From positions 1 to 64,000 of IMG/VR virus record IMGVR_UViG_3300030012_004234: DNA of 64,000 bases; one strand, given 5' to 3'. Source of the stretch: a virus. Positions 1-64,000 of the stretch are shown one piece after another; within the stretch, counting starts at the first letter, position 1; each line of letters begins with the position of its first letter. The notes under the pieces were generated by a model. The model saw only the letters and a program-made list of their open reading frames with translations, made no database searches and was not told the DNA's origin. Position numbers and translations under genes: made by a program.

Positions 1-57
1 TTCTATATGGCCTTCCTTCTTCAGTTCTAAATATATCTATTGTTTTATATCTACTCA
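1..57 (-). CDS. 5' end of the next tail/baseplate gene (partial)
   Basis: An ATG at 55-57 opens a frame that runs off the left edge of the window. Only 19 codons are visible, beginning MSRYKTIDIF. It starts three bases after the stop of the preceding baseplate-like gene, so it is almost certainly the next gene of the tail operon. The visible part is too short to assign a family. Confidence 0.6.
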
Positions 58-60
58 TAA

Positions 61-1845
61 CTAATTAGTATTTGTTGCATTAGGATCTTTGATATCAGGA
101 TCTGTAATATATGTATTATTTTTTGTTGTACCGTGTGTAATGAATGGTTTAGCTTTAATTATATCTTCTTCAATTGAACCTCCTGCTTCTGGTAAGAAAG
201 TATGTATTGGAGTAAATGATATACCAACATCTAATATCATAGGTAATTCTTGGTTTGGATTAGCAATTTCATTTTCCTTATCTTCAGGGCTTGACATAGC
301 AATTTCCCATGGATATTCTTGGTTCCAACTTACATTTACATTATTTAAAAATCCTGGTAATTCGTAAATATAATCTCCTACTGTCATTTTAACAAAAGTC
401 CCTCTCATAAAATTTTGACTATAAGTAGGTGTAGTAGCACCTATTAAATAATTTAACTTTTGATAAAGAGGTTTCATTTCTTCTCTGGTCTGTGCTGCTA
501 TTTTGAATCCTAAATCTATACTTCTATCAAAATTACCGTATGTGTAAAAACTTTCAGCTCTACCTATATAATTGTAACTATTCCAATTTGCATTAAAACT
601 ATCGCCAAAATTATCTAAAAGAGCTCTAAAGTATAAATGTTTAATTTTAGGGCCTTGTGTTCCTCCTGGTGTTATTATTTGAAATCTAAATTTTATTAAA
701 TCTCTACCTTGTTCAGCTTTCGTTCCTTCAAGTTTAGAAGATTGAGGTGCTAAAATATTAATTTTATCTACTTTTATGTCTTTACTATCCTCTCCATCGA
801 CTACTTTTCTACCTGGAGAACCTAATCCTATTCTTTTAGATATATTGAAGTCTTCTCTTTTATCTTTTGGAAAATCAGTTCTAAAACCTTCAGATTTGTT
901 ATCTCTATTGAGTTCAGTAAACTTCCTATCATCTTCTGGTGCTATTTCTAACTCATCGGTCTTTACTTCTTTTTCTTCTTCTTTTTTAGTCTTGAACTTA
1001 AATTCTGGGATATACTCTCCCTCTATAGCACGGTTTTTCAGAGGTACTTTTTCTTTTTTTCCTTCTTTTACAGCAGCAGTAATATTATTTATTTGACCGT
1101 AAAGAGTACCCTTTCCTTCTATTTTTTCAGTTTCAGGATCATCTCCTACTTGCTCTTTATACCTGTATTTAGCTATACCTTCTCCTTTAGAAGTTTCCTT
1201 TTTTGCTTTAAACTCTGCAATAGCATCTTTAGTTTTTTTAGGAGCTAAAGATTTTCTATTATCAGTATCTTGAGCACTAAATAAAATACTATTATCGTTT
1301 TTTACTAATTCTATATCTGCTTTACCGGCTACTGAATTAGCGTCTCCTAAAACATTAGGATTACCAAATAAAGCAGAAACAATGTCAGCACCATTAGAAC
1401 TAGCATGAGGTATAACATTACTAAATCCTATTTCATTTAAATAAGTGCCTTTTCCTTTACCAGCAAACGCTTTTACAAAATGTGCACCTGTACCAGAAAC
1501 CGGTACTTGTGCTAGAGTTGATCCTATAATCTTTGCAGTGTTGAATAATCCTTGTGATAACTTGCTTATTGCTTTACCAAAACCTTTTTCTCTTTTTTTA
1601 TTAGGTTTAGCTGCAGAAGCAAATAAAAGACTTTCGTTAGATAGATATTTTACTCCAGCCGGGGAAGCTAAAATTTGACTTATTCTAGATAAATCATCTA
1701 ATCTTTTAGTTAGCTGATTTTGATCATCTACCTCTCTATCAACCATAGGAATATCCTTATAAACCAAAGGTCTATCTTTAGGATCAAATTTTAACCTATT
1801 ACCTATAGGCATCCCATTTTCACGATAATCTCTTATTATACTCAC
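61..1845 (-). CDS. Baseplate / tail-tube-initiator-like structural protein
   Basis: A 594-residue protein encoded directly after the tape-measure region. Its middle (about residues 200-350) is rich in Lys and Glu and probably flexible. Residues about 380-560 are beta-rich and contain YNYIGRAESFYTYGNF and an EMKPLYQKLNYL stretch, a pattern I associate with baseplate or tube-initiator proteins of T4-like phages. I cannot name a T4 equivalent (gp48 and gp54 are candidates by position). The start is GTG at 1843-1845; an ATG at 1812-1814 is an alternative. No signal peptide is seen. Structural role: likely. Exact identity: inference. Confidence 0.55.
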   Translation of the reverse strand: MSIIRDYRENGMPIGNRLKFDPKDRPLVYKDIPMVDREVDDQNQLTKRLDDLSRISQILASPAGVKYLSNESLLFASAAKPNKKREKGFGKAISKLSQGLFNTAKIIGSTLAQVPVSGTGAHFVKAFAGKGKGTYLNEIGFSNVIPHASSNGADIVSALFGNPNVLGDANSVAGKADIELVKNDNSILFSAQDTDNRKSLAPKKTKDAIAEFKAKKETSKGEGIAKYRYKEQVGDDPETEKIEGKGTLYGQINNITAAVKEGKKEKVPLKNRAIEGEYIPEFKFKTKKEEEKEVKTDELEIAPEDDRKFTELNRDNKSEGFRTDFPKDKREDFNISKRIGLGSPGRKVVDGEDSKDIKVDKINILAPQSSKLEGTKAEQGRDLIKFRFQIITPGGTQGPKIKHLYFRALLDNFGDSFNANWNSYNYIGRAESFYTYGNFDRSIDLGFKIAAQTREEMKPLYQKLNYLIGATTPTYSQNFMRGTFVKMTVGDYIYELPGFLNNVNVSWNQEYPWEIAMSSPEDKENEIANPNQELPMILDVGISFTPIHTFLPEAGGSIEEDIIKAKPFITHGTTKNNTYITDPDIKDPNATNTN

Positions 1846-1850
1846 TTAGA

Positions 1851-2015
1851 TTACTTTTCTACGTTATCTATATATTTTTCAGGTTGAGTTCCTTTTAAAC
1901 CTAGATCTGAATCTTTTAATGCTCTCCTTATTGCTCCACCACCTGGGTATTTAATTGGAGTTTCGCCATTATTAAGATCTAATCTAGTGTTTTTTAATGA
2001 ATCTTTTAATGCCAT
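1851..2015 (-). CDS. Small 54-residue protein between tape measure and baseplate gene
   Basis: An ATG at 2013-2015 opens a 54-codon frame ending in TAA at 1851-1853 (begins MALKDSLKNTRLDLNNGE, ends YIDNVEK). It fills the gap between the tape-measure stop and the next gene and follows a TATTTATA motif 22 bases upstream. The segment ALKDS occurs twice (near residues 2-6 and 32-36). The packing and the motif support a real gene. I do not recognise the product; a small baseplate or tail component is plausible by position only. Confidence 0.65.
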   Translation of the reverse strand: MALKDSLKNTRLDLNNGETPIKYPGGGAIRRALKDSDLGLKGTQPEKYIDNVEK

Positions 2016-2037
2016 AATTTTTAATTTAATAGTTTAT

Positions 2038-2045
2038 TATAAATA
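2038..2045 (-). promoter_or_regulatory. TATTTATA motif upstream of the 54-residue gene
   Basis: The coding strand reads CTATTTATAATA. The motif begins just before the tape-measure stop codon and lies 22 bases before the next ATG. It is one of about a dozen copies placed at structural gene starts in this window and is taken here as a candidate late promoter element. Confidence 0.5.
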
Positions 2046-2047
2046 GT

Positions 2048-4537
2048 TTATACTGCTACATTAGTTCTAGCTGTATCAAGAACATCATTAACTTTACTAC
2101 CGTTTATATTAATGTTAGCTCTTTGTTCTAATAATTTTTGTTGAATATTAAGATTGCTTTCCATAAGTTTAATCTTTTTCATTTCTAAACTCTGTTGATT
2201 ATCAGCAAGTTGACCGACTTCTTTTACTGTTGAATCTATATTACCTCTACTTTGATTTTTGTATATATCTCTACCTACTAATCCAACATCAATTGCCGCA
2301 GAGACTGCTGTACCAGCTCCTGGAATGTTAGCTGCTAGACCTGATGCTACTTCCATTGCTGCACCAGTAAAGTCTCCTTGCATTGCTCTAGATATACCAA
2401 ACCCAATACCGGCTAATGTTCCTACTATAGGAATTTTTTTAAGCATAGACTTACCTACTCCTTTAGCAGCGGTTTTTCCACCTGCTTTAGCTATATTAGA
2501 AGCTACTTTCTTACCTGCTCCTCCTGCAGCTTTTGTTCCTCCAGATGCTACTGCTCCCATACCGAACATACTTCCCATACCTGCTACTGAAGGTCCTTTC
2601 ATTCCACCTTTAAATAATCCTGAAAGCATACCGCCTCCAGCTTTAGGTGCTTTGGCAAATTGACCTGCTGCATTTCTAAATCCTGTAGGAGAAGTTGCAG
2701 ATTTAATTAATCCACCTCCTCCACCTTTGCCTCCTCTAAGTAAATTTGAAGCTCTAAAACTTCCTCCGCTCAGTCCTCTTATGGCGTAATACGCTAATGC
2801 AGCTACAGCTACGTTTGACATCATACTTGCTATACCACCAAACGTTTTAGTAAGAAAGTTTAAGGGTGTTGTAATTGCTGCATTAACTAAGTCTGGTTTA
2901 AATGATTCTGTGATCATCTCTGCAGCTTCTTTCAACTTTGTTGATGCTTCGACATTTAACGCTTGGGTAGCCATTTCTTCCTCACCTAACATTTTAAGTG
3001 CAGCAGATCTGTCGATGTTTTTAGCCTTCATTATTTTTTGAATCTTTTCCTCAGTATCAGCCTGTAAGATAGTATTATCATTAAGTTCTTTAGCTACTTT
3101 TTTCAACTGTTCTTGTTTGTTGAGCATAGTAGCCATTTCTTCTCTAGACATACCTAAAGCTTTGGCTTGTGCTTCCTGAGCTAAAACATTCATTTTACCG
3201 AAAGAATCTGCTGTAATATTTTGAGCATTTAATTCTTCGGCTAAAGTAACCATATCTCCTTTTAGAGCTGCTGCTCTTGCATTATCGAGATTTAACTGTT
3301 TACCGGTTATAAGTTCTGCTTCTAATTCTGCTGCTATAGATTCTTCAAAATTAAGTAAATTTCCAGCTATGTTTTCAAGTCCAGACATTTCTAAGCCTAA
3401 CTTTCGAGCAGTAAAAGCAGCTTTTGTTAAACCTCCAGCAAATTTAGATTGAGTTAATAATGTAGCGTTAGAAAATTCACCTATATCTTTCATTACTTGC
3501 TTATAATCAACAGCAGCTCCTGTTGTCATATTAAGCATTTTTGTTTGACCGGCTACATCATTAGTAAGCTCTCTAAAGGACATTCCTGTTGCAGCAGTTG
3601 CATTAAAGAGTTTTGTTGCTTCTTCTGTAGAAAGTCCTAACCTATGTGTTAAAGTCGAAAACTGTTTAGCTGCATCTGTAGATATCAATCCTTGAGTACC
3701 TAAACTTGCATTTACTGCATCTATACCTTCAAGTAAAAAGCTTACTGGTTTACCTGATTTAGTTGCTGCATCTATTAGTTCACCTCTAAAGGCTGCAGCG
3801 TTAGATCTACTAACGTTCAGGTTTCTTGCAATACTAGTAATTTGTGAATCGGCAGTTTTTAAAGCAGCTACTCCTGTTACAGCGAGAGCTTTACCACCTA
3901 AACTTGCTAATGCTCCTAAACCTGCTTGAAATTTATTACTGCCAAACTCTTCTCGTATTTTTGAAGAAGCTTTTGCGAAATCTCCAAAAAACTTTCCTAA
4001 AACTGGAACATCATCAGCTAACTCTGCTAATTTATCAAAAAATTCAGTTTTTTTATTTAACTCCTCATTTAATTCCCTGATAGTATCAAAATTACCAATT
4101 AATTGTTTTGAAGTATCAACTGAATCTTTAAGTTTTTCTAACTGTGCGTTTATTTGTCTCTGAACAGCGGCTGATTCTCCGTTTCTAGCTTCTTCTAAAA
4201 CTTTGATTTGAGCCTGTAAGCCTACTAGTGCTGTTTTAGCCTTAGTTTCATTCTCAAGGAACTTCTGAGTTTTTTTAGCATCTTTTAGCTTTTCTTTATC
4301 AAATGTAGATAATTGATCAGCTGTTTTTTTAAGTTCTTTTTGAAATAGATTAGCATTACCTATAGCTGAGGCTGTATCTTCATTTACTTTTTGATTTTTC
4401 CTAAGCTGTAGTTCTATGTCTTTAAACGTATTAGAATTTCGAGCAGATTCGACATTAATTCTCTGTAATGTCTTTTCTATTTCTTTTACGTTTTTAAGAA
4501 CTTCTTGGGAATTTATTTTTTCTTGCTCAGTTGCCAT
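2048..4537 (-). CDS. Tail tape-measure protein
   Basis: An 829-residue protein with the usual tape-measure layout. The N-terminal ~170 residues are charged and predicted coiled coil. A helical middle follows, then a hydrophobic region around residues 560-590 and a long Gly/Ala/Lys-rich segment (about 590-760) with transmembrane-like stretches such as KIPIVGTLAGIGFGIS. Its place directly after the gp26-like gene and its frameshifted partner is the standard chaperone-then-tape-measure order of tailed phages. In the virion it would span the tube lumen and set tail length. The length is modest for a T4-like phage. Confidence 0.85.
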   Translation of the reverse strand: MATEQEKINSQEVLKNVKEIEKTLQRINVESARNSNTFKDIELQLRKNQKVNEDTASAIGNANLFQKELKKTADQLSTFDKEKLKDAKKTQKFLENETKAKTALVGLQAQIKVLEEARNGESAAVQRQINAQLEKLKDSVDTSKQLIGNFDTIRELNEELNKKTEFFDKLAELADDVPVLGKFFGDFAKASSKIREEFGSNKFQAGLGALASLGGKALAVTGVAALKTADSQITSIARNLNVSRSNAAAFRGELIDAATKSGKPVSFLLEGIDAVNASLGTQGLISTDAAKQFSTLTHRLGLSTEEATKLFNATAATGMSFRELTNDVAGQTKMLNMTTGAAVDYKQVMKDIGEFSNATLLTQSKFAGGLTKAAFTARKLGLEMSGLENIAGNLLNFEESIAAELEAELITGKQLNLDNARAAALKGDMVTLAEELNAQNITADSFGKMNVLAQEAQAKALGMSREEMATMLNKQEQLKKVAKELNDNTILQADTEEKIQKIMKAKNIDRSAALKMLGEEEMATQALNVEASTKLKEAAEMITESFKPDLVNAAITTPLNFLTKTFGGIASMMSNVAVAALAYYAIRGLSGGSFRASNLLRGGKGGGGGLIKSATSPTGFRNAAGQFAKAPKAGGGMLSGLFKGGMKGPSVAGMGSMFGMGAVASGGTKAAGGAGKKVASNIAKAGGKTAAKGVGKSMLKKIPIVGTLAGIGFGISRAMQGDFTGAAMEVASGLAANIPGAGTAVSAAIDVGLVGRDIYKNQSRGNIDSTVKEVGQLADNQQSLEMKKIKLMESNLNIQQKLLEQRANININGSKVNDVLDTARTNVAV

Positions 4538-4555
4538 TAATAGATTATTCTTTCA

Positions 4556-4563
4556 TATAAATA
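4556..4563 (-). promoter_or_regulatory. TATTTATA motif upstream of the tape-measure gene
   Basis: The coding strand reads CCTATTTATATG, 18 bases before the tape-measure ATG. It directly follows the hairpin at 4566-4590, which fits an end-of-unit then start-of-unit arrangement. Confidence 0.5.
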
Positions 4564-4565
4564 GG

Positions 4566-4590
4566 AAAGAGCTCTATTTCGAAGCTCTTT
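4566..4590 (-). terminator. Hairpin after the tail-chaperone frame, possible terminator
   Basis: A perfect 8-base-pair stem (AAAGAGCT / AGCTCTTT) with a 9-base loop. The stop codon of the frameshifted frame (4574-4576) lies in the loop. On the minus strand only a weak T tract follows (TTTCCTATTT), so termination efficiency is doubtful. The plus-strand side has five T's, so it could act in either direction. Confidence 0.4.
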
Positions 4591-4849
4591 TTGTCCTATA
4601 AGATGGTTTAACATCTGGTCCTTTGGGTTTTTTAGTTTTACCTTTATTTTGTTTACTTGCCTCTTCTATTCGAGTTTTTTCGGCTTCGTAAAATTCTCTT
4701 ATATTATTATAAGTAAATTTTCTTAACCAAATAGGCATGTTATATACATCATCCCATGTATATCCTCCTTTACCATGAAAAACTATTTCGTGTATTTGTT
4801 TGAATAGGTTAAGTCTATACTGCTTCGTTAGGCCAAAAAAAGTCCAGGC
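4574..4849 (-). CDS. Frameshift-expressed C-terminal extension of the tail assembly chaperone
   Basis: A 91-codon open frame with no start codon in its first ~37 codons. It is bounded upstream by an in-frame stop at 4850-4852 and contains the T7 run at 4835-4841. After the run it reads GLTKQYRLNLFKQIHEIVF, then a Gly/Trp-containing segment (GKGGYTWDDV), then MPIWLRKFTY and a Lys-rich tail. Coding character is clear well before the first ATG (4736-4738). The simplest reading is fusion to the gp26-like protein by a -2 or +1 shift at the T run. This is the gene position where lambda G/GT-type chaperones use programmed frameshifts. Fusion is an inference; independent initiation at 4738 would give only 54 residues. 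Confidence 0.65.
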   Translation of the reverse strand, partial: AWTFFGLTKQYRLNLFKQIHEIVFHGKGGYTWDDVYNMPIWLRKFTYNNIREFYEAEKTRIEEASKQNKGKTKKPKGPDVKPSYRTKRASK

Positions 4850-5564
4850 CTATAGGAATGCCTACTCTCTCCTTTCCGCCATCATTATTCGTATATTCAA
4901 ACGTTAAATCTACATCTGGCATTATTCTACTATATTCATTTCGAAGTGCTCTAGAATCTTGAGCTAGTAGATAGTTATCAATAAAGTCTCTTATATCACC
5001 TATTTGTCTTGATCCGCTAACTGAGGTAATTAAGTATTTTAGTCTAGTAGTAATTTCAGGTGATGCATCTTTATCTAGTTTTTTAAGACCTTTTATTTCC
5101 TCTTCTATAGAAGTTTCATCTCCAGCTGTTAAAATTTTAAAAGTAACTTTATTTTTCGATACTGGGAGGGTAAATTCGAATTCGTTTTTTTGTGCTTTTT
5201 CAAATTCTTCTAAAAGAGGTTTATTTTCTATTTTACTTAGATCTACTTCTACTGTATCTCCTAAATAATAAACTGGGTATTTAGAACCATAAGATAAAAT
5301 ACGTGCAGCTATCATAATAGCATTTTTATCTCCAATTAGTAAATCATTATATTTAATACTTTTATCAACTAATAAAGATTGTAGTAGTTTATCAATAACT
5401 ATACCTTGATTAATATAGTTTTGATTAGTAAGAATATCTTCTTCTTTAGCTGTCATGTATTTCATTTCTACAACACCTTTAGCTAGAGGAGAATCTTCAG
5501 GATATAGTAATCCTTTTGAGGGTAGTTCTACCATTTCGGTAGGTAAACTAAATTTTGAACTCAT
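4815..5564 (-). CDS. 26: gp26-type baseplate-hub/tail assembly protein (T4_baseplate family)
   Basis: A 249-residue protein with features I associate with the T4 gp26 family (Pfam T4_baseplate). The N-terminus has VELPSKGLLYPEDSPL and the region near residues 37-45 has TAKEEDILT. It probably acts in the cytoplasm during tail assembly, as hub component or tape-measure chaperone. It sits immediately upstream of the tape-measure region. Its last codons cross a seven-T run (GAC TTT TTT TGG), 18-24 bases before its stop. A shift there joins it to the downstream start-less frame. A TATTTATA motif lies 26 bases upstream of the ATG. Confidence 0.75.
   Translation of the reverse strand: MSSKFSLPTEMVELPSKGLLYPEDSPLAKGVVEMKYMTAKEEDILTNQNYINQGIVIDKLLQSLLVDKSIKYNDLLIGDKNAIMIAARILSYGSKYPVYYLGDTVEVDLSKIENKPLLEEFEKAQKNEFEFTLPVSKNKVTFKILTAGDETSIEEEIKGLKKLDKDASPEITTRLKYLITSVSGSRQIGDIRDFIDNYLLAQDSRALRNEYSRIMPDVDLTFEYTNNDGGKERVGIPIGLDFFWPNEAV
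4835..4841 (-). promoter_or_regulatory. Seven-T slippery run, candidate programmed frameshift site
   Basis: On the minus strand the zero frame reads GAC TTT TTT TGG CCT AAC. A -1 shift hits TAA within three codons. A -2 or +1 shift gives TTT GGC CTA ACG and opens the 91-codon downstream frame. Polymerase slippage on the T run could do the same. No other 7-base homopolymer is needed to explain the join. Confidence 0.6.
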
Positions 5565-5590
5565 AAATTTTTATTTAAAACCGGTTTATA

Positions 5591-5598
5591 TATAAATA
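5591..5598 (-). promoter_or_regulatory. TATTTATA motif upstream of the gp26-like gene
   Basis: The coding strand reads TTATATTTATATATAAACC, 26 bases before the ATG. It would restart transcription for the gp26-chaperone-tape-measure block after the inserted glycosyltransferase-like gene. Confidence 0.5.
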
Positions 5599-5623
5599 TA
5601 AGTAAAATAAATTTTGAAACCAA

Positions 5624-6358
5624 CTATTTTACGAAACTTTTCATAACTAATTCATTTTCAAGATTATTAAGAATAATAGCTGTTTCGCTACAGAATAAAT
5701 TAATAAAATCTCTATTTTCAGGATCTAACCAACTAAATCTACCGGCTGATCTATCACATTGGTCTAATAATTTACTGTTATTACTATAATTTTTATCATT
5801 TATACCTATAAAGTCTTTTATACGTTTGTAAAAACTAGATTTATGCATATTTTCTAATGAACCAGCAAATATAAGATCACTATACATATAAAAATACTTA
5901 GGATTATACTTAGAATTAAAAAAATCTTGAAAATTATCGTACTTACTAGTGAATTCATCGAGAAACTGTCTAACTAATCCTGATACTTTAGGTAGATCAG
6001 TTCTCCATTTCAATACTGCATCGTATTTTCCTAAATTAAAACTAGATAACGATTCTTCTAATCTAACCCACTGTATAATTCTTTCAAAATTACCATCCCA
6101 GTGTATTTTATCCGTATATTTCTGTTCTAAATCAAGTAATTCAGGTTTATATACCTTATAGTATGTATCAACTAAGCAATTAAACTTATCGTTTTCAGTT
6201 AAAATTATACTTACAGGATTTAATTTAGCTGAGTTTAGCTTATAGTCTATATCTGAATGGATAAAGATATCGCATCCTTCTAATAACTTTTTATTTAATT
6301 TAAAGTTTTCTTCTGATACGAAATCAATTCTACCTGTTATTATAACTGCTACTTTCAT
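5624..6358 (-). CDS. Glycosyltransferase-like protein embedded in the tail module
   Basis: A 244-residue protein that starts with a beta-strand then Gly-Arg (MKVAVIITGRIDF). It has DIFIHSDIDY near residue 30 and a late YDAVLKWRTDLPK with the pattern YD-x-V-x-K-x-R-x-D. The same layout (SGQ or GQ-R near the N-terminus, then a YD..V..R.D motif) occurs in the cassette proteins at 18963-19616 and 25938-26714. I group the three as one GT-A-like family; substrate unknown. It lies alone between the tail-tube terminator and the next promoter-like motif. Its ATG is only four bases from the hairpin, so expression may depend on readthrough. Confidence 0.5.
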   Translation of the reverse strand: MKVAVIITGRIDFVSEENFKLNKKLLEGCDIFIHSDIDYKLNSAKLNPVSIILTENDKFNCLVDTYYKVYKPELLDLEQKYTDKIHWDGNFERIIQWVRLEESLSSFNLGKYDAVLKWRTDLPKVSGLVRQFLDEFTSKYDNFQDFFNSKYNPKYFYMYSDLIFAGSLENMHKSSFYKRIKDFIGINDKNYSNNSKLLDQCDRSAGRFSWLDPENRDFINLFCSETAIILNNLENELVMKSFVK

Positions 6359-6362
6359 ATAT

Positions 6363-6387
6363 AAAAAAACCCGGAAGACCCGGGTTT
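6363..6387 (-). terminator. Rho-independent terminator after the tail tube gene
   Basis: An 8-base-pair stem (AAACCCGG / CCGGGTTT) with a 5-base loop, followed on the minus strand by seven T's. It lies 25 bases after the gp19 stop and 4 bases before the next ATG. Confidence 0.85.
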
Positions 6388-6412
6388 AGTTTATTTAAAA
6401 TGTGTGCCTGTA

Positions 6413-6898
6413 CTAGTAATTTAAAATACAATAATCCATTGATACAGTGATTGCTACTTCAACTGACTCGTCAGATGTCCAATCATACTGTCCAAAATCA
6501 CCGTTAGTTAGGAAAGCTCCTTTGATTACCCACTCTCCAATTATATCACCAACAGGTCCTAATATATTTAATGTCAGATCTTTTTTGTAAAAATCTGAAT
6601 ATCCAGCTCTACCAGTTACCGATTCATAAGAATTTCTAGCCCATTCCATTACTGCTTGAGCACCAGAAGGAGTAATTGGATCATATAACGTCATAGTTAT
6701 ATCTTCCCATTCTCTCTTTCCTCTAATTTTTCTATATGTGTTAATGTGATCTAATTTGATAACATTATCTGTAAAAGTAGGTGCTTTTACATTTTTTATC
6801 ATGAATGAAGGAATGTTATCAATAAGCATAACGAATCTATTTTGAACTTTAGGTTCGAAAGCTTGAAACATTATATCGTTTGCGTCTAGTATTGCCAT
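6413..6898 (-). CDS. 19: Tail tube protein gp19
   Basis: A 161-residue protein, almost the length of T4 gp19 (163). It has the family layout: MLIDNIPSFMIKNVKAP near the N-terminus, KLDHINTYRKIRGKREWEDI in the middle, then the MTLYDPITPSGAQAVMEW segment. It polymerises into the inner tube around the tape measure, inside the sheath. It directly follows the sheath gene, as in T4, and is ended by a strong terminator. A TATTTATA motif lies 13 bases before its ATG, so it can also be made independently of the sheath. Confidence 0.92.
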   Translation of the reverse strand: MAILDANDIMFQAFEPKVQNRFVMLIDNIPSFMIKNVKAPTFTDNVIKLDHINTYRKIRGKREWEDITMTLYDPITPSGAQAVMEWARNSYESVTGRAGYSDFYKKDLTLNILGPVGDIIGEWVIKGAFLTNGDFGQYDWTSDESVEVAITVSMDYCILNY

Positions 6899-6911
6899 GT
6901 TCTTATTTTAT

Positions 6912-6919
6912 TATAAATA
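6912..6919 (-). promoter_or_regulatory. TATTTATA motif upstream of the tail tube gene
   Basis: The coding strand reads GATATTTATAATAAAAT, 13 bases before the gp19 ATG, in the short gap after the sheath stop. Confidence 0.5.
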
Positions 6920-6932
6920 TCTACTTTTCAAA

Positions 6933-8669
6933 TTAATTATTAAATGATGCTCCAGTAGGCTCTACTACGAAGTCTAATACTATAAATTCTGCTGTTCTAG
7001 CTGGCTGTACAAATATCTGACCTACTAGTTGATTTCTATCAACAACATCAGCAGTATTATTACTATCATCCATTACTACTCTAAATGCAAATAAACCTTG
7101 TCTTTGAATTACTGATTCTAAGTATGGATTTACTTGTGCTAAGAATTTATTTCTTGTCGCTACTGTATTTTGTTCGAATACTAATGTATTAGCTACATTT
7201 CCAATAAACTCTTTGAGAGCGATTAATAATCTTCTTACATTTACTCTATCTAAAGCAGAAGCTTTAGTCTGTAAAGTCTTTTGACCAAATACTGCAATAC
7301 CAGTTCCTGGGAATGTAGCAATTGGGTTTACTTTTGATGAATATAAACTATCTCTTTGTGAGCGAGATAATCTTCTTTCTGCTTGAATTACTCCAGTTAG
7401 GCCTCCTCTTACTAATCCTGCAGGTGCAAACCAAGGTGCATTAGCACCATCTGTAAATGCATAAACTCCTGGGATAAAAGTAGAAGCTGGACAGAATACG
7501 TTTTGTCCTGTTGCTGAAATAGTTTGTAACCAAGGCCAGTAAGATGCTGCATAAGATGAATTTAACGTATCTGCTTGACCAGTTACATTAGATACTGTAG
7601 CACCATATGTATATAAATCTGCTACGTAAATAGCATCTCCTCTTGACTCACATAAATCTATAATTGCATCTACTACTGTTCCGTGATGCTGATCTAAAAT
7701 ACCTGGGGCTGAGATTACATTAAATTTATAATCATCAGAATTTCCTAGTAATGTAGTAATTTTATCAGTATAACACCCAACTGTTAAACCTTGTGTATTA
7801 GCAGCTATATTACTAAAGTAGTTAGCAGCTACAACATTGGTTCCTGTAGCACCGTGGAATGATCCTGATTCAGCAATTGGTAGTGATTTTGTATAAGATA
7901 CTCCAGCTGCATCTGTATTAACTGTTACTCCATCGGTACTTAAATAATTTAAAGTTTTTAAATTTACAGCTTTTACTCTTACGTAATTAGATCTATTAAC
8001 AAAGTCTCCTGTAGTAGTAACGTTATCTCCAGTGGCAGAAATAGCTTTTACTTGGTCACCAATTACATTAGAGATATAATTTACTGAGTTTGGATCTAAA
8101 CTTAAGTTATTAAAAGTTTCTAAAATTACTTTTTGTTTTAAACTATCATCACCTCTTCTTATTGAAAGTGAAAAAGTTCCTAAAGCTGTATTAATATTTG
8201 ATATCTCCCATCTTAGGTTATCAAGTGAACCAGTCATTAATGAACTATCGCTATTTTGTTTTCCTGCGTCAGTAGTTCCAGTTGAATTATTATAAATAAC
8301 TCCTTTTCCTAAAGTTTCTAATTCGAAAGGCTGCACACTTAATTTTTCTGAAGCTGAGATGTGAGTAGCAGTTGCTGCTGTATAAGATCCAGTAACGACT
8401 CTTGCTACTAATAAGGTATTTCCTCCTTGAGAGAAGTAATTTTTCGCTGCTATTGAAGTTAAGTATTCTTGTTTTGCTGATCCTGAATCAAAAGTATCGC
8501 CAAAAACTCTTACGTATTCGTTATATGATGTAACGGTAGTAGGAATTTCAACAGGTCCTTTGACAGTTGGTCCAACTATACAAGCTCCTACTTCAACTGG
8601 AGCTGGGGTAATAAAAGAAATGTCATTCTCTCTTTGAAATACACCTGGTGAGATGATTTGTTCTGCCAT
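6933..8669 (-). CDS. 18: Contractile tail sheath protein gp18
   Basis: A 578-residue sheath protein. The N-terminus (ISPGVFQRENDIS) and the early KGPVEIPTTVTSYNEYVRVFG are hallmark sheath segments. The C-terminal third (GKTLQT-type strand, VNVRRLLIALKEFIG, and a terminal EFIVLDFVVEPTG) is the conserved interaction domain. It forms the contracting outer tail layer. It is the first tail gene after the glycan cassette, with two TATTTATA motifs upstream. The leader (AATATTAACAATAGCAAAC) has no Shine-Dalgarno sequence. It is shorter than T4 gp18 (659), suggesting a smaller outer domain. Confidence 0.95.
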   Translation of the reverse strand: MAEQIISPGVFQRENDISFITPAPVEVGACIVGPTVKGPVEIPTTVTSYNEYVRVFGDTFDSGSAKQEYLTSIAAKNYFSQGGNTLLVARVVTGSYTAATATHISASEKLSVQPFELETLGKGVIYNNSTGTTDAGKQNSDSSLMTGSLDNLRWEISNINTALGTFSLSIRRGDDSLKQKVILETFNNLSLDPNSVNYISNVIGDQVKAISATGDNVTTTGDFVNRSNYVRVKAVNLKTLNYLSTDGVTVNTDAAGVSYTKSLPIAESGSFHGATGTNVVAANYFSNIAANTQGLTVGCYTDKITTLLGNSDDYKFNVISAPGILDQHHGTVVDAIIDLCESRGDAIYVADLYTYGATVSNVTGQADTLNSSYAASYWPWLQTISATGQNVFCPASTFIPGVYAFTDGANAPWFAPAGLVRGGLTGVIQAERRLSRSQRDSLYSSKVNPIATFPGTGIAVFGQKTLQTKASALDRVNVRRLLIALKEFIGNVANTLVFEQNTVATRNKFLAQVNPYLESVIQRQGLFAFRVVMDDSNNTADVVDRNQLVGQIFVQPARTAEFIVLDFVVEPTGASFNN

Positions 8670-8696
8670 GTTTGCTATTGTTAATATTTAGTCTAT

Positions 8697-8704
8697 TATA
8701 AATA
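8697..8704 (-). promoter_or_regulatory. TATTTATA motif upstream of the sheath gene (proximal)
   Basis: The coding strand reads ATATTTATAATAGAC, 27 bases before the sheath ATG. Confidence 0.55.
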
Positions 8705-8712
8705 TATGCGTA

Positions 8713-8742
8713 AAATGTAAACCAGTTTAGAATAAACGGTTC
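8713..8742 (-). promoter_or_regulatory. Hairpin between the two sheath promoter motifs
   Basis: The arms AACC-A-GTTTA and TAAAC-GGTT pair over nine positions with one bulged base and a short GAA loop. No T tract follows on the minus strand, so it is not a typical terminator. It could be a leader structure or an attenuating stem at the end of the glycan operon. The function is unknown. Confidence 0.3.
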
Positions 8743-8753
8743 TTAATTACTTA

Positions 8754-8761
8754 TATAAATA
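8754..8761 (-). promoter_or_regulatory. TATTTATA motif upstream of the sheath gene (distal)
   Basis: A second copy 84 bases before the sheath ATG, just downstream of the stop of the 84-residue gene. Two copies in one gap fit a strongly expressed late gene. Confidence 0.45.
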
Positions 8762-8786
8762 TCTAAAAATGAACCTAAAAGTATTA

Positions 8787-9041
8787 TTATTTAGATTTTT
8801 TGGGAATATATTCAAGCGTATTAGGATCAACAGTTCCTTCCCCGTAATCATTTATAAGCTTTTGACCTAAATCTTTCTGTAATTTAGATACATATTCGTA
8901 AAGAGCGAAAAGATCTTTCTTTCTCTTTTGTATAGATAGCTCTAAAAGTCCTATATCTGCTACTTCTTTTTCTATATTAGACTGTTTTTTCAAATAATCT
9001 TTTATAGCATCAGTGTAAGTTTTATTTAATTTTATTGCCAT
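8787..9041 (-). CDS. Small coiled-coil protein at the end of the glycan cassette
   Basis: An 84-residue, highly charged protein with a helical central region (KKQSNIEKEVADIGLLELSI, then RKKDLFALYEYVSKLQKDL), likely a coiled coil. There is no membrane segment or signal peptide. It starts four bases after the stop of the GDPD-like gene, so it is co-transcribed with the cassette, but its sequence looks more like a small phage structural or assembly protein. It could belong to the tail module, separated from it by the insertion. I do not recognise the family. Confidence 0.6.
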   Translation of the reverse strand: MAIKLNKTYTDAIKDYLKKQSNIEKEVADIGLLELSIQKRKKDLFALYEYVSKLQKDLGQKLINDYGEGTVDPNTLEYIPKKSK

Positions 9042-9045
9042 AGTA

Positions 9046-9489
9046 TTATACGTAATCCATTATATTATCACTGCATATGCCGATATAATCTTTTAATTCC
9101 TCTTTTGGTAATTCCGGCATTACAGTTATTGCGTTCTCACATTTTACTCCTGGGTAAGCCCATATGTACCCTTTTGAAGTTAATGTTAATTTATCATCCT
9201 CATGCCAAAAGTAATTTAAGTATACCCCTCCTCTATCGATTTCAACTAATTTATTCATAGCATCTATATTCTTACAGTGTATCCATAAGCTTCTATGAAT
9301 ATTTTGAAACCATTCAAAAGGTATAGCATATTGAGGTTCATCATGACCTAAATAGAACTTATTGTTCTTAAACCAAAAATCTACTTCTACTTGAAAACCA
9401 GTTCTTATAGCATTAGTTATATAAGAAGGTTTATTTTCATTAGAAGGGTCTGGTCCGTTTATATTGCCTCTATGTGAGATTAAAATCAT
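9046..9489 (-). CDS. Glycerophosphodiester phosphodiesterase-like protein (short)
   Basis: A 147-residue protein with the first elements of the GDPD TIM-barrel family. An N-terminal ISHRGN (HRG) is followed by PSYITNAI, VEVDFWF (the E-x-D pair) and FYLGHDEPQY with a His. Full-length GDPDs are about 240-300 residues, so the barrel is incomplete or reduced. Such short versions occur in surface polysaccharide loci. It overlaps the upstream HAD-nucleotidyltransferase gene by four bases. A role in cleaving or transferring a phosphodiester-linked substituent is inference. Confidence 0.6.
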   Translation of the reverse strand: MILISHRGNINGPDPSNENKPSYITNAIRTGFQVEVDFWFKNNKFYLGHDEPQYAIPFEWFQNIHRSLWIHCKNIDAMNKLVEIDRGGVYLNYFWHEDDKLTLTSKGYIWAYPGVKCENAITVMPELPKEELKDYIGICSDNIMDYV

Positions 9490-10862
9490 TTATAATTTTC
9501 TAAGTAATTTTTAAGATCTTCGGGTGTACCTAATCCCCACATTTTTTCTATATTAAAAGTCCTAATTATTTTATTATCTTTTATAGCTTGATTAAAAACT
9601 GGGCAAACATAAAATTCATTATTTACTCTAATATCCTCATCTATCATTTCTTCAGCATACTTAACAAAATCTGATCCTTTTTTCCAATAATAAAATCCTA
9701 CTGTGGCAATATCGGAAATAGGCTTTTTCTCTGCTACTTCAGTTACTACTCCTTTATCATTAAGTTTAGCAAAACTCCATTTAGGGTGTGTAGCTTTAAA
9801 TGTAACTATTCCTCCATCAGAATCAGTTTCATTCATTTTATACAGAAATTCAGTAGAATCCCATTCAACAAATTGATCTGAGTTCGCAAAGAATAAAGGG
9901 CTATCATTATTTATATATTCTTTTGCTAATAATGCAGTACATGCTGCTCCTTCAGTTACTCCTTGAGTTTCTACTATTTTGCATCCAGGGGTAATTAGAT
10001 TAAGTAAAGTATCTAAATTATACTTTTCTCTGTGCTCTTTTTGAACTACATAAATATAATTTGCTTTTATGTTTAAATTATCAGTTACTACTTGTATCAT
10101 TGGTCTACCTTTAACATCAATTAAAGGTTTAGGAAATGTATATCCAGCTTGTTCAAACCTACTACCTGCTCCAGCCATAGGAATTAAAACATTTAAGTTT
10201 TCATCTCTCCATGCTGGTTTGGATTGCTTTTCTCCTGAGTCAATACTTTTAATTTTATTCATAATATTTTTTGTTGTTACTTCAGTAGGATTTTTTACTC
10301 TAAGAATATAGGACTTACTTCTCGAAGCTGCTAATAGACCGTAAGGTGAATCTTCTATGATTAAAGTTTCTTCAGGTAAGCAGCTCATCATAGATATTGC
10401 TTTCCAATACATTTCAGGATGAGGTTTACCATTTTTTACATCTTCATTAGAAATAATTAAATCAAGGTACTCTATTAATCCTAATTTAGATAATACTGTT
10501 AAGCAAGTTCGTCTAATAGAATTACTACAGACAGCTAATTTAAAACCGTCGTTATATAAGTTTACTAATGTATCAATTAATTGCTCGTTAGGTTCTATAG
10601 TACTTAACTTACCTAAAGTTAATTGTTGCTTTCTTTCCCAAACCTGTTTATGTATCTCTGATGGTAGTCCTTTTTCTTTAGTAAGTAAGTCTAGTTTTTG
10701 AAAAGTTTTTAAACCATCATACTTATTTAAATGTTCAGACCAATCTATTTTATATCCAGGATTAACTTCACTTAATGCTTCATTTAAAGCATCAAAATGC
10801 ATATTCTTAGCTTGAACTAAAACTCCATCTAAGTCAAATATAATTAATTTAATTGAGGCCAT
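9486..10862 (-). CDS. Fused HAD phosphatase - sugar nucleotidyltransferase
   Basis: A 458-residue two-domain enzyme. Residues 1-210 are a HAD hydrolase of the beta-phosphoglucomutase type: motif I IFDLDGVLV, motif II around AVCSNS, a Lys in NGKPHPEMYW, then IIEDSPYG. Residues about 222-458 are a GT-A-fold nucleotidyltransferase: LIPMAGAGSRF, FPKPLIDVKGRPMIQ, and a metal-site region FFANSDQFVEWD. The second domain is clearly paralogous to the free-standing enzyme at 19603-20334. The fusion suggests two successive steps on one sugar- or polyol-phosphate: dephosphorylation, and activation with an NTP. The substrate is not deducible. It overlaps its neighbours on both sides. Confidence 0.82.
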   Translation of the reverse strand: MASIKLIIFDLDGVLVQAKNMHFDALNEALSEVNPGYKIDWSEHLNKYDGLKTFQKLDLLTKEKGLPSEIHKQVWERKQQLTLGKLSTIEPNEQLIDTLVNLYNDGFKLAVCSNSIRRTCLTVLSKLGLIEYLDLIISNEDVKNGKPHPEMYWKAISMMSCLPEETLIIEDSPYGLLAASRSKSYILRVKNPTEVTTKNIMNKIKSIDSGEKQSKPAWRDENLNVLIPMAGAGSRFEQAGYTFPKPLIDVKGRPMIQVVTDNLNIKANYIYVVQKEHREKYNLDTLLNLITPGCKIVETQGVTEGAACTALLAKEYINNDSPLFFANSDQFVEWDSTEFLYKMNETDSDGGIVTFKATHPKWSFAKLNDKGVVTEVAEKKPISDIATVGFYYWKKGSDFVKYAEEMIDEDIRVNNEFYVCPVFNQAIKDNKIIRTFNIEKMWGLGTPEDLKNYLENYK

Positions 10863-11619
10863 TTTCTTTTATATAATCAGTTAAATAATGTGCCCAAGTA
10901 ATATGGCTAATATCAGTTGGATGTCCTTCAGTCATATATTTAGTTTCAGCATACAGTTCTTTTACACCAAACAGTTTATCAAGTAACTCTAAAAAATGTG
11001 CACTTTCTGGATCATTATTAAACCAATATTCTTTTTTTATCAAATCTCTATATCTACTATTCTTGTAATCGAAAGTATCAAAAGCATTAAAGAATAAAAT
11101 ATTAGCATTAATAGATTCTAAGTAAGATTGAAGTGTATAAACGTTTAAAATAAAATCATCAATCCACATACTACTCTCAGGAAGTTCTTCTCGGAAAAAC
11201 TGATGGGGTCTCCTTTGACTCTTTAAAAATTTATTTTTTTCTTCTTGAAATTCAAATATACTCTGTCGAAGCATAGAACTCCATCCTACAACTACTAAAA
11301 ATTTATCAGTACCTAAATTATATATTGGGTTTTTTAAATCTTCTAATACTGCTATAGTCCTTAAAGTTATTCCTCGATTATCGTCTCCTAATCTACCTGC
11401 ATTAAAAGTTTTTAATTTTAAATTTTCTCCTACTACTTTAGGCCATACAGGAGAATTATAAAACTTATATAATATTCTTTTACTTGTTAAACCATGACTA
11501 CCAAAGTTTCTAGGAATATCGTACCAAGGTAAATCTTTCTCTGCTTGCCAATCAGGAGTCTGGGCGGGACTATCTCCTTGAGTCCAACTATCTCCGTTAC
11601 AAACCAAAATCTTCTCCAT
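10849..11619 (-). CDS. SGNH-fold hydrolase/acyltransferase-like protein (copy 1)
   Basis: A 256-residue protein. Block I is NGDSWTQGD with the candidate nucleophile Ser11. An N/G-rich turn follows (FNAGRLGDDNRGI), then a third strand VVVGWSS, and a C-terminal HPTDISH that would supply the catalytic His. This is the SGNH/GDSL layout. Family members hydrolyse or transfer acyl groups, often O-acetyl on glycans. It is one of five such proteins in the cassette. No signal peptide is seen, so it is probably cytosolic. It overlaps the HAD-nucleotidyltransferase gene by 14 bases; a 40-base gap separates it from the NeuB-like gene. Confidence 0.6.
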   Translation of the reverse strand: MEKILVCNGDSWTQGDSPAQTPDWQAEKDLPWYDIPRNFGSHGLTSKRILYKFYNSPVWPKVVGENLKLKTFNAGRLGDDNRGITLRTIAVLEDLKNPIYNLGTDKFLVVVGWSSMLRQSIFEFQEEKNKFLKSQRRPHQFFREELPESSMWIDDFILNVYTLQSYLESINANILFFNAFDTFDYKNSRYRDLIKKEYWFNNDPESAHFLELLDKLFGVKELYAETKYMTEGHPTDISHITWAHYLTDYIKENGLN

Positions 11620-11659
11620 ACTTAAATATACGAAAATTAATTAACTTTTCAAACAATTT

Positions 11660-12493
11660 TTAATTAAATCTACCTCTGTAATACTTATGATTAAACTCTT
11701 GTTGTTCATTAAACTTATTCAATTCATTATACTGAGCGTACTTATGTAATTTACTAAAACGTTTAAGTTCAGAAAGCATATCTGTTGTTACCGATACTTT
11801 TCCATCTCTTGTATCATCTTTTTCAAGTACTGTAAAATGTCTTTCAATAACATCAACTCCTTGAAAAATAGCTAATTTAGTAGTAAGTAAATTATCTTCA
11901 TGAGGGTTAGAATGATCACTATATCCTATTTCGTCTAAATTAAAATAAAATTTATAAAAAGGTATGTTTTGTAAATTAGCTTTCTCTAAAGGAGTAGGAT
12001 ATACGCAAGTACAACCAAGTAAGCAGAAATCTATATTTAATTCTCTTAGATTCTTTATGGTATGTGATATTTCATCTAAAGTTAAACTTGATGCAGAAAA
12101 GTATAATTTTTTAAAATTAAAATCTTTTAACTTATTACCATAATCGAAAGCAGGAATAGAATAACCTGATAGTTTAAGATTAGTATAACCAAGATCATTA
12201 AAATATTCAGCATGTTTAGGAGTAAAAATGGTTGTCATAGATTCAACATTATACTCTTTACATTTTTCTATAAAAAATTTTTCATCTTCTTTACTTAATT
12301 CTAATCCTTTAAGTCTATGATACTCTCCTTCGAAAGGTCTAAAATTTTCATACTCAGATCTGTTAGTTAACGTGTCTGCTTTTATAGTTTGAATTTTTAA
12401 TATACTACTATGCTCTGAAGCTGATTTAATCATTGCTTCAAGAATTTCCATATCACCATTATGATTTTGACAAAGTTCACTTATTATTTTCAT
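11660..12493 (-). CDS. NeuB-family nonulosonic acid synthase-like protein (barrel only)
   Basis: A 277-residue TIM-barrel protein of the sialic/legionaminic/pseudaminic acid synthase family. It has ISELCQNHNGDM at the N-terminus, KIQT near residue 33, CTCVYPTP at about 161, YSDHS (His194) and IERHF (His219). The last two match the two metal-binding histidines of NeuB. Such enzymes condense phosphoenolpyruvate with an amino sugar to form a nine-carbon acid. The C-terminal SAF (antifreeze-like) domain found in most ~345-residue members is absent. With the CMP-sugar synthetase-like gene at 20638 it suggests a nonulosonic acid product. Confidence 0.78.
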   Translation of the reverse strand: MKIISELCQNHNGDMEILEAMIKSASEHSSILKIQTIKADTLTNRSEYENFRPFEGEYHRLKGLELSKEDEKFFIEKCKEYNVESMTTIFTPKHAEYFNDLGYTNLKLSGYSIPAFDYGNKLKDFNFKKLYFSASSLTLDEISHTIKNLRELNIDFCLLGCTCVYPTPLEKANLQNIPFYKFYFNLDEIGYSDHSNPHEDNLLTTKLAIFQGVDVIERHFTVLEKDDTRDGKVSVTTDMLSELKRFSKLHKYAQYNELNKFNEQQEFNHKYYRGRFN

Positions 12494-13344
12494 ATCTTAT
12501 AATCAGGGTATAATTTATTATGTTCTTTAATAATTAATTTAGTTAAATCTTCATTAGCTTGAGGAGAAGGATGGCCTCCACAGAACCACTTACCCCATGG
12601 TCTAGTAGACTGTCTATTTTGAGTATTTCCAAATTCGCCATATTCTTTATAATGATTTACTCTAACATGATGGTACCAGCAATCCTCTAATCTAGGTTTT
12701 ACCTGTTTATGTGCATCTGGGTATTCTATTTTTAAGTCACTGTCTATATTAAATGACATAAAATTTATTTTATCTTTAATTTTTTTTATACTATCATCCA
12801 AAGAATTAAAAACTATATAGTTCTTGTTATATTTTTCAAGTAATGTACATAAAGCTAAAACGTTATTTGATAATTTATTAGCTTCATATTCAAAATTAAA
12901 TAAATACTTTGCTTCTAACTCTCTATATTTTATATAACCTTCCATATCATCATCAGACCCAAAAAATCTATTCATTAATTTTTTTATCTGATCCTCGTTA
13001 TTTAGTTGAAATGTATGAATATCCCATTCTCTTTCAGTAAAATTCGAATAAACCGTTCTTCTGGTAATACCTGATAGACCTATAATAACTAAATCTTTTG
13101 AATCGGGGTTTTCTAAAACATAGTTAATTATATTATTTATAATACGGTAATTAGAACTACCAGCCAAAGCTAAATTTACTTCCGGAATAACTAATTTTTT
13201 AGCAAGCAACTTTGACATTCTATGATCTCGACCAGTCCATACTACTTCTCTGTTCTTACCAGGAGTAATAATAGCTTCATATATATTAGAACCTTCTATA
13301 AAACTGCAGCCTGCTGCTACTATATTTTTATACTTCTTTATCAT
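12490..13344 (-). CDS. SGNH-fold hydrolase/acyltransferase-like protein (copy 2)
   Basis: A 284-residue protein with block I VAAGCSFIEGS (Ser14). LALAGSSNYRII fits the Gly/Asn block, VIIGLSG the third strand, and GGHPSPQAN near the C-terminus the catalytic His region. Cys replaces the Asp usually found before the nucleophile (G-C-S rather than G-D-S). Its start overlaps nothing upstream (one-base gap), while its 3' end overlaps the NeuB-like gene by four bases. The reaction is unknown; acyl transfer or removal on a glycan is the family-based guess. Confidence 0.5.
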   Translation of the reverse strand: MIKKYKNIVAAGCSFIEGSNIYEAIITPGKNREVVWTGRDHRMSKLLAKKLVIPEVNLALAGSSNYRIINNIINYVLENPDSKDLVIIGLSGITRRTVYSNFTEREWDIHTFQLNNEDQIKKLMNRFFGSDDDMEGYIKYRELEAKYLFNFEYEANKLSNNVLALCTLLEKYNKNYIVFNSLDDSIKKIKDKINFMSFNIDSDLKIEYPDAHKQVKPRLEDCWYHHVRVNHYKEYGEFGNTQNRQSTRPWGKWFCGGHPSPQANEDLTKLIIKEHNKLYPDYKI

Positions 13345-13345
13345 C

Positions 13346-13873
13346 TTATATATGTTCTTTAGGTTGAACTATATGATATTTTTTATCTAAAAGTTTATTA
13401 TAATAATTTACACACCCGTTACGTCCATCTATAAAGTAATGAACTGGTTTATTAGTATGTTCAATTATTTTTTCAATATTGGTAGTTACGTTAGAAGGAC
13501 AGTTAGTATCAGTTAAATGTACTCTATAATCTGGTCCGTCTAAGACTACTAACTCTACGTCTTCAATTTCTTCTATATTATGATTATAACTTACGTACCC
13601 TAACGTCTTATCTTCCATTTTTATATCTACTAATTTAACTACTTCTTTATATTCAGGAAAAACGTTACTAAATTCATTATACCATTCTTCCGAATCTTCA
13701 TATGCTATTAGTCTACCACCGTAATTAAGTTCTTGTAAGCATTCATATAGGTAATAAGTACTTTCACCTGTTCCATATTCTACAACTAGCTTAGGTTTGT
13801 TTAATTTTATGAAATCAAAAGCTTTTCTATATTTTAAAAAATCGTAGTAATGAGTATGTAATTGATAAATCAT
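13346..13873 (-). CDS. Class I SAM methyltransferase-like protein
   Basis: A 175-residue protein. After strand 1 it has VVEYGTGESTYYL, which looks like the SAM-binding glycine loop (E-x-G-x-G-x-S). Acidic LIAYEDS follows at the end of strand 2, and VELVVLDGPDYR is a typical strand-4 region (D-G-P). The size suits a minimal Rossmann methyltransferase. It would probably methylate a sugar or cassette intermediate in the cytosol. It overlaps the dehydrogenase gene by four bases. An alternative is a SAM-fold protein without methyltransferase activity. Confidence 0.55.
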   Translation of the reverse strand: MIYQLHTHYYDFLKYRKAFDFIKLNKPKLVVEYGTGESTYYLYECLQELNYGGRLIAYEDSEEWYNEFSNVFPEYKEVVKLVDIKMEDKTLGYVSYNHNIEEIEDVELVVLDGPDYRVHLTDTNCPSNVTTNIEKIIEHTNKPVHYFIDGRNGCVNYYNKLLDKKYHIVQPKEHI

Positions 13874-14691
13874 AATATTTTTTCTATAACTCTTTTATAT
13901 GCTTTTTCTTGAGCACTTATTCCAGTTCCTCCTATATGAGGGGTAATTAATATACGAGGATCAGAGGTGACTTTTAATTCAGTAGCTTTAGCGGTATACT
14001 CTTCTTTTATAACATCTGTTGCATAACCTAAAACTTTACCTTCACTTATTTCATCTAATAAATCATTTTCGTTTATAACTTCTCCTCTAGATGTATTTAC
14101 TATAAATATATTTTTTTTAAATTTATTTATGTATTCTTTATTAATAAAGTCTATATTTCTATCTTCTAAATTAATGTTAATACTTAAAAAATCAGTTTCA
14201 TCAAAAAAATCATCATCAGTAAATTGATCATCACTTATTCTTATATTTTTAAAAATTGGTTCGCATATATCATATAACATTTTACCTAATCTACCGTATC
14301 CTAATATTCCTAAAGTTTTTTCTTTTAATTCATCTATTTTACCTACAACTCTAGGAATAGAAAGCATAAGATATAAATTATGTTCAGCGGTTGAAGTTAT
14401 ACTTTTTAATATTTCGTCATTTTTAATATCTATAACCGGTATTGATTTTATATCTATATGATTAGTTCCAGTAGATGGAGAAATAATACCCTTTAGGTTT
14501 AACCCTTCTATATGTTTTTCAGATAAGGTATACCTAAGGTAGTTAGGAGCTGCAAATAAATAATCAATTCCTTTGAATATTTTAAGTTCTTCTTTTTTTA
14601 CATTTAATAAGTTTAAAGCTTTAAATTTACCTTTAATAAAATTATTAAAATTAGGAAGGTGTTGATATGGGGTTAAAAATCCTATAGTCAT
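13870..14691 (-). CDS. D-isomer-specific 2-hydroxyacid dehydrogenase
   Basis: A 273-residue protein with the C-terminal NAD-binding hallmarks of the family: GILGYGRLGKML (about residues 148-159), FIVNTSRGEVINENDL with the catalytic Arg region, GYATDV, and ITPHIGG with the catalytic His. The N-terminal substrate domain is shorter than in the usual 310-400-residue enzymes. It interconverts a 2-hydroxy acid and a 2-keto acid with NAD(H). Here it may feed a carboxylated or amino building block together with the aminotransferase two genes upstream. Co-occurrence is seen; the pathway is inferred. Confidence 0.78.
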   Translation of the reverse strand: MTIGFLTPYQHLPNFNNFIKGKFKALNLLNVKKEELKIFKGIDYLFAAPNYLRYTLSEKHIEGLNLKGIISPSTGTNHIDIKSIPVIDIKNDEILKSITSTAEHNLYLMLSIPRVVGKIDELKEKTLGILGYGRLGKMLYDICEPIFKNIRISDDQFTDDDFFDETDFLSININLEDRNIDFINKEYINKFKKNIFIVNTSRGEVINENDLLDEISEGKVLGYATDVIKEEYTAKATELKVTSDPRILITPHIGGTGISAQEKAYKRVIEKIL

Positions 14692-16052
14692 GTTTTAAAA
14701 AAATTATCAGTTAAAATATACTCTTTATAATTTTTACCAGATTTCCAATATTCGTGTTCACAATTTACAATACAAATACTACTATCTTTATTTTTACTAA
14801 TCGTATAAGAACTAGGTATACAAAATAAAAGTTCAAATATATTTCTTTGAAATGTTTTTATATTGGATTTAAATATTATGCATATTCCTTTATTATTATT
14901 TAACTTTACTATTTTTTTAGTATCATTTATATTATTGCTTTTTATAACTTTAAAATCAAAACCAGTATAATTAGGGTTTTTAGAAAGCCTAAACAATTCA
15001 AGATACTTTTTTAAATATACTATTTCTTCTTTATCAAAATTATTTTTTAGATAATGGTAATTACTCCTAATTGTATCATTATAATTTGAAGATTTTTCTA
15101 AAGAAAAATTATCTGATAATAAAGTTCTCGTTACTTTTTTAATATTATGTAAAGAAAGAATTTGATTTACTACTTTACGTTCTCCTTCTTGTATATGCTT
15201 TTTTGTTGTTACTTCATTATCAGTATATATATTAAAACTATTATTAAAGAATATTTTACAAAAATTATTCATAGAAATAAAAGTATTAGGTAGATAATAA
15301 GTACTAGAATGAAGATTGGTTTGAGCTTCTAAAAGAGTACCGTGCTTTATATTATTAGCTTTTAAAATATACGTATCATGCTGTTCGTGAGATTTCATGC
15401 CTTTATCAAAATACGGCATATTAAAATCATATACAATAGGTATTTTTTTATCTTTTTTAGTATGTGAGCTTACACTATAAGAAGTAGGTTTATAAAAACT
15501 TATTAACTGGTCTACAGTGAGTATAGGGGTAATATAATCATAATACTTAAGATCTATAGTTTCCATATTTTTTTTAGAAATATAAAAAATTGTATTTTTT
15601 AAAGGGTCTCTTAAAAATATACTACTCTGTAATCTTGTTTGACCTGGATGAACTATTATACTAAAGTCTTCTAAACATTTTTCATTTTCTAAATCTAAAG
15701 TTAACTTTTTATTTCTTTTATTTTTTACACTAATATGAACTGGTAGATCAGTATCCATATTGCAGTCTATCATTTCATGTACAATATTCATTCTTTGCCT
15801 TAACGTTTTAAGGTAATCGCCATGATAAGTAAATTCAGTTAATCGTTTGTGAAAGGTGTTATAATCTTCAAAAGAACTAAAAAATCCATATCTATCATAT
15901 AGCCATTGCCCGCTTAAACTTGCTATTTTGTTGTCTAAACAACCTCCATCTTGTAGAGCAGCAGTTATAGGAAATCTGTTAATATGAAAAATAAAGTTAT
16001 GTTCGAAAATATAACTAATAATCTCAGAAGACTTATCTGTCAATTTGTACAT
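14688..16052 (-). CDS. Unknown 454-residue cassette protein
   Basis: No family recognised. The N-terminal half holds DGGCLDNKIASLSGQW and a motif-like SIIVHPGQTRLQSSIFLRDP near residues 130-150. The second half is Lys/Asn-rich and probably less structured, with several beta-prone stretches (KGICIIFKSNIKTF, DSSICIVNCEHEYW). There is no membrane segment or signal peptide. It overlaps the aminotransferase gene by 20 bases and the dehydrogenase gene by four, so it is translated as part of the same cluster. A sugar-modifying enzyme is possible but unsupported. Confidence 0.6.
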   Translation of the reverse strand: MYKLTDKSSEIISYIFEHNFIFHINRFPITAALQDGGCLDNKIASLSGQWLYDRYGFFSSFEDYNTFHKRLTEFTYHGDYLKTLRQRMNIVHEMIDCNMDTDLPVHISVKNKRNKKLTLDLENEKCLEDFSIIVHPGQTRLQSSIFLRDPLKNTIFYISKKNMETIDLKYYDYITPILTVDQLISFYKPTSYSVSSHTKKDKKIPIVYDFNMPYFDKGMKSHEQHDTYILKANNIKHGTLLEAQTNLHSSTYYLPNTFISMNNFCKIFFNNSFNIYTDNEVTTKKHIQEGERKVVNQILSLHNIKKVTRTLLSDNFSLEKSSNYNDTIRSNYHYLKNNFDKEEIVYLKKYLELFRLSKNPNYTGFDFKVIKSNNINDTKKIVKLNNNKGICIIFKSNIKTFQRNIFELLFCIPSSYTISKNKDSSICIVNCEHEYWKSGKNYKEYILTDNFFKT

Positions 16053-17067
16053 TCAAAAGATCTTTTATTAAGTTAGTATTTTTTAATTCTAAATCGTAAT
16101 TAAACTTTATATATTTACTATTATCGGAAAAATGATTAATAGTTCGAAATGAAACAAGATTCTTTTTAAATAATCCTTCTATTTCTTTAGAGTATTTTAG
16201 AAAAAACCAAGAAGATGATGTATCAATTATCTCATACCCTTTTTTGTTTAATCTTTCTACTAGTTCATTTTTAGCTAAGAAAGTTTTTTCAGTATAGCGA
16301 TTAAAATAAACTATATTATCCAAAATAAATTCGCAGTACTTTGCTGACATTCCAGAAAGTTCATACATAAATCTAAATTTATTAAATATATCTATATTAC
16401 TTTTATTACTTACTATATAACCAACCCTACACCCAGCAGCTCCGTAACCTTTTGAAAAGGTTCTAATGATAGTCAAATTAGTATATGTTTTAATTTTTTT
16501 GACTAAGCTTTTTTTATTAGTAAGCTCTATATAAGCTTCATCTATTATAACGTGAATTCCTGTATCTAATAATGTTTTAATTTGATCGAAAGTATAATAA
16601 TCACCTAGAGGAGAGTTTGGGTTAGCTAAAATAATAAACTGTGTATCTTCATCGATTTTATCTAATATCCATCTAAAATTTAATCCTTTATTAGTATATC
16701 TTACTTTTTTTACTTTACATTCATATAATTCAGCGTAAACATTATACATTGGAAAGCAGTAATTAGATGTAATAATATTTTTTCCTTTTAGATCAAAACA
16801 TTCAAATAGAGTCTTTATGCCTAGATCGGAACCTGGTGTAAATAATAAATTATATCCTTTAACTCCTAAATATTTAGCTAATTTGCTTCTTAAATTTTTT
16901 ATATTAGGATAAAAGAATATATCTTTTTGTTTTATGGAAGTAATAAAGTTATTAAATAAACTATCGGGTAAATTTAAATTTCTTTCATTTTGAGATAATA
17001 CAACTTTGTATAAATCTTTATTTTCTAATTTATTTTTTCGTACTATGTTATTTAAATGTTTTTTCAT
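16033..17067 (-). CDS. PLP-dependent aminotransferase, class I/II (HisC-like)
   Basis: A 344-residue fold-type I enzyme. FTPGSDLGIKTLF is the phosphate-binding region (~77-89). ANPNSPLGD (~148) and DEAYIE (176-181) contact the cofactor. TFSKGYGAAGCRVGY carries the Schiff-base Lys206. It resembles histidinol-phosphate aminotransferase, but the cassette has no other His genes. HisC-like enzymes in surface-polysaccharide loci can aminate small phosphorylated ketones; that role is a hypothesis here. Its start abuts the SGNH gene upstream (one-base overlap). Confidence 0.82.
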   Translation of the reverse strand: MKKHLNNIVRKNKLENKDLYKVVLSQNERNLNLPDSLFNNFITSIKQKDIFFYPNIKNLRSKLAKYLGVKGYNLLFTPGSDLGIKTLFECFDLKGKNIITSNYCFPMYNVYAELYECKVKKVRYTNKGLNFRWILDKIDEDTQFIILANPNSPLGDYYTFDQIKTLLDTGIHVIIDEAYIELTNKKSLVKKIKTYTNLTIIRTFSKGYGAAGCRVGYIVSNKSNIDIFNKFRFMYELSGMSAKYCEFILDNIVYFNRYTEKTFLAKNELVERLNKKGYEIIDTSSSWFFLKYSKEIEGLFKKNLVSFRTINHFSDNSKYIKFNYDLELKNTNLIKDLLNVQIDR

Positions 17068-18041
17068 TAAATTAACGATTCGCCTTTTACTTTTTTACCG
17101 TCTATTTCAATTATATTTTCTAAAATTAACTCTTCAGCTTGATTATTTAAATTTTCTTTTATACAATTAGCTAATGCCCAATTACCGTCTTCATTGTAAT
17201 GCCAATCATTTACAAAGGTACCATCAGAATGTAGAGTCCATTTGAACTGGTCATCCATATGTTTTTTTCTAAAAGACTGCAATTCAGTCATATTTAGTAT
17301 ATTAAGTTTATTAAACATAGTTTCAAAACTTAGTTCTTTTATAAGCTCATTATCAAAAGGTACACTATGGTAATCTTTTAAAGAAAATTTATACTTATCT
17401 TCTTGTTTAGTATCTTTTATTTTAAATGATGTAAAAGGAGATTCTATATATCTAATACTAGCTCCTCTAGCTTCTAAATAATTCTGTAAATAAAATAATT
17501 CGTATAACTGCTCTATTTCAGATATTTCAAAATCGAAAAAATTATTTATAAAATTTATTTTAGCTTCATCTGGTCCTACAAATCCAAATTTGTCTCCTTT
17601 AGCACTCTTTGCTATATTACTAACACTTTCTCTTATTTTATTACCTTTATATAGCATTATAGCTTCTTTTCTTACAGGGCTTGGAACCTGCATTACAAAA
17701 AGATGATTAGTAAGATCTTCTACTCTGTAGCTATAATTTTTGAATGCTCGTATCACAGCTTCTATTCCTAATCCTCCAAAACCAAAATTATGAAAAACAT
17801 CTACTCTTAATAATTTTGCTAACATACCGCCCCATGTTAAATTATCACTAATGTACTTTCCTGAAACATAGCTTTTTTTATACTTTTCTTTTAGTTGATC
17901 AGTCGCTACTTCATATACTTCTTCACCATCAATCACCTGAGGTTGCATTATCTTTTTAACATATGCAGTACCTTGAGTATGAGAGCATCCTCCAGATATA
18001 AGTACTTTTTCTTTAGTTCTTGAATATTTAAAATCTTTCAT
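17067..18041 (-). CDS. SGNH-fold-like protein (copy 3, most divergent)
   Basis: A 324-residue protein with block I ISGGCSHTQGT (Ser20), a Gly-rich turn HNFGFGGLGIEAVI, a strand LFVMQVPSP, and a C-terminal NDWHYNEDGN that may provide the Asp/His pair. The order matches SGNH proteins. However, the third block lacks the usual small Gly-x-Asn pattern and the inserted middle is long, so catalytic activity is uncertain. The gene sits between a radical SAM gene and the aminotransferase. It is clearly part of the same run of glycan genes. Confidence 0.45.
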   Translation of the reverse strand: MKDFKYSRTKEKVLISGGCSHTQGTAYVKKIMQPQVIDGEEVYEVATDQLKEKYKKSYVSGKYISDNLTWGGMLAKLLRVDVFHNFGFGGLGIEAVIRAFKNYSYRVEDLTNHLFVMQVPSPVRKEAIMLYKGNKIRESVSNIAKSAKGDKFGFVGPDEAKINFINNFFDFEISEIEQLYELFYLQNYLEARGASIRYIESPFTSFKIKDTKQEDKYKFSLKDYHSVPFDNELIKELSFETMFNKLNILNMTELQSFRKKHMDDQFKWTLHSDGTFVNDWHYNEDGNWALANCIKENLNNQAEELILENIIEIDGKKVKGESLI

Positions 18042-18042
18042 A

Positions 18043-18966
18043 TTAATTTTTTATTAACGATAACATAGGAACTAATTCTTTATAAGAACAGTTTTTACAA
18101 TGAGAAGTAGGTTTATTAGTTAAGCATCCATTTTTTACATTTAAATAATCCTTAGTTTCTCTTATTTCATCTATAGTATTTTCAAATAAATTTCCGAATG
18201 GTTCAGCACCAGTATTTAAACAGCACATTTTTACATGTCCTTCAACAGTAGTATAAATTCCATTTTTAACCCAAAAACAATCAGGAAAGTCCCATTCATC
18301 TTTTCCTTTGATATTACCTTTCCAGTTTTCTTTTAAATACTGTATATCTTCTTGTCTATACCCTCCAGGCATAGATTTATCTTCAGACCAATCTTGAGCT
18401 ATATTTAATCTTAATTCTTCTAGATTATATACATCAACTATTTCTTTTTGAATAATAGGTATATCGTAAACATTATCAGGATTAACAACGTAGTTACAGG
18501 TTACTCTACAATTATGTCGATTCATATTTTTAAAATCTTCTAAAAATGAAATCAATTTAGGCCATTTAGCTGGAGATCTATCTCTTTCGTATGATTCTTT
18601 ATAACCGTCTATACTAAAGTATAACAAATCAATATATTTCATACAGTTTTCAAACTTTTTACCCATTTTACTATTAGGTCTAACTGGGTATTGACAGTTA
18701 GTTGCTACTATCAAAAAAGCATCGGGAAAATATTCTTTGAACGTTTTACAAATTATATCGAATTGAGGGTGTAACATAGGCTCTCCCATACCCATCAATT
18801 TAGCCTCTTGAATTGGGTGATGCTTTAAACCTTCTAACATAGTTCTAAATTTAGAAATAGGCATATGCTGTAATGCTCCTATCACCTCGTGTCTATTACA
18901 AAAAGAACACTGCAGGTTACAGTAGTTAGTAGTTTCTAAATATGCATATGTTATAGGTTGCGTCAT
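18043..18966 (-). CDS. Radical SAM enzyme with SPASM-like C-terminus
   Basis: A 307-residue protein. The [4Fe-4S] motif is C16-NLQ-C20-SF-C23 after strand 1. GMGEPMLHP is the SAM-binding GGE-equivalent loop. YFSIDG is a later barrel strand. The C-terminal cysteines (KMCCLNTG and SHCKNCSYK) fit a SPASM-type auxiliary cluster. Family members use a 5'-deoxyadenosyl radical to epimerise, dehydrogenate or otherwise alter sugars or peptides. In this context sugar modification is the likeliest role. It overlaps the GT-like gene upstream by four bases. Confidence 0.8.
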   Translation of the reverse strand: MTQPITYAYLETTNYCNLQCSFCNRHEVIGALQHMPISKFRTMLEGLKHHPIQEAKLMGMGEPMLHPQFDIICKTFKEYFPDAFLIVATNCQYPVRPNSKMGKKFENCMKYIDLLYFSIDGYKESYERDRSPAKWPKLISFLEDFKNMNRHNCRVTCNYVVNPDNVYDIPIIQKEIVDVYNLEELRLNIAQDWSEDKSMPGGYRQEDIQYLKENWKGNIKGKDEWDFPDCFWVKNGIYTTVEGHVKMCCLNTGAEPFGNLFENTIDEIRETKDYLNVKNGCLTNKPTSHCKNCSYKELVPMLSLIKN

Positions 18967-19616
18967 ACTTCTCTTTTTTTATTCTTATTAAATAAAAATT
19001 GGTGAGGTTGTTTATATAGAATATTAGTTAATCCGAATTCTTTTATAATAAAAGCATGAGCATGATGACCTCCATTAGTCCCTTGCATTTCGTCGCTTTC
19101 TTTACTTTTAAAATAATACTTCCAGCCGTTAGCGTAAATATCAAAAGTTACTGATGTTCCTCCAAAGAAGTAATCAGAGTCTAATCTGCAAAGTCCTTTT
19201 TCGTATCTTATTTTAGAATGTGTATTTATCTCTAAAGGTTCATGATTTTGAGATTTTTCTAATAAATAATTTAATAAAGATTCAACTTCAAATAAAATTC
19301 CATTTCTAGTCCATAATACGTAATCATATATAAAATTATTTTTAAGCTCATAATCACTTTTTAATTTATTTACTCTATGAATTAAATAAAAAGCCCTCTC
19401 AGTATTATTTTTAAATTCAGTAATGTTAGGATCCAAAAACTCCTTACCTTTAAAGTTGCCAAAAGGTTTTTTATCTTCAAAATCATCCCAGGTACTAGTA
19501 AAGTAATCTATATTTAAATTCTCATGATTTAAATTAGCATAAATTTCATTTAAGGTACGAAACGTTCTTGTTTGCCCCCAAAAGCAAATTGCAATATTTT
19601 TCTTATTTATACTCAT
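18963..19616 (-). CDS. Glycosyltransferase-like protein (GQxRT / YD-V-R family)
   Basis: A 217-residue protein starting with IAICFWGQTRTFRTL, followed by IDYFTSTWDDF (~36-46) and YDYVLWTRNG (~100-109). These match in order the family also seen at 25938-26714 (CLSGQLRG, YFAHTWSY, YDLVVKSRPD) and 5624-6358. I treat these as GT-A-like transferases. The second motif here ends in RNG where the relatives have RPD or RTD, so the metal-binding Asp may be missing. There is no signal peptide. It overlaps the nucleotidyltransferase gene by 14 bases. Confidence 0.5.
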   Translation of the reverse strand: MSINKKNIAICFWGQTRTFRTLNEIYANLNHENLNIDYFTSTWDDFEDKKPFGNFKGKEFLDPNITEFKNNTERAFYLIHRVNKLKSDYELKNNFIYDYVLWTRNGILFEVESLLNYLLEKSQNHEPLEINTHSKIRYEKGLCRLDSDYFFGGTSVTFDIYANGWKYYFKSKESDEMQGTNGGHHAHAFIIKEFGLTNILYKQPHQFLFNKNKKREV

Positions 19617-20334
19617 TCAAATAATTTTGTAACCATTCAGGAGTACCTAATTCATAAACTTTATCAACATGAGTTATAACTATATGTTTACCGTCTTTAA
19701 TCGCATAGTTATAAACTGGTGCAACGTAAAATTCATTATTAACTCTATCATTAGCTTGTATCATCTCTTCTGCATACTTAACAAAGTCACACCCTCTATT
19801 CCAATAATAATATCCAGCAGTCGCATCATCAGATATTTTTTTCTTTTCTGCTACTTCTTCTACGTATCCTTCACTATTAACCTTGGCATAGCTCCACTCT
19901 TCACTTTTACCTATAAAGCAAGGCATACCTCCATCGTGTAAACTTAATCTACTAAATGTATCGTTAGGATCATAATCTATCATTTGATCTGAGTTAAAAC
20001 TTAAAAACGGTGTAGTATTATCTATAAACTCTTTAGCAGTTAATAAAGTACATGCTGCTCCTTGAGTAGTTTCATTAAGTCTAATTATTTCAATATTGTC
20101 ATGTCCTATAATTTCATTAAATAAAGTAAAATCATATTTTAAATAATCAGCCTCTTGACATATTATTATAAATTTAAATTTTTTATCAAACTCTATATTT
20201 AAATTTTCTACAACTCTTTGAATCATAGGTTTACCATTTACATCTATAAACGGTTTAGAATCCGTATAACCTTGTTCTTGAAATCTAGAACCTTTACCTG
20301 CCATAGGTAAAACTATATTAAAAAACTGTTTCAT
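19603..20334 (-). CDS. Sugar-phosphate nucleotidyltransferase
   Basis: A 243-residue GT-A-fold enzyme with the signature VLPMAGKGSRF (nucleotide loop), DSKPFIDVNGKPMIQ (substrate Lys), and SFNSDQMIDYD (metal-site region). It ends KVYELGTPEWLQNYL. It aligns along its length with residues 222-458 of the HAD fusion at 9486-10862, so the two are paralogues, probably activating different substrates. Such enzymes make NDP-sugars from sugar-1-phosphates. It lies just downstream of the small HAD phosphatase gene, mirroring the fused arrangement as two separate genes. Confidence 0.85.
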   Translation of the reverse strand: MKQFFNIVLPMAGKGSRFQEQGYTDSKPFIDVNGKPMIQRVVENLNIEFDKKFKFIIICQEADYLKYDFTLFNEIIGHDNIEIIRLNETTQGAACTLLTAKEFIDNTTPFLSFNSDQMIDYDPNDTFSRLSLHDGGMPCFIGKSEEWSYAKVNSEGYVEEVAEKKKISDDATAGYYYWNRGCDFVKYAEEMIQANDRVNNEFYVAPVYNYAIKDGKHIVITHVDKVYELGTPEWLQNYLNEYK

Positions 20335-20336
20335 AT

Positions 20337-20645
20337 TTAATTTTTAAAAAATTCATCTGGATGAATAGATCTATCGTCTATAAATATATCTGCATCAAAA
20401 GGTTTAAAGTATAGATGGTGATATTTGCAGCCCCAAGATTCTAATTGAGCTTCAGTTATAGGTCTATAGTAATTTTCTCCTCTACCACTTTTATTTCCTC
20501 TAGCTGTATAAAAAATAATAGTATGACCTTGATCGTAAAGGTCATTAATCTGTTTTATCCTATCACGATAAGGAATCCTGGTAATAACAGGGCCCTTTTC
20601 TATGCATATAGTATCGTCTATATCTATTACGTATTTTTTACTCAT
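20337..20645 (-). CDS. Small HAD-family phosphatase (polysaccharide type)
   Basis: A 102-residue minimal HAD protein. Motif I is VIDIDDTIC, motif II IIFYTARGNKSGRG, and the C-terminal FKPFDADIFIDDRS combines the Lys and acidic metal site. Proteins of this size in capsule loci are annotated as polysaccharide-biosynthesis phosphatases. It may dephosphorylate a sugar-phosphate before activation by the adjacent nucleotidyltransferase. It overlaps the CMP-sugar synthetase-like gene by eight bases. Confidence 0.78.
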   Translation of the reverse strand: MSKKYVIDIDDTICIEKGPVITRIPYRDRIKQINDLYDQGHTIIFYTARGNKSGRGENYYRPITEAQLESWGCKYHHLYFKPFDADIFIDDRSIHPDEFFKN

Positions 20646-21303
20646 TATTATATAAAGTCTTAACTAATTCGAAATCTATTTCCGTATCAACATCAACCAA
20701 TTCTTTATCGTCCCAGTCAACAAGATATGGGTACGGTTCATTATATAAATTAGGAAATAATTCCCAATTTTCCAACATATAATTACGTTTATACATAACT
20801 AATGAATGTGTAGCTTCCCATAAAAAAGGACCTGATGTTGTTGAAAGTCTGTCATTAGGTTTAAAATTAATAGGTATTTTTTTATTATCCCAGAAAAAAT
20901 TACGTTTCTGTTTTACTGTAATAGCACTTTGATGTGTAGTTGATTTGAACCAATCTACTACTCTTTGTAGTTTATCTACATCCAAAAAAGGCTGGCAAGG
21001 ATTATAATTAATTATATATTCTGATTCAACAGCATTTAAATGATCGTACATAATACTATGATGACAGTTTCCTGGTGCTACAGCTTCATAGTCTCTTAAC
21101 AAAATATCAATCTTACCTGATGCTTTATCTATTAACTCTTTATCATAAGCTGCTAGATACTTTTCTTCTACATTAGTAAGCTTTTTTACATTTTCTATAG
21201 CGATATCTATAAGAGTATTTTTATCTCCTAAATCTCTAAGATGTTTATCAGGACATCTGCTACTTTGTCTCCTAGCATGAATAATTACTGCTATACTTTT
21301 CAT
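20638..21303 (-). CDS. CMP-nonulosonate cytidylyltransferase-like protein (NeuA/KdsB family)
   Basis: A 221-residue protein. It has VIIHARRQSSRCPDKHL at the N-terminus (the A-R-x-x-S-x-R-x-P-x-K CTP loop), NYNPCQPFLDVD (~98-109), and DVDTEIDFELV at the C-terminus, as in CMP-sialic acid synthetases. It would activate a nonulosonic or related acid with CTP. Together with the NeuB-like gene at 11660 it forms the core of a nonulosonic acid route. No NeuC-type epimerase is visible, so the precursor may come from the host. It overlaps the sulfotransferase-like gene by four bases. Confidence 0.78.
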   Translation of the reverse strand: MKSIAVIIHARRQSSRCPDKHLRDLGDKNTLIDIAIENVKKLTNVEEKYLAAYDKELIDKASGKIDILLRDYEAVAPGNCHHSIMYDHLNAVESEYIINYNPCQPFLDVDKLQRVVDWFKSTTHQSAITVKQKRNFFWDNKKIPINFKPNDRLSTTSGPFLWEATHSLVMYKRNYMLENWELFPNLYNEPYPYLVDWDDKELVDVDTEIDFELVKTLYNNE

Positions 21304-21944
21304 AACTCTAACCAGAATTTAGTTTTCTTGATTCTATTCCAAAAAGGTTTTTCAAAATCTGAATAATGTTCTTTCCACTTTTGTGTAAAAACTCTATTTA
21401 AAATATGATCATCTCCCTTTAAAAAGGGGTATATCATTCTTTTTAAACCATCTTCTTGCCATACATTATATAAAGGTATTTCCAAATTGTATCCTAGATA
21501 GTTATTAAACTGTACTGATAATTTACTTAAATCAAAAAATTTAATTTTACATCCATTCCATTCATCATTTAATAAAATATTTTCTACAAAAAATTTACCT
21601 ATATAACTTGCATAATAATTTAAATACGGAGTATAACTATCAAAATTTTCCATATGCTTATGCATATAAGATGACGGTTCAGGTTCTCCTGCTTCTACAT
21701 ACCAGTCACGAAGTCTTTGAATATACTCACTCTTAGCTCTTTCATATGGATCTCTTATAGGAAAATAAACAGTGACGTTAGGATCTGAGGTTCCTATAAA
21801 GCTATCTATTTGATCCCAGTTATTTTCCTCCTCTAACCTTTCCCAACCTTCGTTTCTTATATGTATTTGTTTGATAGCTTGACTTCCGTTTTTAGCTAAT
21901 CCAACTATAACATTATTATCTTTTTTTATATATCTGGTGCTCAT
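21300..21944 (-). CDS. Sulfotransferase-like protein (divergent)
   Basis: A 214-residue protein with VIVGLAKNGSQAIKQ near residue 12, resembling a PAPS 5'-phosphosulfate loop (K-x-G-S). VYFPIRDPYERAKSEY at 59-74 resembles the 3'-phosphate-binding motif (R-D-P-x-x-R-x-x-S). That combination is typical of cytosolic and Golgi sulfotransferases, although the first loop is degenerate. It probably adds sulfate to a glycan or is an inactive relative. A clearer member of the same superfamily is two genes upstream (22734-23384). Confidence 0.55.
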   Translation of the reverse strand: MSTRYIKKDNNVIVGLAKNGSQAIKQIHIRNEGWERLEEENNWDQIDSFIGTSDPNVTVYFPIRDPYERAKSEYIQRLRDWYVEAGEPEPSSYMHKHMENFDSYTPYLNYYASYIGKFFVENILLNDEWNGCKIKFFDLSKLSVQFNNYLGYNLEIPLYNVWQEDGLKRMIYPFLKGDDHILNRVFTQKWKEHYSDFEKPFWNRIKKTKFWLEL

Positions 21945-22744
21945 ACTAAACTATAATTTAATTTCTTTTTATCTAAATTTACTTTCATTTTTAATTTTTT
22001 ACCTCCAAAAAATTCAGGAGTTAGTACTTCATAATTTTTTTCCTTAGGAACTTGTAAGAAAATAGGTACATCACTTTTAGTCATAGCCAATAAAACAGCT
22101 CTATGAGTTCCTCTTCTTAACATATGGTACATACTATTATAACATATAGGAAATAATAAACCGTTTTTCTTTATCGACATATACTGTCTTATATCGAAGT
22201 CTTGTTTCCATTTAATACAAGTATGGGTTTCATAATAATCTGTATAAGTAGAAGTATCAGGGTAAAGTAGGTCATATTTTTTTTCTATTTCTTTCCATTC
22301 TTCAGTATCCCATCCTACAGTATCTTCTACTTCTTTAATAAATTTTCTTGCTATAGTAACATCTTCATTATCATGCATATTTGTCATATACTTATTAATT
22401 AATTTGTACGGTATAGTAAGATATAAGAAACTATCCCAATCTTTACCTAACCCTACCATATCCATTGATATAACATCTGCTTTAGCCATTACCATCTTAT
22501 CGTCAAAAGGATTTATATTAAAGTACATAGGATCGAAACCATCCCAGTTAGCTCCTTCTTTGATAGTATCTATGTCTGAATTAATAGGTCTTTCATTCCA
22601 CCCAGATTTTTCTTTATTACCTTTTAATTCTTTGTGTACTTCTAAATATAAGTCTACAACTTTTTGATAAGGAATTATATCAAAATGCTTCAAAGATTTA
22701 AAACTATCTTTCCAGTATTTTACTCCTGTTAATTTAAAATTCAT
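21941..22744 (-). CDS. Unknown protein with a ParB/sulfiredoxin-like HR motif
   Basis: A 267-residue protein between two sulfotransferase-like genes. The C-terminal third has GLLFPICYNSMYHMLRRGTH followed by RAVLLAMTKSD and VPIFLQV. A basic residue, Gly, x-His-Arg, a helix and then a beta-strand recalls the ParB/sulfiredoxin nuclease-kinase fold, but this is a weak resemblance. The N-terminal part (KSGWNERP, FNINPFDDKMVMAKAD) is unfamiliar. It overlaps its neighbours by four and 11 bases, so it belongs to the cassette. The function is unknown. Confidence 0.55.
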   Translation of the reverse strand: MNFKLTGVKYWKDSFKSLKHFDIIPYQKVVDLYLEVHKELKGNKEKSGWNERPINSDIDTIKEGANWDGFDPMYFNINPFDDKMVMAKADVISMDMVGLGKDWDSFLYLTIPYKLINKYMTNMHDNEDVTIARKFIKEVEDTVGWDTEEWKEIEKKYDLLYPDTSTYTDYYETHTCIKWKQDFDIRQYMSIKKNGLLFPICYNSMYHMLRRGTHRAVLLAMTKSDVPIFLQVPKEKNYEVLTPEFFGGKKLKMKVNLDKKKLNYSLV

Positions 22745-23384
22745 AATTAAATAATTCTATATCATTTTTATATTTTTCAGCAACATAATTTTTAGCTTTT
22801 TCAGTATATGCCATTTTATAATTTTTTATTTTACTATACTGCGATATATTAGTTATAGGTAAAGGTCTATACGGTATGAATAACTTGCTGCAAATAACAT
22901 GCCACGATTGATTTAAATGCTCGTATGTTCCAAAAAAATCTATATACGGTAGTTTATTTATACCATCATTATACTTACCTTTTAAAAATTCTACTTGAGA
23001 AGGTATATGAATAAACTCATCATACCAATTAGCTCTATCTATAGCTGTATCTAGTTTAGGATTAAAATCTTTTGGAATATTTCTAACTGATTTATTATAA
23101 TGTTTTTCAAATTTTTCTTCTAAATTAAAAACAGTACTATCAAAATCTTCTGAGTTTAACCAAGGTCTATATTTGTATTGAGAAAATAATCTATCCCAAG
23201 GGTTTCTTATAATAGTAAATACAAAATATTCATTTAGTATTTTTTCATCTAAATCATCATGATGTATTTTGAATCCTTCATATACTTCATCTTTATTAAA
23301 CTTCGCATATAGTTCTCTGCCTATAGATGTCCCAGCGCACTTAGGTATATGTAGAAAGATAAATTTTTTATCGTGATTAACCAT
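22734..23384 (-). CDS. Sulfotransferase (PAPS-dependent, sulfotransferase-2 type)
   Basis: A 216-residue protein with both PAPS motifs: IFLHIPKCAGTSIG at ~9-22 (5'-phosphosulfate loop) and FTIIRNPWDRLFSQY at ~56-70 (3'-phosphate loop). The HIPKxAGTS form is diagnostic of the family that sulfates carbohydrate groups. There is no N-terminal membrane anchor, unlike eukaryotic Golgi members, so it works in the cytosol of the infected cell. The acceptor is unknown. It overlaps the exostosin-like glycosyltransferase gene by eight bases, suggesting sulfation of the glycan being built. Confidence 0.82.
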   Translation of the reverse strand: MVNHDKKFIFLHIPKCAGTSIGRELYAKFNKDEVYEGFKIHHDDLDEKILNEYFVFTIIRNPWDRLFSQYKYRPWLNSEDFDSTVFNLEEKFEKHYNKSVRNIPKDFNPKLDTAIDRANWYDEFIHIPSQVEFLKGKYNDGINKLPYIDFFGTYEHLNQSWHVICSKLFIPYRPLPITNISQYSKIKNYKMAYTEKAKNYVAEKYKNDIELFNYEF

Positions 23385-24231
23385 TTAAGTTTAATTTTTT
23401 AGTATATAAATCTAAATCTAAAAGGTAATAATTAGACCAATTATTTAAAGAATTATAATGTTTATCTAAATATTCTAAATCTAGATCTTGCCAATCATTT
23501 ACAAGTACTATAGGAAATATTTTAGCAAAATACTCTGTAACTACATTTCTATGGCAAATAGGTATAACTTTCAAATATAGGCATTCCCACATTCGATGAC
23601 AGTCGATACCGTTTCCTTCTGGGCTCAAGCAATACTTGTAATTTTTAAGGTCTTTTATATAAGATTTAAAATCAGTATCTTCAGTCCATTGTAAACCTTT
23701 TTCTTTTCCGGCTTTATAACACTGAGGTCTATAATCATCTCTTAATCCTCCATTTATTTTAAAATTAAAAAATATAAATTCAGACTTTTCTTTAGGTAGG
23801 CTTTTTAGCTCTTCATTAAAAATACCTATATCTCCCCATGGCCAGTTAGAATTAGCTAACCCTATTGGTAAAGGTATAAGTCTTTCATGTGTAGTGTTTA
23901 CATTTTGACTATATATTTTTTTTATATTAGGAATATCAAAATACTTTTTATGAGTTTCGTCGAAGCTTTGATCTGAGTTATGTAGTATAAGATCAAAAGG
24001 ATTTTTAAACTTACTTAACTTATCATAAAGGTTTATATCTTTTAAAGCAGGTTTATCTTCATTTATAAGACTACTATTACAGTATATAGTATTAGGATTG
24101 TTATAATTATCAAAATCGAAAGATTCTATATCGTAAGATAATGCATTTTTACTCTCAAATTCTTTCTGATCTAATTTAGAAAATCCTGCAGTTGCAAGTT
24201 CTTGTATTTTTTCTCCTGTTATAATTTCCAT
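23377..24231 (-). CDS. Exostosin-like glycosyltransferase
   Basis: A 284-residue protein whose second half contains YKYCLSPEGNGIDCHRMWE and then LYLKVIPICHRN. That pattern (aromatic-C-x-S-P-E/x-G-x-G-x-D-x-x-R-x-x-E) is the C-terminal GT-B donor-binding motif of exostosin/GT47-like proteins. The N-terminal half has LPIGLANSNWPWG, also seen in this group. It is probably a cytosolic sugar transferase. The adjacent UDP-sugar dehydrogenase-like gene upstream could supply a uronic acid donor, but that link is inference. Confidence 0.7.
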   Translation of the reverse strand: MEIITGEKIQELATAGFSKLDQKEFESKNALSYDIESFDFDNYNNPNTIYCNSSLINEDKPALKDINLYDKLSKFKNPFDLILHNSDQSFDETHKKYFDIPNIKKIYSQNVNTTHERLIPLPIGLANSNWPWGDIGIFNEELKSLPKEKSEFIFFNFKINGGLRDDYRPQCYKAGKEKGLQWTEDTDFKSYIKDLKNYKYCLSPEGNGIDCHRMWECLYLKVIPICHRNVVTEYFAKIFPIVLVNDWQDLDLEYLDKHYNSLNNWSNYYLLDLDLYTKKLNLNG

Positions 24232-24236
24232 AGACT

Positions 24237-25007
24237 TTATTGAAACTTTTCATTTTCTTCTTCTAAAAAATTAAATACATTTAAGTCTAATCCTTCTTCT
24301 TCAACTAAGCTTTTCATAGCCTTAGTATCTTTTGGTAAACACATTCCTCCATATCCGTATCCAAAATCTTTATCTACTCTTAAATAATGACCTTCTTCTA
24401 CTGCATGAAATAAGAATGCATCTTTGATTGCATTATAATTACCTCCAAAATGTTTAGCTAATCTATAAAATGAATTAGCAAAGATAATTCTCATAGCTTT
24501 GTAAGTATTAGAAAAATACTTCATTAATTCAGCTTCTATGATTTTCAGTTTAACTTTATGTGTAGGCAATATACCGTGAGATTCTATAACTTTATTATAA
24601 ACTTCTTCACTATCGGTTCCTACTACTAGTACACTATTATTATATACGAAGTCTTCAAATGCACACCTTTCTCTCAAAAATTCGGGTACAAAGCAAAAAG
24701 TACGGTTAGGGTATTTCTTTATTAACTTATCTGTTGTTCCAGGTTTTACTGTTGATTTGATAGATATTATACCATTATAATCTAACCTATCTAAATCTTC
24801 TACGACGCTTAATACAGCGGTTATATCACAATGTCCTTTTTTATCAGATGGTGTACCAACACATATATAGATTATTTCAGTATCTAATACATCTTCAATT
24901 TTAGTATCATGTTTTATATCGTGATATTTTACTTGATGGTTTATTTTTTCAAAACCTTGTTTTATAGCAGTTCCAACTACTCCTTTTCCTATTATTCCTA
25001 TAACCAT
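24237..25007 (-). CDS. UDP-glucose/GDP-mannose dehydrogenase-like protein (short form)
   Basis: A 256-residue protein with the N-terminal Rossmann loop IGIIGKGVVGTAI, IKSTVKPGTT (~83-92), VPEFLRERCAFED and the catalytic GYGGMCLPKD with Cys223. These cover the NAD-binding and central domains. The C-terminal UDP-binding domain of full-length enzymes (about 390-440 residues) is missing. It may oxidise an NDP-sugar to the uronate, or have changed substrate. It lies between an exostosin-like and a GT-B-like gene. Confidence 0.8.
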   Translation of the reverse strand: MVIGIIGKGVVGTAIKQGFEKINHQVKYHDIKHDTKIEDVLDTEIIYICVGTPSDKKGHCDITAVLSVVEDLDRLDYNGIISIKSTVKPGTTDKLIKKYPNRTFCFVPEFLRERCAFEDFVYNNSVLVVGTDSEEVYNKVIESHGILPTHKVKLKIIEAELMKYFSNTYKAMRIIFANSFYRLAKHFGGNYNAIKDAFLFHAVEEGHYLRVDKDFGYGYGGMCLPKDTKAMKSLVEEEGLDLNVFNFLEEENEKFQ

Positions 25008-25008
25008 G

Positions 25009-25941
25009 TTATTTATTATTTAAAAAATTTGCAATATTTTTATAACCTTCTTTTTCGAAGTTTAATTTATTATAAATAGTATTATCTAAGTTAATAAAAA
25101 TTTTAGATATATCAAACTCTTTCTGAATATTAATACTTGTTCCAATACCTAATTCTTCTACTCTTTTCGCTAATTCTATTATTTCTATAGAATCGTTTTC
25201 GTCATAAAGCGATACTACCGGTATAAAGTTTTCCACACAATGAGTTAACATTCCTACTCCTGGTCTGATTAAAAATGTGCAATTGGTATCTTTATTAATA
25301 TCAGTAGATGTATTATATAATAAATTATTTTTAATTTCTTCTAAAGCCTTTTTGTAAGTATCTATATAGTTTAAACTTGGTTTACCTAAAACTACAGTAT
25401 CACTTTTACCCCAAATATTTTTTTCTTTTTCTATACATCCCCATCCAAATGCTTTTTTATTTTTATATTCTTTGATATTACCTGTTTCTACGTATTTATT
25501 AGTTAATATTAAGGGATTAAATAAATCTAAACACCTGTAATCTAATTCAGATAGTTCATTATCTCCAAATCTGTTCTTAAAAACATCAGCCCATAAAAAA
25601 GAACCTGATAGAATTATATCGTCTCTATATTTTAGTAACCCTGCAATATTATCGCTAACTACTATATCGTAATCTAAAGTAGTAGGTCCATATAAATCTA
25701 TCCATTTTTTATATTGATCAAAGCATATATCGTTATCTTTTAAAGCTTTATCCCATCTTATATTTGAAAACTTATAAAATATAAAATTAGCTTTAAAATT
25801 AGGTTCAAATTTATCATATTGATACTTTTCACAGTATATAGTTATATCAAAATTTTTAGATAATGACTCACATATTTTCAAAATTCTGCTAAAATGCCCT
25901 AATCCGTTAGAACAGCTATAAAAACTTATCTTTTTTTTCAT
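25009..25941 (-). CDS. GT-B glycosyltransferase (GT28/GT1-like)
   Basis: A 310-residue protein. The N-terminus reads FYSCSNGLGHFSRIL, the G-x-G-H loop of MurG/GT28-like enzymes. The C-terminal half has FLIRPGVGMLTHCVENFIPV and YDENDSIEIIELAKRVEEL, equivalent to the donor-binding segment with a switch from G-G to P-G. It probably transfers a sugar from a nucleotide donor in the cytosol. It has no membrane-association helix like MurG's that I can see. It overlaps the next GT-like gene by four bases. Confidence 0.72.
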   Translation of the reverse strand: MKKKISFYSCSNGLGHFSRILKICESLSKNFDITIYCEKYQYDKFEPNFKANFIFYKFSNIRWDKALKDNDICFDQYKKWIDLYGPTTLDYDIVVSDNIAGLLKYRDDIILSGSFLWADVFKNRFGDNELSELDYRCLDLFNPLILTNKYVETGNIKEYKNKKAFGWGCIEKEKNIWGKSDTVVLGKPSLNYIDTYKKALEEIKNNLLYNTSTDINKDTNCTFLIRPGVGMLTHCVENFIPVVSLYDENDSIEIIELAKRVEELGIGTSINIQKEFDISKIFINLDNTIYNKLNFEKEGYKNIANFLNNK

Positions 25942-26714
25942 TTAGTATACCACTCTCTAAAATATTTTTCCATCTTCATAAAATCCTTTTCTTCAAATAA
26001 ATTTAAATCTTCAGGACATCCTAACTTCAATAATACTTCACTCCATCCTAAATCATTAAAAATAGGAGTAATACCATAATCTCTAAAAAACTCATGCATT
26101 AAAACTCCTGGTCCTAAAGTATGTACGTTTTCTTCAGGTTTTCTCATTTTATATTGTCTATAGTGCATTAAATTTATTAAAAGATCCATAGTGTAAGAGT
26201 TACCTAAAAATACACAATCGTTAAAGTTTTGCATATTAAACTCCATTTCCATATTACCTCCATGAGTAGTATGAAGTACACCGTCTGGTATCTTATTAGG
26301 AAAATTAAAAAACGATTCTGGATTGAAGACTACATCAGGTCTAGATTTTACTACTAGATCATATGTAAAATTATTTTTTATTTCATGTTCTCTTTTTAAC
26401 ATTAGAGATTTTACTAAGCTAAAAAATAGTCCTGACCAGTGATCGTTACAGTAAAATTTTTTATTAGGTGTAGGGTCTAATAGAGCTTTTTGTGTACCAA
26501 ATAAACTAGCAAACTCTCGAAATTCTTCTACAGTAACATCTCTTTTAGAATAAGGCTTTGTTACTCCTACTCTATCACTACTATATGACCAAGTATGAGC
26601 AAAATAATCTACTTGTACACTTTCTCTATTTGCAGTAGACCAAAACCATTTTTGATTATTCCAACCTATTTTCCAACCTCTTAGTTGGCCTGATAAACAT
26701 ACTGCTATTTTCAT
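25938..26714 (-). CDS. Glycosyltransferase-like protein (SGQLR / YD-V-R-D family)
   Basis: A 258-residue protein with IAVCLSGQLRGW, VDYFAHTWSYSSD (~35-47) and YDLVVKSRPDVVF (~118-130). This is the best-preserved of three family members in the window, keeping the R-x-D acidic residue that would bind the metal-nucleotide. Later NDCVFLGNSYTMDLLI and GPGVLMHEFF are likely acceptor-side elements. It lies between the GT-B gene and an unknown 146-residue gene, overlapping each by four bases. Donor and acceptor are not predictable. Confidence 0.58.
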   Translation of the reverse strand: MKIAVCLSGQLRGWKIGWNNQKWFWSTANRESVQVDYFAHTWSYSSDRVGVTKPYSKRDVTVEEFREFASLFGTQKALLDPTPNKKFYCNDHWSGLFFSLVKSLMLKREHEIKNNFTYDLVVKSRPDVVFNPESFFNFPNKIPDGVLHTTHGGNMEMEFNMQNFNDCVFLGNSYTMDLLINLMHYRQYKMRKPEENVHTLGPGVLMHEFFRDYGITPIFNDLGWSEVLLKLGCPEDLNLFEEKDFMKMEKYFREWYTK

Positions 26715-27151
26715 ATTATCTTATCTTTAAGGTTATTTTTAAATTGAAATATTTTAACTCTATGTCTTCTTAAATTTGCATATAAAGTATTATTAGATCT
26801 ATAGTTAGATACTATAAAAGGTAAATTCCAACTATTACATAAAATAAGAGATTCGTCTACTTTATTTTTATCATGAGGTCCTGCGTGAGTTACCTTTTCA
26901 AAATAAGCACAGTTATCATTTAAATTAAATTTAGATATATCTGAATCAAAAGATCTTAATGCATCTAAAGAGTTAATAATAAAATGACCTAGATAAAATT
27001 TTTGAGAATGTATTTCTTTTCTTTTTATTTTAGTATAACATTCTTCTAACGTTCCTAGATATATATCAAACGGTACTGTTATGTACTCTTGCCAATCAAC
27101 GTCTATATGTTCTTTACAAATTATAGTGTATCTATGATTAAAAAATTCCAT
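26711..27151 (-). CDS. Unknown 146-residue cassette protein
   Basis: No family recognised. It has a mixed alpha/beta composition without signal peptide or membrane segment. Notable stretches are FYLGHFIINSLDALRSFDSD and KVTHAGPHDKN. One-base and four-base overlaps with the flanking glycosyltransferase genes show that it is an integral part of the cluster. It could be a small modifying enzyme or partner subunit. No function is assigned. Confidence 0.55.
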   Translation of the reverse strand: MEFFNHRYTIICKEHIDVDWQEYITVPFDIYLGTLEECYTKIKRKEIHSQKFYLGHFIINSLDALRSFDSDISKFNLNDNCAYFEKVTHAGPHDKNKVDESLILCNSWNLPFIVSNYRSNNTLYANLRRHRVKIFQFKNNLKDKII

Positions 27152-28428
27152 TATTTCAAAATTCTATTAATTAAAACTTCTTTTATATTATAGTTTTGTA
27201 TTAGATCTGAGTTATGTTGTATAACATTTTTCATCTCTTTATACATTTCAAATAACTGTTTATTTGAAAGTTTTGATAGATCTTCCACTACTTTTAAAAC
27301 TCCATCAAATCTTTTCCACCCTTGTTTAAAAGTATCATAGCTTTCATCCCACCATTTATCAAAAGTCATAAAACCATGGTCTTTTAATATCTGTAAGTGA
27401 TTATACGGTCCGAATTGTATAACTGGGTGTCCGCAGTATATTGGATTAAAAGTAGAACTATGTAAATGACAGCACTTATTAACAAAAGGAAATGCACACA
27501 TAACTATACTAAATAAACTATTTTTATAGTGTACTGGTTGAAAGGGTAAATCAGCATTAAATTTACCTACTCCTGATCCAGGGGGTCCGTGATTATCTTT
27601 ATCAGTTTGGTCTATATCAAATGGACATTTAGTTTTTAAGGAATCAATATTTTCTTTAGTTATTAATTCTTTATATTTTTCAGGAGGAAAGGTATAATCA
27701 GGATACTCAGGAAAGCTTAATAAAAATTTATCATATAAATTATACTTATTTAAGTAAAGCATAAATAAATTTCGTTCAGGTCTACCGGTTCTATTTACTT
27801 TTAAGAATGGTTTGATGTTGTTAAAATTATTTTCTTTATATTCTATTTCTTCTTCTACATCTACGACCATAGGTAAGTGTCCTAATTTTTTTAATCTTTG
27901 AACATCCATAACATTATACATAAATGAAATAACATTAATATGTTCTTTAATATGAGGATTACTTTGTAAAAAGATTTTATGCTCTGTTTCTGCTACTAAA
28001 CTATTAGTTACGTAGTAAATTTGTGATGCTGGTAAGTTTAATTTATTAGTTGATTGATAAATATTTTTGAAGAAAGAACTAACTTGGTCTCCTTCCATAG
28101 TATTATCAAGTATCAATTTACACCTTTTAAGTTTAATTTGATGTTGAATAACTAAAGGGATTAAATTAAGATGTTTAGCTGCTAAGGCATTATTATGATG
28201 CAAAACTACGCTATACAGGAAAGGTTTATCCCAATCAAAATCTTCTATTTTTATAGTATCGGAATTTAAAAATCTAGGCATATCGGAATGAGAAAATAAA
28301 GGTCTAGTTATTTTATAACCTCTAGGATCAATCTCATTTATTTCCGGAATATCTTTATATAGTTTTAGTATTTCTATATTAGGATTATGAAGGCTTACTT
28401 GATTAAAATTATCTACTATACTTACCAT
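27151..28428 (-). CDS. Glycosyltransferase-like protein, GT-B/fucosyltransferase-like C-terminus
   Basis: A 425-residue protein. Near residue 205 KPFLKVNRTGRPERNLFMLY resembles the start of the GT10-like donor domain. Further on, SLFSIVMCAFPF is followed by LHSSTFNPIYCGHPVIQFGP and LKDHGFMTFDKWWDESYD. This is the pattern (S-x-T-F-x-P-I-x-x-G-x-P-x-I) used by several phage and algal-virus glycosyltransferases. The N-terminal half would bind the acceptor. It overlaps an SGNH gene by 20 bases. Specificity is unknown. Confidence 0.62.
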   Translation of the reverse strand: MVSIVDNFNQVSLHNPNIEILKLYKDIPEINEIDPRGYKITRPLFSHSDMPRFLNSDTIKIEDFDWDKPFLYSVVLHHNNALAAKHLNLIPLVIQHQIKLKRCKLILDNTMEGDQVSSFFKNIYQSTNKLNLPASQIYYVTNSLVAETEHKIFLQSNPHIKEHINVISFMYNVMDVQRLKKLGHLPMVVDVEEEIEYKENNFNNIKPFLKVNRTGRPERNLFMLYLNKYNLYDKFLLSFPEYPDYTFPPEKYKELITKENIDSLKTKCPFDIDQTDKDNHGPPGSGVGKFNADLPFQPVHYKNSLFSIVMCAFPFVNKCCHLHSSTFNPIYCGHPVIQFGPYNHLQILKDHGFMTFDKWWDESYDTFKQGWKRFDGVLKVVEDLSKLSNKQLFEMYKEMKNVIQHNSDLIQNYNIKEVLINRILK

Positions 28429-29158
28429 TTATACCAAACCAGTTTAAATTATTTACTATTATATCTTTAATTTGTACGCAGCATTCTTTTGTAGGATGTG
28501 CAGTATCATCTGTGCAGTTCCAGGTTTTATAATTTATATTAATAATATTTTCATTACTTATCTTACTCTTTTTTGGTAGCTGTTGATGAAAATTTATTAA
28601 CTTATAATTATATCTATTTGATTTAAGGTAACTATCCAAAAAAGCTATATCAGCTAAATGAGTCTTATTTTGATTCTTTTTTAATTTATCATCATATTTA
28701 ATAAGCTTTTCATAATAATTAACAAAAGCTGTCAAAATTTCATTCAAACCTTCTTTATTTTGTAATATTTCATCTCTTATTATATCTAACTCTTCTATAT
28801 CAGTTGTATACATAGAAGAAAGTCTTCTCCATGAACTAAATTTTTCTTCAAAATTACTTCTTACCGGTACATGTCCAGTATCAGCTGGTGTTATGTTTAC
28901 ACTTCCATCTAAGTATTGTATGCTATATCTTGGAGCCCAAGTTAATCCTATTATTACTAAAGTATCTTTAGGATCTAACTCCTGTAAATGGTAAAAAGTA
29001 TTATATAGAATGGTTCGAAAAGACTGTCCATTTTTAGCGGTATTAATTAATTTTAACCTGAGCTCTTCAGCTAACAGTTCAGGCCATGTATAACCTTCTT
29101 CAATTCTGTCTCCTGCGGTAAAACTACAACCGTTAATATATAAATTTTTATATTTCAT
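28409..29158 (-). CDS. SGNH-fold hydrolase/acyltransferase-like protein (copy 4)
   Basis: A 249-residue protein with block I YINGCSFTAGD (Ser12), an early NTAKNGQSFRTIL (Gly/Asn block), LVIIGLTWAPRYS (third strand), and DTAHPTKECC near the C-terminus for the catalytic His. Like copy 2 it has G-C-S rather than G-D-S. It directly follows copy 5 with an 11-base overlap, so these two are a tandem pair. It is probably cytosolic. Confidence 0.55.
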   Translation of the reverse strand: MKYKNLYINGCSFTAGDRIEEGYTWPELLAEELRLKLINTAKNGQSFRTILYNTFYHLQELDPKDTLVIIGLTWAPRYSIQYLDGSVNITPADTGHVPVRSNFEEKFSSWRRLSSMYTTDIEELDIIRDEILQNKEGLNEILTAFVNYYEKLIKYDDKLKKNQNKTHLADIAFLDSYLKSNRYNYKLINFHQQLPKKSKISNENIININYKTWNCTDDTAHPTKECCVQIKDIIVNNLNWFGINGKYSR

Positions 29159-29990
29159 TTTTCAAAACTGTACTTAATTCTTTTGCCCATAACTCATGAC
29201 CTAACTCAGTAGGATGATAATCTATAAGATCGTCTTGATTATATTCAGATAGATTTAATAAAAACTGAATAAACGATTTTTTTGTAAAGACTTCTTTATG
29301 TATTCTTTTGTATTCATCTATAATATTATTTATATCTAATCTTTTTAATGTACTAGCTTCAGAAGATTTTTGATAGTTAGAAATATAACTTTCTATTTCT
29401 CTTGCATCAAATAGTTGATGTTTATCAGCATTAAATAATTCTTCTTTACTTTCATAAAAAGCATTAAAAAATAAATGACGTATATTTAAGGCTTTTAAAA
29501 AATTATGAAGAGTAATATTATTTAGACAATGTCTAGTGATAAATTCTTCTTCATGCCAATGATTTAAAGTATATAACTTATAAAAAGCATTTAAATCATC
29601 ACTTTTAGATTCCCAATGATCTAATTCAGCTGGGTATAAGCATTCCCATTCTCCAGTATCTTTTTCATTCCATTTATAAAAAAAATCTTTTCTTTCAGGT
29701 GATGACCATCCTATTATTACAAATATATCTTTTGTATCATATTTATTTTTTAATTCTAAAATATCGTTAATAGTACCTCTTAATATTCTATCATTAGATG
29801 CTCCTGCTACTGAGTTATTAATTACTTCTGTTTTTAATAACTTTCCTAACTTACCAGGCCATACTCTTGGTAATCTATATTTTTTATTTTTTGGATGATT
29901 AACGTGTGCATTATTGGTACCAAATAATTTAGGGTCTACTATATCACCTGCTGTCCAGCTATCACCATTTGTATAAATTAATTTAGCCAT
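29148..29990 (-). CDS. SGNH-fold hydrolase/acyltransferase-like protein (copy 5)
   Basis: A 280-residue protein. Block I is YTNGDSWTAGD (Ser11), nearly identical to copy 1 (NGDSWTQGD). NSVAGASNDRILRG is the Gly/Asn block, FVIIGWSSPERKD the third strand (copy 1 has VVVGWSSM), and DYHPTELGHELW the Asp-x-x-His region. The close match to copy 1 suggests a duplication within the cassette. It overlaps the LamG-like gene by 13 bases. An acyl-ester hydrolase or acyltransferase acting on glycans is the family-based guess. Confidence 0.6.
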   Translation of the reverse strand: MAKLIYTNGDSWTAGDIVDPKLFGTNNAHVNHPKNKKYRLPRVWPGKLGKLLKTEVINNSVAGASNDRILRGTINDILELKNKYDTKDIFVIIGWSSPERKDFFYKWNEKDTGEWECLYPAELDHWESKSDDLNAFYKLYTLNHWHEEEFITRHCLNNITLHNFLKALNIRHLFFNAFYESKEELFNADKHQLFDAREIESYISNYQKSSEASTLKRLDINNIIDEYKRIHKEVFTKKSFIQFLLNLSEYNQDDLIDYHPTELGHELWAKELSTVLKNEI

Positions 29991-30706
29991 TGTTTAGAGA
30001 ATTTAATTAAATGGTTATTATTATATGAATGATCTTTGACCTTGTAAGGAGATACTTCTTCAAAATTTGAAGTAAACATTATAGTATTATTCATGTTCTG
30101 GCTTACTTCCTTTACAAATTTATTATAGTCGTTAAAGAATAAATTAATATTATCGGAATCTAAAACTTTTTCTTGTAAATGAAGTAAATTGATTTCACCT
30201 TTAAATATATGTTGGTACTCTGGGGATAACCGATTAGCACATCCAACCCATGTATAGCTATAAGAATAATCTATTACGTCTTTCATTTCCGCAGTTTTAG
30301 TTTTTCCGTTAACTATCAATTCGATACTATTTTTATTTTTGATAACTACTACGTCTAGTCCTTTTTCTACTTCTTCTACGGAAGGATAAAAATCTATAGA
30401 CTTAACTTCATCTACATCTGGGTTATCAGTTTTTTTCCACCATTCGAAACTAACTTTGAGCAGTATATTGTTTATTTCATCTTTACCTGCTGTAAAAAAT
30501 AAACCTATATGCTTTCCATTTTTACTAAATAGACCTTGAGTAAAGAAAGGTTCTTTTTTCATACCTTCTAAATAGTAGTCTTTATCTGGTGTAAATCTCA
30601 TCATTAATGTAAAGTCGGTAGTTATTACATCATCAGGAGGATTAAAAACTAATTTATTTTTATTTCCTTTTAAAAATAAGTATGTATTTTCTTTATTTAT
30701 TTTCAT
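29978..30706 (-). CDS. Stand-alone LamG/concanavalin A-like lectin domain protein
   Basis: A 242-residue, beta-rich protein that fits a concanavalin-A/LamG jelly roll. It has strand-like TDFTLMMRFTPDK, IGLFFTAGKD, IELIVNGKTK (the typical N-G-x turn), and TWVGCANRLSPEY followed by FKGEINLLHL. The same signatures (GGKKGELDFFKGNIKEFSTF in a neighbour) occur in the lectin part of the GT7 fusions at 32118-34912. It may bind glycan or serve as a scaffold for the transferases. There is no signal peptide. It overlaps a radical SAM gene by four bases. Confidence 0.62.
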   Translation of the reverse strand: MKINKENTYLFLKGNKNKLVFNPPDDVITTDFTLMMRFTPDKDYYLEGMKKEPFFTQGLFSKNGKHIGLFFTAGKDEINNILLKVSFEWWKKTDNPDVDEVKSIDFYPSVEEVEKGLDVVVIKNKNSIELIVNGKTKTAEMKDVIDYSYSYTWVGCANRLSPEYQHIFKGEINLLHLQEKVLDSDNINLFFNDYNKFVKEVSQNMNNTIMFTSNFEEVSPYKVKDHSYNNNHLIKFSKQWLN

Positions 30707-32121
30707 CTACTTAAAGTCAAGCAATATTCGTAAAAATCAGCTAATTCAGGAAATGTCTTACAGAAATCTGTTCCTCTTCTTTCATCGTGTGCTCTAAAAT
30801 AATTACCAAAGTTTTTTCTCTGGTTAGTCATATCTTTTCTACTAGTCATCCAGTCGTACGATCTTTTTATTTTTTGTATTTCAACATCTGAAAATCCTAT
30901 CAATTTATTATCAAATTTAGGAGTACCTAAAAAGTCTGCATGACTTGCACACCTTAAAACTTCTCTATCCCATTTAGAAGGTAATACTTGTAATGTTTGA
31001 TGAGAAGGGTATCTTAGGTACGATGAATCTAAAAATACTGCTGAGATCCAATATCTATCAGTAGAAGCATATTCGTTTTTTAGTTGATATACTCCGTCAA
31101 TAAGTTTATAGTAGGAAGGTACCGATAAAGAATTGAAGGTTGACATAATAGTAATGTTTAACCTAGGACAAGCAGTAAGTAGCTTATTCATATTAGTTAA
31201 CCATCTATCAAAGATTAAACCATTTCTAATATATTCAGCTTGCTCTCCCCATCCATCAACCGATGTAAATATAATAAATTCATTAACTCTTTCTTCGTCT
31301 TCTATCTTTTTAATTTTTTCTATAAAATTATCTACTAACCTATCTTCTACTCCTAAGTTAGAATTAATTGCTAAATTTAATTTTTTATTAGGATTAGGAT
31401 GTTCTATAATATAATCTAATACTTTCCATGTATCTTTTGACATTAAAGGTTCTCCACCAGTAATTCTAAATGTATGTAAATCTCTATATAGATCAGGCCA
31501 CCATTTCCAAAATGCTTCTACATATGGATTATGCTCTCTATGATGAATAGGCATTTTATTATTATCTTGTAAGTATTTTAAATCGTTAAATTTATCATCT
31601 GTAGGATAAGCACCGTATTTTTTAGCTTCTTTTACCCAAGTAGAAGAGAAAGAAGGACCGCAGTATGAACATTTAAAATTACATGCATTCGAAAATGCTA
31701 CCTCAACATAACGAGGATTAAAATCTGTTCTCCAACTAGAATTAACTATTTCATCATAATGCGGTTTAGACCAGGATTCATTAGATTTGAAAACTCTATC
31801 TGAAAATCCAGTAGAATTATCTTCTACGTTCCAACAATAATCACACTCTGCTGGTCTTTTTCCTTCTAACATTTCTCTTCTTTTTCTTTTCTTAAAAGAG
31901 GTATTATGTAATGCTGATGGATTTCTTTTTAATTCACCTATAGGAATATGATGAGTAGACGGGTGGTGACATGAATGTGTCTGTCCCATTTGTAGGTGCA
32001 TAGTTACTTGAGTCCATTTAGCTAGACACATACCACATCCTACTTTATCTAACTTCTTCTTAGTATCTAGATAGTCAGGATTGGTAAACGAAATTTCATG
32101 TGCTTTTTTGCTTGAACTCAT
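30703..32121 (-). CDS. Radical SAM protein (phage twitch-type)
   Basis: A 472-residue protein with the cluster motif C147-NFK-C151-SY-C154 set well inside the chain, followed by FRITGGEPLMSKDTW (SAM-binding GGEP) and later IIFTSVDGWGEQAEYIRNG. The ~140 residues before the radical SAM core contain two Cys pairs (C29/C32 and C93/C96) and could bind an auxiliary cluster, an unusual placement. Proteins of this kind are frequent in marine phages but their substrate is unknown. In this cassette a glycan or fibre protein is the probable target. Confidence 0.78.
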   Translation of the reverse strand: MSSSKKAHEISFTNPDYLDTKKKLDKVGCGMCLAKWTQVTMHLQMGQTHSCHHPSTHHIPIGELKRNPSALHNTSFKKRKRREMLEGKRPAECDYCWNVEDNSTGFSDRVFKSNESWSKPHYDEIVNSSWRTDFNPRYVEVAFSNACNFKCSYCGPSFSSTWVKEAKKYGAYPTDDKFNDLKYLQDNNKMPIHHREHNPYVEAFWKWWPDLYRDLHTFRITGGEPLMSKDTWKVLDYIIEHPNPNKKLNLAINSNLGVEDRLVDNFIEKIKKIEDEERVNEFIIFTSVDGWGEQAEYIRNGLIFDRWLTNMNKLLTACPRLNITIMSTFNSLSVPSYYKLIDGVYQLKNEYASTDRYWISAVFLDSSYLRYPSHQTLQVLPSKWDREVLRCASHADFLGTPKFDNKLIGFSDVEIQKIKRSYDWMTSRKDMTNQRKNFGNYFRAHDERRGTDFCKTFPELADFYEYCLTLSR

Positions 32122-33527
32122 AGTTTAATATTAATCATTTTAGCCCAAGGAGTAAGTTTTTCTTCTCCTATAAACTCATATTTTACTTGTTTTATACCGT
32201 CTTCTTTATAATCTAACTTACCTTGTTGCATTTTAAGAACGTATCTTCTTTCGTTTGCTGCTGTAGTTTCTCCTTTTGCCCATTTACCGTCTACTAGACC
32301 TTCGTCTTTATGAGGTAAACATCTCATCTTTCCTTCTACTCTATGAGGTAAAATTGAATTAGGTATTTGTATTTCTTCTTGTTTTTCAATAGTATTTTTT
32401 ACTCTATGTATATTTTTAGGATCATTAAAATCTAAATCTATAACTAAATCGTCTTCTGGTATTGTATTATGTAAGTTAGCAACTTCATCTTCAGAAAGTG
32501 CTCTATCCCATCCAAACACTTTAGCTATATCTCCTTTAAAGTAAGAACCTGGGTGGTCGTCAGCAAAAGAAGGAGAATGTCCTAAATACATTTTATCTGC
32601 TTTATACCTCATTAATCTTCCTTCATAATTTAGAGGGGATGGTGTTCCGTATCCTCCTTTCGAGTCAACCTCTGATCCATTAAGGTATAAGTGGGAATTC
32701 CTATCTATATCATCAAATACAGCTGTAACCCAGCTCCATTGGTTATCATATCTCTTAACCCACATGTAGTTATGTCCTTTGAACATATTCCAAAACTGCA
32801 AAGATAAAGTTCTAGAATTATTAAATGCAAATCCATAATCATATCCAGGTATTCTTAAAATAGGAAACTCTACGTATTTATTTTGTTTATCACCTATTAA
32901 AAATATATTTTGTTTTTCAGGTTGATTATAAGCTCTACACAACATAGATATAGTATGAGATCTATGAGGTATGTTTCTTATACTTTTATTAAGTGGTATT
33001 TCAACTTTAGCAGTTCCATCAAAATGTAAATATTTTTGATTATTAAATGTAGTTAAAAATGTATCGTTAGTATATCCTTCTTTATAACATCTCCAGAATA
33101 AATCATCGTCCTCCATTCCCCAATCCCAATAGTCATTAGAATATCCATTAGTTTTTTCAACCTGTTCTTTAGAAAATACGACTGCACCACCAAAATATTC
33201 ATGATATTTAAGTTTATAGTCCATTTGCGATATCTTGGTTGCTATGTGTCTAGGATGATTTTCTGGAAAGGAATAATCTGCTCCTCCGCCTTCTTCGGGT
33301 ATCATATCAATATCGTGCCATACTATATAATCGCACCCTTCTTCTAAAGCATGTTTTGCAGCTATATTTTTTGTTGCTCCTCTGTTAAATAATTTATCAT
33401 CCGTTTGATGACAAAAATACATTTGAAAATCTATATTCCTATTTTTAAGATACTTACCTACTTTAGGAATGAACTCATGCATATGTAGTTCTCTGTCTCT
33501 ATACGGTACACAAACTCCTAGCTTCAT
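32118..33527 (-). CDS. GT7 beta-1,4-galactosyltransferase-like domain fused to LamG domain (copy 1)
   Basis: A 469-residue fusion. Residues ~1-150 match animal beta-4-galactosyltransferases: GVCVPYRDRELH, FNRGATKNI (47-55), HDIDM (71-75, the D-x-D metal site), EYFGGAVVFSKEQVEKTNGY (110-129) and YWDWGMEDDDLFWRC (133-147). Residues ~190-370 form a LamG-like jelly roll with LYLNGSEVDSKGG and KMYLGHSPSFADDHPGSYFK. The C-terminal ~90 residues are basic. It has no transmembrane anchor, so it is cytosolic. It would transfer Gal, GalNAc or Glc to a glycan. Its start overlaps the next paralogue by four bases. Confidence 0.8.
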   Translation of the reverse strand: MKLGVCVPYRDRELHMHEFIPKVGKYLKNRNIDFQMYFCHQTDDKLFNRGATKNIAAKHALEEGCDYIVWHDIDMIPEEGGGADYSFPENHPRHIATKISQMDYKLKYHEYFGGAVVFSKEQVEKTNGYSNDYWDWGMEDDDLFWRCYKEGYTNDTFLTTFNNQKYLHFDGTAKVEIPLNKSIRNIPHRSHTISMLCRAYNQPEKQNIFLIGDKQNKYVEFPILRIPGYDYGFAFNNSRTLSLQFWNMFKGHNYMWVKRYDNQWSWVTAVFDDIDRNSHLYLNGSEVDSKGGYGTPSPLNYEGRLMRYKADKMYLGHSPSFADDHPGSYFKGDIAKVFGWDRALSEDEVANLHNTIPEDDLVIDLDFNDPKNIHRVKNTIEKQEEIQIPNSILPHRVEGKMRCLPHKDEGLVDGKWAKGETTAANERRYVLKMQQGKLDYKEDGIKQVKYEFIGEEKLTPWAKMINIKL

Positions 33528-34912
33528 AACTTCGCTTTTATATAAATAACCCTTTCTTGCTTTTTATATTCAATTTCTTCAAAAGATAAGTTAGATAATC
33601 CGTCAGCATCCGTATCGTGATTATCTGTAAGTACTTCATTATTATATCTTAATTGATTCCATCTAGTAGATTTAGACTTCCATTTACCTTTTATAAATCC
33701 ATTATTACTATGAGCTAATTTTCTAATAGAACTCGGTCTTCTATAAGGTAAATACTCTAAATGTTTAAATAATCCTCTGCTTTTAATAATTTCACAATTA
33801 ACTATATTTCCTAAATTACCATTTCCTGATAAGTCTATTAAATTGTAGTCTTGTACAAATTTAGTATCATAAAAAGTTTTAAGAAAATTACTACTTTTAT
33901 AATTTTTAAAGTTCTGGGTTAAACTAAAACATTTATTATTATGCAAGTCTACTATCTCTCTTTTTGTAAGACATTTATTAAATGTAGAAAACTCTTTAAT
34001 ATTACCTTTGAAGAAATCTAATTCTCCTTTTTTACCGCCTAAATAAAAATTAGGCTGCTCATTATAATTAAAAAATGTAGTATCTATAGTTAAATTATCA
34101 ATAAGTTTACTATTAATGTATAAACTAACTTTTCTAGATATTTTATTATAAGTAACTGTTAAATCATGTGTTATAGGTTTAGCAGGTAAAATCTTAGAAT
34201 ACAAATGATGGTAACCTTGTCTGTTATCAAAAAATTCTACTTGATATCTACTAAAAGATGTATAATTTATAGAAAAATCATATTCAGGTATATTAAATAA
34301 AGTAAATTTATCTATATCTTTTCTATGATTATATACCGGAGCTTCTGGTGTAAATTTAATATTAATTGTAAATGACTCGTTAATATCTAGAGTATTTTTA
34401 CATTTAACATACGCGTCTACTCCATTAAACTTTAAATCCGTACGTGGAGGTAAACTATCTGTTTGAGATACCTGAACTAGAGGTATATCGTTTTTTATAC
34501 ATCTGTACCTTAAATCATCATCTTCAAACCCCCATCCCCAGTATACATTTGAAAATCCATTTATTCTTTCAAATAGATCAATAGGGAATAGGGTAATGCC
34601 ACCGAAATAATGTTCAAAGGGTAAATTATCAGTAGCAAGATGAATAGGAATATCAGAGTAGGAATAGTCTACTTTTTCAGGAAGCATATCAACGTCGTGA
34701 AAAACTACATAATCACACCGTCTTTTTACAGCTTCTTTGAATCCTATATTAAGTAATTTACCTCTATTGAATTCCTTATCATCATATTGTTCTACAACAA
34801 TAATATAATATTCGAAATCTCTATTCGATAAATACTTACTTGTATGGTCTATAAACTTTTCTAACTGCTTTTTCCTATTTCTATAAGGGACTATAACAGC
34901 TAATCTGTCCAT
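33524..34912 (-). CDS. GT7 beta-1,4-galactosyltransferase-like domain fused to LamG domain (copy 2)
   Basis: A 462-residue paralogue of the gene that follows it, with the same order. It has AVIVPYRNRKKQL, EFNRGKLLNIGFKEA (47-61), FHDVDMLPE (71-79), HYFGGITLFPIDLFERINGF (101-120) and YWGWGFEDDDLRYRC (124-138). A jelly roll follows at about 165-340 (VSLYINSKLIDN, FYLGGKKGELDFFKGN). The copies share the architecture but diverge strongly in the lectin part, which suggests different acceptor binding. The C-terminal tail resembles that of copy 1 (SNNGFIKGKWKSK versus DEGLVDGKWAKGE). Confidence 0.8.
   Translation of the reverse strand: MDRLAVIVPYRNRKKQLEKFIDHTSKYLSNRDFEYYIIVVEQYDDKEFNRGKLLNIGFKEAVKRRCDYVVFHDVDMLPEKVDYSYSDIPIHLATDNLPFEHYFGGITLFPIDLFERINGFSNVYWGWGFEDDDLRYRCIKNDIPLVQVSQTDSLPPRTDLKFNGVDAYVKCKNTLDINESFTINIKFTPEAPVYNHRKDIDKFTLFNIPEYDFSINYTSFSRYQVEFFDNRQGYHHLYSKILPAKPITHDLTVTYNKISRKVSLYINSKLIDNLTIDTTFFNYNEQPNFYLGGKKGELDFFKGNIKEFSTFNKCLTKREIVDLHNNKCFSLTQNFKNYKSSNFLKTFYDTKFVQDYNLIDLSGNGNLGNIVNCEIIKSRGLFKHLEYLPYRRPSSIRKLAHSNNGFIKGKWKSKSTRWNQLRYNNEVLTDNHDTDADGLSNLSFEEIEYKKQERVIYIKAKL
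33541..33548 (-). promoter_or_regulatory. TATTTATA motif inside the end of a GT7 gene
   Basis: The coding strand carries TATTTATA 13 bases before the ATG of the downstream GT7-LamG gene, but within the last codons of the upstream paralogue. It could start an internal transcript. The coding context and AT richness make chance occurrence possible. Confidence 0.3.
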
Positions 34913-35100
34913 TAGTCTTTCTTAACGTACTTTTCGTAGTACTCAGAAAGATACCATTGCGCTCTTTCGCTCCATTCAGCTTTGTCAATGTCTTCAAACC
35001 AAAAAGCTAAAGCATCAACAGAGGCAGCTATTTTTTCGAGAGCTTTTACTTTTCTCTCTTCTAATAATTCAGCGTCGGTCTTTTTATCTCTTCCAGCCAT
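34912..35100 (-). CDS. Small 62-residue helical protein
   Basis: A 62-residue, charged, mostly helical protein (DKKTDAELLEERKVKALEKI, then ALAFWFEDIDKAEWSERAQW). It starts five bases after the end of the glycosyltransferase gene upstream and overlaps the GT7 gene by one base, so it is translated within the operon. There is no membrane segment. It might be a small adaptor for the neighbouring transferases. The family is not recognised. Confidence 0.6.
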   Translation of the reverse strand: MAGRDKKTDAELLEERKVKALEKIAASVDALAFWFEDIDKAEWSERAQWYLSEYYEKYVKKD

Positions 35101-35104
35101 AATT

Positions 35105-35944
35105 TTAAATTTTAATAATTAATTTAGTTAAATAATTCCAATTTGAGTAATCGTTATAATTAATATAAGAAGTTTCTTTCAATTTTTCAACTAAAAAGTC
35201 ACTTTTTTTTATATTTATTTTCCAATCACTATTTTTTATAGCATCATACATAGTTTTATATTCTTCTGAATAAGAATAATCTTTATTATTATCTGCTACT
35301 TGTTTTATTCTATCAATACAAGTACTATCCCATTTAAAATGGTGTACTTGAGTAAAACACTCTTCTACGGGCAACCTCTTAGGATGTTCAGTTCCCCAGC
35401 TATTTTTGTTATTTTCGAACAAAGCATAATGCTGCCCCGATGTTATTTTTTGATCTCCTTTAGCTAACGTTACTTTGTTAGGACATGCTCCAGACATTGG
35501 ATACCTAAAGAATCCTCCTAAAGGAAATGTTTCGTAAATATTCGTTTCTCTGTCAACTTTTGGGAATATGCCATCTTTACCTATCCTATCTAAAAAACCT
35601 CCGGTAACAAAAGATTTCCCTTGTCTTTCACAGGATTTGACTATATCTTCAATATCAGTAGGGTATGCTTGTAATTCATCGTCGTCTGATATTATCCACC
35701 AATCGTTAGGTTTTTTAGCTCTAACTGTATTGTATATATCGGTTACTCTTTGCCAGTGGTATTTTTTATCAGTAACTACCCAAAAAGGTTTAATATTTAA
35801 TTCTTCTATTTCTTCCAATATACCATCAGTAGTATCTTGTCTATATACTACAACATATACTTTATCTACTTTATCCTCATAATGCTTTAACATATGAGGT
35901 AAAAGATGTGTGTTTTGACCTACTACAGTAATTAAATTAAGCAC
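35105..35944 (-). CDS. Glycosyltransferase family 2-like protein
   Basis: A 279-residue protein with a GT-A start (LITVVGQNTHLLPHMLKHYE) as in the GT2/GT92-related group. It has VYVVVYRQDTTDGILEEI, then WWIISDDDELQAYP carrying the D-D-D metal-binding motif (~92-95). A late VHHFKWDSTCIDR supplies a candidate catalytic/His region. It probably adds a sugar using a nucleotide donor. It overlaps the methyltransferase gene upstream by eight bases. Confidence 0.7.
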   Translation of the reverse strand: MLNLITVVGQNTHLLPHMLKHYEDKVDKVYVVVYRQDTTDGILEEIEELNIKPFWVVTDKKYHWQRVTDIYNTVRAKKPNDWWIISDDDELQAYPTDIEDIVKSCERQGKSFVTGGFLDRIGKDGIFPKVDRETNIYETFPLGGFFRYPMSGACPNKVTLAKGDQKITSGQHYALFENNKNSWGTEHPKRLPVEECFTQVHHFKWDSTCIDRIKQVADNNKDYSYSEEYKTMYDAIKNSDWKINIKKSDFLVEKLKETSYINYNDYSNWNYLTKLIIKI

Positions 35945-36698
35945 GTTGTAATAAAGTTAATCCGGTTGAACTAGGTTTTGATGGATGATTACCAGTATTG
36001 AAGAAATTAAACTGTTTCCATTCTGAGTTTATTTCTTTGATAAACTTTGGTGGTCCGTCAAAATATTCAAAATATTCTTTTTCATCTTCAGTAATAATCA
36101 ATTCTTTTTGAAATTTTTCATCAGTATCGTGAATCGAAATTATTCCATTAGGTTTTACTATTTTACTATATAGATCAAAATCATTTTTAACATCTTCGTA
36201 AGAATGACCAGCGTCTATATGTAAAAAGTCTATTTTTATATCTTGTTTAACAAAAAAGTTATAATATGCATTCTCTGTTGTATCTTTTATAAATCTAGGG
36301 ACGAATTGATATCTAAAAAAACTATCTTTATCATCATAATTTATTTTTCCTCCTACTCCATTTGCAGCGTCTACTAAATAGGTAGCTCCAATATCTCCAT
36401 GATTATAGTCTCTATCTCCTTCAAATATACCTTGATCGTATAAATCAATTCTAGCTTGAGTCATAATTCTAGGTATAAATCCTCCTCCGCTACCTAAGCA
36501 TACACAAACTTTAGCTCTTAATAATTGAATAATAGAATAAATTAATAACCCGTCTCCTAAATCGTAATCAGAAGCTCCGTGGGTCCATCTATATTTTACA
36601 GGGATAAAAGTTTTAATATCTTTACCTTTAGTATCCTTGATAAATTTTTCGTCGTTGGTAATAAACTGTCTAATAAATTCTTTATCTAAAATTCCCAT
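35937..36698 (-). CDS. Class I SAM methyltransferase (CmcI/Methyltransf_24-like)
   Basis: A 253-residue protein. The SAM loop is VCVCLGSGGGFIPRIM, an acidic position follows in ARIDLYD, and the strand-4 region IDFLHIDAGHSYEDVKNDF, then KPNGIISIHDTDE, is diagnostic of the methyltransferase group that includes CmcI and sugar O-methyltransferases. It probably methylates a sugar hydroxyl of the glycan. One-base and eight-base overlaps tie it to glycosyltransferase genes on both sides. Confidence 0.75.
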   Translation of the reverse strand: MGILDKEFIRQFITNDEKFIKDTKGKDIKTFIPVKYRWTHGASDYDLGDGLLIYSIIQLLRAKVCVCLGSGGGFIPRIMTQARIDLYDQGIFEGDRDYNHGDIGATYLVDAANGVGGKINYDDKDSFFRYQFVPRFIKDTTENAYYNFFVKQDIKIDFLHIDAGHSYEDVKNDFDLYSKIVKPNGIISIHDTDEKFQKELIITEDEKEYFEYFDGPPKFIKEINSEWKQFNFFNTGNHPSKPSSTGLTLLQRA

Positions 36699-37567
36699 TA
36701 CTTATTAACTATACTTGATAAATCTAATTTAGGTAAATTTATGCAATTAAGCAAATGATTTATCTCTAAATCGTAGTTTTGATCTGCTTTATTATCTTTT
36801 ATCCAAGACTTTAGCGGTCCATAATGTTTTAAAAATATACCTGATTCTTTCAATTTCCATATTCCTTTATCGTTATCTTTTCCCCACTCCCATTTTTCAC
36901 AGTCCCAATCGGTAGAAATTAAAGGTTGATACTCTATATTTTTTTTATCTAATAGATGTTTTAAAACTAATTGCTCAGCAAAAATTAAGTATTGAGGATG
37001 AGGTACTTCCATATTAGTAAACTCTTCCATAATTTTTAAACTTAATTCTGCATATTCATTAGTAAACTTATAATCAGGTAAATTTAAAAATGCAACATTG
37101 ACTGATTCTGTTTGCCATCTTGCTTTATAAGATAATTTTTTTACATATTCATCTAAAGAAGTTGGATAATATCCTTTTCCTACTTCTAAATTATGTACGT
37201 AGACTTTATCTAAATCTAAATATTGTTTTATAGGTCTGTAAATATGAGTATCATTATCCATCAGTATAACATGTTCTTTTACTGAGGCTAGTACTTGAAG
37301 TTTAGAAGAAGCCCAAAAGACGCTTTTATTTATTTTTCTTGGATTAGGAATAGGAAGTATTTTATGCCAAAAATCTAATACTTTTAATTTATCTAAAGCA
37401 TCTATAGTAATATCATCTGCATATAATACACAAGTATCTTCTGGATGATTTCTTCTCCAAAGGTTTACTGATGCTAATAATAGTAATACGTTAAGCTTAC
37501 TATTAGTATAGAAATCGAAAGAATTTTGATTATCTTTTATATTTTCTAAAACCCAAATTATTTTCAA
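36698..37567 (-). CDS. GT-A glycosyltransferase-like protein, first gene of the glycan cassette
   Basis: A 289-residue protein. After an N-terminal strand (KIIWVLENI) it has SVFWASSKLQVLASVKEHVI followed by LMDNDTHIYRP, whose D-N-D is the D-x-D metal site. QYLIFAEQLVLKHLL and a late IFLKHYGPLKSW (His) are typical of GT8/GT32-like enzymes. The start codon is TTG at 37565-37567; no nearby ATG keeps the first strand. It lies 21 bases after the stop of a fibre-like gene, so the cassette appears joined to the fibre operon. Confidence 0.65.
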   Translation of the reverse strand: MKIIWVLENIKDNQNSFDFYTNSKLNVLLLLASVNLWRRNHPEDTCVLYADDITIDALDKLKVLDFWHKILPIPNPRKINKSVFWASSKLQVLASVKEHVILMDNDTHIYRPIKQYLDLDKVYVHNLEVGKGYYPTSLDEYVKKLSYKARWQTESVNVAFLNLPDYKFTNEYAELSLKIMEEFTNMEVPHPQYLIFAEQLVLKHLLDKKNIEYQPLISTDWDCEKWEWGKDNDKGIWKLKESGIFLKHYGPLKSWIKDNKADQNYDLEINHLLNCINLPKLDLSSIVNK

Positions 37568-37574
37568 AACTTTT

Positions 37575-37582
37575 TATTTATA
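37575..37582 (-). promoter_or_regulatory. TATAAATA in true T4 late orientation before the cassette
   Basis: Here the coding strand reads TATAAATA, the T4 late promoter core in its normal orientation, seven bases before the TTG start of the first cassette gene. It is the only copy in this orientation that I noticed at a gene start. It sits in a T-rich run, so chance is a serious alternative. Confidence 0.25.
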
Positions 37583-37588
37583 TTTTTT

Positions 37589-38302
37589 TTAACAACTACC
37601 TGATGCTATTACTACTCCACTTCCGTTAGTTTGAACAAAATCATTACCAGCTACCTGTATAAATCCAGCTGTGACGGTAGATGATAAACTATCGTTAGTT
37701 CCTATAGTATCTCCAATTACAGGTATAGTTCCTTCAGCATCTCCATTATAGAAGTAAGTAGTACCAACTGAGCTTGAACAAGCAGCAGCGCTATCACCAC
37801 CTACAAGACTACCATTAAACGACGGGAACGTAACAGAACCTGTATCGGCATGAGTAGTTGTAAAGTGAGCGTGATAGTTATTATGATCTGCTATTGAAGC
37901 ATCAGTTAATGTAACTGTATTATTAGTACTTATAGATGATCCGCCTCCTCCAGCAGCTGTTCTCCAAGAATCGAAAGTATGAGGATAATTAGCTCTAGCA
38001 TGTAATGTTATTGAAGCTGCTGATATATCTAAATTTTTAACTGTAATAGTAGAAGTAGATGCTGCTACTGAGTACGGGGCATTTACTTGACATGTTCCAC
38101 CATTGCCAGGTACTACGTTACCATAAAATACAGAAGCTCCTTGGAGTATCTGTATACCGAAATCAGCAGGTCCTTGAGATGGATGGAAGTCACTAAAAGC
38201 AGTACTTTGAGAAATATTGCTTGCTCCTTCATCTATCGCATTAGACCAACTTGGAAAAGTTGATGCTGAAATATCGTTAGTACCGTATATAAATCTTGCC
38301 AT
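37589..38302 (-). CDS. Fibre-associated, Ser/Thr/Gly-rich structural protein
   Basis: A 237-residue protein low in charge and rich in Ser, Thr, Ala and Gly with beta-strand periodicity (STITVKNLDISAASITLHAR, GSVTFPSFNGSLVGGDSAAA), like phage fibre or adhesin parts. FHPSQGPADFGIQILQGASV is a distinctive early segment. It contains three cysteines, one in the C-terminal SGSC. It lies last among the fibre-like genes and directly before the glycan cassette, so it is a candidate receptor-binding or glycosylated virion protein. No family match recognised. Confidence 0.6.
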   Translation of the reverse strand: MARFIYGTNDISASTFPSWSNAIDEGASNISQSTAFSDFHPSQGPADFGIQILQGASVFYGNVVPGNGGTCQVNAPYSVAASTSTITVKNLDISAASITLHARANYPHTFDSWRTAAGGGGSSISTNNTVTLTDASIADHNNYHAHFTTTHADTGSVTFPSFNGSLVGGDSAAACSSSVGTTYFYNGDAEGTIPVIGDTIGTNDSLSSTVTAGFIQVAGNDFVQTNGSGVVIASGSC

Positions 38303-38854
38303 CTATTTTACAGTTTCTATTTTATCTTCTGAAATAAATGTTGTTAAGTATTCGTAAAGTCTTTTATAACAATATTCATATAAATTATCGAATGCTTTCA
38401 AATCTATTACAGTTTTTTTTTCTTTTTTAGTTCCTTTTAAAACGGTCTTTTGTTTAATTACATCTCTATATTTTATTACTTCATCTCCGTTTTCATCGAA
38501 GCTAACATAAGGTACTTTTTCAGTAACATCCTCTTCTCCATATTCTGGTATGTCTACTTCTCTTTCTTCAGCGACTTGACTCTTTATATATTGAGACAAT
38601 TCTAACTCTTTACCGTCACTACTAGGAGAATCATAATACATTATTTTATTTTGTACTAATCCCTCCATAGGTTTTACTTCTTCTTCAAGATATACTCTAT
38701 TATGTCTAATAGCGTGCTCTCGATCTATCCAATACGTAACTTGAAATCCAAGTTGCGCAGTTACTTTGTTGAAAGAAAATCCTTCAACTCTTACATATAG
38801 TTCTTGAGTCGGGCCTTGACTCGTCTCAAGATCAGCGTTTATAATGAAACCCAT
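38303..38854 (-). CDS. Unknown fibre-cluster protein
   Basis: A 183-residue protein. The N-terminal half is beta-rich (LYVRVEGFSFNKVTAQLGFQ, VTYWIDREHAIRHNRVYLEE). The second half is charged with REVDIPEYGEEDVTEKVPYV and a helical C-terminus (FDNLYEYCYKRLYEYLTTFI). It begins one base upstream of the next gene's stop-start junction and sits between S74 fibre and Ser/Thr-rich genes. Position suggests a virion or fibre-attachment role. The family is not recognised. Confidence 0.6.
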   Translation of the reverse strand: MGFIINADLETSQGPTQELYVRVEGFSFNKVTAQLGFQVTYWIDREHAIRHNRVYLEEEVKPMEGLVQNKIMYYDSPSSDGKELELSQYIKSQVAEEREVDIPEYGEEDVTEKVPYVSFDENGDEVIKYRDVIKQKTVLKGTKKEKKTVIDLKAFDNLYEYCYKRLYEYLTTFISEDKIETVK

Positions 38855-38864
38855 ATATTATAAC

Positions 38865-39425
38865 TTATTTATTTTTTAATTCTTCTATTTCTCCTTTTAA
38901 CTCTTTTATTGCATTTACTAAAATAGGTACTACTTTAGCATAATCAACTGTAAGATGAGGATCTTCTCCATTCAATCCATCTACTTCTTTTACTAATTCT
39001 GGAACTATTTCCTGTACTTGCTGTGCAATAAATCCTATATCATGTTTTCTGTCAAGTTTTTCTTTCCAGTCAAACTCTTTAGCTTCTAAATTTAATATAT
39101 GATCTAATCCATATTTTGTATCAACGATGTTAGTTTTTAACCTTTCATCAGAAGCTACAGTAGATGAATATGCTACAACATCTGCATTCGCATGAAATGT
39201 ACCGCCATCTGTGAATCTAAAATCTTCGACGTTATCGATTGCTACTTTAATCATAGCATCAGTACCGAAATCTATGTATTCGTCATTAGCGGCTGCTCCA
39301 ACCTTAGCTACTCCTAGTAAATTATTTGAATTTGCGTTTAAATCTCCGGTTAGAAGAACAGAACCGGAAACTGAGTTAAGGGATGCATCGGACCCCGAAA
39401 CTATTACTTTTTTCCAATTTGGCAT
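38865..39425 (-). CDS. Short tail fibre protein with C-terminal S74 intramolecular chaperone
   Basis: A 186-residue protein. The N-terminus (MPNWKKVIVSGSDASLNSVS) shares the S-G-S-x-x-L style of the neighbouring fibres. From about residue 90 it has SDERLKTNIVDTKYGLDHIL, FDWKEKLDRKHDIGFIAQQV and DYAKVVPILVNAIKEL. This is the Peptidase S74 chaperone domain, which trimerises fibres and cuts itself off at the Ser of the S-D-E-R segment. The fibre part is very short, so it may trimerise in complex with another protein. A TATTTATA motif lies 70 bases upstream. Confidence 0.88.
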   Translation of the reverse strand: MPNWKKVIVSGSDASLNSVSGSVLLTGDLNANSNNLLGVAKVGAAANDEYIDFGTDAMIKVAIDNVEDFRFTDGGTFHANADVVAYSSTVASDERLKTNIVDTKYGLDHILNLEAKEFDWKEKLDRKHDIGFIAQQVQEIVPELVKEVDGLNGEDPHLTVDYAKVVPILVNAIKELKGEIEELKNK

Positions 39426-39457
39426 AATTTTAAGTTTTATGGTTGGTTACTACAATA

Positions 39458-39503
39458 GCCCACTTCCCCTTACGGGGCCAATAAAGCTTTACCATTATAA
39501 ATA
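39458..39503 (-). promoter_or_regulatory. Fibre-operon leader: TATTTATA motif and GC hairpin
   Basis: The 138-base gap between the two fibre genes holds a TATTTATA motif (39496-39503, coding strand GCTATTTATAATGG). About 20 bases downstream of it is a small hairpin CCCC-GTAA-GGGG. No T tract follows the hairpin, so it is not a terminator. It would lie in the 5' leader of the S74 fibre mRNA, upstream of the glycan cassette. The rest of the gap is A/T-rich and otherwise featureless. Confidence 0.45.
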
Positions 39504-39563
39504 GCCATTATAATATAATAAAAAAAGCCTAATAAAACTAATTATCCGATAAAAAAAAGATTA

Positions 39564-40715
39564 TTATACGTAAATATAGATATCCCCGTTATCTATCCTG
39601 ATATTACCATAGTGATCTGCTTGAGAACCAGTAGCTATATCAGATGATCCAGAAACGACTCCTGCTACGTAGTAATCAGCTGTTGCTGTAGTCGAAGAAG
39701 CTGCAGCGCTACCTACTGCTAATCTACCGTCGTTAGAATTGAAATCTCCATTCCAAAATAAAGCTGAACCAGAATTAGCTGCTCCTTCTGAGCCTCCAAA
39801 GATTATTCCTGATTCATCTGTTGCTGTAGATGATCCTGAGTTGAGAAGAATAAATTTATCTTGTACATTTAAGTTAGATACTTGATTTTCTATAGTATCT
39901 CCAGTAACAGTTAAGTTTCCTGTGATAGTAGCATTTCCTGTTACTGTTAATAAAGAACCGTCAAAAGTTAAATTAGCTTCACCGTTCATAGATGAGCTAT
40001 TTATAGCAGTTAATACTCTATTATTGAGCCCATTATTAATCATTGAAGTACCTACAGTACCATCATCTATTTGAGATCTTAGAGTTCTACCAACATATTG
40101 ATAGACGGTCATATAAACATATTGAGTAGCTGAAGGAGCTTGACCACTATTCCAAGTTAATACTCCAGTCTTATAATCGAATACATAGTTATCATCAGTT
40201 ATAGCATCGGTACTTATACCTCCTGCAGTAGCAGAAGTATCTTTAAATACAACAGCTTTATAACCTGTAGTGCTAGCTTCAGCATTTCTAGTACTATGAG
40301 CTGCTATTATATATTTAGGAGAAACAAAATTAGTCTGTTGATCTGTTTCTATTAGCTGATCTGATGAAACTGAACCTGAAGGAGATGCAGGATCAGATGT
40401 AGTAAAATAATAAACTTGTCTATTACCGTTACCAGCTGGTTTTAATTTTTTTCTATAATGATATTTTAGAACTTCTACATTAGGTGCTAAAGTTGGGTTC
40501 ACTACACTACCAGAAATAATACCACCATCTTGACTTGAACCACTAAAAGCTAATTGGGAACTACCAGTAGGAATAAGACCATCATCTGTAAATATTTCAC
40601 CTGCTCCGAGGTCAAATACATCCGTGAACGCTTCTTGAGCTAAAGTAAGTTCATCAGTTGTAAACCTCCTACCTTGTAATAATCGTTCTGATCTGTTGCT
40701 TGAATTATATGCCAT
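39564..40715 (-). CDS. Tail fibre protein
   Basis: A 383-residue protein. The N-terminal region (NSSNRSERLLQGRRFTTDEL) probably attaches to the baseplate or tail. The middle has VYYFTTSDPASPSGSVSSDQ. From about residue 255 there are short beta-repeats (LTVTGNATITGNLTVTGDTI) and NLNVQDKFILLNSGSST, typical of T4-like marine fibre proteins. It has no S74 domain; the next gene supplies one. The leader contains AAAGAGGAATAAAA, one of few Shine-Dalgarno-like sequences in the window. Confidence 0.78.
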   Translation of the reverse strand: MAYNSSNRSERLLQGRRFTTDELTLAQEAFTDVFDLGAGEIFTDDGLIPTGSSQLAFSGSSQDGGIISGSVVNPTLAPNVEVLKYHYRKKLKPAGNGNRQVYYFTTSDPASPSGSVSSDQLIETDQQTNFVSPKYIIAAHSTRNAEASTTGYKAVVFKDTSATAGGISTDAITDDNYVFDYKTGVLTWNSGQAPSATQYVYMTVYQYVGRTLRSQIDDGTVGTSMINNGLNNRVLTAINSSSMNGEANLTFDGSLLTVTGNATITGNLTVTGDTIENQVSNLNVQDKFILLNSGSSTATDESGIIFGGSEGAANSGSALFWNGDFNSNDGRLAVGSAAASSTTATADYYVAGVVSGSSDIATGSQADHYGNIRIDNGDIYIYV

Positions 40716-40730
40716 TTTTATTCCTCTTTA

Positions 40731-43409
40731 TTACGATACCGATACTGTTATTTGTTCTATTGTTTTTACAGGTTTACCAGTATATCTAATTAGTAACCAG
40801 ATTTTATCGTTAGTTCCATTAATTGTCTGTCCTACAGCATTACTTAATCCTAATGTCAATGTTCCTGATGAATTAGTTAATGATGAAAAGTCTGCTTGTA
40901 CGTCTACATTAGCATTAAATGGATTTAATTGATTACTAGCTCCTTGATTGTCTAATGCTCCTCCGTATGAGCTATTTCCTTTTACAGCATCAAATATTAT
41001 AGTTCTTGCATCACCACTATTAGCTGGTAATTGATTTTCAAATATTACACCTATAGCTATTTTATTACTAGTAGTAGTATTAAAGTCTACTAAATCATCT
41101 GATGAATTAGGAGATAAGTCTATAGTCAATGTACCTTGGTTAGAACTTGCTCCAGTTTCGAATTCTCTTAAGTACCATTTGTAATGAGAAGCACTAAATC
41201 CTCCTGTTGGATAAAAATATCCAAATGATGATTCAGGATTTACTAAATATCCTGGTTTTACTTGCAATCCTTTACCGTCTCCTAAACTAAGTTTATCTGT
41301 ACTAGTCCAAGATGTAGTTAAACCAGTAGGTGAAAGTATTACTCTTCTATATGTTTCATTTGTAAATCTTTCGATCAAAGCAGTTGATGCAGTTCCTCCT
41401 CCAAAATATCCCATCGATCCACTAGCTGCAGGTTGACCAAATGTACCGGCAGTATGAATAGCTACTGTGTTAGTTTTTAAAGTAGATTGAGATGATGATC
41501 TATTTCTACCTTTTATATCTAAAGTGAAATCTGTGTCAATGAATCCATTTTCTCTAAATGTCTGTCCAGTACCACTTAAAGTATACGTTGCATCTATATG
41601 AAAGTTATCAGTTCTAAAAGGTACTGATGTTGTACTTCTTACTACTCCTCCTGTACTATAAACTGCATTAGCTGTTTGTATAGTTCCACCTGATGTTGAT
41701 AATGTATCAACTCCTGAAGTATTACTTACCGTAACATTAGATGGAGTTGGAGAAGTTATACTTACATCTCCTAAAGTAGTTGATGAAGCATATAAAGGTT
41801 CAAATAAACCACTTGCTGTAGAAGTTAATTTATAAGTTCCACCAGTTATATGAGGTACTCCAGATAATGATCCTGAAGTTAAAGTTAATGCAGTAACAGA
41901 GGTAGACCCTGTACTTAAAGTTTGAGACCCTATATTACTTTCTATATTATCTACTGGTGCCCAGAATATAGTTTCACTTGCAGTGTTTGTATCAAAATCA
42001 GCCTGTGATCCTGTTGCTATCCCAATAGTAGTATTAATAGTATACGTACCTGATGAAGATACACTAGTTAAAGATTGTGCAGTCCAGTTTACTAAGTTTT
42101 TAGAAAATACAGTAGCAAACTTACCATCTTGAAATGCTGCTGGTATTACTGCAGGATTTACTGTGTTAATTTTAGCCAACGTTACTCCGCCAGAAGTACC
42201 GAAAGCAGATTGAGTTAAAATAGTAGCTGATGAAGAAGCTTCTGATTGTTGATCTGATCCTGTATTTGAGAAAGTCCAACTATGTGAACCACTTACTTTA
42301 AAAGCAGATGCTCCACCACTATCTAATCCTCCTAAACCAAATAGTTGAGAATCAGCAGATGAAGATACTGTTGTAGAGCCTCCAGCTACAGAAGTATAAG
42401 AAATCAACGGAGTAGTAGACTTATATATAGTTTTACCTGGAAATAATGTTCCTCCTACTGCGGCAAAACCTTTTGTAATTAAATATTCAACATCATCTAT
42501 ATCTTGATCTTGAGGTACATTACCTGCTATCGAGTCAGTTGAACCTAAACTTTTATTTTCGCTAATAGAACCATATGTTTTAGTATTAGCAGTTGGATTG
42601 GCAGCTGATGAAGAGAGAAGACCTGCTACAAACCTTAAAATTTCACTTACATGAGTTGTGTTATCGAAGTTATCAAAATAACTTCCATCTAAATTAGTAC
42701 CCCATTGGTTAGATGTAGGGTAACCATTTTGAATATTATTAGTAAAGATAGCTGTAGAAGATGTAGCAGCTGTATGCACACTTAATGAGCCAGTTACACC
42801 TAAGCTACCAGTTATTTGAGCTGAACCTGAAAAAGGAAACGTATCTCCACTACTATTTAATGCAAAAGAAGCTGTTACTGCATGAGAAGCAGAAACTACT
42901 GTTCCATCTATACTTGCTGAATTTACGTATGATGCTGTAAATGCATTTGCTACAGCTCCATCTACTTTACCCCCAGGTACATAAGAAGATGTTACTGCAT
43001 GAGAAGCAGAAACTGCTATTGATGCTGTAAATGCGTTTGCTACAGTTCCGTCTACGTTACCACCAGCTACATAAGAAGCTGTATCAGCATTAGATGAAGA
43101 AACTTCTTTAACTGTTTCGTGAGAGGCAGAAACTGCATATGAAGCACTTACTATAGTTAGATCAAAAGAGCTACCATCACCTTTAGTGAATGTAACTACT
43201 TGTGTTGAGCCTGAATTAGATGCTGTTGTTATTAAAGATCCTGTATTGCCGCCGCCTCCTGCATTAACAGCTGCTCCGTTTAAAGTAATAGATCCAGTAA
43301 TATCTAGTGAACCAGTTAATACTTCTGATCCGCTTACAACTAAAGAACCAGTTAGTACTCTAGCATTAGATAAATCTCCAGATATCTGTTTTCTTGAAAT
43401 AATTGCCAT
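40731..43409 (-). CDS. Large repeat-containing tail fibre/adhesin protein
   Basis: An 892-residue protein. The first ~50 residues form G-S-L repeats (VLTGSLVVSGSEVLTGSLDI). Residues ~85-180 are an imperfect ~30-residue repeat around SASHAVTSSYVPGG and VANAFTAS. The rest is Ser/Thr/Gly-rich beta structure. Composition and position identify a fibre or adhesin, and its exposed Ser/Thr surface would suit glycosylation. The DNA of the repeat (unit about 90 bases, 42868-43080) could recombine. It abuts the next gene by 15 bases. Confidence 0.78.
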   Translation of the reverse strand: MAIISRKQISGDLSNARVLTGSLVVSGSEVLTGSLDITGSITLNGAAVNAGGGGNTGSLITTASNSGSTQVVTFTKGDGSSFDLTIVSASYAVSASHETVKEVSSSNADTASYVAGGNVDGTVANAFTASIAVSASHAVTSSYVPGGKVDGAVANAFTASYVNSASIDGTVVSASHAVTASFALNSSGDTFPFSGSAQITGSLGVTGSLSVHTAATSSTAIFTNNIQNGYPTSNQWGTNLDGSYFDNFDNTTHVSEILRFVAGLLSSSAANPTANTKTYGSISENKSLGSTDSIAGNVPQDQDIDDVEYLITKGFAAVGGTLFPGKTIYKSTTPLISYTSVAGGSTTVSSSADSQLFGLGGLDSGGASAFKVSGSHSWTFSNTGSDQQSEASSSATILTQSAFGTSGGVTLAKINTVNPAVIPAAFQDGKFATVFSKNLVNWTAQSLTSVSSSGTYTINTTIGIATGSQADFDTNTASETIFWAPVDNIESNIGSQTLSTGSTSVTALTLTSGSLSGVPHITGGTYKLTSTASGLFEPLYASSTTLGDVSITSPTPSNVTVSNTSGVDTLSTSGGTIQTANAVYSTGGVVRSTTSVPFRTDNFHIDATYTLSGTGQTFRENGFIDTDFTLDIKGRNRSSSQSTLKTNTVAIHTAGTFGQPAASGSMGYFGGGTASTALIERFTNETYRRVILSPTGLTTSWTSTDKLSLGDGKGLQVKPGYLVNPESSFGYFYPTGGFSASHYKWYLREFETGASSNQGTLTIDLSPNSSDDLVDFNTTTSNKIAIGVIFENQLPANSGDARTIIFDAVKGNSSYGGALDNQGASNQLNPFNANVDVQADFSSLTNSSGTLTLGLSNAVGQTINGTNDKIWLLIRYTGKPVKTIEQITVSVS
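42868..43080 (-). repeat. Imperfect ~90-base tandem repeat in the fibre gene
   Basis: Segments starting GATGCTGTAAATGC recur at 42931 and 43021 (spacing 90). GAAG(C/A)TGTTACTGCATGAG recurs at 42868 and 42985. The repeats encode the SASHAV / AVANAFTAS units of the large fibre protein. Confidence 0.75.
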
Positions 43410-43410
43410 C

Positions 43411-43827
43411 TTACGCTTCTAATTTTCCTGTTATCATATACTCATCACTAGCACTTATAGTATACCCTAATTGCGTTGCATTAAAAGTAATAACTACATT
43501 AGGTCCACTCTGTGCTACGGATGTTACTGCTTCTTTTTCAACAGCTACTCCATTTATAAATATCGTGAAATCATTGATACTTTGAGTTGGAAACCCAGTT
43601 GGTACAGTAGCTAGTGAAGTTGATACAAAAGTTGCTGTTGCAGAACCAGTATTCACTGTTACAGTCTTACTATTGCTTGTGTGAGCGTTATTAATTACAG
43701 AATATGCTTTTTGTTCACTTGTCATAGTTTCTATAGTTTGTTGTACTAATTTACCAGTAGTAGATACGTTATCGTAAAAACGAACTGCTAAGGAAGTACT
43801 TCTTGTTGCTGAAAATCTTTTAGCCAT
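43411..43827 (-). CDS. Small beta-rich virion protein of the fibre cluster
   Basis: A 138-residue protein, Ser/Thr-rich with alternating hydrophobic strands (SKTVTVNTGSATATFVSTSL, INDFTIFINGVAVEKEAVTS). FINGV resembles a beta-hairpin from a fibre or neck-associated domain. It overlaps the gp15-like gene by one base and precedes the large fibre by one base, so it is likely co-translated with them. It is probably a virion component linking tail completion and fibres. The family is not recognised. Confidence 0.6.
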   Translation of the reverse strand: MAKRFSATRSTSLAVRFYDNVSTTGKLVQQTIETMTSEQKAYSVINNAHTSNSKTVTVNTGSATATFVSTSLATVPTGFPTQSINDFTIFINGVAVEKEAVTSVAQSGPNVVITFNATQLGYTISASDEYMITGKLEA

Positions 43828-44687
43828 TATAAATCATTTATATTTACTACACTTTCTAATCCAAATATTACTGCTCCTTTGCTAAAATATTTAAGATTAC
43901 CTTGTCTTAAAGTATTAATAGTATCAGGTACTATATGTCCCATTAAGTTTATATCAAATTCAGTCTTAACTGTTCTGTCTTGACCTTTGACTAACTCAGT
44001 AACCATGTTAAAATCATTTATCATAGCTCTAAAACTAAATTTATTTGGATCACCCCAGTATGAATCTGATGCATAATTAATACTTTCTATCATTTTATTC
44101 ATTTGTTCTATAAATTGTGTAAATATAATACATGAATAAGTGATATTTACATAATCTGGTACTGCTACAGCGTAATATTCGTCTACTGGTGTTCTATTAT
44201 TTAGTATAGAGAATCTATCATATTGATTTTTCTTAGACCACTTCTTTTTAAACACTCCAAAGTTATGAGGATTGTTAGCATCCATCTTATTACCTAAGTT
44301 TCTATTCTTAGATATAGTATTTCTTTTTATTAGTATGAGAGGTAGTTGTATTTTCCCCTTTTGATCACGGTAAAACCCGTCGCTTTGCACGGCTTTCCAT
44401 CTTTCCGGTGAACCGTATAGGACAGGTACGTTCTTTTGGGATCCATTTTGAATAACAAAAGGCTTAATTACATTATTAAAGTAGTAAAATATAGCTTCGT
44501 CTATGTCTCTTAGACCTAAACTAAAAGGTTTTACAGTATCGTCTTTAACTGATCGTTGATTTTCTCTTTTTTTAAGGTTAGTACTATCTGGTTTAGAAGC
44601 TTTATACCTTTCTACTTCGTAGGGTTTGATAGTATCTACTCTTTTCTGTCTTTGATTCTTAGGATTTATGTTGATATCGTCTGCCAT
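43827..44687 (-). CDS. 15: Tail sheath stabiliser / tail completion protein gp15-like
   Basis: A 286-residue protein. The first ~60 residues are basic. The core then follows the T4 gp15 pattern: IFYYFNNVIKPFVI, VPVLYGSPERWKAVQSDGFY, IQLPLILIKRNTI, YVNITYSCIIFTQFIEQMNK and a late TVKTEFDINLMGHIVPD. gp15 caps the tail and stabilises the sheath where the tail meets the neck. It follows the gp13- and gp14-like genes, as in T4. A TATTTATA motif ends only four bases before the ATG, so the mRNA may be nearly leaderless. Confidence 0.7.
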   Translation of the reverse strand: MADDININPKNQRQKRVDTIKPYEVERYKASKPDSTNLKKRENQRSVKDDTVKPFSLGLRDIDEAIFYYFNNVIKPFVIQNGSQKNVPVLYGSPERWKAVQSDGFYRDQKGKIQLPLILIKRNTISKNRNLGNKMDANNPHNFGVFKKKWSKKNQYDRFSILNNRTPVDEYYAVAVPDYVNITYSCIIFTQFIEQMNKMIESINYASDSYWGDPNKFSFRAMINDFNMVTELVKGQDRTVKTEFDINLMGHIVPDTINTLRQGNLKYFSKGAVIFGLESVVNINDL

Positions 44688-44690
44688 ATA

Positions 44691-45191
44691 TTATAAATAA
44701 GTAGTTCCTTCAAAATCTATACCTGTTGCTTCTTTTCTAGTCATGTGAGCTGTACATATAATAGATAAGCTGCTTCCAAACTTGTCTCCATACGAAGTTA
44801 AATTGTAAGATTTGTTTCTTCCTACAAATAATTGGTTCTCTGTTACGTTATCTACTTCGTAATAATCTTCTTGCCAGTTAATTATATCTCCAGTTTCTGG
44901 AATAACAGAAGAATCTTTTAAGTCTTCTCTTAAAAACGCAAATGATACTTCTCTTTCTAGATCTGGTAATGTTAAATCATTAATATCTATTACTTGATCA
45001 CCTCTAGTTATTAAACAATTAAGTTTAGCCGGTACAAAGTAAGTTTTACTTAATGATTCTCCGTATAAATTAGCTACAGTTTGGTCTAAGTTAATTTTAT
45101 AGTAAATAACTTCTTGTTCTATTATATCTTTTAATAGCTCTCTGTTAATATTTACTAATAAGTCAAAATCTCTATTACTTCCGAATAACAT
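44691..45191 (-). CDS. 14: Neck protein gp14-like
   Basis: A 166-residue protein. It has VIYYKINLDQTVANLYGESL, KTYFVPAKLNCLI and GDIINWQEDYYEVDNVTENQ followed by LFVGRN. T4 gp14 has a similar G-D-x-I-x-x-x-x-x-x-x-x-E-x-x-x-V stretch, and the gene order gp13, (small gene), gp14, gp15 matches. gp14 joins gp13 in the neck that seals the filled head to the tail. It is shorter than T4 gp14 (256), lacking the C-terminal part. Assigned by order and motif, moderate certainty. Confidence 0.62.
   Translation of the reverse strand: MLFGSNRDFDLLVNINRELLKDIIEQEVIYYKINLDQTVANLYGESLSKTYFVPAKLNCLITRGDQVIDINDLTLPDLEREVSFAFLREDLKDSSVIPETGDIINWQEDYYEVDNVTENQLFVGRNKSYNLTSYGDKFGSSLSIICTAHMTRKEATGIDFEGTTYL
44692..44699 (-). 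promoter_or_regulatory. TATTTATA motif upstream of the gp15-like gene
   Basis: The coding strand reads TTATTTATAATATATG, with the motif ending four bases before the ATG. If it is a promoter with T4-like spacing, initiation would fall at or within the start codon. Either the true start is downstream or the mRNA is leaderless. Confidence 0.4.
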
Positions 45192-45493
45192 TACTTATCT
45201 TCTATTGTGTTTTCAGCTATTTCTACATCTTTTATAAAACTATACTTATTCATAGCGTTAGTTTTAAAAGCATTAAAAGCTTCTGTTGCTTCTTTTTGTG
45301 AAATTAGCTTTACTTTAAATGTTTCTCTATACTCTCCATCTCCAGAAGCTAGTGTAACAGTAGTTACACCAGGTAATGCTCTTAATAATTCAGCTAAATT
45401 ACCTACTTTTTCACTTCCATCAAAAATTACCTGTACCATACCTTCGTATGTACTGTAATTAATCTCTTCTTTTAATATATCTAATAACTTCAT
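45191..45493 (-). CDS. Small neck-region protein, unknown
   Basis: A 100-residue protein with an alternating beta-alpha pattern (MVQVIFDGSEKVGNLAELLR, GVTTVTLASGDGEYRETFKV, a final helix then KDVEIAEN) that suggests a ferredoxin-like fold. One-base overlaps join it to the gp13-like and gp14-like genes, so it is probably made with the neck proteins. The first residues MKLLDILKEE include an L-x-x-E sequence, but I see no firm reason to call it a prohead protease substrate. Confidence 0.6.
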   Translation of the reverse strand: MKLLDILKEEINYSTYEGMVQVIFDGSEKVGNLAELLRALPGVTTVTLASGDGEYRETFKVKLISQKEATEAFNAFKTNAMNKYSFIKDVEIAENTIEDK

Positions 45494-46707
45494 TAACCAA
45501 CGTATATAGTCATAGGTACTCCACCTAATGCATCATTTAAAAATTTAGTATTATTAGCTTGATTTTCTAACTGACCTGATATAGAAGCTGTGTTTAGTAT
45601 CTCTCTAAGTTCGGTTACGTATGCTTCTTTCTCACTTCTTACATCAGCAAGTAGATCTGCCTGGTTTAAAGTAGCTTCTGCACCAGGAACTGGTACTGTT
45701 TGATACTTTCCTCTTACATACGCTAACATTTCTTTAGCTAAACTAGAGGCATATTTAAATATCCACTGTCTACCTATAGAATTTATTTCAGAATATATAG
45801 GATTATTAGTAGGAACATTAGATATGTTAGTAATTAAGTTACTATCGTTGTTAGAATAGTAAGATCCACCTGATCCTTGTACTCCTCCTACTAATTCAGC
45901 ACTAGAAGTTATATTTAAACCGTCATCTACAAATCTTTTTTCGTTTTCGATGTAGTAATCTATCTTTAACGACCCTGATTCCTTAGGTATAGGGAATATC
46001 CTTAGTTGATTATTGTGTACTTCAAAGCTATATGCCGATCTTCTTATCTGATCGTTAAATTCTATAGCTTGAGTCTTTAAAATATCAAAAGATGCAGGCA
46101 TTAATAAGAAATTTACCCCTGGACTAAATGATCCGAAGTCAAAAGCGTCCATAAGTGATTGAATACCTGTACCTGTACCAGCATATGGGTCAAAAAACCT
46201 TTGTATTGCTGGTGGTGCTTCATAATATATCTTTCTTATCTCTATTCTACTGTTTACTCCTTGAGAAGTTGCCCATTTTTGTAGATCATAGTCTTGAATA
46301 GAACTAGTTAAGTCAAGCATACCACTATGAAGTGTAGTTTCACCTCCTACCCCGGCTTCCATACCGTATTGTTTAGATACTCTTACACTATTCTGTAGTG
46401 AAGGTCTAATTAAAGTAGTATTCACTGCTTCTCCTTGTATACCTCCTTGTAATCCACTAAATGATTGAGCTATTTGTTGTTGATATACTTCAGTTCCGTA
46501 GGTTGTTACAGCTTCTTCAAAGCAAGCAAAGAAAGACCCCGATTGTAGCTCTACATCCATCATAGGAAACCCTAATTTCCTTGCGCAGAAGTCAGCTACC
46601 TTAGGAGCATCCTTTTGAAATTCTAAATCATCATCATAAAATCCGAAAGGTGTCATTTGACCTGCTATAAAGTTAGCAGAACCGTCATATATTACTATAT
46701 TTGCCAT
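45493..46707 (-). CDS. 13: Neck protein gp13-like
   Basis: A 404-residue protein. The N-terminus reads FGFYDDDLEFQKDAPKVADF and KLGFPMMDVELQSGSFFACF. The C-terminal region has GRQWIFKYASSLAKEMLAYV and GKYQTVPVPGAEATLNQADL, typical of the gp13 head-completion protein of marine T4-like phages. With gp14 it closes the portal after packaging and provides the tail-docking surface. It is the first large gene after a terminator-flanked small gene and starts the neck block. Confidence 0.78.
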   Translation of the reverse strand: MANIVIYDGSANFIAGQMTPFGFYDDDLEFQKDAPKVADFCARKLGFPMMDVELQSGSFFACFEEAVTTYGTEVYQQQIAQSFSGLQGGIQGEAVNTTLIRPSLQNSVRVSKQYGMEAGVGGETTLHSGMLDLTSSIQDYDLQKWATSQGVNSRIEIRKIYYEAPPAIQRFFDPYAGTGTGIQSLMDAFDFGSFSPGVNFLLMPASFDILKTQAIEFNDQIRRSAYSFEVHNNQLRIFPIPKESGSLKIDYYIENEKRFVDDGLNITSSAELVGGVQGSGGSYYSNNDSNLITNISNVPTNNPIYSEINSIGRQWIFKYASSLAKEMLAYVRGKYQTVPVPGAEATLNQADLLADVRSEKEAYVTELREILNTASISGQLENQANNTKFLNDALGGVPMTIYVG

Positions 46708-46713
46708 ATTTTA

Positions 46714-47142
46714 TTATTTAGATACTAAAAAGTATTCTACTGTTGATACAAGATCTACTGGTTGAGCTTTTACTTTTACAATATTATCGAAACTTCCTGT
46801 TGCTACGTCTTGAAAGCTACCTGTTAAAAAGGTATTATCAAACATAAAGCTTCCTGATGCTCCTACTACCATATTATAAGTCTCGTTCGAAGAAGATAAT
46901 TGTAATATAACAGAACCTGTAGAATGATTAGTAAATCTAAAATATAGTAAACTACTACTAATAAATTGACCAGCTCCTTCTCCTCCTGAAAAGTCTACTA
47001 CATCAGTAAATGAACCTGAAGAAATGTTAAAAGTTCTTTCATCATGGAAACTAGCTGAAGGGATATTAACTTCGAAATCAGTTCCTCTTTCTTTACCTTC
47101 TATTTTAACTCTTTCTCTTATATTGTAATTTAAAGTTGCCAT
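46714..47142 (-). CDS. Small beta-rich virion protein before the neck genes
   Basis: A 142-residue protein, Ser/Gly-rich with strands such as FDERTF-type and GSVILQLSSSNETYNMVVGA. It is likely a head decoration, neck or fibre-type beta domain. It is expressed from a TATTTATA motif placed directly after a strong terminator, and its stop lies six bases before the gp13-like start. The family is not recognised; a virion role is inferred from composition and context. Confidence 0.6.
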   Translation of the reverse strand: MATLNYNIRERVKIEGKERGTDFEVNIPSASFHDERTFNISSGSFTDVVDFSGGEGAGQFISSSLLYFRFTNHSTGSVILQLSSSNETYNMVVGASGSFMFDNTFLTGSFQDVATGSFDNIVKVKAQPVDLVSTVEYFLVSK

Positions 47143-47156
47143 TATATATCTTTTTT

Positions 47157-47164
47157 TATAAATA
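47157..47164 (-). promoter_or_regulatory. TATTTATA motif after the 47.2-kb terminator
   Basis: The coding strand reads AACTATTTATAAAAAAAG, three bases beyond the T tract of the terminator and 14 bases before the next ATG. The tight terminator-motif-ATG order supports promoter function. Confidence 0.6.
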
Positions 47165-47167
47165 GTT

Positions 47168-47194
47168 AAAAAAAAAGAGGCCCGAAGGCCTCTC
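47168..47194 (-). terminator. Rho-independent terminator after the small membrane protein gene
   Basis: The coding strand reads GAGGCC-TTCG-GGCCTC followed by nine T's, a stable UUCG tetraloop hairpin. It lies ten bases after the stop of the 78-residue gene. Confidence 0.92.
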
Positions 47195-47204
47195 TTAGTT
47201 ATTC

Positions 47205-47441
47205 TTAACCTTTCTTTTTCAGAATGTGGTATAAGACGAAGGCACCTACTAGTCCTAGTAAACCTTCAGCATTCAATCCACCTAATATTCCCATGATATT
47301 ATCTACCACTGAAATAGCAGGCCAGAACGGAATGTTAGCACCTTTGAATAGTACTTCAAGTACAACCCCCAGTGCAATTAAACTTACACCGATTTCTGTT
47401 AGTTGATTGGCCCAAGAGCCTATCTTCTTTAAAAAATCCAT
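47205..47441 (-). CDS. Small two-segment membrane protein
   Basis: A 78-residue protein with two hydrophobic segments: residues ~14-34 (LTEIGVSLIALGVVLEVLF) and ~56-73 (GLLGLVGAFVLYHIL), ending in HILKKKG. The size and topology fit a class II holin-like protein, but no lysis genes are nearby and other membrane roles are possible. It is isolated between the major capsid terminator and its own terminator, with a separate promoter-like motif. It is thus a single-gene transcription unit within the capsid-neck block. Confidence 0.7.
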   Translation of the reverse strand: MDFLKKIGSWANQLTEIGVSLIALGVVLEVLFKGANIPFWPAISVVDNIMGILGGLNAEGLLGLVGAFVLYHILKKKG

Positions 47442-47507
47442 ATTTATTGGTTTTTAGTTAGACAAAAGATAACTGTCCGACTTCAATTAAGAAAGGAATT
47501 CCATGTT

Positions 47508-47515
47508 AATAAATA
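47508..47515 (-). promoter_or_regulatory. TATTTATT motif after the major capsid terminator
   Basis: The coding strand reads CCTATTTATTAAC, a seven-of-eight match to the recurring motif. It starts three bases beyond the T tract of the capsid terminator and lies 66 bases before the next ATG. Confidence 0.5.
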
Positions 47516-47518
47516 GGC

Positions 47519-47547
47519 AAAAAAAAAGCGGCCCAGAAGGACCGCCT
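47519..47547 (-). terminator. Rho-independent terminator after the major capsid gene
   Basis: The coding strand reads GCGGTCC-TTCT-GGGCCGC (one G-U pair) followed by nine T's. It lies 27 bases after the gp23 stop and ends the scaffold-capsid unit. Confidence 0.92.
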
Positions 47548-47574
47548 TTCTCTTAAAAAATCTATAGATTAATC

Positions 47575-49173
47575 TTATAAATCATTCATATCTGAAATAA
47601 AGACTTTTCCGTAGAATTCAGGTCTTATCATCTTCTTAGCATATCTAGTCATGATACCTTTTCTTGGAGTGAAGGTCTCAGGATCGTATACTAGAGGAGT
47701 CATAAGTAATGGTATATACGGTGAGTAAACCGCTCCAGTTTCTAAGAATTGTGAACCTCTATATCCCATAAGAATAATATTCTCAGTCATATAAGGGTTT
47801 TTGTAAACTCTGAATCTGTTAGCTAAGCTTCCTACTCTTTGTACACCAAAGTTGAAATCAGCCTGATCTCCGTCTGTATTAGCTGCATATCCTGGAATAG
47901 ATTCTAGAATAGTAGCAACGTTTGGAGAACATACTAAGAAGTTCGCACCACCTCTAAGAGTTTTTTGGTGAATCTTATTAGATACTTTTTGGATTTTAGT
48001 TCCTAAAGTTTGGAACCACTGTCCTTGAGTATTATAAAATCCTGGACTTAAAGTAGCCCAAGCTGTACCATTCCAAACTTTGTTTGAAACGACAGACCAT
48101 CTCTCAGTAGTTACTGCGTCATTAATAAGCATGTCTAGGATCTCAAGATCAATCTCCATTGAGATATACTCACTCAATAAAGAAGTTAACTCAGCCTCAG
48201 CGTCGATGCTGTGGTATGCGTTAAGATCTTGAGCGAATTCTGGAGTCCATTGTGCTTTTAGTTTTCTAGTTTTAGCAACAATTGCTTCACTAGCTAATCT
48301 TACGTCGATAGACGGGATTTTAATAGATGTGTCAACAGCAGCAGTTGAATTTGCTTCGAAGTCACCTCTTGCGTTATCATCTGGTTGTACGTGATATAAT
48401 ACAGTAGAAGCAGGATTCTTAACTGTTAGGTTAGATGCAGTTACAACGAAAGTAACGTCATCACCAGATACAGTAGTTAATTCTGGGTTACTAGTAATAT
48501 CTACAGAAGCAGAAAATAATCTAAATGCTCTAACTGCTTTATAATCAGGTCTTGCACCAGCGGCTTTTCCTGACATATCAGCTGTAACAGTTCTAAATTC
48601 TGATACGATTAGATCATCATTGTATCCAATTGAAGAAGAAACAGCAGATCCAGTAGTAATAGTTTCAGTGTGTGAAGCTGAATTTACTGTATATCCGAAT
48701 TGTCCAGCGCCATAAAGACCACCAGAAACTTCCTCATCAACAGACATTTTGTTAGAAGCAGAAGATACATTACCATACAAGTTATCACCAGCTGTTCTTC
48801 CTCCTACAGAGTCTCCATATTTGAAGTCTAGGTAGAATACAAGTCCTGAAGGTAAATTCATTGGTTGTACAGAAACGAAATCTTGAGCAACGATTTGAGC
48901 AAATACTTTTCTAACTAAAGGTAGAGCTACACCAGCCCAGTTCTCACCAGCTCCAGCAGTGAAAGTAGCAGACCCTCCGTGACCGGAAGTGTTTGCTTCA
49001 GCAACGATTTGTTTAGCTTGGTTTTCTAAGATAACAGCCATGTTATTTTTGACTCTATTATCTTCGATACCTTCTAACAAACCAGATGCTTCCCACTTAG
49101 AAGCTAATTTTTCAGAATCCTTTAGCATGCTCTTATAAGTATTTGAGCTCTCTAATAGGTTGTTAATTTCCAT
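47575..49173 (-). CDS. 23: Major capsid protein gp23
   Basis: A 532-residue T4-type major capsid precursor. The N-terminal ~59 residues are helical and charged. QIVAE (55-59) then ANTSGHGGSATFTAGAG is the likely prohead-protease cut site (T4 gp23 is cut at a similar E-A bond), leaving ~473 residues. GVALPLVRKVFAQIVAQDFV, VQPMNLPSGLVFYLDFKYG and the C-terminal RYAKKMIRPEFYGKVFISDM are conserved. It forms the capsid hexamers. It is co-transcribed with the scaffold (25-base gap) and ends at a strong terminator. The leader is A/T-rich without Shine-Dalgarno. Confidence 0.97.
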   Translation of the reverse strand: MEINNLLESSNTYKSMLKDSEKLASKWEASGLLEGIEDNRVKNNMAVILENQAKQIVAEANTSGHGGSATFTAGAGENWAGVALPLVRKVFAQIVAQDFVSVQPMNLPSGLVFYLDFKYGDSVGGRTAGDNLYGNVSSASNKMSVDEEVSGGLYGAGQFGYTVNSASHTETITTGSAVSSSIGYNDDLIVSEFRTVTADMSGKAAGARPDYKAVRAFRLFSASVDITSNPELTTVSGDDVTFVVTASNLTVKNPASTVLYHVQPDDNARGDFEANSTAAVDTSIKIPSIDVRLASEAIVAKTRKLKAQWTPEFAQDLNAYHSIDAEAELTSLLSEYISMEIDLEILDMLINDAVTTERWSVVSNKVWNGTAWATLSPGFYNTQGQWFQTLGTKIQKVSNKIHQKTLRGGANFLVCSPNVATILESIPGYAANTDGDQADFNFGVQRVGSLANRFRVYKNPYMTENIILMGYRGSQFLETGAVYSPYIPLLMTPLVYDPETFTPRKGIMTRYAKKMIRPEFYGKVFISDMNDL

Positions 49174-49198
49174 AATTTCTAAAAAAATTTAAAATTTG

Positions 49199-50404
49199 TT
49201 ATTTAATAATACCGGCTAATTTTTGCATTCTTCTAACAGTTTCAGAAACTTCATTAATTACTTCTGGTTTACCAGATGCAGTAGTTCCTGTTGCTTTAGA
49301 TGCCATGCCTAGTTTAGTCTTAGCTTCTTTGATATTGTTTTTAGTTTCTTTTTTACTAACAACATTATCTGAAACTGTTTCATAAACTAATTTAACCTCT
49401 TTTACAGTTTCTGCTTTATCAAAAGCAGCTATAATGTTAACCTTTTGACTTTCAGAAAGGTCGTTTGATTTAAAGATTTTGTTAACGTAAAGTAATTTTG
49501 AATTTAGAATATTTACTTCATTCAATTCACTTTTAAGAGTTTTGATAGTCTCTAAAGCTTGAGCTAGTTCTGATTTGCTTTCTTCTAATGCTTGTTCTTC
49601 AGCATCTCCGATAACACCTTCAGCTTCTTTCTCAACTTCATTGAAATCCTCTTCACCGTCTTTATCTTCGTTAATATTTACGTCTACCTTCTGTCTGTGG
49701 TTATCAGCATTAGGTTTAGCATTGAACTCGTCTAATTCTTCTTCACTTACTGAAGATTCAAGTTCTCTAATTAACTCATCAAGATCGATTTCTTCCTCGT
49801 CCTCACCAGGCATGTCCATTGGTTCTTCTACAGCATCAGGCTCATCACCCATACCTTCGATATCACCAGCATCCATATCCATAGCAGGCTCTTCGTCAGC
49901 GCCCATTTCTTGACTAATAATATCTCTAATTAAGTCTTTGAATTGATCTACACTTAAATCAGAAATATCCTCATCACCTTTAGGCTCGTCTTCAACCTCC
50001 GCTTCGTCCTCAGATTCGTCTGAGTCATCCTCCGCTTCGTTTTTTTCATCGTCAGCATGCATTGCTTCGTCTTTATTGTCTCCGTGAGCTTCCTCCATAT
50101 CGTCGTCATGTTTAGCTTCTTCTACTTCTTCAAGAGATTCTTCCATGTTATCTTTCTCCTTCTTAGGAGCTTCTTCCATGTTGTCTTTCTCTTTCTTAGG
50201 AGCCTCTTCCATAGTTTCGTCGTCTTTTTTCTTAGGCGCTTCTTCTATTTTAGAATCTTCCATTTCTTGTAGTTTTGCAGCTAACATATCTTTTAAATGT
50301 GGAGTTAGAGTTTCTTCTAATGCTTCCTTAGCGTTAGCAATAGCAGCAGCTCTTACAGACTTAGCTTCAGCAATAGCTTGCTTAAATAAATCTTTGTTTG
50401 CCAT
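49199..50404 (-). CDS. 22: Prohead scaffold protein gp22 with long acidic insertion
   Basis: A 401-residue protein. The C-terminal ~150 residues (QALETIKTLKSELNEVNILN, then a helix ending SETVRRMQKLAGIIK) match the gp22 core. The N-terminal half is extremely acidic with 11-12-residue repeats (EEAPKKEKDNM). It is longer than T4 gp22 (269). The scaffold fills the prohead and is destroyed by gp21; likely cut sites such as AIAE-A occur near the N-terminus. It lies directly before gp23, as in T4, and has a 140-base leader with two hairpins. Confidence 0.88.
   Translation of the reverse strand: MANKDLFKQAIAEAKSVRAAAIANAKEALEETLTPHLKDMLAAKLQEMEDSKIEEAPKKKDDETMEEAPKKEKDNMEEAPKKEKDNMEESLEEVEEAKHDDDMEEAHGDNKDEAMHADDEKNEAEDDSDESEDEAEVEDEPKGDEDISDLSVDQFKDLIRDIISQEMGADEEPAMDMDAGDIEGMGDEPDAVEEPMDMPGEDEEEIDLDELIRELESSVSEEELDEFNAKPNADNHRQKVDVNINEDKDGEEDFNEVEKEAEGVIGDAEEQALEESKSELAQALETIKTLKSELNEVNILNSKLLYVNKIFKSNDLSESQKVNIIAAFDKAETVKEVKLVYETVSDNVVSKKETKNNIKEAKTKLGMASKATGTTASGKPEVINEVSETVRRMQKLAGIIK
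50141..50247 (-). repeat. 33-36-base tandem repeat in the scaffold gene
   Basis: Three consecutive units encode EEAPKKKDDETM, EEAPKKEKDNM and EEAPKKEKDNM (residues ~53-87). The last two are nearly identical at the DNA level. Confidence 0.8.
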
Positions 50405-50429
50405 TTTTAAAAAAAAATTGTTGTGATTG

Positions 50430-50506
50430 TACGATTATTAAGAATCGTAATAGGGATTATAATTTGTTTGATACAATATATAAGATTGTATATTCTTATA
50501 TAAATA
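50430..50506 (-). promoter_or_regulatory. gp22 leader: TATTTATA motif plus two hairpins
   Basis: The coding strand has a TATTTATA motif (50499-50506), then two perfect 7-base-pair stems. One is ATACAAT / ATTGTAT with a 7-base loop (50471-50491). The other is TACGATT / AATCGTA with a 6-base loop (50430-50449). They would lie in the untranslated leader of the scaffold-capsid mRNA. No T tracts directly follow the stems, so stability or translation control is more likely than termination. Confidence 0.5.
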
Positions 50507-50545
50507 TATACTTTTTCTGGAAACCGTTATGCTCTTAATATATTG

Positions 50546-51121
50546 TTACTCGGGAATTCTCCAATCATCAATATCATCACCTCGTCTTTCGGTTTGAGGA
50601 AATAGATAATCTAAATAATTATCCCATTGATCATCATAATCTTCATATCCGCTTTCTTCTTGATAATAACTAGCTATCAATTTACCGATATCAGAAGCAG
50701 GTTCATTAAAATAATCGGATACATCTTCAGCATCTTCCCAAGTTGCAGCTGCTTTCATAAAACTAACTATTTCTTCATCTTCAAAATCATCAAACCCATT
50801 TTGTTGTTGCATTATGTCGTATACTTCACCAGCTAGATTTTCATCTTTAACTTCAGGAAATTTTTTCGCAAAATCATCAAAATCAAGATCACTTGAGTTT
50901 TCATCGTCGTCTCCATTCCGTGGACCAGAAAGGTACACCCATTTTCCGTCAGGAAGTTTTGCATGTTTTTGGCCATAGTTACTATTATAAAATTCGGTTC
51001 CTTCTGGGAATTCGTCTTTGTTTATTTCACTCCATCGTTTAAATTTATCTTCTGAGATTAATTTGCTTTGAGTAGTAAGTTTGTTTTCTACTAAAAATTT
51101 TCTTAAATTAAAGTTTTTCAT
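50546..51121 (-). CDS. Acidic head-region protein with capsid-targeting-like N-terminus
   Basis: A 191-residue protein beginning MKNFNLRKFLVENKL. The first 15 residues are shared with the proteins at 51722-52030 and 60122-60403 and contain L-V-E, the T4 prohead-protease consensus (L/I-x-E). In T4, internal head proteins carry such an N-terminal targeting peptide that is then cut. The remainder is very acidic (DDDENSSDLDFDDFAKKF, SGYEDYDDQWDNYLDYLF) with no known domain. It overlaps the gp21 gene by one base. It is a candidate internal head protein, possibly ejected with DNA. Confidence 0.65.
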   Translation of the reverse strand: MKNFNLRKFLVENKLTTQSKLISEDKFKRWSEINKDEFPEGTEFYNSNYGQKHAKLPDGKWVYLSGPRNGDDDENSSDLDFDDFAKKFPEVKDENLAGEVYDIMQQQNGFDDFEDEEIVSFMKAAATWEDAEDVSDYFNEPASDIGKLIASYYQEESGYEDYDDQWDNYLDYLFPQTERRGDDIDDWRIPE

Positions 51122-51699
51122 TATGCTCTCAAAATATCGTTAATAATATTGTCTAAATTAAAATACTTAGATACTTTACCTTTACCTTCATTTAATGATA
51201 CCGGGTTCATAAATGCACCATGTGTAGATGGATTAGATACAAAGTCCCAGCATACTAGTTCAAAATCAGGCTGTACTTCTAAATGTCCTTCGTTTGTTTG
51301 TTGGACTGATCCGGTACCTCTAGATGATATACCAATAGTATGACCAGCTTTTATAATTTCTTTTACTATATTACCAGCAGGAGTATTTAATAGCTCTACC
51401 TTACCCATTAAGTCATCACCATCCCAATATAGTTCTTTTACTATGTGAGAAGCGTTTTTTAACGAGACTACGGGCGTTTCAGGATGATCTAACTCTCCAA
51501 AAGCATTTCCTTTTTTGACGAACTCTTTCACGTATCTTTCCGCTTCTCTCTTAAGAAGATCTTTACTGTATACTCTACCGTTTTGATTCTCTGCTGAAGC
51601 TCTTTGCATTACTCCTTCAACTTCAAATACACCAGGTTTGGTTTTTGATTCCTTTAAAGTAGGTTTAAAAGGTGTTACGTCTACTAATAATTGTGCCAT
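51121..51699 (-). CDS. 21: Prohead core protease gp21
   Basis: A 192-residue serine protease of the T4 gp21 family. FEVEGVMQRASAENQNGRVY is the N-terminal strand region, FGELDHPE carries the catalytic His72, and IGISSRGTG carries the catalytic Ser (125 or 126). NPSTHGAFMNPV is near the C-terminus. It matures the prohead by cutting scaffold, capsid and internal proteins after L/I-x-E. It sits between two genes with targeting-like N-termini, its likely substrates. The length is close to T4 gp21 (212). Confidence 0.93.
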   Translation of the reverse strand: MAQLLVDVTPFKPTLKESKTKPGVFEVEGVMQRASAENQNGRVYSKDLLKREAERYVKEFVKKGNAFGELDHPETPVVSLKNASHIVKELYWDGDDLMGKVELLNTPAGNIVKEIIKAGHTIGISSRGTGSVQQTNEGHLEVQPDFELVCWDFVSNPSTHGAFMNPVSLNEGKGKVSKYFNLDNIINDILRA

Positions 51700-51721
51700 A
51701 TTATTTTTCTTCTTTTTAGTT

Positions 51722-52030
51722 TTAGTATCTCCAGTATTTACTTAAACCGTATCTTTCTAATTTATCATTACCATGTTCAACATCATCTGGTAGAATATAA
51801 TCATCAATTTCCTCAGCAGATGTATTATTATCAAATATAAAAACATCAGCATTACTTATAATAAGGTCTTGTTCTCTATCAGATAGTAACTCATCGTAAG
51901 CTTCGTAATCAGTCATATCATCATCCTGGTAAACGATTGTAAAAGGTTTATCACTTATTTTTTTAGGCGTAAATTCTTCTTTTAATAAGCGATTTTCTGC
52001 CAAATATTTTCTTAGATTAAAATTTTTCAT
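51722..52030 (-). CDS. Small head-region protein with capsid-targeting-like N-terminus
   Basis: A 102-residue protein beginning MKNFNLRKYLAENRL. It is nearly identical over 15 residues, and similar at the DNA level, to the start of the gene at 50546-51121. L-A-E would be the prohead-protease site. The remainder is acidic (YQDDDMTDYEAYDELLSDRE) and unlike the other family members. It lies immediately upstream of gp21. It is a candidate internal head protein; the mature function is unknown. Confidence 0.65.
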   Translation of the reverse strand: MKNFNLRKYLAENRLLKEEFTPKKISDKPFTIVYQDDDMTDYEAYDELLSDREQDLIISNADVFIFDNNTSAEEIDDYILPDDVEHGNDKLERYGLSKYWRY

Positions 52031-52036
52031 TTTATT

Positions 52037-54376
52037 TTATTTGTTCTTTTTTTCGTTAATACCAAAAATATTCTTCTTAGGACCTTCTTGGGCAATAGGT
52101 AATGATCTAACTGGTTTAATGTTAGGTAAATTTAATCCTCCAGTAAAGGCATTTTTCATAACAGGTCTTAAATCTTTTTTAAATGCGCTTTCGATAGCTG
52201 GAGCTAAAAATCCTCCTACTTTTAATCCTTCATCATTTTTTATTTCTCCTAACTTATCGTAAACTTTCTGTATCTTTTCTCTAGTTCTTTCGTAAAATGA
52301 TTCTATATCATTTACTACATTTTGAAGATCGATAACGGATTGTTTCATTCCTGCAAAGCTTTCGTAGTCATCTGCTATTTTAGCTAGTTGATTAGTAGCT
52401 GCTTCTTCAATCATATCATCTTTTAAACTTTTTTTGATAATACCTTTGATAGCTTCTTTAAGTTGTACAGATTGTTTTTCTGTGATTCTATATTCTTCAA
52501 CTTCTGCTTCTGGTTCTACTACTTCATCATCTGCTAAATCTTTTAAGAACTCTAATGCTCTTTTTAATTTAGGATTAGCAAATAAAGCAGGTTGTTCTTT
52601 ATCGTCTACTTGGTCTACAAACTTTAAAATAGCTTGAGCCATAGTTTTAGGATTTTTAACGTTAGTATTTATTCTAGTTAAAGTAGCTGAAGGAATTTCT
52701 TCTTCATCAACTCTATCGTAATTAGCATCTACAAATAGATCAAAATGAAATACAGGATCTTTTCCGAAATCTCCATCCATGATATCATTTTTATGTGTTT
52801 TGATATAATCCTTAATAAGAGAATCTATACCGGGTATCTCTCCATACTTTTCTTTTATCTTACCAATATGAGATGCTAATACTTCTTTTAATACTTTTCT
52901 TGTATCAGCAGCACCGCCTGTATAGTTGCTAGGAGAATCAGTTTTAACTTTACCTTTTCTATCGATATTCATTACTTCATCTTTACCCATAGCTTTTTTT
53001 ATAGCTTTATCTTTTGCAGCCATATAATCATCAGAATCTATATCTCCGTCTCCGTCATGATCTTTACCTTTTCCTTCAGAAGCCATATAGATAGGTTCGA
53101 TAGCTTTTGTAATTTCTTGTGCAATTGCTAGTTCTTCATTCTTATCTTCTTCTTGATATTGTTCTTCTAAGTTTTCTGAAATAGAATAAATAGCATCTAG
53201 CTCAGATGTACCGTCTTGTTCATCCATCAAGGCCTCAGCTTCTGTAAATAATTCGTTAAATACTCCACGTACTACATCTTCATCATGACTAGATGATAAT
53301 TTACTTTCTAAGAATTTTTTAATATCTGGAAATGTTGCTACGTATTTTTGTTTAAAAGGTATACTTTCTTCTTCGTTCTTTTTTCTTTTGTGACCGTGAT
53401 GTGAAGATGTAATAACTTCTAATTCGTTTATAGGTATATTTTTTACTGTCTTACTTCCTTCTTTAAAAAATACATCGTAATGAGTTACTGTTCCATCTTC
53501 TAATAAAGTATGCTCTCCTTCTAAACAAATACCATGTCCATATTTTTCATGTAATACATGATTAGCACAATCGTGCTCAATTTCTTTCTCTTCGTCTTTT
53601 TTATCAATAGTTTCCTTAATATAATTAACTAGATTCTTTTTAAACATTTTTAATGCTTTGTTTCCTTCTTCTTCATCTTCATGTTTAAAAGCATCAATTG
53701 CAGTATTGAGGTCTTGATTAGGTGTGTGATAATTTACATCTTCTAATGAGTTATAAATCTTCATCATATGCTCTACCTCTTCTCCTGATGCTCCTTTACC
53801 AGGATCTACTTCCGGAATAGCCATTGCAGCTCTAATCATTCCTCCGTAATCAAAGTTTTCAGAATATTTATCTCCTGGTTGATATGCTTCTTTTAAAGTA
53901 GCTTTTTTCATTCCGTTGAAAGTATCAACGTTATTTTTCTTACCTACTGGGACCATCTGATCGTTTTTATTTACTTTATCAGATTCGTTACCAACTAAGT
54001 TTATATAATGAGAAGGATTTTTTTCTAAGTTGTCTTTTGCTTTCTTTTCTGCTTTAAAAAAGTCGTCAGCATTAAGAGTCATATGAGGCATTAATCCAGC
54101 TGCTTGCAACTCAATTCTTATTCCTCTATCTAAAGCATCTAATGAATAAGTTAAGGCAGGTCTTTCATCGTATGATTTTGTTTTAGTAGGTTTTTTTTCA
54201 GCCTTAGCTTCAAAAACTAATCCTCTGTTTTTAAGAATTTGTACTGAATCGTCAAATCCATTGAATTGAGATATAAAATCAGGGAACTGTTGTCTCATCT
54301 GTCTAACAAATTCTCCTTTAGCCATCTTGCCTTCTTGGACGGCTCTAAATTTTTCAGTTGCTGTTTGTTGTCTCAT
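52037..54376 (-). CDS. Large head-region protein with EF-hand-like loop
   Basis: A 779-residue protein with no overall family recognised. Around residues 436-449 it has DHDGDGDIDSDDYM, a near-perfect EF-hand/dockerin calcium loop (D-x-D-G-D-G-D-x-x-x-D-D). Another region has CANHVLHEKYGHGICLEGEH, resembling a small folded SH3-like module. The rest is charged and helical. It contains many L/I-x-E sites. Its place between the portal block and gp21 suggests a prohead core or internal protein. The start overlaps a TATTTATA motif region (four bases). Confidence 0.6.
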   Translation of the reverse strand: MRQQTATEKFRAVQEGKMAKGEFVRQMRQQFPDFISQFNGFDDSVQILKNRGLVFEAKAEKKPTKTKSYDERPALTYSLDALDRGIRIELQAAGLMPHMTLNADDFFKAEKKAKDNLEKNPSHYINLVGNESDKVNKNDQMVPVGKKNNVDTFNGMKKATLKEAYQPGDKYSENFDYGGMIRAAMAIPEVDPGKGASGEEVEHMMKIYNSLEDVNYHTPNQDLNTAIDAFKHEDEEEGNKALKMFKKNLVNYIKETIDKKDEEKEIEHDCANHVLHEKYGHGICLEGEHTLLEDGTVTHYDVFFKEGSKTVKNIPINELEVITSSHHGHKRKKNEEESIPFKQKYVATFPDIKKFLESKLSSSHDEDVVRGVFNELFTEAEALMDEQDGTSELDAIYSISENLEEQYQEEDKNEELAIAQEITKAIEPIYMASEGKGKDHDGDGDIDSDDYMAAKDKAIKKAMGKDEVMNIDRKGKVKTDSPSNYTGGAADTRKVLKEVLASHIGKIKEKYGEIPGIDSLIKDYIKTHKNDIMDGDFGKDPVFHFDLFVDANYDRVDEEEIPSATLTRINTNVKNPKTMAQAILKFVDQVDDKEQPALFANPKLKRALEFLKDLADDEVVEPEAEVEEYRITEKQSVQLKEAIKGIIKKSLKDDMIEEAATNQLAKIADDYESFAGMKQSVIDLQNVVNDIESFYERTREKIQKVYDKLGEIKNDEGLKVGGFLAPAIESAFKKDLRPVMKNAFTGGLNLPNIKPVRSLPIAQEGPKKNIFGINEKKNK

Positions 54377-54378
54377 GT

Positions 54379-54609
54379 CTATAAATAGTCAAATGCTTTA
54401 GTATGATATGGCCTATCTGGACGGCTTATTTTTTTGAAACCTAGACTCTTTGAAACTTTAAGAGCTTTTTTTGCTTTACCAAAAGCGCCCGGTGTTGCAT
54501 AATTTTCTCCAGCACCAGGAGTAAAAGAAGCAGATCCGCCAGATACGTTTGCTTCTTGCAATTCAGATAGTACTTCTCTTACTAATTGAATTACTTGAGA
54601 CCTTGTCAT
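54379..54609 (-). CDS. Small protein with a copy of the mature capsid N-arm
   Basis: A 76-residue protein. After a helical start (QVIQLVREVLSELQE), residues 19-37 read EANVSGGSASFTPGAGENY, closely matching gp23 residues 59-79 (EANTSGHGGSATFTAGAGEN, then W). In both, the Glu-Ala bond follows a protease-like site (LQE and VAE). The C-terminus is basic (AFGKAKKALKVSKSLGFKKI). It overlaps the preceding gene by four bases. It may be a prohead core protein (gp67/gp68-like by position) whose N-arm imitates the capsid protein. The identity is inferred. Confidence 0.65.
   Translation of the reverse strand: MTRSQVIQLVREVLSELQEANVSGGSASFTPGAGENYATPGAFGKAKKALKVSKSLGFKKISRPDRPYHTKAFDYL
54380..54387 (-). 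promoter_or_regulatory. TATTTATA motif before the 779-residue gene
   Basis: The coding strand reads GACTATTTATAGACATG, with the motif ending three bases before the ATG. It overlaps the last codons of the 76-residue gene. Confidence 0.4.
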
Positions 54610-55460
54610 AAGTTTTTTAATTCATTAACAAGATCGTAATATTGCATAAGATTAACTAAATGAGTATCATTTACTTTTTCAGTTTTAGCTAAAGGAGTAA
54701 TATTTTTTACTACTTCCTGTAGTTTAATCTTAACAACATCATCTTTTACTTTTGCAATTAATTTATTAACTTCTTTTAAAATATTATCAAATTCTTTATT
54801 TACTAATTTATAAAGTCTACGATTAGAGTTTACTGATGTAATAAATTCTTTAAGAATATTTTTTTGTTCAGGTAATAAATCTTTATACTTATCATTAAAT
54901 TTTTCTAATAAAATTTTAAATGTAAGCATTTTTAAATCTTTGTCGTATTTACTGTAGTCTTCTATTAAACTGTCTTTAACAGCATCTTTTTCCTGAGGAT
55001 TAGAAGTTAGATGTTCTAAAATAGTAAACTTATTATCAACTAAAAATTGAGGGTCTACTAAATTACTATTATTCTGAGCTTCTAATAAGCAGTACAGAGC
55101 AGCTAGAGGTTTATAAGCTCTAACTTCCATTCCAAAAAACTCTTCTAAATTATAATGTTTTTTAATTTCAGATATAAGCTCATATTTTTGAGCTTTTAAA
55201 GTTTTTTGATCTAATTTTCTTGAAACTTCAGTAATAGTGGATAAAACAGCTTCTGCTTTACTCTGTATAAGTTTATTATTTTTAATAAGGAACTCATATA
55301 GTTTATACTCTTTTGCTAAAGTACTTTTATTACTATAGAATTTTTTAAGTATTTCTATAGCTTTTGAGTCTTTATTGTCTAGGGTATCTGCTGCTATTTG
55401 TTTAACTAACAGTTCAAATATGAGACCAGTATTACGATACTTCGAATGCTTTATCTTCAT
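54606..55460 (-). CDS. Helical prohead-region protein, unknown
   Basis: A 284-residue, Lys/Leu-rich, almost entirely helical protein (GLIFELLVKQIAADTLDNKD, AEAVLSTITEVSRKLDQKTL, FDNILKEVNKLIAKVKDDVV). There is no membrane segment. It lies between portal and prohead protease, where T4 has small prohead-core genes (67, 68), so a core or scaffold role is plausible. A TATTTATA motif lies 16 bases upstream of the ATG. It overlaps the 76-residue gene by four bases. I do not recognise the family. Confidence 0.6.
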   Translation of the reverse strand: MKIKHSKYRNTGLIFELLVKQIAADTLDNKDSKAIEILKKFYSNKSTLAKEYKLYEFLIKNNKLIQSKAEAVLSTITEVSRKLDQKTLKAQKYELISEIKKHYNLEEFFGMEVRAYKPLAALYCLLEAQNNSNLVDPQFLVDNKFTILEHLTSNPQEKDAVKDSLIEDYSKYDKDLKMLTFKILLEKFNDKYKDLLPEQKNILKEFITSVNSNRRLYKLVNKEFDNILKEVNKLIAKVKDDVVKIKLQEVVKNITPLAKTEKVNDTHLVNLMQYYDLVNELKNL

Positions 55461-55476
55461 TATATACGTTTACTAT

Positions 55477-55484
55477 TATAAATA
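55477..55484 (-). promoter_or_regulatory. TATTTATA motif upstream of the 284-residue gene
   Basis: The coding strand reads ACATATTTATAATAGTA, 16 bases before the ATG, in the short gap after the portal gene stop. Confidence 0.55.
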
Positions 55485-55488
55485 TGTA

Positions 55489-57384
55489 TTATTTACCTAA
55501 ATCCTTGATATTGTCTTCTTTTAGTAACTCGCTATCGTCATCTTTAGATTTTTTGAAAACAATATCTTTCAACATATCTTTATTTTGTAGATAAACTTTC
55601 TCTGTAGAGTTGGTTTCCATAACATTATCATTGTCGGAAGGGTAGCCTCCTTTCATGCCTTGCTGACCTAAAGGATCTCTTCCTCCCATAGGGTTATCAT
55701 TAGTGCCATATATAGAAGCTTTTTCTCTTGGTCTTCCTCCTTCAGGACCTGGCTGTCCCCACTCAGGTGTATCTTCATACCCTGTAGGAACTTCTCCTGG
55801 ACCTGCTCCTTTTGGTGTAGAAGTAGATCTTCTACCGTACATTGAAGCAAGATCATGAGGTGTACCGTAAGTAGTACCTGATTTAGCTGGGTCATTACCT
55901 TCTCCTTCTATCTGTCCTATTCTAAATAGTCTTTTAGAATCTTCTCTAACTAAATCTCTCATTTCATTATACTTATCTTCTGACATATCAAATATGTTTT
56001 CGTATATATAATCAGATGAGAATAATTTAGTATCTTTCATTTGATTAGCAAGATCAACTTTTTCTTTTAAGAGAGCTACTTTTTCTTGTTCAAATATAAT
56101 AGACGGAGTAGTAAGTTTAATTTCAAAGTTAGTTAAACTTTCACCGGTAAATCCTTGAGAATATAAGTGAACTAATGCTATTTTAGTTAACTCTGATTCC
56201 ATAATTCGTTGAACTCTTTCAACTGTTCTAGCGAATCTTATATCTTCAGCAGCTAAAGTTGCTTTTCCTTGTAAATCTCCTTCATATCCGAAGTATGCTT
56301 TTGGAATCTTAAGTGCTGCAAACATTTTTTGTTGCAAATATTGTACGTCAGTTACACCATCGTAATCTAATCCTTTAGTAGTTTCAATTCTTGTAGATGT
56401 ATCTCCTCCTCTAACAGGCAGATAATAATCCTCCATCATATTCTGTAGATTAAATTTAAGGTTATATTGTCCTTGATCATCTACATAAGGAGTTTTTTTC
56501 ATTTGGTTGATAGTTTTTTGCATAAACTGCTCAACTTCATTAGGAGGTACGTTTCCTACATTAATATAGAACATTCTTTTTTCAGGAGATCTCATTATTC
56601 TATGAATTAACATAGCATCTTCCATCAAAGTAACTTGTTTAAATATTTTTCTTGCAGGCTCTAAATAAGATCTACCGTAAGGTAGGTAATGAGTATCTGA
56701 GATTAATCTAAAATGAGCTATTTCGTAATTATCAAATTCAACTATTTTATCGTTCTTTTTTCTTTTAGGTAAATATTGAGGATTTTGTGATGATGCTAAA
56801 CCATCTGGATCTAATTGAAAAATAACTTTAGCAGGATTATCTGGATCTTCTCCTTCTCTCCTTACCATATGGTATACGGTATAAGGTAAAACGTTATAAA
56901 CTCCAAATTTTTCTGAGATTTCTAGTTTTAAAAAGAAATCACCGTACTTACACATATTTCTAGTCCATGACCATAAGTTAAATTCTATATTTAAGACATC
57001 ATAAAATAAGTTATAAAGTACTCTTTGTATATTTTCGTCCGAAGATTTTATAGCTAATATTTCATTTTGGTCATTTTTTACTGTAGCTTCGTCAGAAAGT
57101 ATGTCAAGTGCAGAAGCAATTAATGGATCTGTATCCATAGCTTCATAATCTGAGTATAGTTGAATCCTAAGTGTCTGATAATTTAAATTAGGATTAAATA
57201 TATTTTTATTATTATAGATATATAATCTAGTAAATCTATCTATTAAGGAATTCGTCTGGTATCTACCTGTTCGTTGTATAGTATTGACATCAGCTATTTT
57301 GAGCTCATTGCCACCTACATTCCTTACTACAACATCTGAGGAAAATAGTCTTCGTAGTCTACCAAAAAGTGAAGTATCTGCCAT
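55489..57384 (-). CDS. 20: Portal protein gp20
   Basis: A 631-residue portal of the T4 gp20 family. It has RFTRLYIYNNKNIFNPNLNY, the DTDPLIASALDILSDEATV clip/stem region, MRSPEKRMFYINVGNVPPNE near residue 270, QMKKTPYVDDQGQYN, and LKIPKAYFGYEGDLQGKATL. It forms the dodecameric ring at the capsid vertex for DNA entry and neck docking. The last ~130 residues are Gly/Pro-rich with acidic stretches and are an extension beyond the core. T4 gp20 is 524 residues. It lies downstream of the terminase gene. Confidence 0.95.
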   Translation of the reverse strand: MADTSLFGRLRRLFSSDVVVRNVGGNELKIADVNTIQRTGRYQTNSLIDRFTRLYIYNNKNIFNPNLNYQTLRIQLYSDYEAMDTDPLIASALDILSDEATVKNDQNEILAIKSSDENIQRVLYNLFYDVLNIEFNLWSWTRNMCKYGDFFLKLEISEKFGVYNVLPYTVYHMVRREGEDPDNPAKVIFQLDPDGLASSQNPQYLPKRKKNDKIVEFDNYEIAHFRLISDTHYLPYGRSYLEPARKIFKQVTLMEDAMLIHRIMRSPEKRMFYINVGNVPPNEVEQFMQKTINQMKKTPYVDDQGQYNLKFNLQNMMEDYYLPVRGGDTSTRIETTKGLDYDGVTDVQYLQQKMFAALKIPKAYFGYEGDLQGKATLAAEDIRFARTVERVQRIMESELTKIALVHLYSQGFTGESLTNFEIKLTTPSIIFEQEKVALLKEKVDLANQMKDTKLFSSDYIYENIFDMSEDKYNEMRDLVREDSKRLFRIGQIEGEGNDPAKSGTTYGTPHDLASMYGRRSTSTPKGAGPGEVPTGYEDTPEWGQPGPEGGRPREKASIYGTNDNPMGGRDPLGQQGMKGGYPSDNDNVMETNSTEKVYLQNKDMLKDIVFKKSKDDDSELLKEDNIKDLGK

Positions 57385-57401
57385 TAAACGTTTAATTTAT
57401 A

Positions 57402-57409
57402 TATAAATA
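57402..57409 (-). promoter_or_regulatory. TATTTATA motif upstream of the portal gene
   Basis: The coding strand reads GACTATTTATATATAAAT, 17 bases before the portal ATG, immediately before the terminase stop region. Confidence 0.55.
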
Positions 57410-57411
57410 GT

Positions 57412-58986
57412 CTATTTTAGTAACCAAGTAATATCTTCAGTACCACCTGGCGTCTTTATAAGATAAGGATTTTCTTTCTTATTTCCAACTGTTTTTATAA
57501 CAGCTTGGTTTCTAGCATTCAAATTGCTAAAAGAAGATAATTGAGCTCTAGCTAAATCCATGCCCTGTTGCCTCAATCTTAAAGCAGTATCTCTAACATA
57601 TAGAGCTGATGCGCAAGACATAATTAAATCGTCATTATATCTGGTTTGAGCTTGAGCTTTTCCGTTTTTCCATATGAAAACACGCATTTCTTGTAATAAT
57701 CTTTTAGATTGAAACGTAACAGACTTTTCTCTAACGTATTCAATCATTTTTGCTATAACTAAAGGTCGTGTTCTCATAGACATAGTAAAGCCTGGTACTA
57801 GTTTATCTCTTTCATACTTATGCATATAAGATTCAACAGTATCTAATTGATTAGTTGGGCTGTAATATAAGTTTCTATACTCTCTTTCTAAGATCTGTTC
57901 TATAGTAGCCCATCCAATATTAGCATTTTCTACTACTAATAAAGCATCATTATACTCAGATGCTATAGCTACGAGTACATTACCGAAATCTTTAGGTGCT
58001 ATTTTACCTTTATATTCAGCTACTTGAACACAATTATCTATATCGAATACATGAAATGCAGAGTAGTCAGTAGAATCTCCTCTAGCTACGTCTGCACACA
58101 CCATATATGATTTACTGTAATCAGCAGATTCCCAAATCCATAAATTACCATCAACTCCTCTTCTTTCCATAGGTTCTTTTTCATAAGTTTGTTCATAGTA
58201 AGTCATATCTTCAGGTTCAAATACCGTATCTCCAGAAGCAAGAAAGTCACAATCACATTCTTGACCTGCCATTCTTGGACCTAAATCTGCATCTTGTTGT
58301 TCTCTCCACTTTTGATCTCTCTCAGGATGAACTGTCCATGGTAATCTTATAGGAATAAAACTATTTTCTTTTACTACTGCTTTTTCCCATGTAAGATGAA
58401 ACCAGTTACCTACACCATTAGGAGTAGATAAAGCCATACATTGACCACCTGTAGCTAATGTTTGTTGTGCTGCAGTAAACGTTTCATCAATATTATCTAT
58501 AAACGCCGCCTCATCAATTAGAAGTAATGATACTGCTTCTGATCTTGCTGCATCAGTATTAGAAGACTTAGCTGCTATTCTTGATCCATTTTTTAATCTT
58601 AATGATAATTTATTTTTTTCTACTGAGGGTAGTTTCAACCATTTAGGAAGCTGGTCATACATAAAGATAACTTTAGTAACTAAGTTTCTAGCTGTAGCTT
58701 GAGTAGTTGCTAATGCTAATACGTTTTTATCTTTATGAAATATCATTAACCAGAGAGAATAAGCTGCTGATAATGTAGATATACCTAGCTGTCTTGACTT
58801 TAAAGTAATGACATATTGATTATCTTTGAATACATGAAGTATTTTTTCTTGAAAAGGGTATAAGTTAAAAAGAATCCTACCTCTAGTAGGGTGCTGAATA
58901 TAGCAGTACTTTCTCATAAAGTACGCCGGATCTTTAGCGCACTTAAGATACTCTTGTGCGATTATTTTTTTTATATCTTGTGCCAT
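57412..58986 (-). CDS. 17: Large terminase subunit gp17
   Basis: A 524-residue DNA-packaging motor. The ATPase has a Walker A variant SRQLGIST (64-71), Walker B LLLIDEAAF (154-162) and the coupling motif ALSTPNGVGNWF. The C-terminal RNase H-like nuclease has VCADVARGDSTDYSAFHVFD, VVENANIG and RYNDDLIMS, providing the acidic metal ligands. It cuts concatemeric DNA and drives it through the portal. No small terminase (gp16) gene is visible beside it. T4 gp17 is 610 residues. The start follows the nuclease-like gene by two bases. Confidence 0.96.
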   Translation of the reverse strand: MAQDIKKIIAQEYLKCAKDPAYFMRKYCYIQHPTRGRILFNLYPFQEKILHVFKDNQYVITLKSRQLGISTLSAAYSLWLMIFHKDKNVLALATTQATARNLVTKVIFMYDQLPKWLKLPSVEKNKLSLRLKNGSRIAAKSSNTDAARSEAVSLLLIDEAAFIDNIDETFTAAQQTLATGGQCMALSTPNGVGNWFHLTWEKAVVKENSFIPIRLPWTVHPERDQKWREQQDADLGPRMAGQECDCDFLASGDTVFEPEDMTYYEQTYEKEPMERRGVDGNLWIWESADYSKSYMVCADVARGDSTDYSAFHVFDIDNCVQVAEYKGKIAPKDFGNVLVAIASEYNDALLVVENANIGWATIEQILEREYRNLYYSPTNQLDTVESYMHKYERDKLVPGFTMSMRTRPLVIAKMIEYVREKSVTFQSKRLLQEMRVFIWKNGKAQAQTRYNDDLIMSCASALYVRDTALRLRQQGMDLARAQLSSFSNLNARNQAVIKTVGNKKENPYLIKTPGGTEDITWLLK

Positions 58987-58988
58987 AA

Positions 58989-60122
58989 CTATTTAATTTT
59001 TTCAAACTTTCCATCTTTCAACAAATATATATTAGAAGAACGGTAAGCTACAGCTTTAGTCATTGCAATAGCTTCATTATTTTGAATACCGAACATTGTT
59101 CTATCTCCTCTATAAGCTGCTGTGAGGTAAGGAGTATACTCTCCTTTAGGTATATTTGGTGGAAGAAGTACATGTTCTCCAGATAATTCATATTTATTAT
59201 CTCCTATCTTTTCAAACTCTACTTCACCTTGAATGACTATATTTACATTTTCTTTACTATTAGGTTTCCCATATTCAGGTCCAAAGATCAAAAGTTTAAT
59301 AAGTTCTTTATCTTTAATTGGAGCAATAAATCTTGTTTTATTGGGAAGTCCTTCTAGGTTATTATCAACCAGAAATTTTTTGAGGCCGTTATTAAAAGCT
59401 ACAACTTCTGGATGATCAGCATAAGCGGTGTATCCGCTCCATCTTATAAAGTCAGATGCAGCTGGTCCTTTACTTCCTGCTTTTTTATGAGAAATAAATA
59501 CTACAGGGTTACCTTTTTCGTCTAATAAATTAAAATCAGATTTAGGCATTCCTGATTGAGTTTCTGCAGAACCTATTTTGTATGCTTTTCCGTTGACTAC
59601 TACGTCAATAGTACCTCCTTCAACATCTATGAGGCTGTTTAATTTTTTTTTAAGAATGTATAGATTCTCATCTTCTACTACTGTTCCTGATCCTGCTCCT
59701 TTACCTCCAAATTCTGGTGTTTTTAAAAGATCATTTAGTGAAACAGAATTGTTTTCAGAATCTATAAAGAAAGGAAAATTATTAACTCTACTGCCTGCTA
59801 TTTTTCTAATACCGTCTAAATCTCTATTTTTAAATAGATCGGCGTATTCTTCTGAGGCAAATTTTAATTTTACTTCACTACCATCAGTGTTGTAGAAAGA
59901 ATCATTCGACTGTACCATATCATAAAACTTAACCAATCTAGGAGCCCCTCTTTTAATAAGTTCAGAAAATTTAAGTACTCTATATCCCTTATCTAAAACC
60001 TCTATTAGGTCTATTCCAAACATAGACTCAAATAACCTTAAATCATCTTCGTTATTAAGGTCAGGATATCCTTTTTTGGTTCTATATGACCATTCTAATA
60101 TTACTCTATCTATAAGATTCAT
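58989..60122 (-). CDS. Nuclease-like protein beside the terminase
   Basis: A 377-residue protein. MPKSDFNLLDEKGNPVVFIS (192-211) followed by HKKAG resembles the PD-(D/E)xK nuclease core with Asp196 and a terminal S-H-K in place of E-x-K. GAGSGTVVEDENL precedes it. Similar proteins occur in T4-like marine phages, usually without assigned function. It may be a DNA-processing enzyme in packaging or a virion nuclease. It overlaps the 93-residue gene by one base and the terminase gene follows two bases later. Family assignment is tentative. Confidence 0.5.
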   Translation of the reverse strand: MNLIDRVILEWSYRTKKGYPDLNNEDDLRLFESMFGIDLIEVLDKGYRVLKFSELIKRGAPRLVKFYDMVQSNDSFYNTDGSEVKLKFASEEYADLFKNRDLDGIRKIAGSRVNNFPFFIDSENNSVSLNDLLKTPEFGGKGAGSGTVVEDENLYILKKKLNSLIDVEGGTIDVVVNGKAYKIGSAETQSGMPKSDFNLLDEKGNPVVFISHKKAGSKGPAASDFIRWSGYTAYADHPEVVAFNNGLKKFLVDNNLEGLPNKTRFIAPIKDKELIKLLIFGPEYGKPNSKENVNIVIQGEVEFEKIGDNKYELSGEHVLLPPNIPKGEYTPYLTAAYRGDRTMFGIQNNEAIAMTKAVAYRSSNIYLLKDGKFEKIK

Positions 60123-60403
60123 TAGTCTCTTTTTAGATCTTGTTCTGGCATATCGATATCATCAGGATTTTTTTCAAAGCTTGTATTAGTTAAAGTATAT
60201 TCAACTTTTCTTACATTTTTACCATCTTTGTCTCTGACATATACCTCTACTCCTGCAATTGCTCCTAATTTAATTAGATCATCAAGTTGATCTCCTGATA
60301 TTCCTATACCGGTAGGGGCCATTTCTTCATCTAATTTAGATTCATCCATAGTGGCCACTTTATTTTCAATTAAAAATTTTCTAAGATCAAAATTATTTTT
60401 CAT
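60122..60403 (-). CDS. Small protein with capsid-targeting-like N-terminus
   Basis: A 93-residue protein beginning MKNNFDLRKFLIENKVA, the third member of the shared N-terminal motif set, with L-I-E as the candidate protease site. The remainder (MAPTGIGISGDQLDDLIKLG, VEVYVRDKDGKNVRKVEYTL) looks like a small alpha/beta domain, perhaps a winged or BTLCP-like fold; no family recognised. Its position before terminase and far from gp21 suggests a separate acquisition of the tag. It is a candidate internal head protein. Confidence 0.6.
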   Translation of the reverse strand: MKNNFDLRKFLIENKVATMDESKLDEEMAPTGIGISGDQLDDLIKLGAIAGVEVYVRDKDGKNVRKVEYTLTNTSFEKNPDDIDMPEQDLKRD

Positions 60404-60413
60404 ATCACTATTT

Positions 60414-61556
60414 TTATGCTTCAGGTTCTTCAGCTGGTTCTTCGAAATCTATAGGCTCATCAGTTAAATCTGCTCCTCCTTCTTCTCCTCCTTCAGGATC
60501 AGGTGCATCTAAATCAGTTCCTGCTCCAGTTCCAGCATCAGCTCCAGGAAAATCTCCTCCTCCACCAGTATCAGCAGAATCTACGTCTGTTCCTGCTTCT
60601 CCTGTTTCTCCGCCAGATGCTAATGGTGCTTGTCTATATAATACTTCTAATTTATCTAATGCTTGTTGGTATTCTGAAATTTTATTTAAATAGTATCTTT
60701 TACCCATTATTTGAGCTTGAAAACCATCTCCTAACCATTTAAGTATATAATCTTGACCGTTTTTCAAATTTACTCTGAATGATGTAGGTCTAGGAGAAAC
60801 CCAATCAATACTTTCAACAAATTCTTTGAAATCTTCAGTTTGAAGTTTAACAATAGCATTCTTTAATGTAGGAAATTTATTAAGCATTATATCAGTTGAA
60901 TCTTCTAATACTGTTTCTTTAGATGCTTTTGGATCTGGTTGTTCTTCAGGTTCAGGTTCTTGTTCGTTTACTAAGTCTGATAGGTTTTCATTAAGTTCGT
61001 ATCTTAAATAAGCTCCTACAGTATTATTAAGTTTACTACCTTCATTCAGTACTTCTTCCATTGCTCTTCTTATCTTAAATCTTTCGTACTGTTCAGGGTG
61101 ATTTTTTCTAAGGTAAGATTGCATCTTTCTAAAGTTAGTCTTTATTAATTCAAAAAGATCTTTAGCTTCTTGATCCGACTTAACAGAATCTCTACCCATC
61201 AAAGTTTTAATATCTTTCAAAATTTTAGCATACCTATTGTAAAGGTTTTCAAAAGACGGCAGTCTTATTATTGCATGTTTATATGAATTAGTCTCTTTAT
61301 TATAAGCTGTGGTATAATAATAAGTCTCATATTCTTTATCTACATAATCTCTAGTAGGATCTCCAGGAGCAGGTCTTCCTTTATATTCTACATTTTTTTT
61401 CAAAGATGTTTTTATATTATTAGGAATATCTTTCCAAAAAATTACTCTTTTGTCCTCTAGTTCATCATCAAGATCAAAACTTTCTCTATCATCTTGTTCT
61501 ATTAGAGCCTCTGTGTAAGCTTCTAAAATTATATTTTTAAGATCCTTTTTTTTCAT
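60414..61556 (-). CDS. Head-region protein with acidic Gly-rich tail
   Basis: A 380-residue protein. The N-terminus MKKKDLKNIILEAYTEALIE has an I-L-E-A sequence that fits prohead protease. The middle is alpha/beta with KRYYLNKISEYQQALDKLEV. The last ~70 residues are Gly/Asp/Glu-rich (GGGGDFPGADAGTGAGTDLD), probably disordered. The leader AGAAGGAAAAA is one of the few clear Shine-Dalgarno sequences here. It overlaps the upstream gene by 20 bases. The role is unknown; an internal or prohead component is possible. Confidence 0.55.
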   Translation of the reverse strand: MKKKDLKNIILEAYTEALIEQDDRESFDLDDELEDKRVIFWKDIPNNIKTSLKKNVEYKGRPAPGDPTRDYVDKEYETYYYTTAYNKETNSYKHAIIRLPSFENLYNRYAKILKDIKTLMGRDSVKSDQEAKDLFELIKTNFRKMQSYLRKNHPEQYERFKIRRAMEEVLNEGSKLNNTVGAYLRYELNENLSDLVNEQEPEPEEQPDPKASKETVLEDSTDIMLNKFPTLKNAIVKLQTEDFKEFVESIDWVSPRPTSFRVNLKNGQDYILKWLGDGFQAQIMGKRYYLNKISEYQQALDKLEVLYRQAPLASGGETGEAGTDVDSADTGGGGDFPGADAGTGAGTDLDAPDPEGGEEGGADLTDEPIDFEEPAEEPEA

Positions 61557-64000
61557 TTTTTCCTTCTAATGCTAATTTATCAATAATAGGTTGTTTTTCT
61601 TCTGAATCTAAATAATGGAATGCTTTAGATAAGTAGTCTTTAGACAATATTAATTTACTTTGCCACCAATTAGGAAAATCAACTTCTCCATCAAATTGAT
61701 CATACTTAGCTAATTTTTTATATAACTTAGCTGCAAAAGTTGCTGCTTCATATGCTGTGCTTTTAAGCATACCGGGTTCATCATCTTGATGACCTATATC
61801 AGTATCTTCATCAATATTCTTTCTTCTGGGATACTGAGTAGACATATCTTTTAAGTCTCCTATGACTGATTGCATTGCTCTAGCCATTCTTGGGAAATCA
61901 TCGGCAGGTATTTGGATATACTCTCTACCGTAAGTTATCTGCACCATTAATCCTCTTTTACCTCCAAAGAATCTTTTTATTTGTAGACCACCTTTATCGT
62001 ATAGTTCAGTACCTTCTTTAAGTTCTTTCTCTTCCATCGGATAATCTTCATCATCTAAATCATCATACCCATAATCTTCCAATCTATCTACTTCACTACC
62101 TAATGTAGTATCATATCTATTATTTGAGTAAACCATATTGAATACGCCATAGCCGTCCATTCTTGATAATTCATTAGGAAAGTTCTGTCTAACTATATCT
62201 CTAGCTTCTTCTCCAAGCTCTTCTACTCGTCCAACAATATCTTTTAATCTATCTAAAGCTTCATCTTGATCTGCATTTTCTTGAACGTTAGGATCTAATT
62301 CTTGACCTCTACCTACATTTGCTACAGCTTTTTCTAAAGCAGCTTCTACTTGTTTTTTCTTTTTAGTGAGTGATTTTAAGTGATCCATTACTGAATGTTT
62401 ACCTGGTTCAGAACCTCCTTGGTACATATGGTCACCGCCTTTTTCTTTTCTTAGAGCATTAAGCTCTTTCATTTTATCAACTATTAATTTATGAACTTTT
62501 TGTAATTCAGATACTGAGTATTTTCCTTTTGGTAGTTCTTTATCTTCAATTGCTTCGTTGCGGTCATCTCCAAATCCTCTTAACATATCTTTTAAAAGTT
62601 CAGCTGCTTTTTTGATCATACCTACATCTTGTCCTACTTCACCGGATTGTAGCATTTTTAAAATATTTAAAAGCTTTATCTTTTCTTCTTTTCCTATATA
62701 ATATAAGTCACCCTCTTGTAGTGTAAGGGTATCCTCTTCTGATGATCTAATTACAGCTTTAAGTATTTGTTTTAATTTACTAAATTCTTCACCAGTTACT
62801 GGGTCTTTATCATACCCTAATCTTGCTACAAAGCTTTTTATAAAATCTATATCACCGTCATCTAAGTAAACTAAATCGCCTTCTTTAACTAATTTATCGA
62901 GATACTTAGCCTGTCCTGCATGACCTTTAGAAGATTTTTTTAAGGACTTACTCATATCTTTTAACTTCTTTTTTTCAGCTTTAGATAATTCAGCTGATGC
63001 TTCTTTCATAGATGATTTCATCCATGTAGCTAGTATTTGTCTAGCTGTATTTCTATCCAAACCGAATTCAGCTCGTAAATAAGGAACAGCACCAAACATG
63101 TTAGTTACACCTGAATCCCTTAATTTGTTTAAATATTCGAAGTAATATTCTGGATTATCTATTTCTTCTTCGTTATATTGAGTTACTGGAGGTACTTTAG
63201 ATCTTTGTTTATCTTTTGGATCACTTAATCTAGCTCCTTTTTCTCTAGCAGCTTTTGTTAATCTACCTTTAACCAAGTTACCTGAAGCGGTAAAATAATG
63301 ACCGGAAGGTGCTCCTTTAGTTTCATTATTTTTTTTAATATTAATAAGTTTTTGGATTTTACTTATTCGATCTTCTTTAACTTCTACCTCATTAAATTTA
63401 ATAGGTATAAAAATTTCAAATGCTCTTATATCTGTACCCTTCTCACCTTTACCTTGACCTACATCTAATCCTTCCTGTTTCATTAAGAAGTCTTTTACAA
63501 ATTCTGTTACATATTTAAGAGCAACTTTAGGTTTAGCAGTTCGATTTAAACCGGTTGGTCCATCAATAGCTACGTATAACGTTGTACTATCTTCTTTGAA
63601 AGCTCCTTTTTGACCAGTAGGGTATATCCTGAATCCTATATTATCTCGAATCTTAGATAGGTCAGACTTGGCAAAAAAGTTATCGATTGCTTTTAATATA
63701 TTATTTACTCCGGCTTTCTGTCTAGGTGAATATTTTTCAAACTCTGTTCCAATTCTATCCATAAAAGCATATCTGTTAAATAAAATAGTAGATTTAGGTT
63801 CATAAATTTTATCTGCTTTATTTTTGCCAAAACCAAAAAATTCTTTTACTCCCTGACTAGCATCTTTAATCTTTTCTATATGACCGTCTAAATAATCAAC
63901 TCTGTCAACTGGTAGACCCATGCTTGAAACTTGGTCTTTAATAGTAGCAGATACGTATTGAGCATCATTTAAAATTTTTGTAGCATAAGAAGAATCTTTT
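61537..64000 (-). CDS. Large unknown head/packaging-region protein (5' end outside window)
   Basis: The frame contains an ATG at 63919-63921 but stays open without a stop to the right edge, reading DAQYVSATIKDQVSSMGLPV across that ATG. The true start is therefore probably beyond 64000 and at least 820 residues are encoded. Visible parts include IEIFIPIKF-type strands, GHYFTASGNLVKGRLTKAAR, FGAVPYLRAEFGLDRNTARQ (helix-turn-helix-like) and a C-terminal charged region. It is Lys-rich with several L-x-E sites. No family recognised. Confidence 0.6.
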   Translation of the reverse strand, partial: KDSSYATKILNDAQYVSATIKDQVSSMGLPVDRVDYLDGHIEKIKDASQGVKEFFGFGKNKADKIYEPKSTILFNRYAFMDRIGTEFEKYSPRQKAGVNNILKAIDNFFAKSDLSKIRDNIGFRIYPTGQKGAFKEDSTTLYVAIDGPTGLNRTAKPKVALKYVTEFVKDFLMKQEGLDVGQGKGEKGTDIRAFEIFIPIKFNEVEVKEDRISKIQKLINIKKNNETKGAPSGHYFTASGNLVKGRLTKAAREKGARLSDPKDKQRSKVPPVTQYNEEEIDNPEYYFEYLNKLRDSGVTNMFGAVPYLRAEFGLDRNTARQILATWMKSSMKEASAELSKAEKKKLKDMSKSLKKSSKGHAGQAKYLDKLVKEGDLVYLDDGDIDFIKSFVARLGYDKDPVTGEEFSKLKQILKAVIRSSEEDTLTLQEGDLYYIGKEEKIKLLNILKMLQSGEVGQDVGMIKKAAELLKDMLRGFGDDRNEAIEDKELPKGKYSVSELQKVHKLIVDKMKELNALRKEKGGDHMYQGGSEPGKHSVMDHLKSLTKKKKQVEAALEKAVANVGRGQELDPNVQENADQDEALDRLKDIVGRVEELGEEARDIVRQNFPNELSRMDGYGVFNMVYSNNRYDTTLGSEVDRLEDYGYDDLDDEDYPMEEKELKEGTELYDKGGLQIKRFFGGKRGLMVQITYGREYIQIPADDFPRMARAMQSVIGDLKDMSTQYPRRKNIDEDTDIGHQDDEPGMLKSTAYEAATFAAKLYKKLAKYDQFDGEVDFPNWWQSKLILSKDYLSKAFHYLDSEEKQPIIDKLALEGKNEKKGS

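What the first reader, a model, noticed from the sequence alone, without database searches (positions are those of the whole stretch)
9046..37567. A 30-gene glycan synthesis and modification operon inserted between fibre and sheath genes
Thirty genes on one strand are almost all separated by 0-6 bases or overlap, with no terminator seen between the fibre genes and the sheath gene. They cover precursor synthesis (NeuB-, NeuA-like, two nucleotidyltransferases, UDP-sugar dehydrogenase-like, aminotransferase), transfer (about nine transferase-like proteins) and decoration (sulfotransferases, methyltransferases, SGNH proteins, radical SAM). No flippase, polymerase, signal peptide or membrane-anchored initiator was seen. 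This favours a cytosolic acceptor such as fibre or capsid proteins, or a modified host precursor. A pathway of this size on a phage, joined to the fibre operon, would be a candidate virion glycosylation system.
Basis: partly seen in the sequence, partly recalled or inferred. Interest (0 to 1): 0.9.

Follow-up and report, generated by a model that had tools for sequence, protein, structure and literature searches.

The report
Phage fibre-linked late glycan-modification island
A group of uncultured marine tailed viruses carries, right behind its tail-fibre genes, a long run of sugar-making and sugar-attaching genes that is probably switched on together with the virus particle genes, so the virus may coat its own fibres with a home-made sugar chain, although which molecule receives the sugar is not shown.

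Summary
Window 9046-37567 has 33 same-strand ORFs of at least 80 aa plus a missed conserved 62-aa ORF, with joints of -20 to +5 bases except one 40-base gap, between fibre genes and an 84-aa gene plus the sheath of an uncultured T4-like phage (closest cultured relative: Flavobacterium phage immuto). HMM searches confirm the enzyme classes. Related marine contigs carry an island at the same place: a near-constant start (DUF6734, methyltransferase, GT2, 62 aa, two GT7 enzymes with an embedded pentraxin-like lectin domain, twitch radical SAM) and an exchangeable rest. A fibre-unit gene (FIB183) precedes the core in 56 of 57 informative contigs; the exception is decayed and cassette-free. Immuto and others lack the island. 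An octamer, TATTTATA, marks structural-gene starts across the clade; here it lies before the S74 fibre gene and the sheath, with none intergenic between, predicting late co-expression with the fibre. No initiator transferase, Wzx flippase or base-hydroxymethylase family was found. Virion (fibre) glycosylation is the best reading (about 0.55); host-envelope glycan modification is the main rival. The kind is known (pelagimyophage host-recognition clusters, cyanophage LPS clusters, mycobacteriophage virion glycans); the architecture and linkage are new.

The parts
39496..39503 (-). TATTTATA late-promoter-like octamer before the fibre/cassette unit
   Evidence: 78 nt before the S74 gene; similar placement in G001 (79), G003 (75, 36), G002 (31), G007 (38)
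38865..39425 (-). fibre protein with Peptidase_S74 chaperone domain
   Evidence: Pfam PF13884 5e-17
38303..38854 (-). 183-aa fibre-unit protein (FIB183)
   Evidence: core glycan genes follow in 56 of 59 contigs; two others end there, one has a decayed copy and no cassette
37589..38302 (-). 237-aa Ser/Thr-rich fibre-unit protein (FIB237), candidate acceptor
   Evidence: 25% S+T, 1.7% K+R; family aligned; predicted beta-rich fold, aa 1-153 mostly at high confidence, no solved fold match
36698..37567 (-). core: DUF6734 protein, probable glycosyltransferase (inferred)
   Evidence: PF20508 1.4e-8
35937..36698 (-). core: methyltransferase
   Evidence: PF13578 1.8e-11; present in 67 of 79 loci
35105..35944 (-). 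core: GT2-type glycosyltransferase
   Evidence: PF13704 7.6e-6
33524..34912 (-). core: GT7 (beta-1,4-galactosyltransferase type) with embedded Laminin_G_3
   Evidence: PF13733 3e-23, PF13385 4e-10
32118..33527 (-). core: second GT7 with embedded pentraxin-like lectin domain
   Evidence: human B4GalT1 8e-26; model pLDDT 88, fold matches B4GalT7/B4GalT1 and pentraxins
30703..32121 (-). core: twitch-domain radical SAM protein
   Evidence: NCBIfam NF033640, 355 bits, cut-off 170
29978..30706 (-). 242-aa protein, LamG-like by homologues, no Pfam hit of its own
   Evidence: homologues in 22 loci
28409..29990 (-). two SGNH/GDSL-like proteins
   Evidence: DUF6071 PF19547 3e-20 for 29148-29990
25009..28428 (-). 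four transferase-like or unknown proteins (425, 146, 258, 310 aa)
   Evidence: conserved in order in G001
24237..25007 (-). NDP-sugar dehydrogenase without UDP-binding domain hit
   Evidence: TIGR03026 9e-41 over 54-295 of 413
21300..24231 (-). exostosin-like, Sulfotransfer_2 and two further proteins
   Evidence: PF03567 8e-13
18043..21303 (-). CMP-sugar synthetase-like, HAD, nucleotidyltransferase, 217-aa protein, radical SAM/SPASM
16033..17067 (-). HisC-like aminotransferase
   Evidence: TIGR01141 7e-50, below cut-off
13870..14691 (-). D-2-hydroxyacid dehydrogenase
   Evidence: PF02826 6e-28
11660..12493 (-). NeuB-like synthase
   Evidence: PF03102 5e-33; TIGR03569 below cut-off
9486..10862 (-). 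HAD phosphatase-nucleotidyltransferase fusion
   Evidence: 47-68% identical homologues in Balneolaceae, gammaproteobacterial, flavobacterial and SAR11 genomes, several next to the 147-aa gene
9046..9489 (-). 147-aa GDPD-like protein (inferred), last gene of the run
   Evidence: phrog_34507 5e-31
8787..9041 (-). 84-aa gene in front of the sheath, retained in phages without the cassette
8697..8761 (-). two TATTTATA octamers before the sheath gene
   Evidence: positions 8761 and 8704; same distances in relatives
6933..8669 (-). tail sheath
   Evidence: phrog_23 5e-72

Best explanation
The cassette is the distal part of a late fibre transcription unit and encodes a cytosolic assembly line that builds a glycan, step by step from nucleotide sugars, on a virion protein made by the same unit, most likely one of the fibre proteins just upstream (the Ser/Thr-rich 237-aa protein or a neighbouring fibre). 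Shown by computation: gene content, order, conserved core, strict linkage to the FIB183/FIB237 genes, late-type motif pattern, lack of initiator and flippase families. Inferred: the core transferases (DUF6734, GT2, two GT7-lectin enzymes), methyltransferase and radical SAM enzyme act on the acceptor and first sugars; the variable part makes and attaches the outer, lineage-specific sugars; the result changes adsorption or shields the fibre.
For: Same-strand coupling to fibre genes. Same location in many contigs; G001 is colinear throughout with a few inserted genes. FIB183 followed by the core in 56 of 57 informative contigs; the exception lacks the cassette and keeps only a decayed FIB183. Distances of FIB183 correlate with the methyltransferase (0.64) and GT7a (0.60) more than with sheath (0.41) or tube (0.37), 12 genomes. 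Larger phages keep the core behind other fibre-like genes. TATTTATA: 14 of 21 coding-strand copies in 3% of the sequence (binomial p about 1e-16), copies before fibre and sheath, background density inside the cassette, conserved in relatives. No PF02397 or PF01943 in 11 phage records while 9 and 13 of 14 control genomes ring; no TM segments apart from one marginal hit.
Against: No direct evidence for any acceptor; FIB237 has no structural match to a known fibre, and its virion location is inferred from position. Soluble transferases can act on host lipid-linked sugars. GT2 distances do not correlate with FIB183 (0.01), and hub correlates with FIB183 at 0.55. Sugar gene homologues lie in bacterial genomes, as expected under the host-surface reading too. 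The window record is a 70.8-kb fragment.
Confidence: 0.55

Rival explanations
1. Host-surface modification: the enzymes alter the host O-chain, capsule or another surface glycan precursor, to block competing phages or to let progeny escape after lysis. This is the reading published for pelagimyophage and cyanophage clusters.
For: Same gene classes in pelagimyophage host recognition clusters, read there as O-chain modification (PMC7029224), and cyanophage LPS clusters read as outer polysaccharide production (PMC7824862). The HAD-nucleotidyltransferase and GDPD-like pair occurs in SAR11 and other bacterial loci.
Against: No initiator or flippase family, late-type rather than early expression predicted, strict linkage to a fibre-unit gene pair.
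Confidence: 0.27
2. Peptide or fibre modification that is not mainly glycosylation: the radical SAM paralogue arrays and methyltransferase modify fibre side chains, with sugars as a secondary layer.
For: Twitch radical SAM right after GT7a in 67 of 79 loci and up to six copies per locus.
Against: Three or four transferases in the core; sugar-nucleotide enzymes in the window and in many relatives.
Confidence: 0.08
3. DNA hypermodification by glycosylation.
For: Phage glycosyltransferases often act on DNA (general knowledge).
Against: No thymidylate synthase/hydroxymethylase family in the window record, G001, G002 (191 kb), G003, G005, G006 or G007, although found in G011, G014, G016; late-type motif and position in the tail unit.
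Confidence: 0.03
4. Opportunistic cargo or genome filler without a role in the particle (the 'stuffer DNA' option raised for cyanophage LPS genes, PMC3037559).
For: Large variation of the middle part between relatives.
Against: Intact overlapping frames, constant core, constant position, colinearity with G001.
Confidence: 0.05

Closest known systems
Pelagimyophage 'host recognition cluster' (PMC7029224)
   Same: T4-like marine phage; large variable island in the structural region with tail fibres, glycosyltransferases and radical SAM cassettes.
   Different: Described between VrlC and gp14; here between fibre unit and sheath in an Immutovirus-related clade, with a constant GT7-lectin/methyltransferase/radical SAM start tied to one fibre-unit gene pair. 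Published reading is host O-chain modification.
Cyanophage P-SSM2 / S-SSM7 LPS gene clusters (PMC3037559, PMC7824862)
   Same: Large phage-borne sugar-nucleotide and glycosyltransferase clusters.
   Different: Placed near hli03 and/or phoH, not joined to the fibre genes; GT7a and the methyltransferase of this window have no match in 50,697 phage records.
Mycobacteriophage virion glycosylation (Freeman et al. 2023, cited in PMC12619734)
   Same: Phage virions with glycans on capsid and tail tube.
   Different: Few transferase genes there (general knowledge); here a 34-gene run with its own sugar synthesis, and no glycan demonstrated.
Mimivirus/chlorovirus self-encoded virion glycans (general knowledge)
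   Same: Virus makes sugars and decorates its own particle.
   Different: Eukaryotic giant viruses, unrelated genes.
Flavobacterium phage vB_FspM_immuto
   Same: Closest cultured relative: MCP 70%, sheath 67% identity, same gene order and TATTTATA spacing.
   Different: No glycan run between fibre genes and sheath.

Membership tests
Phage-encoded virion glycosylation system | transferases and sugar-nucleotide enzymes encoded by the phage | tested here: met
Phage-encoded virion glycosylation system | genes joined to and expressed with virion genes | tested here: inconclusive
   joined by position (met); expression predicted from late-type motif only
Phage-encoded virion glycosylation system | glycan on a virion protein | not testable with these tools
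   needs mass spectrometry
Wzx/Wzy capsule or O-antigen locus | membrane initiating phosphotransferase (PF02397) | tested here: not met
   0 of 11 phage records, controls ring
Wzx/Wzy capsule or O-antigen locus | flippase (PF01943) and other multi-TM export proteins | tested here: not met
Pelagimyophage host recognition cluster | variable island with tail fibres and glycosyltransferases in the structural region of a T4-like phage | tested here: met
Pelagimyophage host recognition cluster | located between VrlC and gp14 | tested here: inconclusive
   island ends at the sheath; VrlC was not identified here
DNA glucosylation system | base hydroxymethylase | tested here: not met
   PF00303 absent from the window record, G001, G002, G003, G005, G006, G007
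GT7 beta-1,4-galactosyltransferase family | DxD and WGWGxEDDD-type motifs and fold | tested here: met
   alignment and model; lectin domain lies before a C-terminal segment whose GT7 identity was not confirmed
Sialic/nonulosonic acid pathway | full-type NeuB and CMP-synthetase plus dedicated epimerase/dehydratase steps | tested here: inconclusive
   NeuB and CTP_transf_3 hits below NCBIfam cut-offs; no dedicated upstream enzymes in the window

The most novel reading that the evidence does not exclude
A whole phage clade displays a phage-made glycan on a dedicated fibre protein as its exchangeable surface determinant: the protein pair and core enzymes stay fixed while the sugar module is swapped, so the particle varies its contact surface by changing sugars rather than fibre sequence.
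Probability: 0.22. Interest if true: 0.87.

Novelty: new variant of a known kind. Interest (0 to 1): 0.62.

Why it matters
Glycan genes in marine T4-like phages have been reported for years and usually read as host LPS modification. Here a conserved core, a dedicated fibre gene pair, a clade-wide late-type motif and cassette-free relatives give a concrete set of seven core genes and two candidate acceptors with which the question 'host surface or virion?' can be tested directly.

Tried and rejected
Nucleotide search of the cassette in phage records: no match. Protein searches of GT7a and the methyltransferase in phage records: none. Sigma-70 scans were at shuffle level and were dropped in favour of the TATTTATA motif. 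Fold search of FIB237 gave no significant solved match. PDB searches of the GT7a C-terminal segment, single and profile, gave nothing. A claim of a sialic acid pathway was rejected as unproven. A 12-TM hit in G002 was a shadow ORF of a repeat gene.

Full report
OBSERVATION. The record is a 70,785-base virus contig; the window holds terminase, portal, major capsid, sheath, tube and hub genes of a T4-like phage. From 37567 down to 9046 all genes read on the minus strand: 33 ORFs of at least 80 aa with joints of -20 to +5 bases, one 40-base gap and one 192-base stretch that holds a conserved 62-aa ORF. No tRNA is present.

ENZYMES. Precursor genes include a HAD-nucleotidyltransferase fusion, a second nucleotidyltransferase, NeuB-like and CTP_transf_3 proteins, a HisC-like aminotransferase, a 2-hydroxyacid dehydrogenase and an NDP-sugar dehydrogenase. 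NeuB and the NDP-sugar dehydrogenase are short and match only part of their families, so the product cannot be called sialic or uronic acid. GT7a matches human B4GalT1 at 8e-26 over residues 2-153; the predicted model (pLDDT 88, pTM 0.82) matches B4GalT7/B4GalT1 at 1.5-2.6 A over about 150 residues and pentraxins over the LamG part. The lectin domain is followed by a conserved C-terminal segment, so it appears to be embedded; whether that segment completes the GT7 fold was not shown.

RELATIVES. GT7a recovered 199 relatives, 80 kept. In the 79 loci where it could be placed, GT7b precedes it (at most one gene between) in 68 and the twitch radical SAM gene follows directly in 67. Contig G001 is colinear with the whole window cassette, with a few inserted genes, and ends at the sheath. 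G002, G003, G005, G006 and G007 show the same flanks with different middles. Across relatives the middle is of the NeuB type, contains dTDP-sugar and NAD-epimerase enzymes, or consists of radical SAM arrays of up to six paralogues. Of 40 sheath loci with at least 4 kb upstream, 26 show the cassette, 5 show head genes directly upstream instead and 9 are unresolved. Flavobacterium phage immuto, the closest cultured relative (MCP 70%, sheath 67%), has fibres, lysozyme, the 84-aa gene and the sheath but no cassette. In jumbo relatives the core sits behind other fibre-like genes, about 60 kb from the sheath.

LINK TO FIBRE GENES. A profile scan with the 183-aa protein returned 59 loci; core genes are found downstream in 56 and FIB237 in 56. 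Two contigs end there, and one, G015, lacks the cassette and carries a decayed FIB183 next to the 84-aa gene. G015 is a single metagenomic contig, so a misassembly is not excluded. Distance correlations are modestly higher for FIB183 with the methyltransferase and GT7a than with sheath or tube, but the hub is close (0.55) and GT2 shows none, so this is weak support.

EXPRESSION. TATTTATA on the coding strand occurs 21 times in the record, 14 of them in the 3% intergenic part (binomial p about 1e-16), mostly 20-100 nt before structural genes; the same spacing before sheath, tube, hub and tape-measure genes recurs in relatives and in immuto. In the window it lies before S74 (39503) and before the sheath (8761, 8704); inside the cassette only four copies occur, the number expected by chance, all inside genes. 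Five relatives have an intergenic copy 21-42 nt before a distal cassette gene. I read this as a late promoter; no transcript data exist.

ALTERNATIVES. No initiating phosphotransferase or Wzx-type flippase was found in 11 phage records while controls ring, and no multi-TM glycan exporter in 191 kb of G002. No thymidylate synthase-type enzyme is in the window record or its near relatives, which speaks against DNA modification. Host-surface modification remains the main rival and is the published reading of similar islands (PMC7029224; PMC7824862). HAD-nucleotidyltransferase homologues at 47-68% identity in Balneolaceae, gammaproteobacterial, SAR11 and flavobacterial genomes, several beside the GDPD-like gene, suggest that the sugar module is shared with bacterial surface-glycan loci; this does not decide the acceptor.

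VERDICT. Observation confirmed; interpretation partly supported. New variant of a known kind.

Noticed in passing
window 34912-35100: Conserved 62-aa ORF between the GT2 and GT7b genes, 55-87% identical in relatives.
   Followed up: yes
L029, L036, L050 and others, downstream of GT7a: Tandem arrays of up to six twitch-domain radical SAM paralogues take the place of the sugar genes.
   Followed up: partly
window 39503, 8761, 8704, 6919, 5598, 4563, 2045 and before head genes: TATTTATA octamer marks structural-gene starts across the clade, including Flavobacterium phage immuto; it is the reverse complement of the T4 late promoter core TATAAATA.
   Followed up: partly
L239 6001-6460 (contig G015): Decayed FIB183 copy with an in-frame stop in a phage contig that lacks the cassette.
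   Followed up: partly
window 24237-25007 and 11660-12493: NDP-sugar dehydrogenase and NeuB homologues that cover only part of their families.
   Followed up: no
L163 sheath gene (709 aa) versus window 6933-8669 (578 aa): Sheath length varies among relatives through inserted segments.
   Followed up: no
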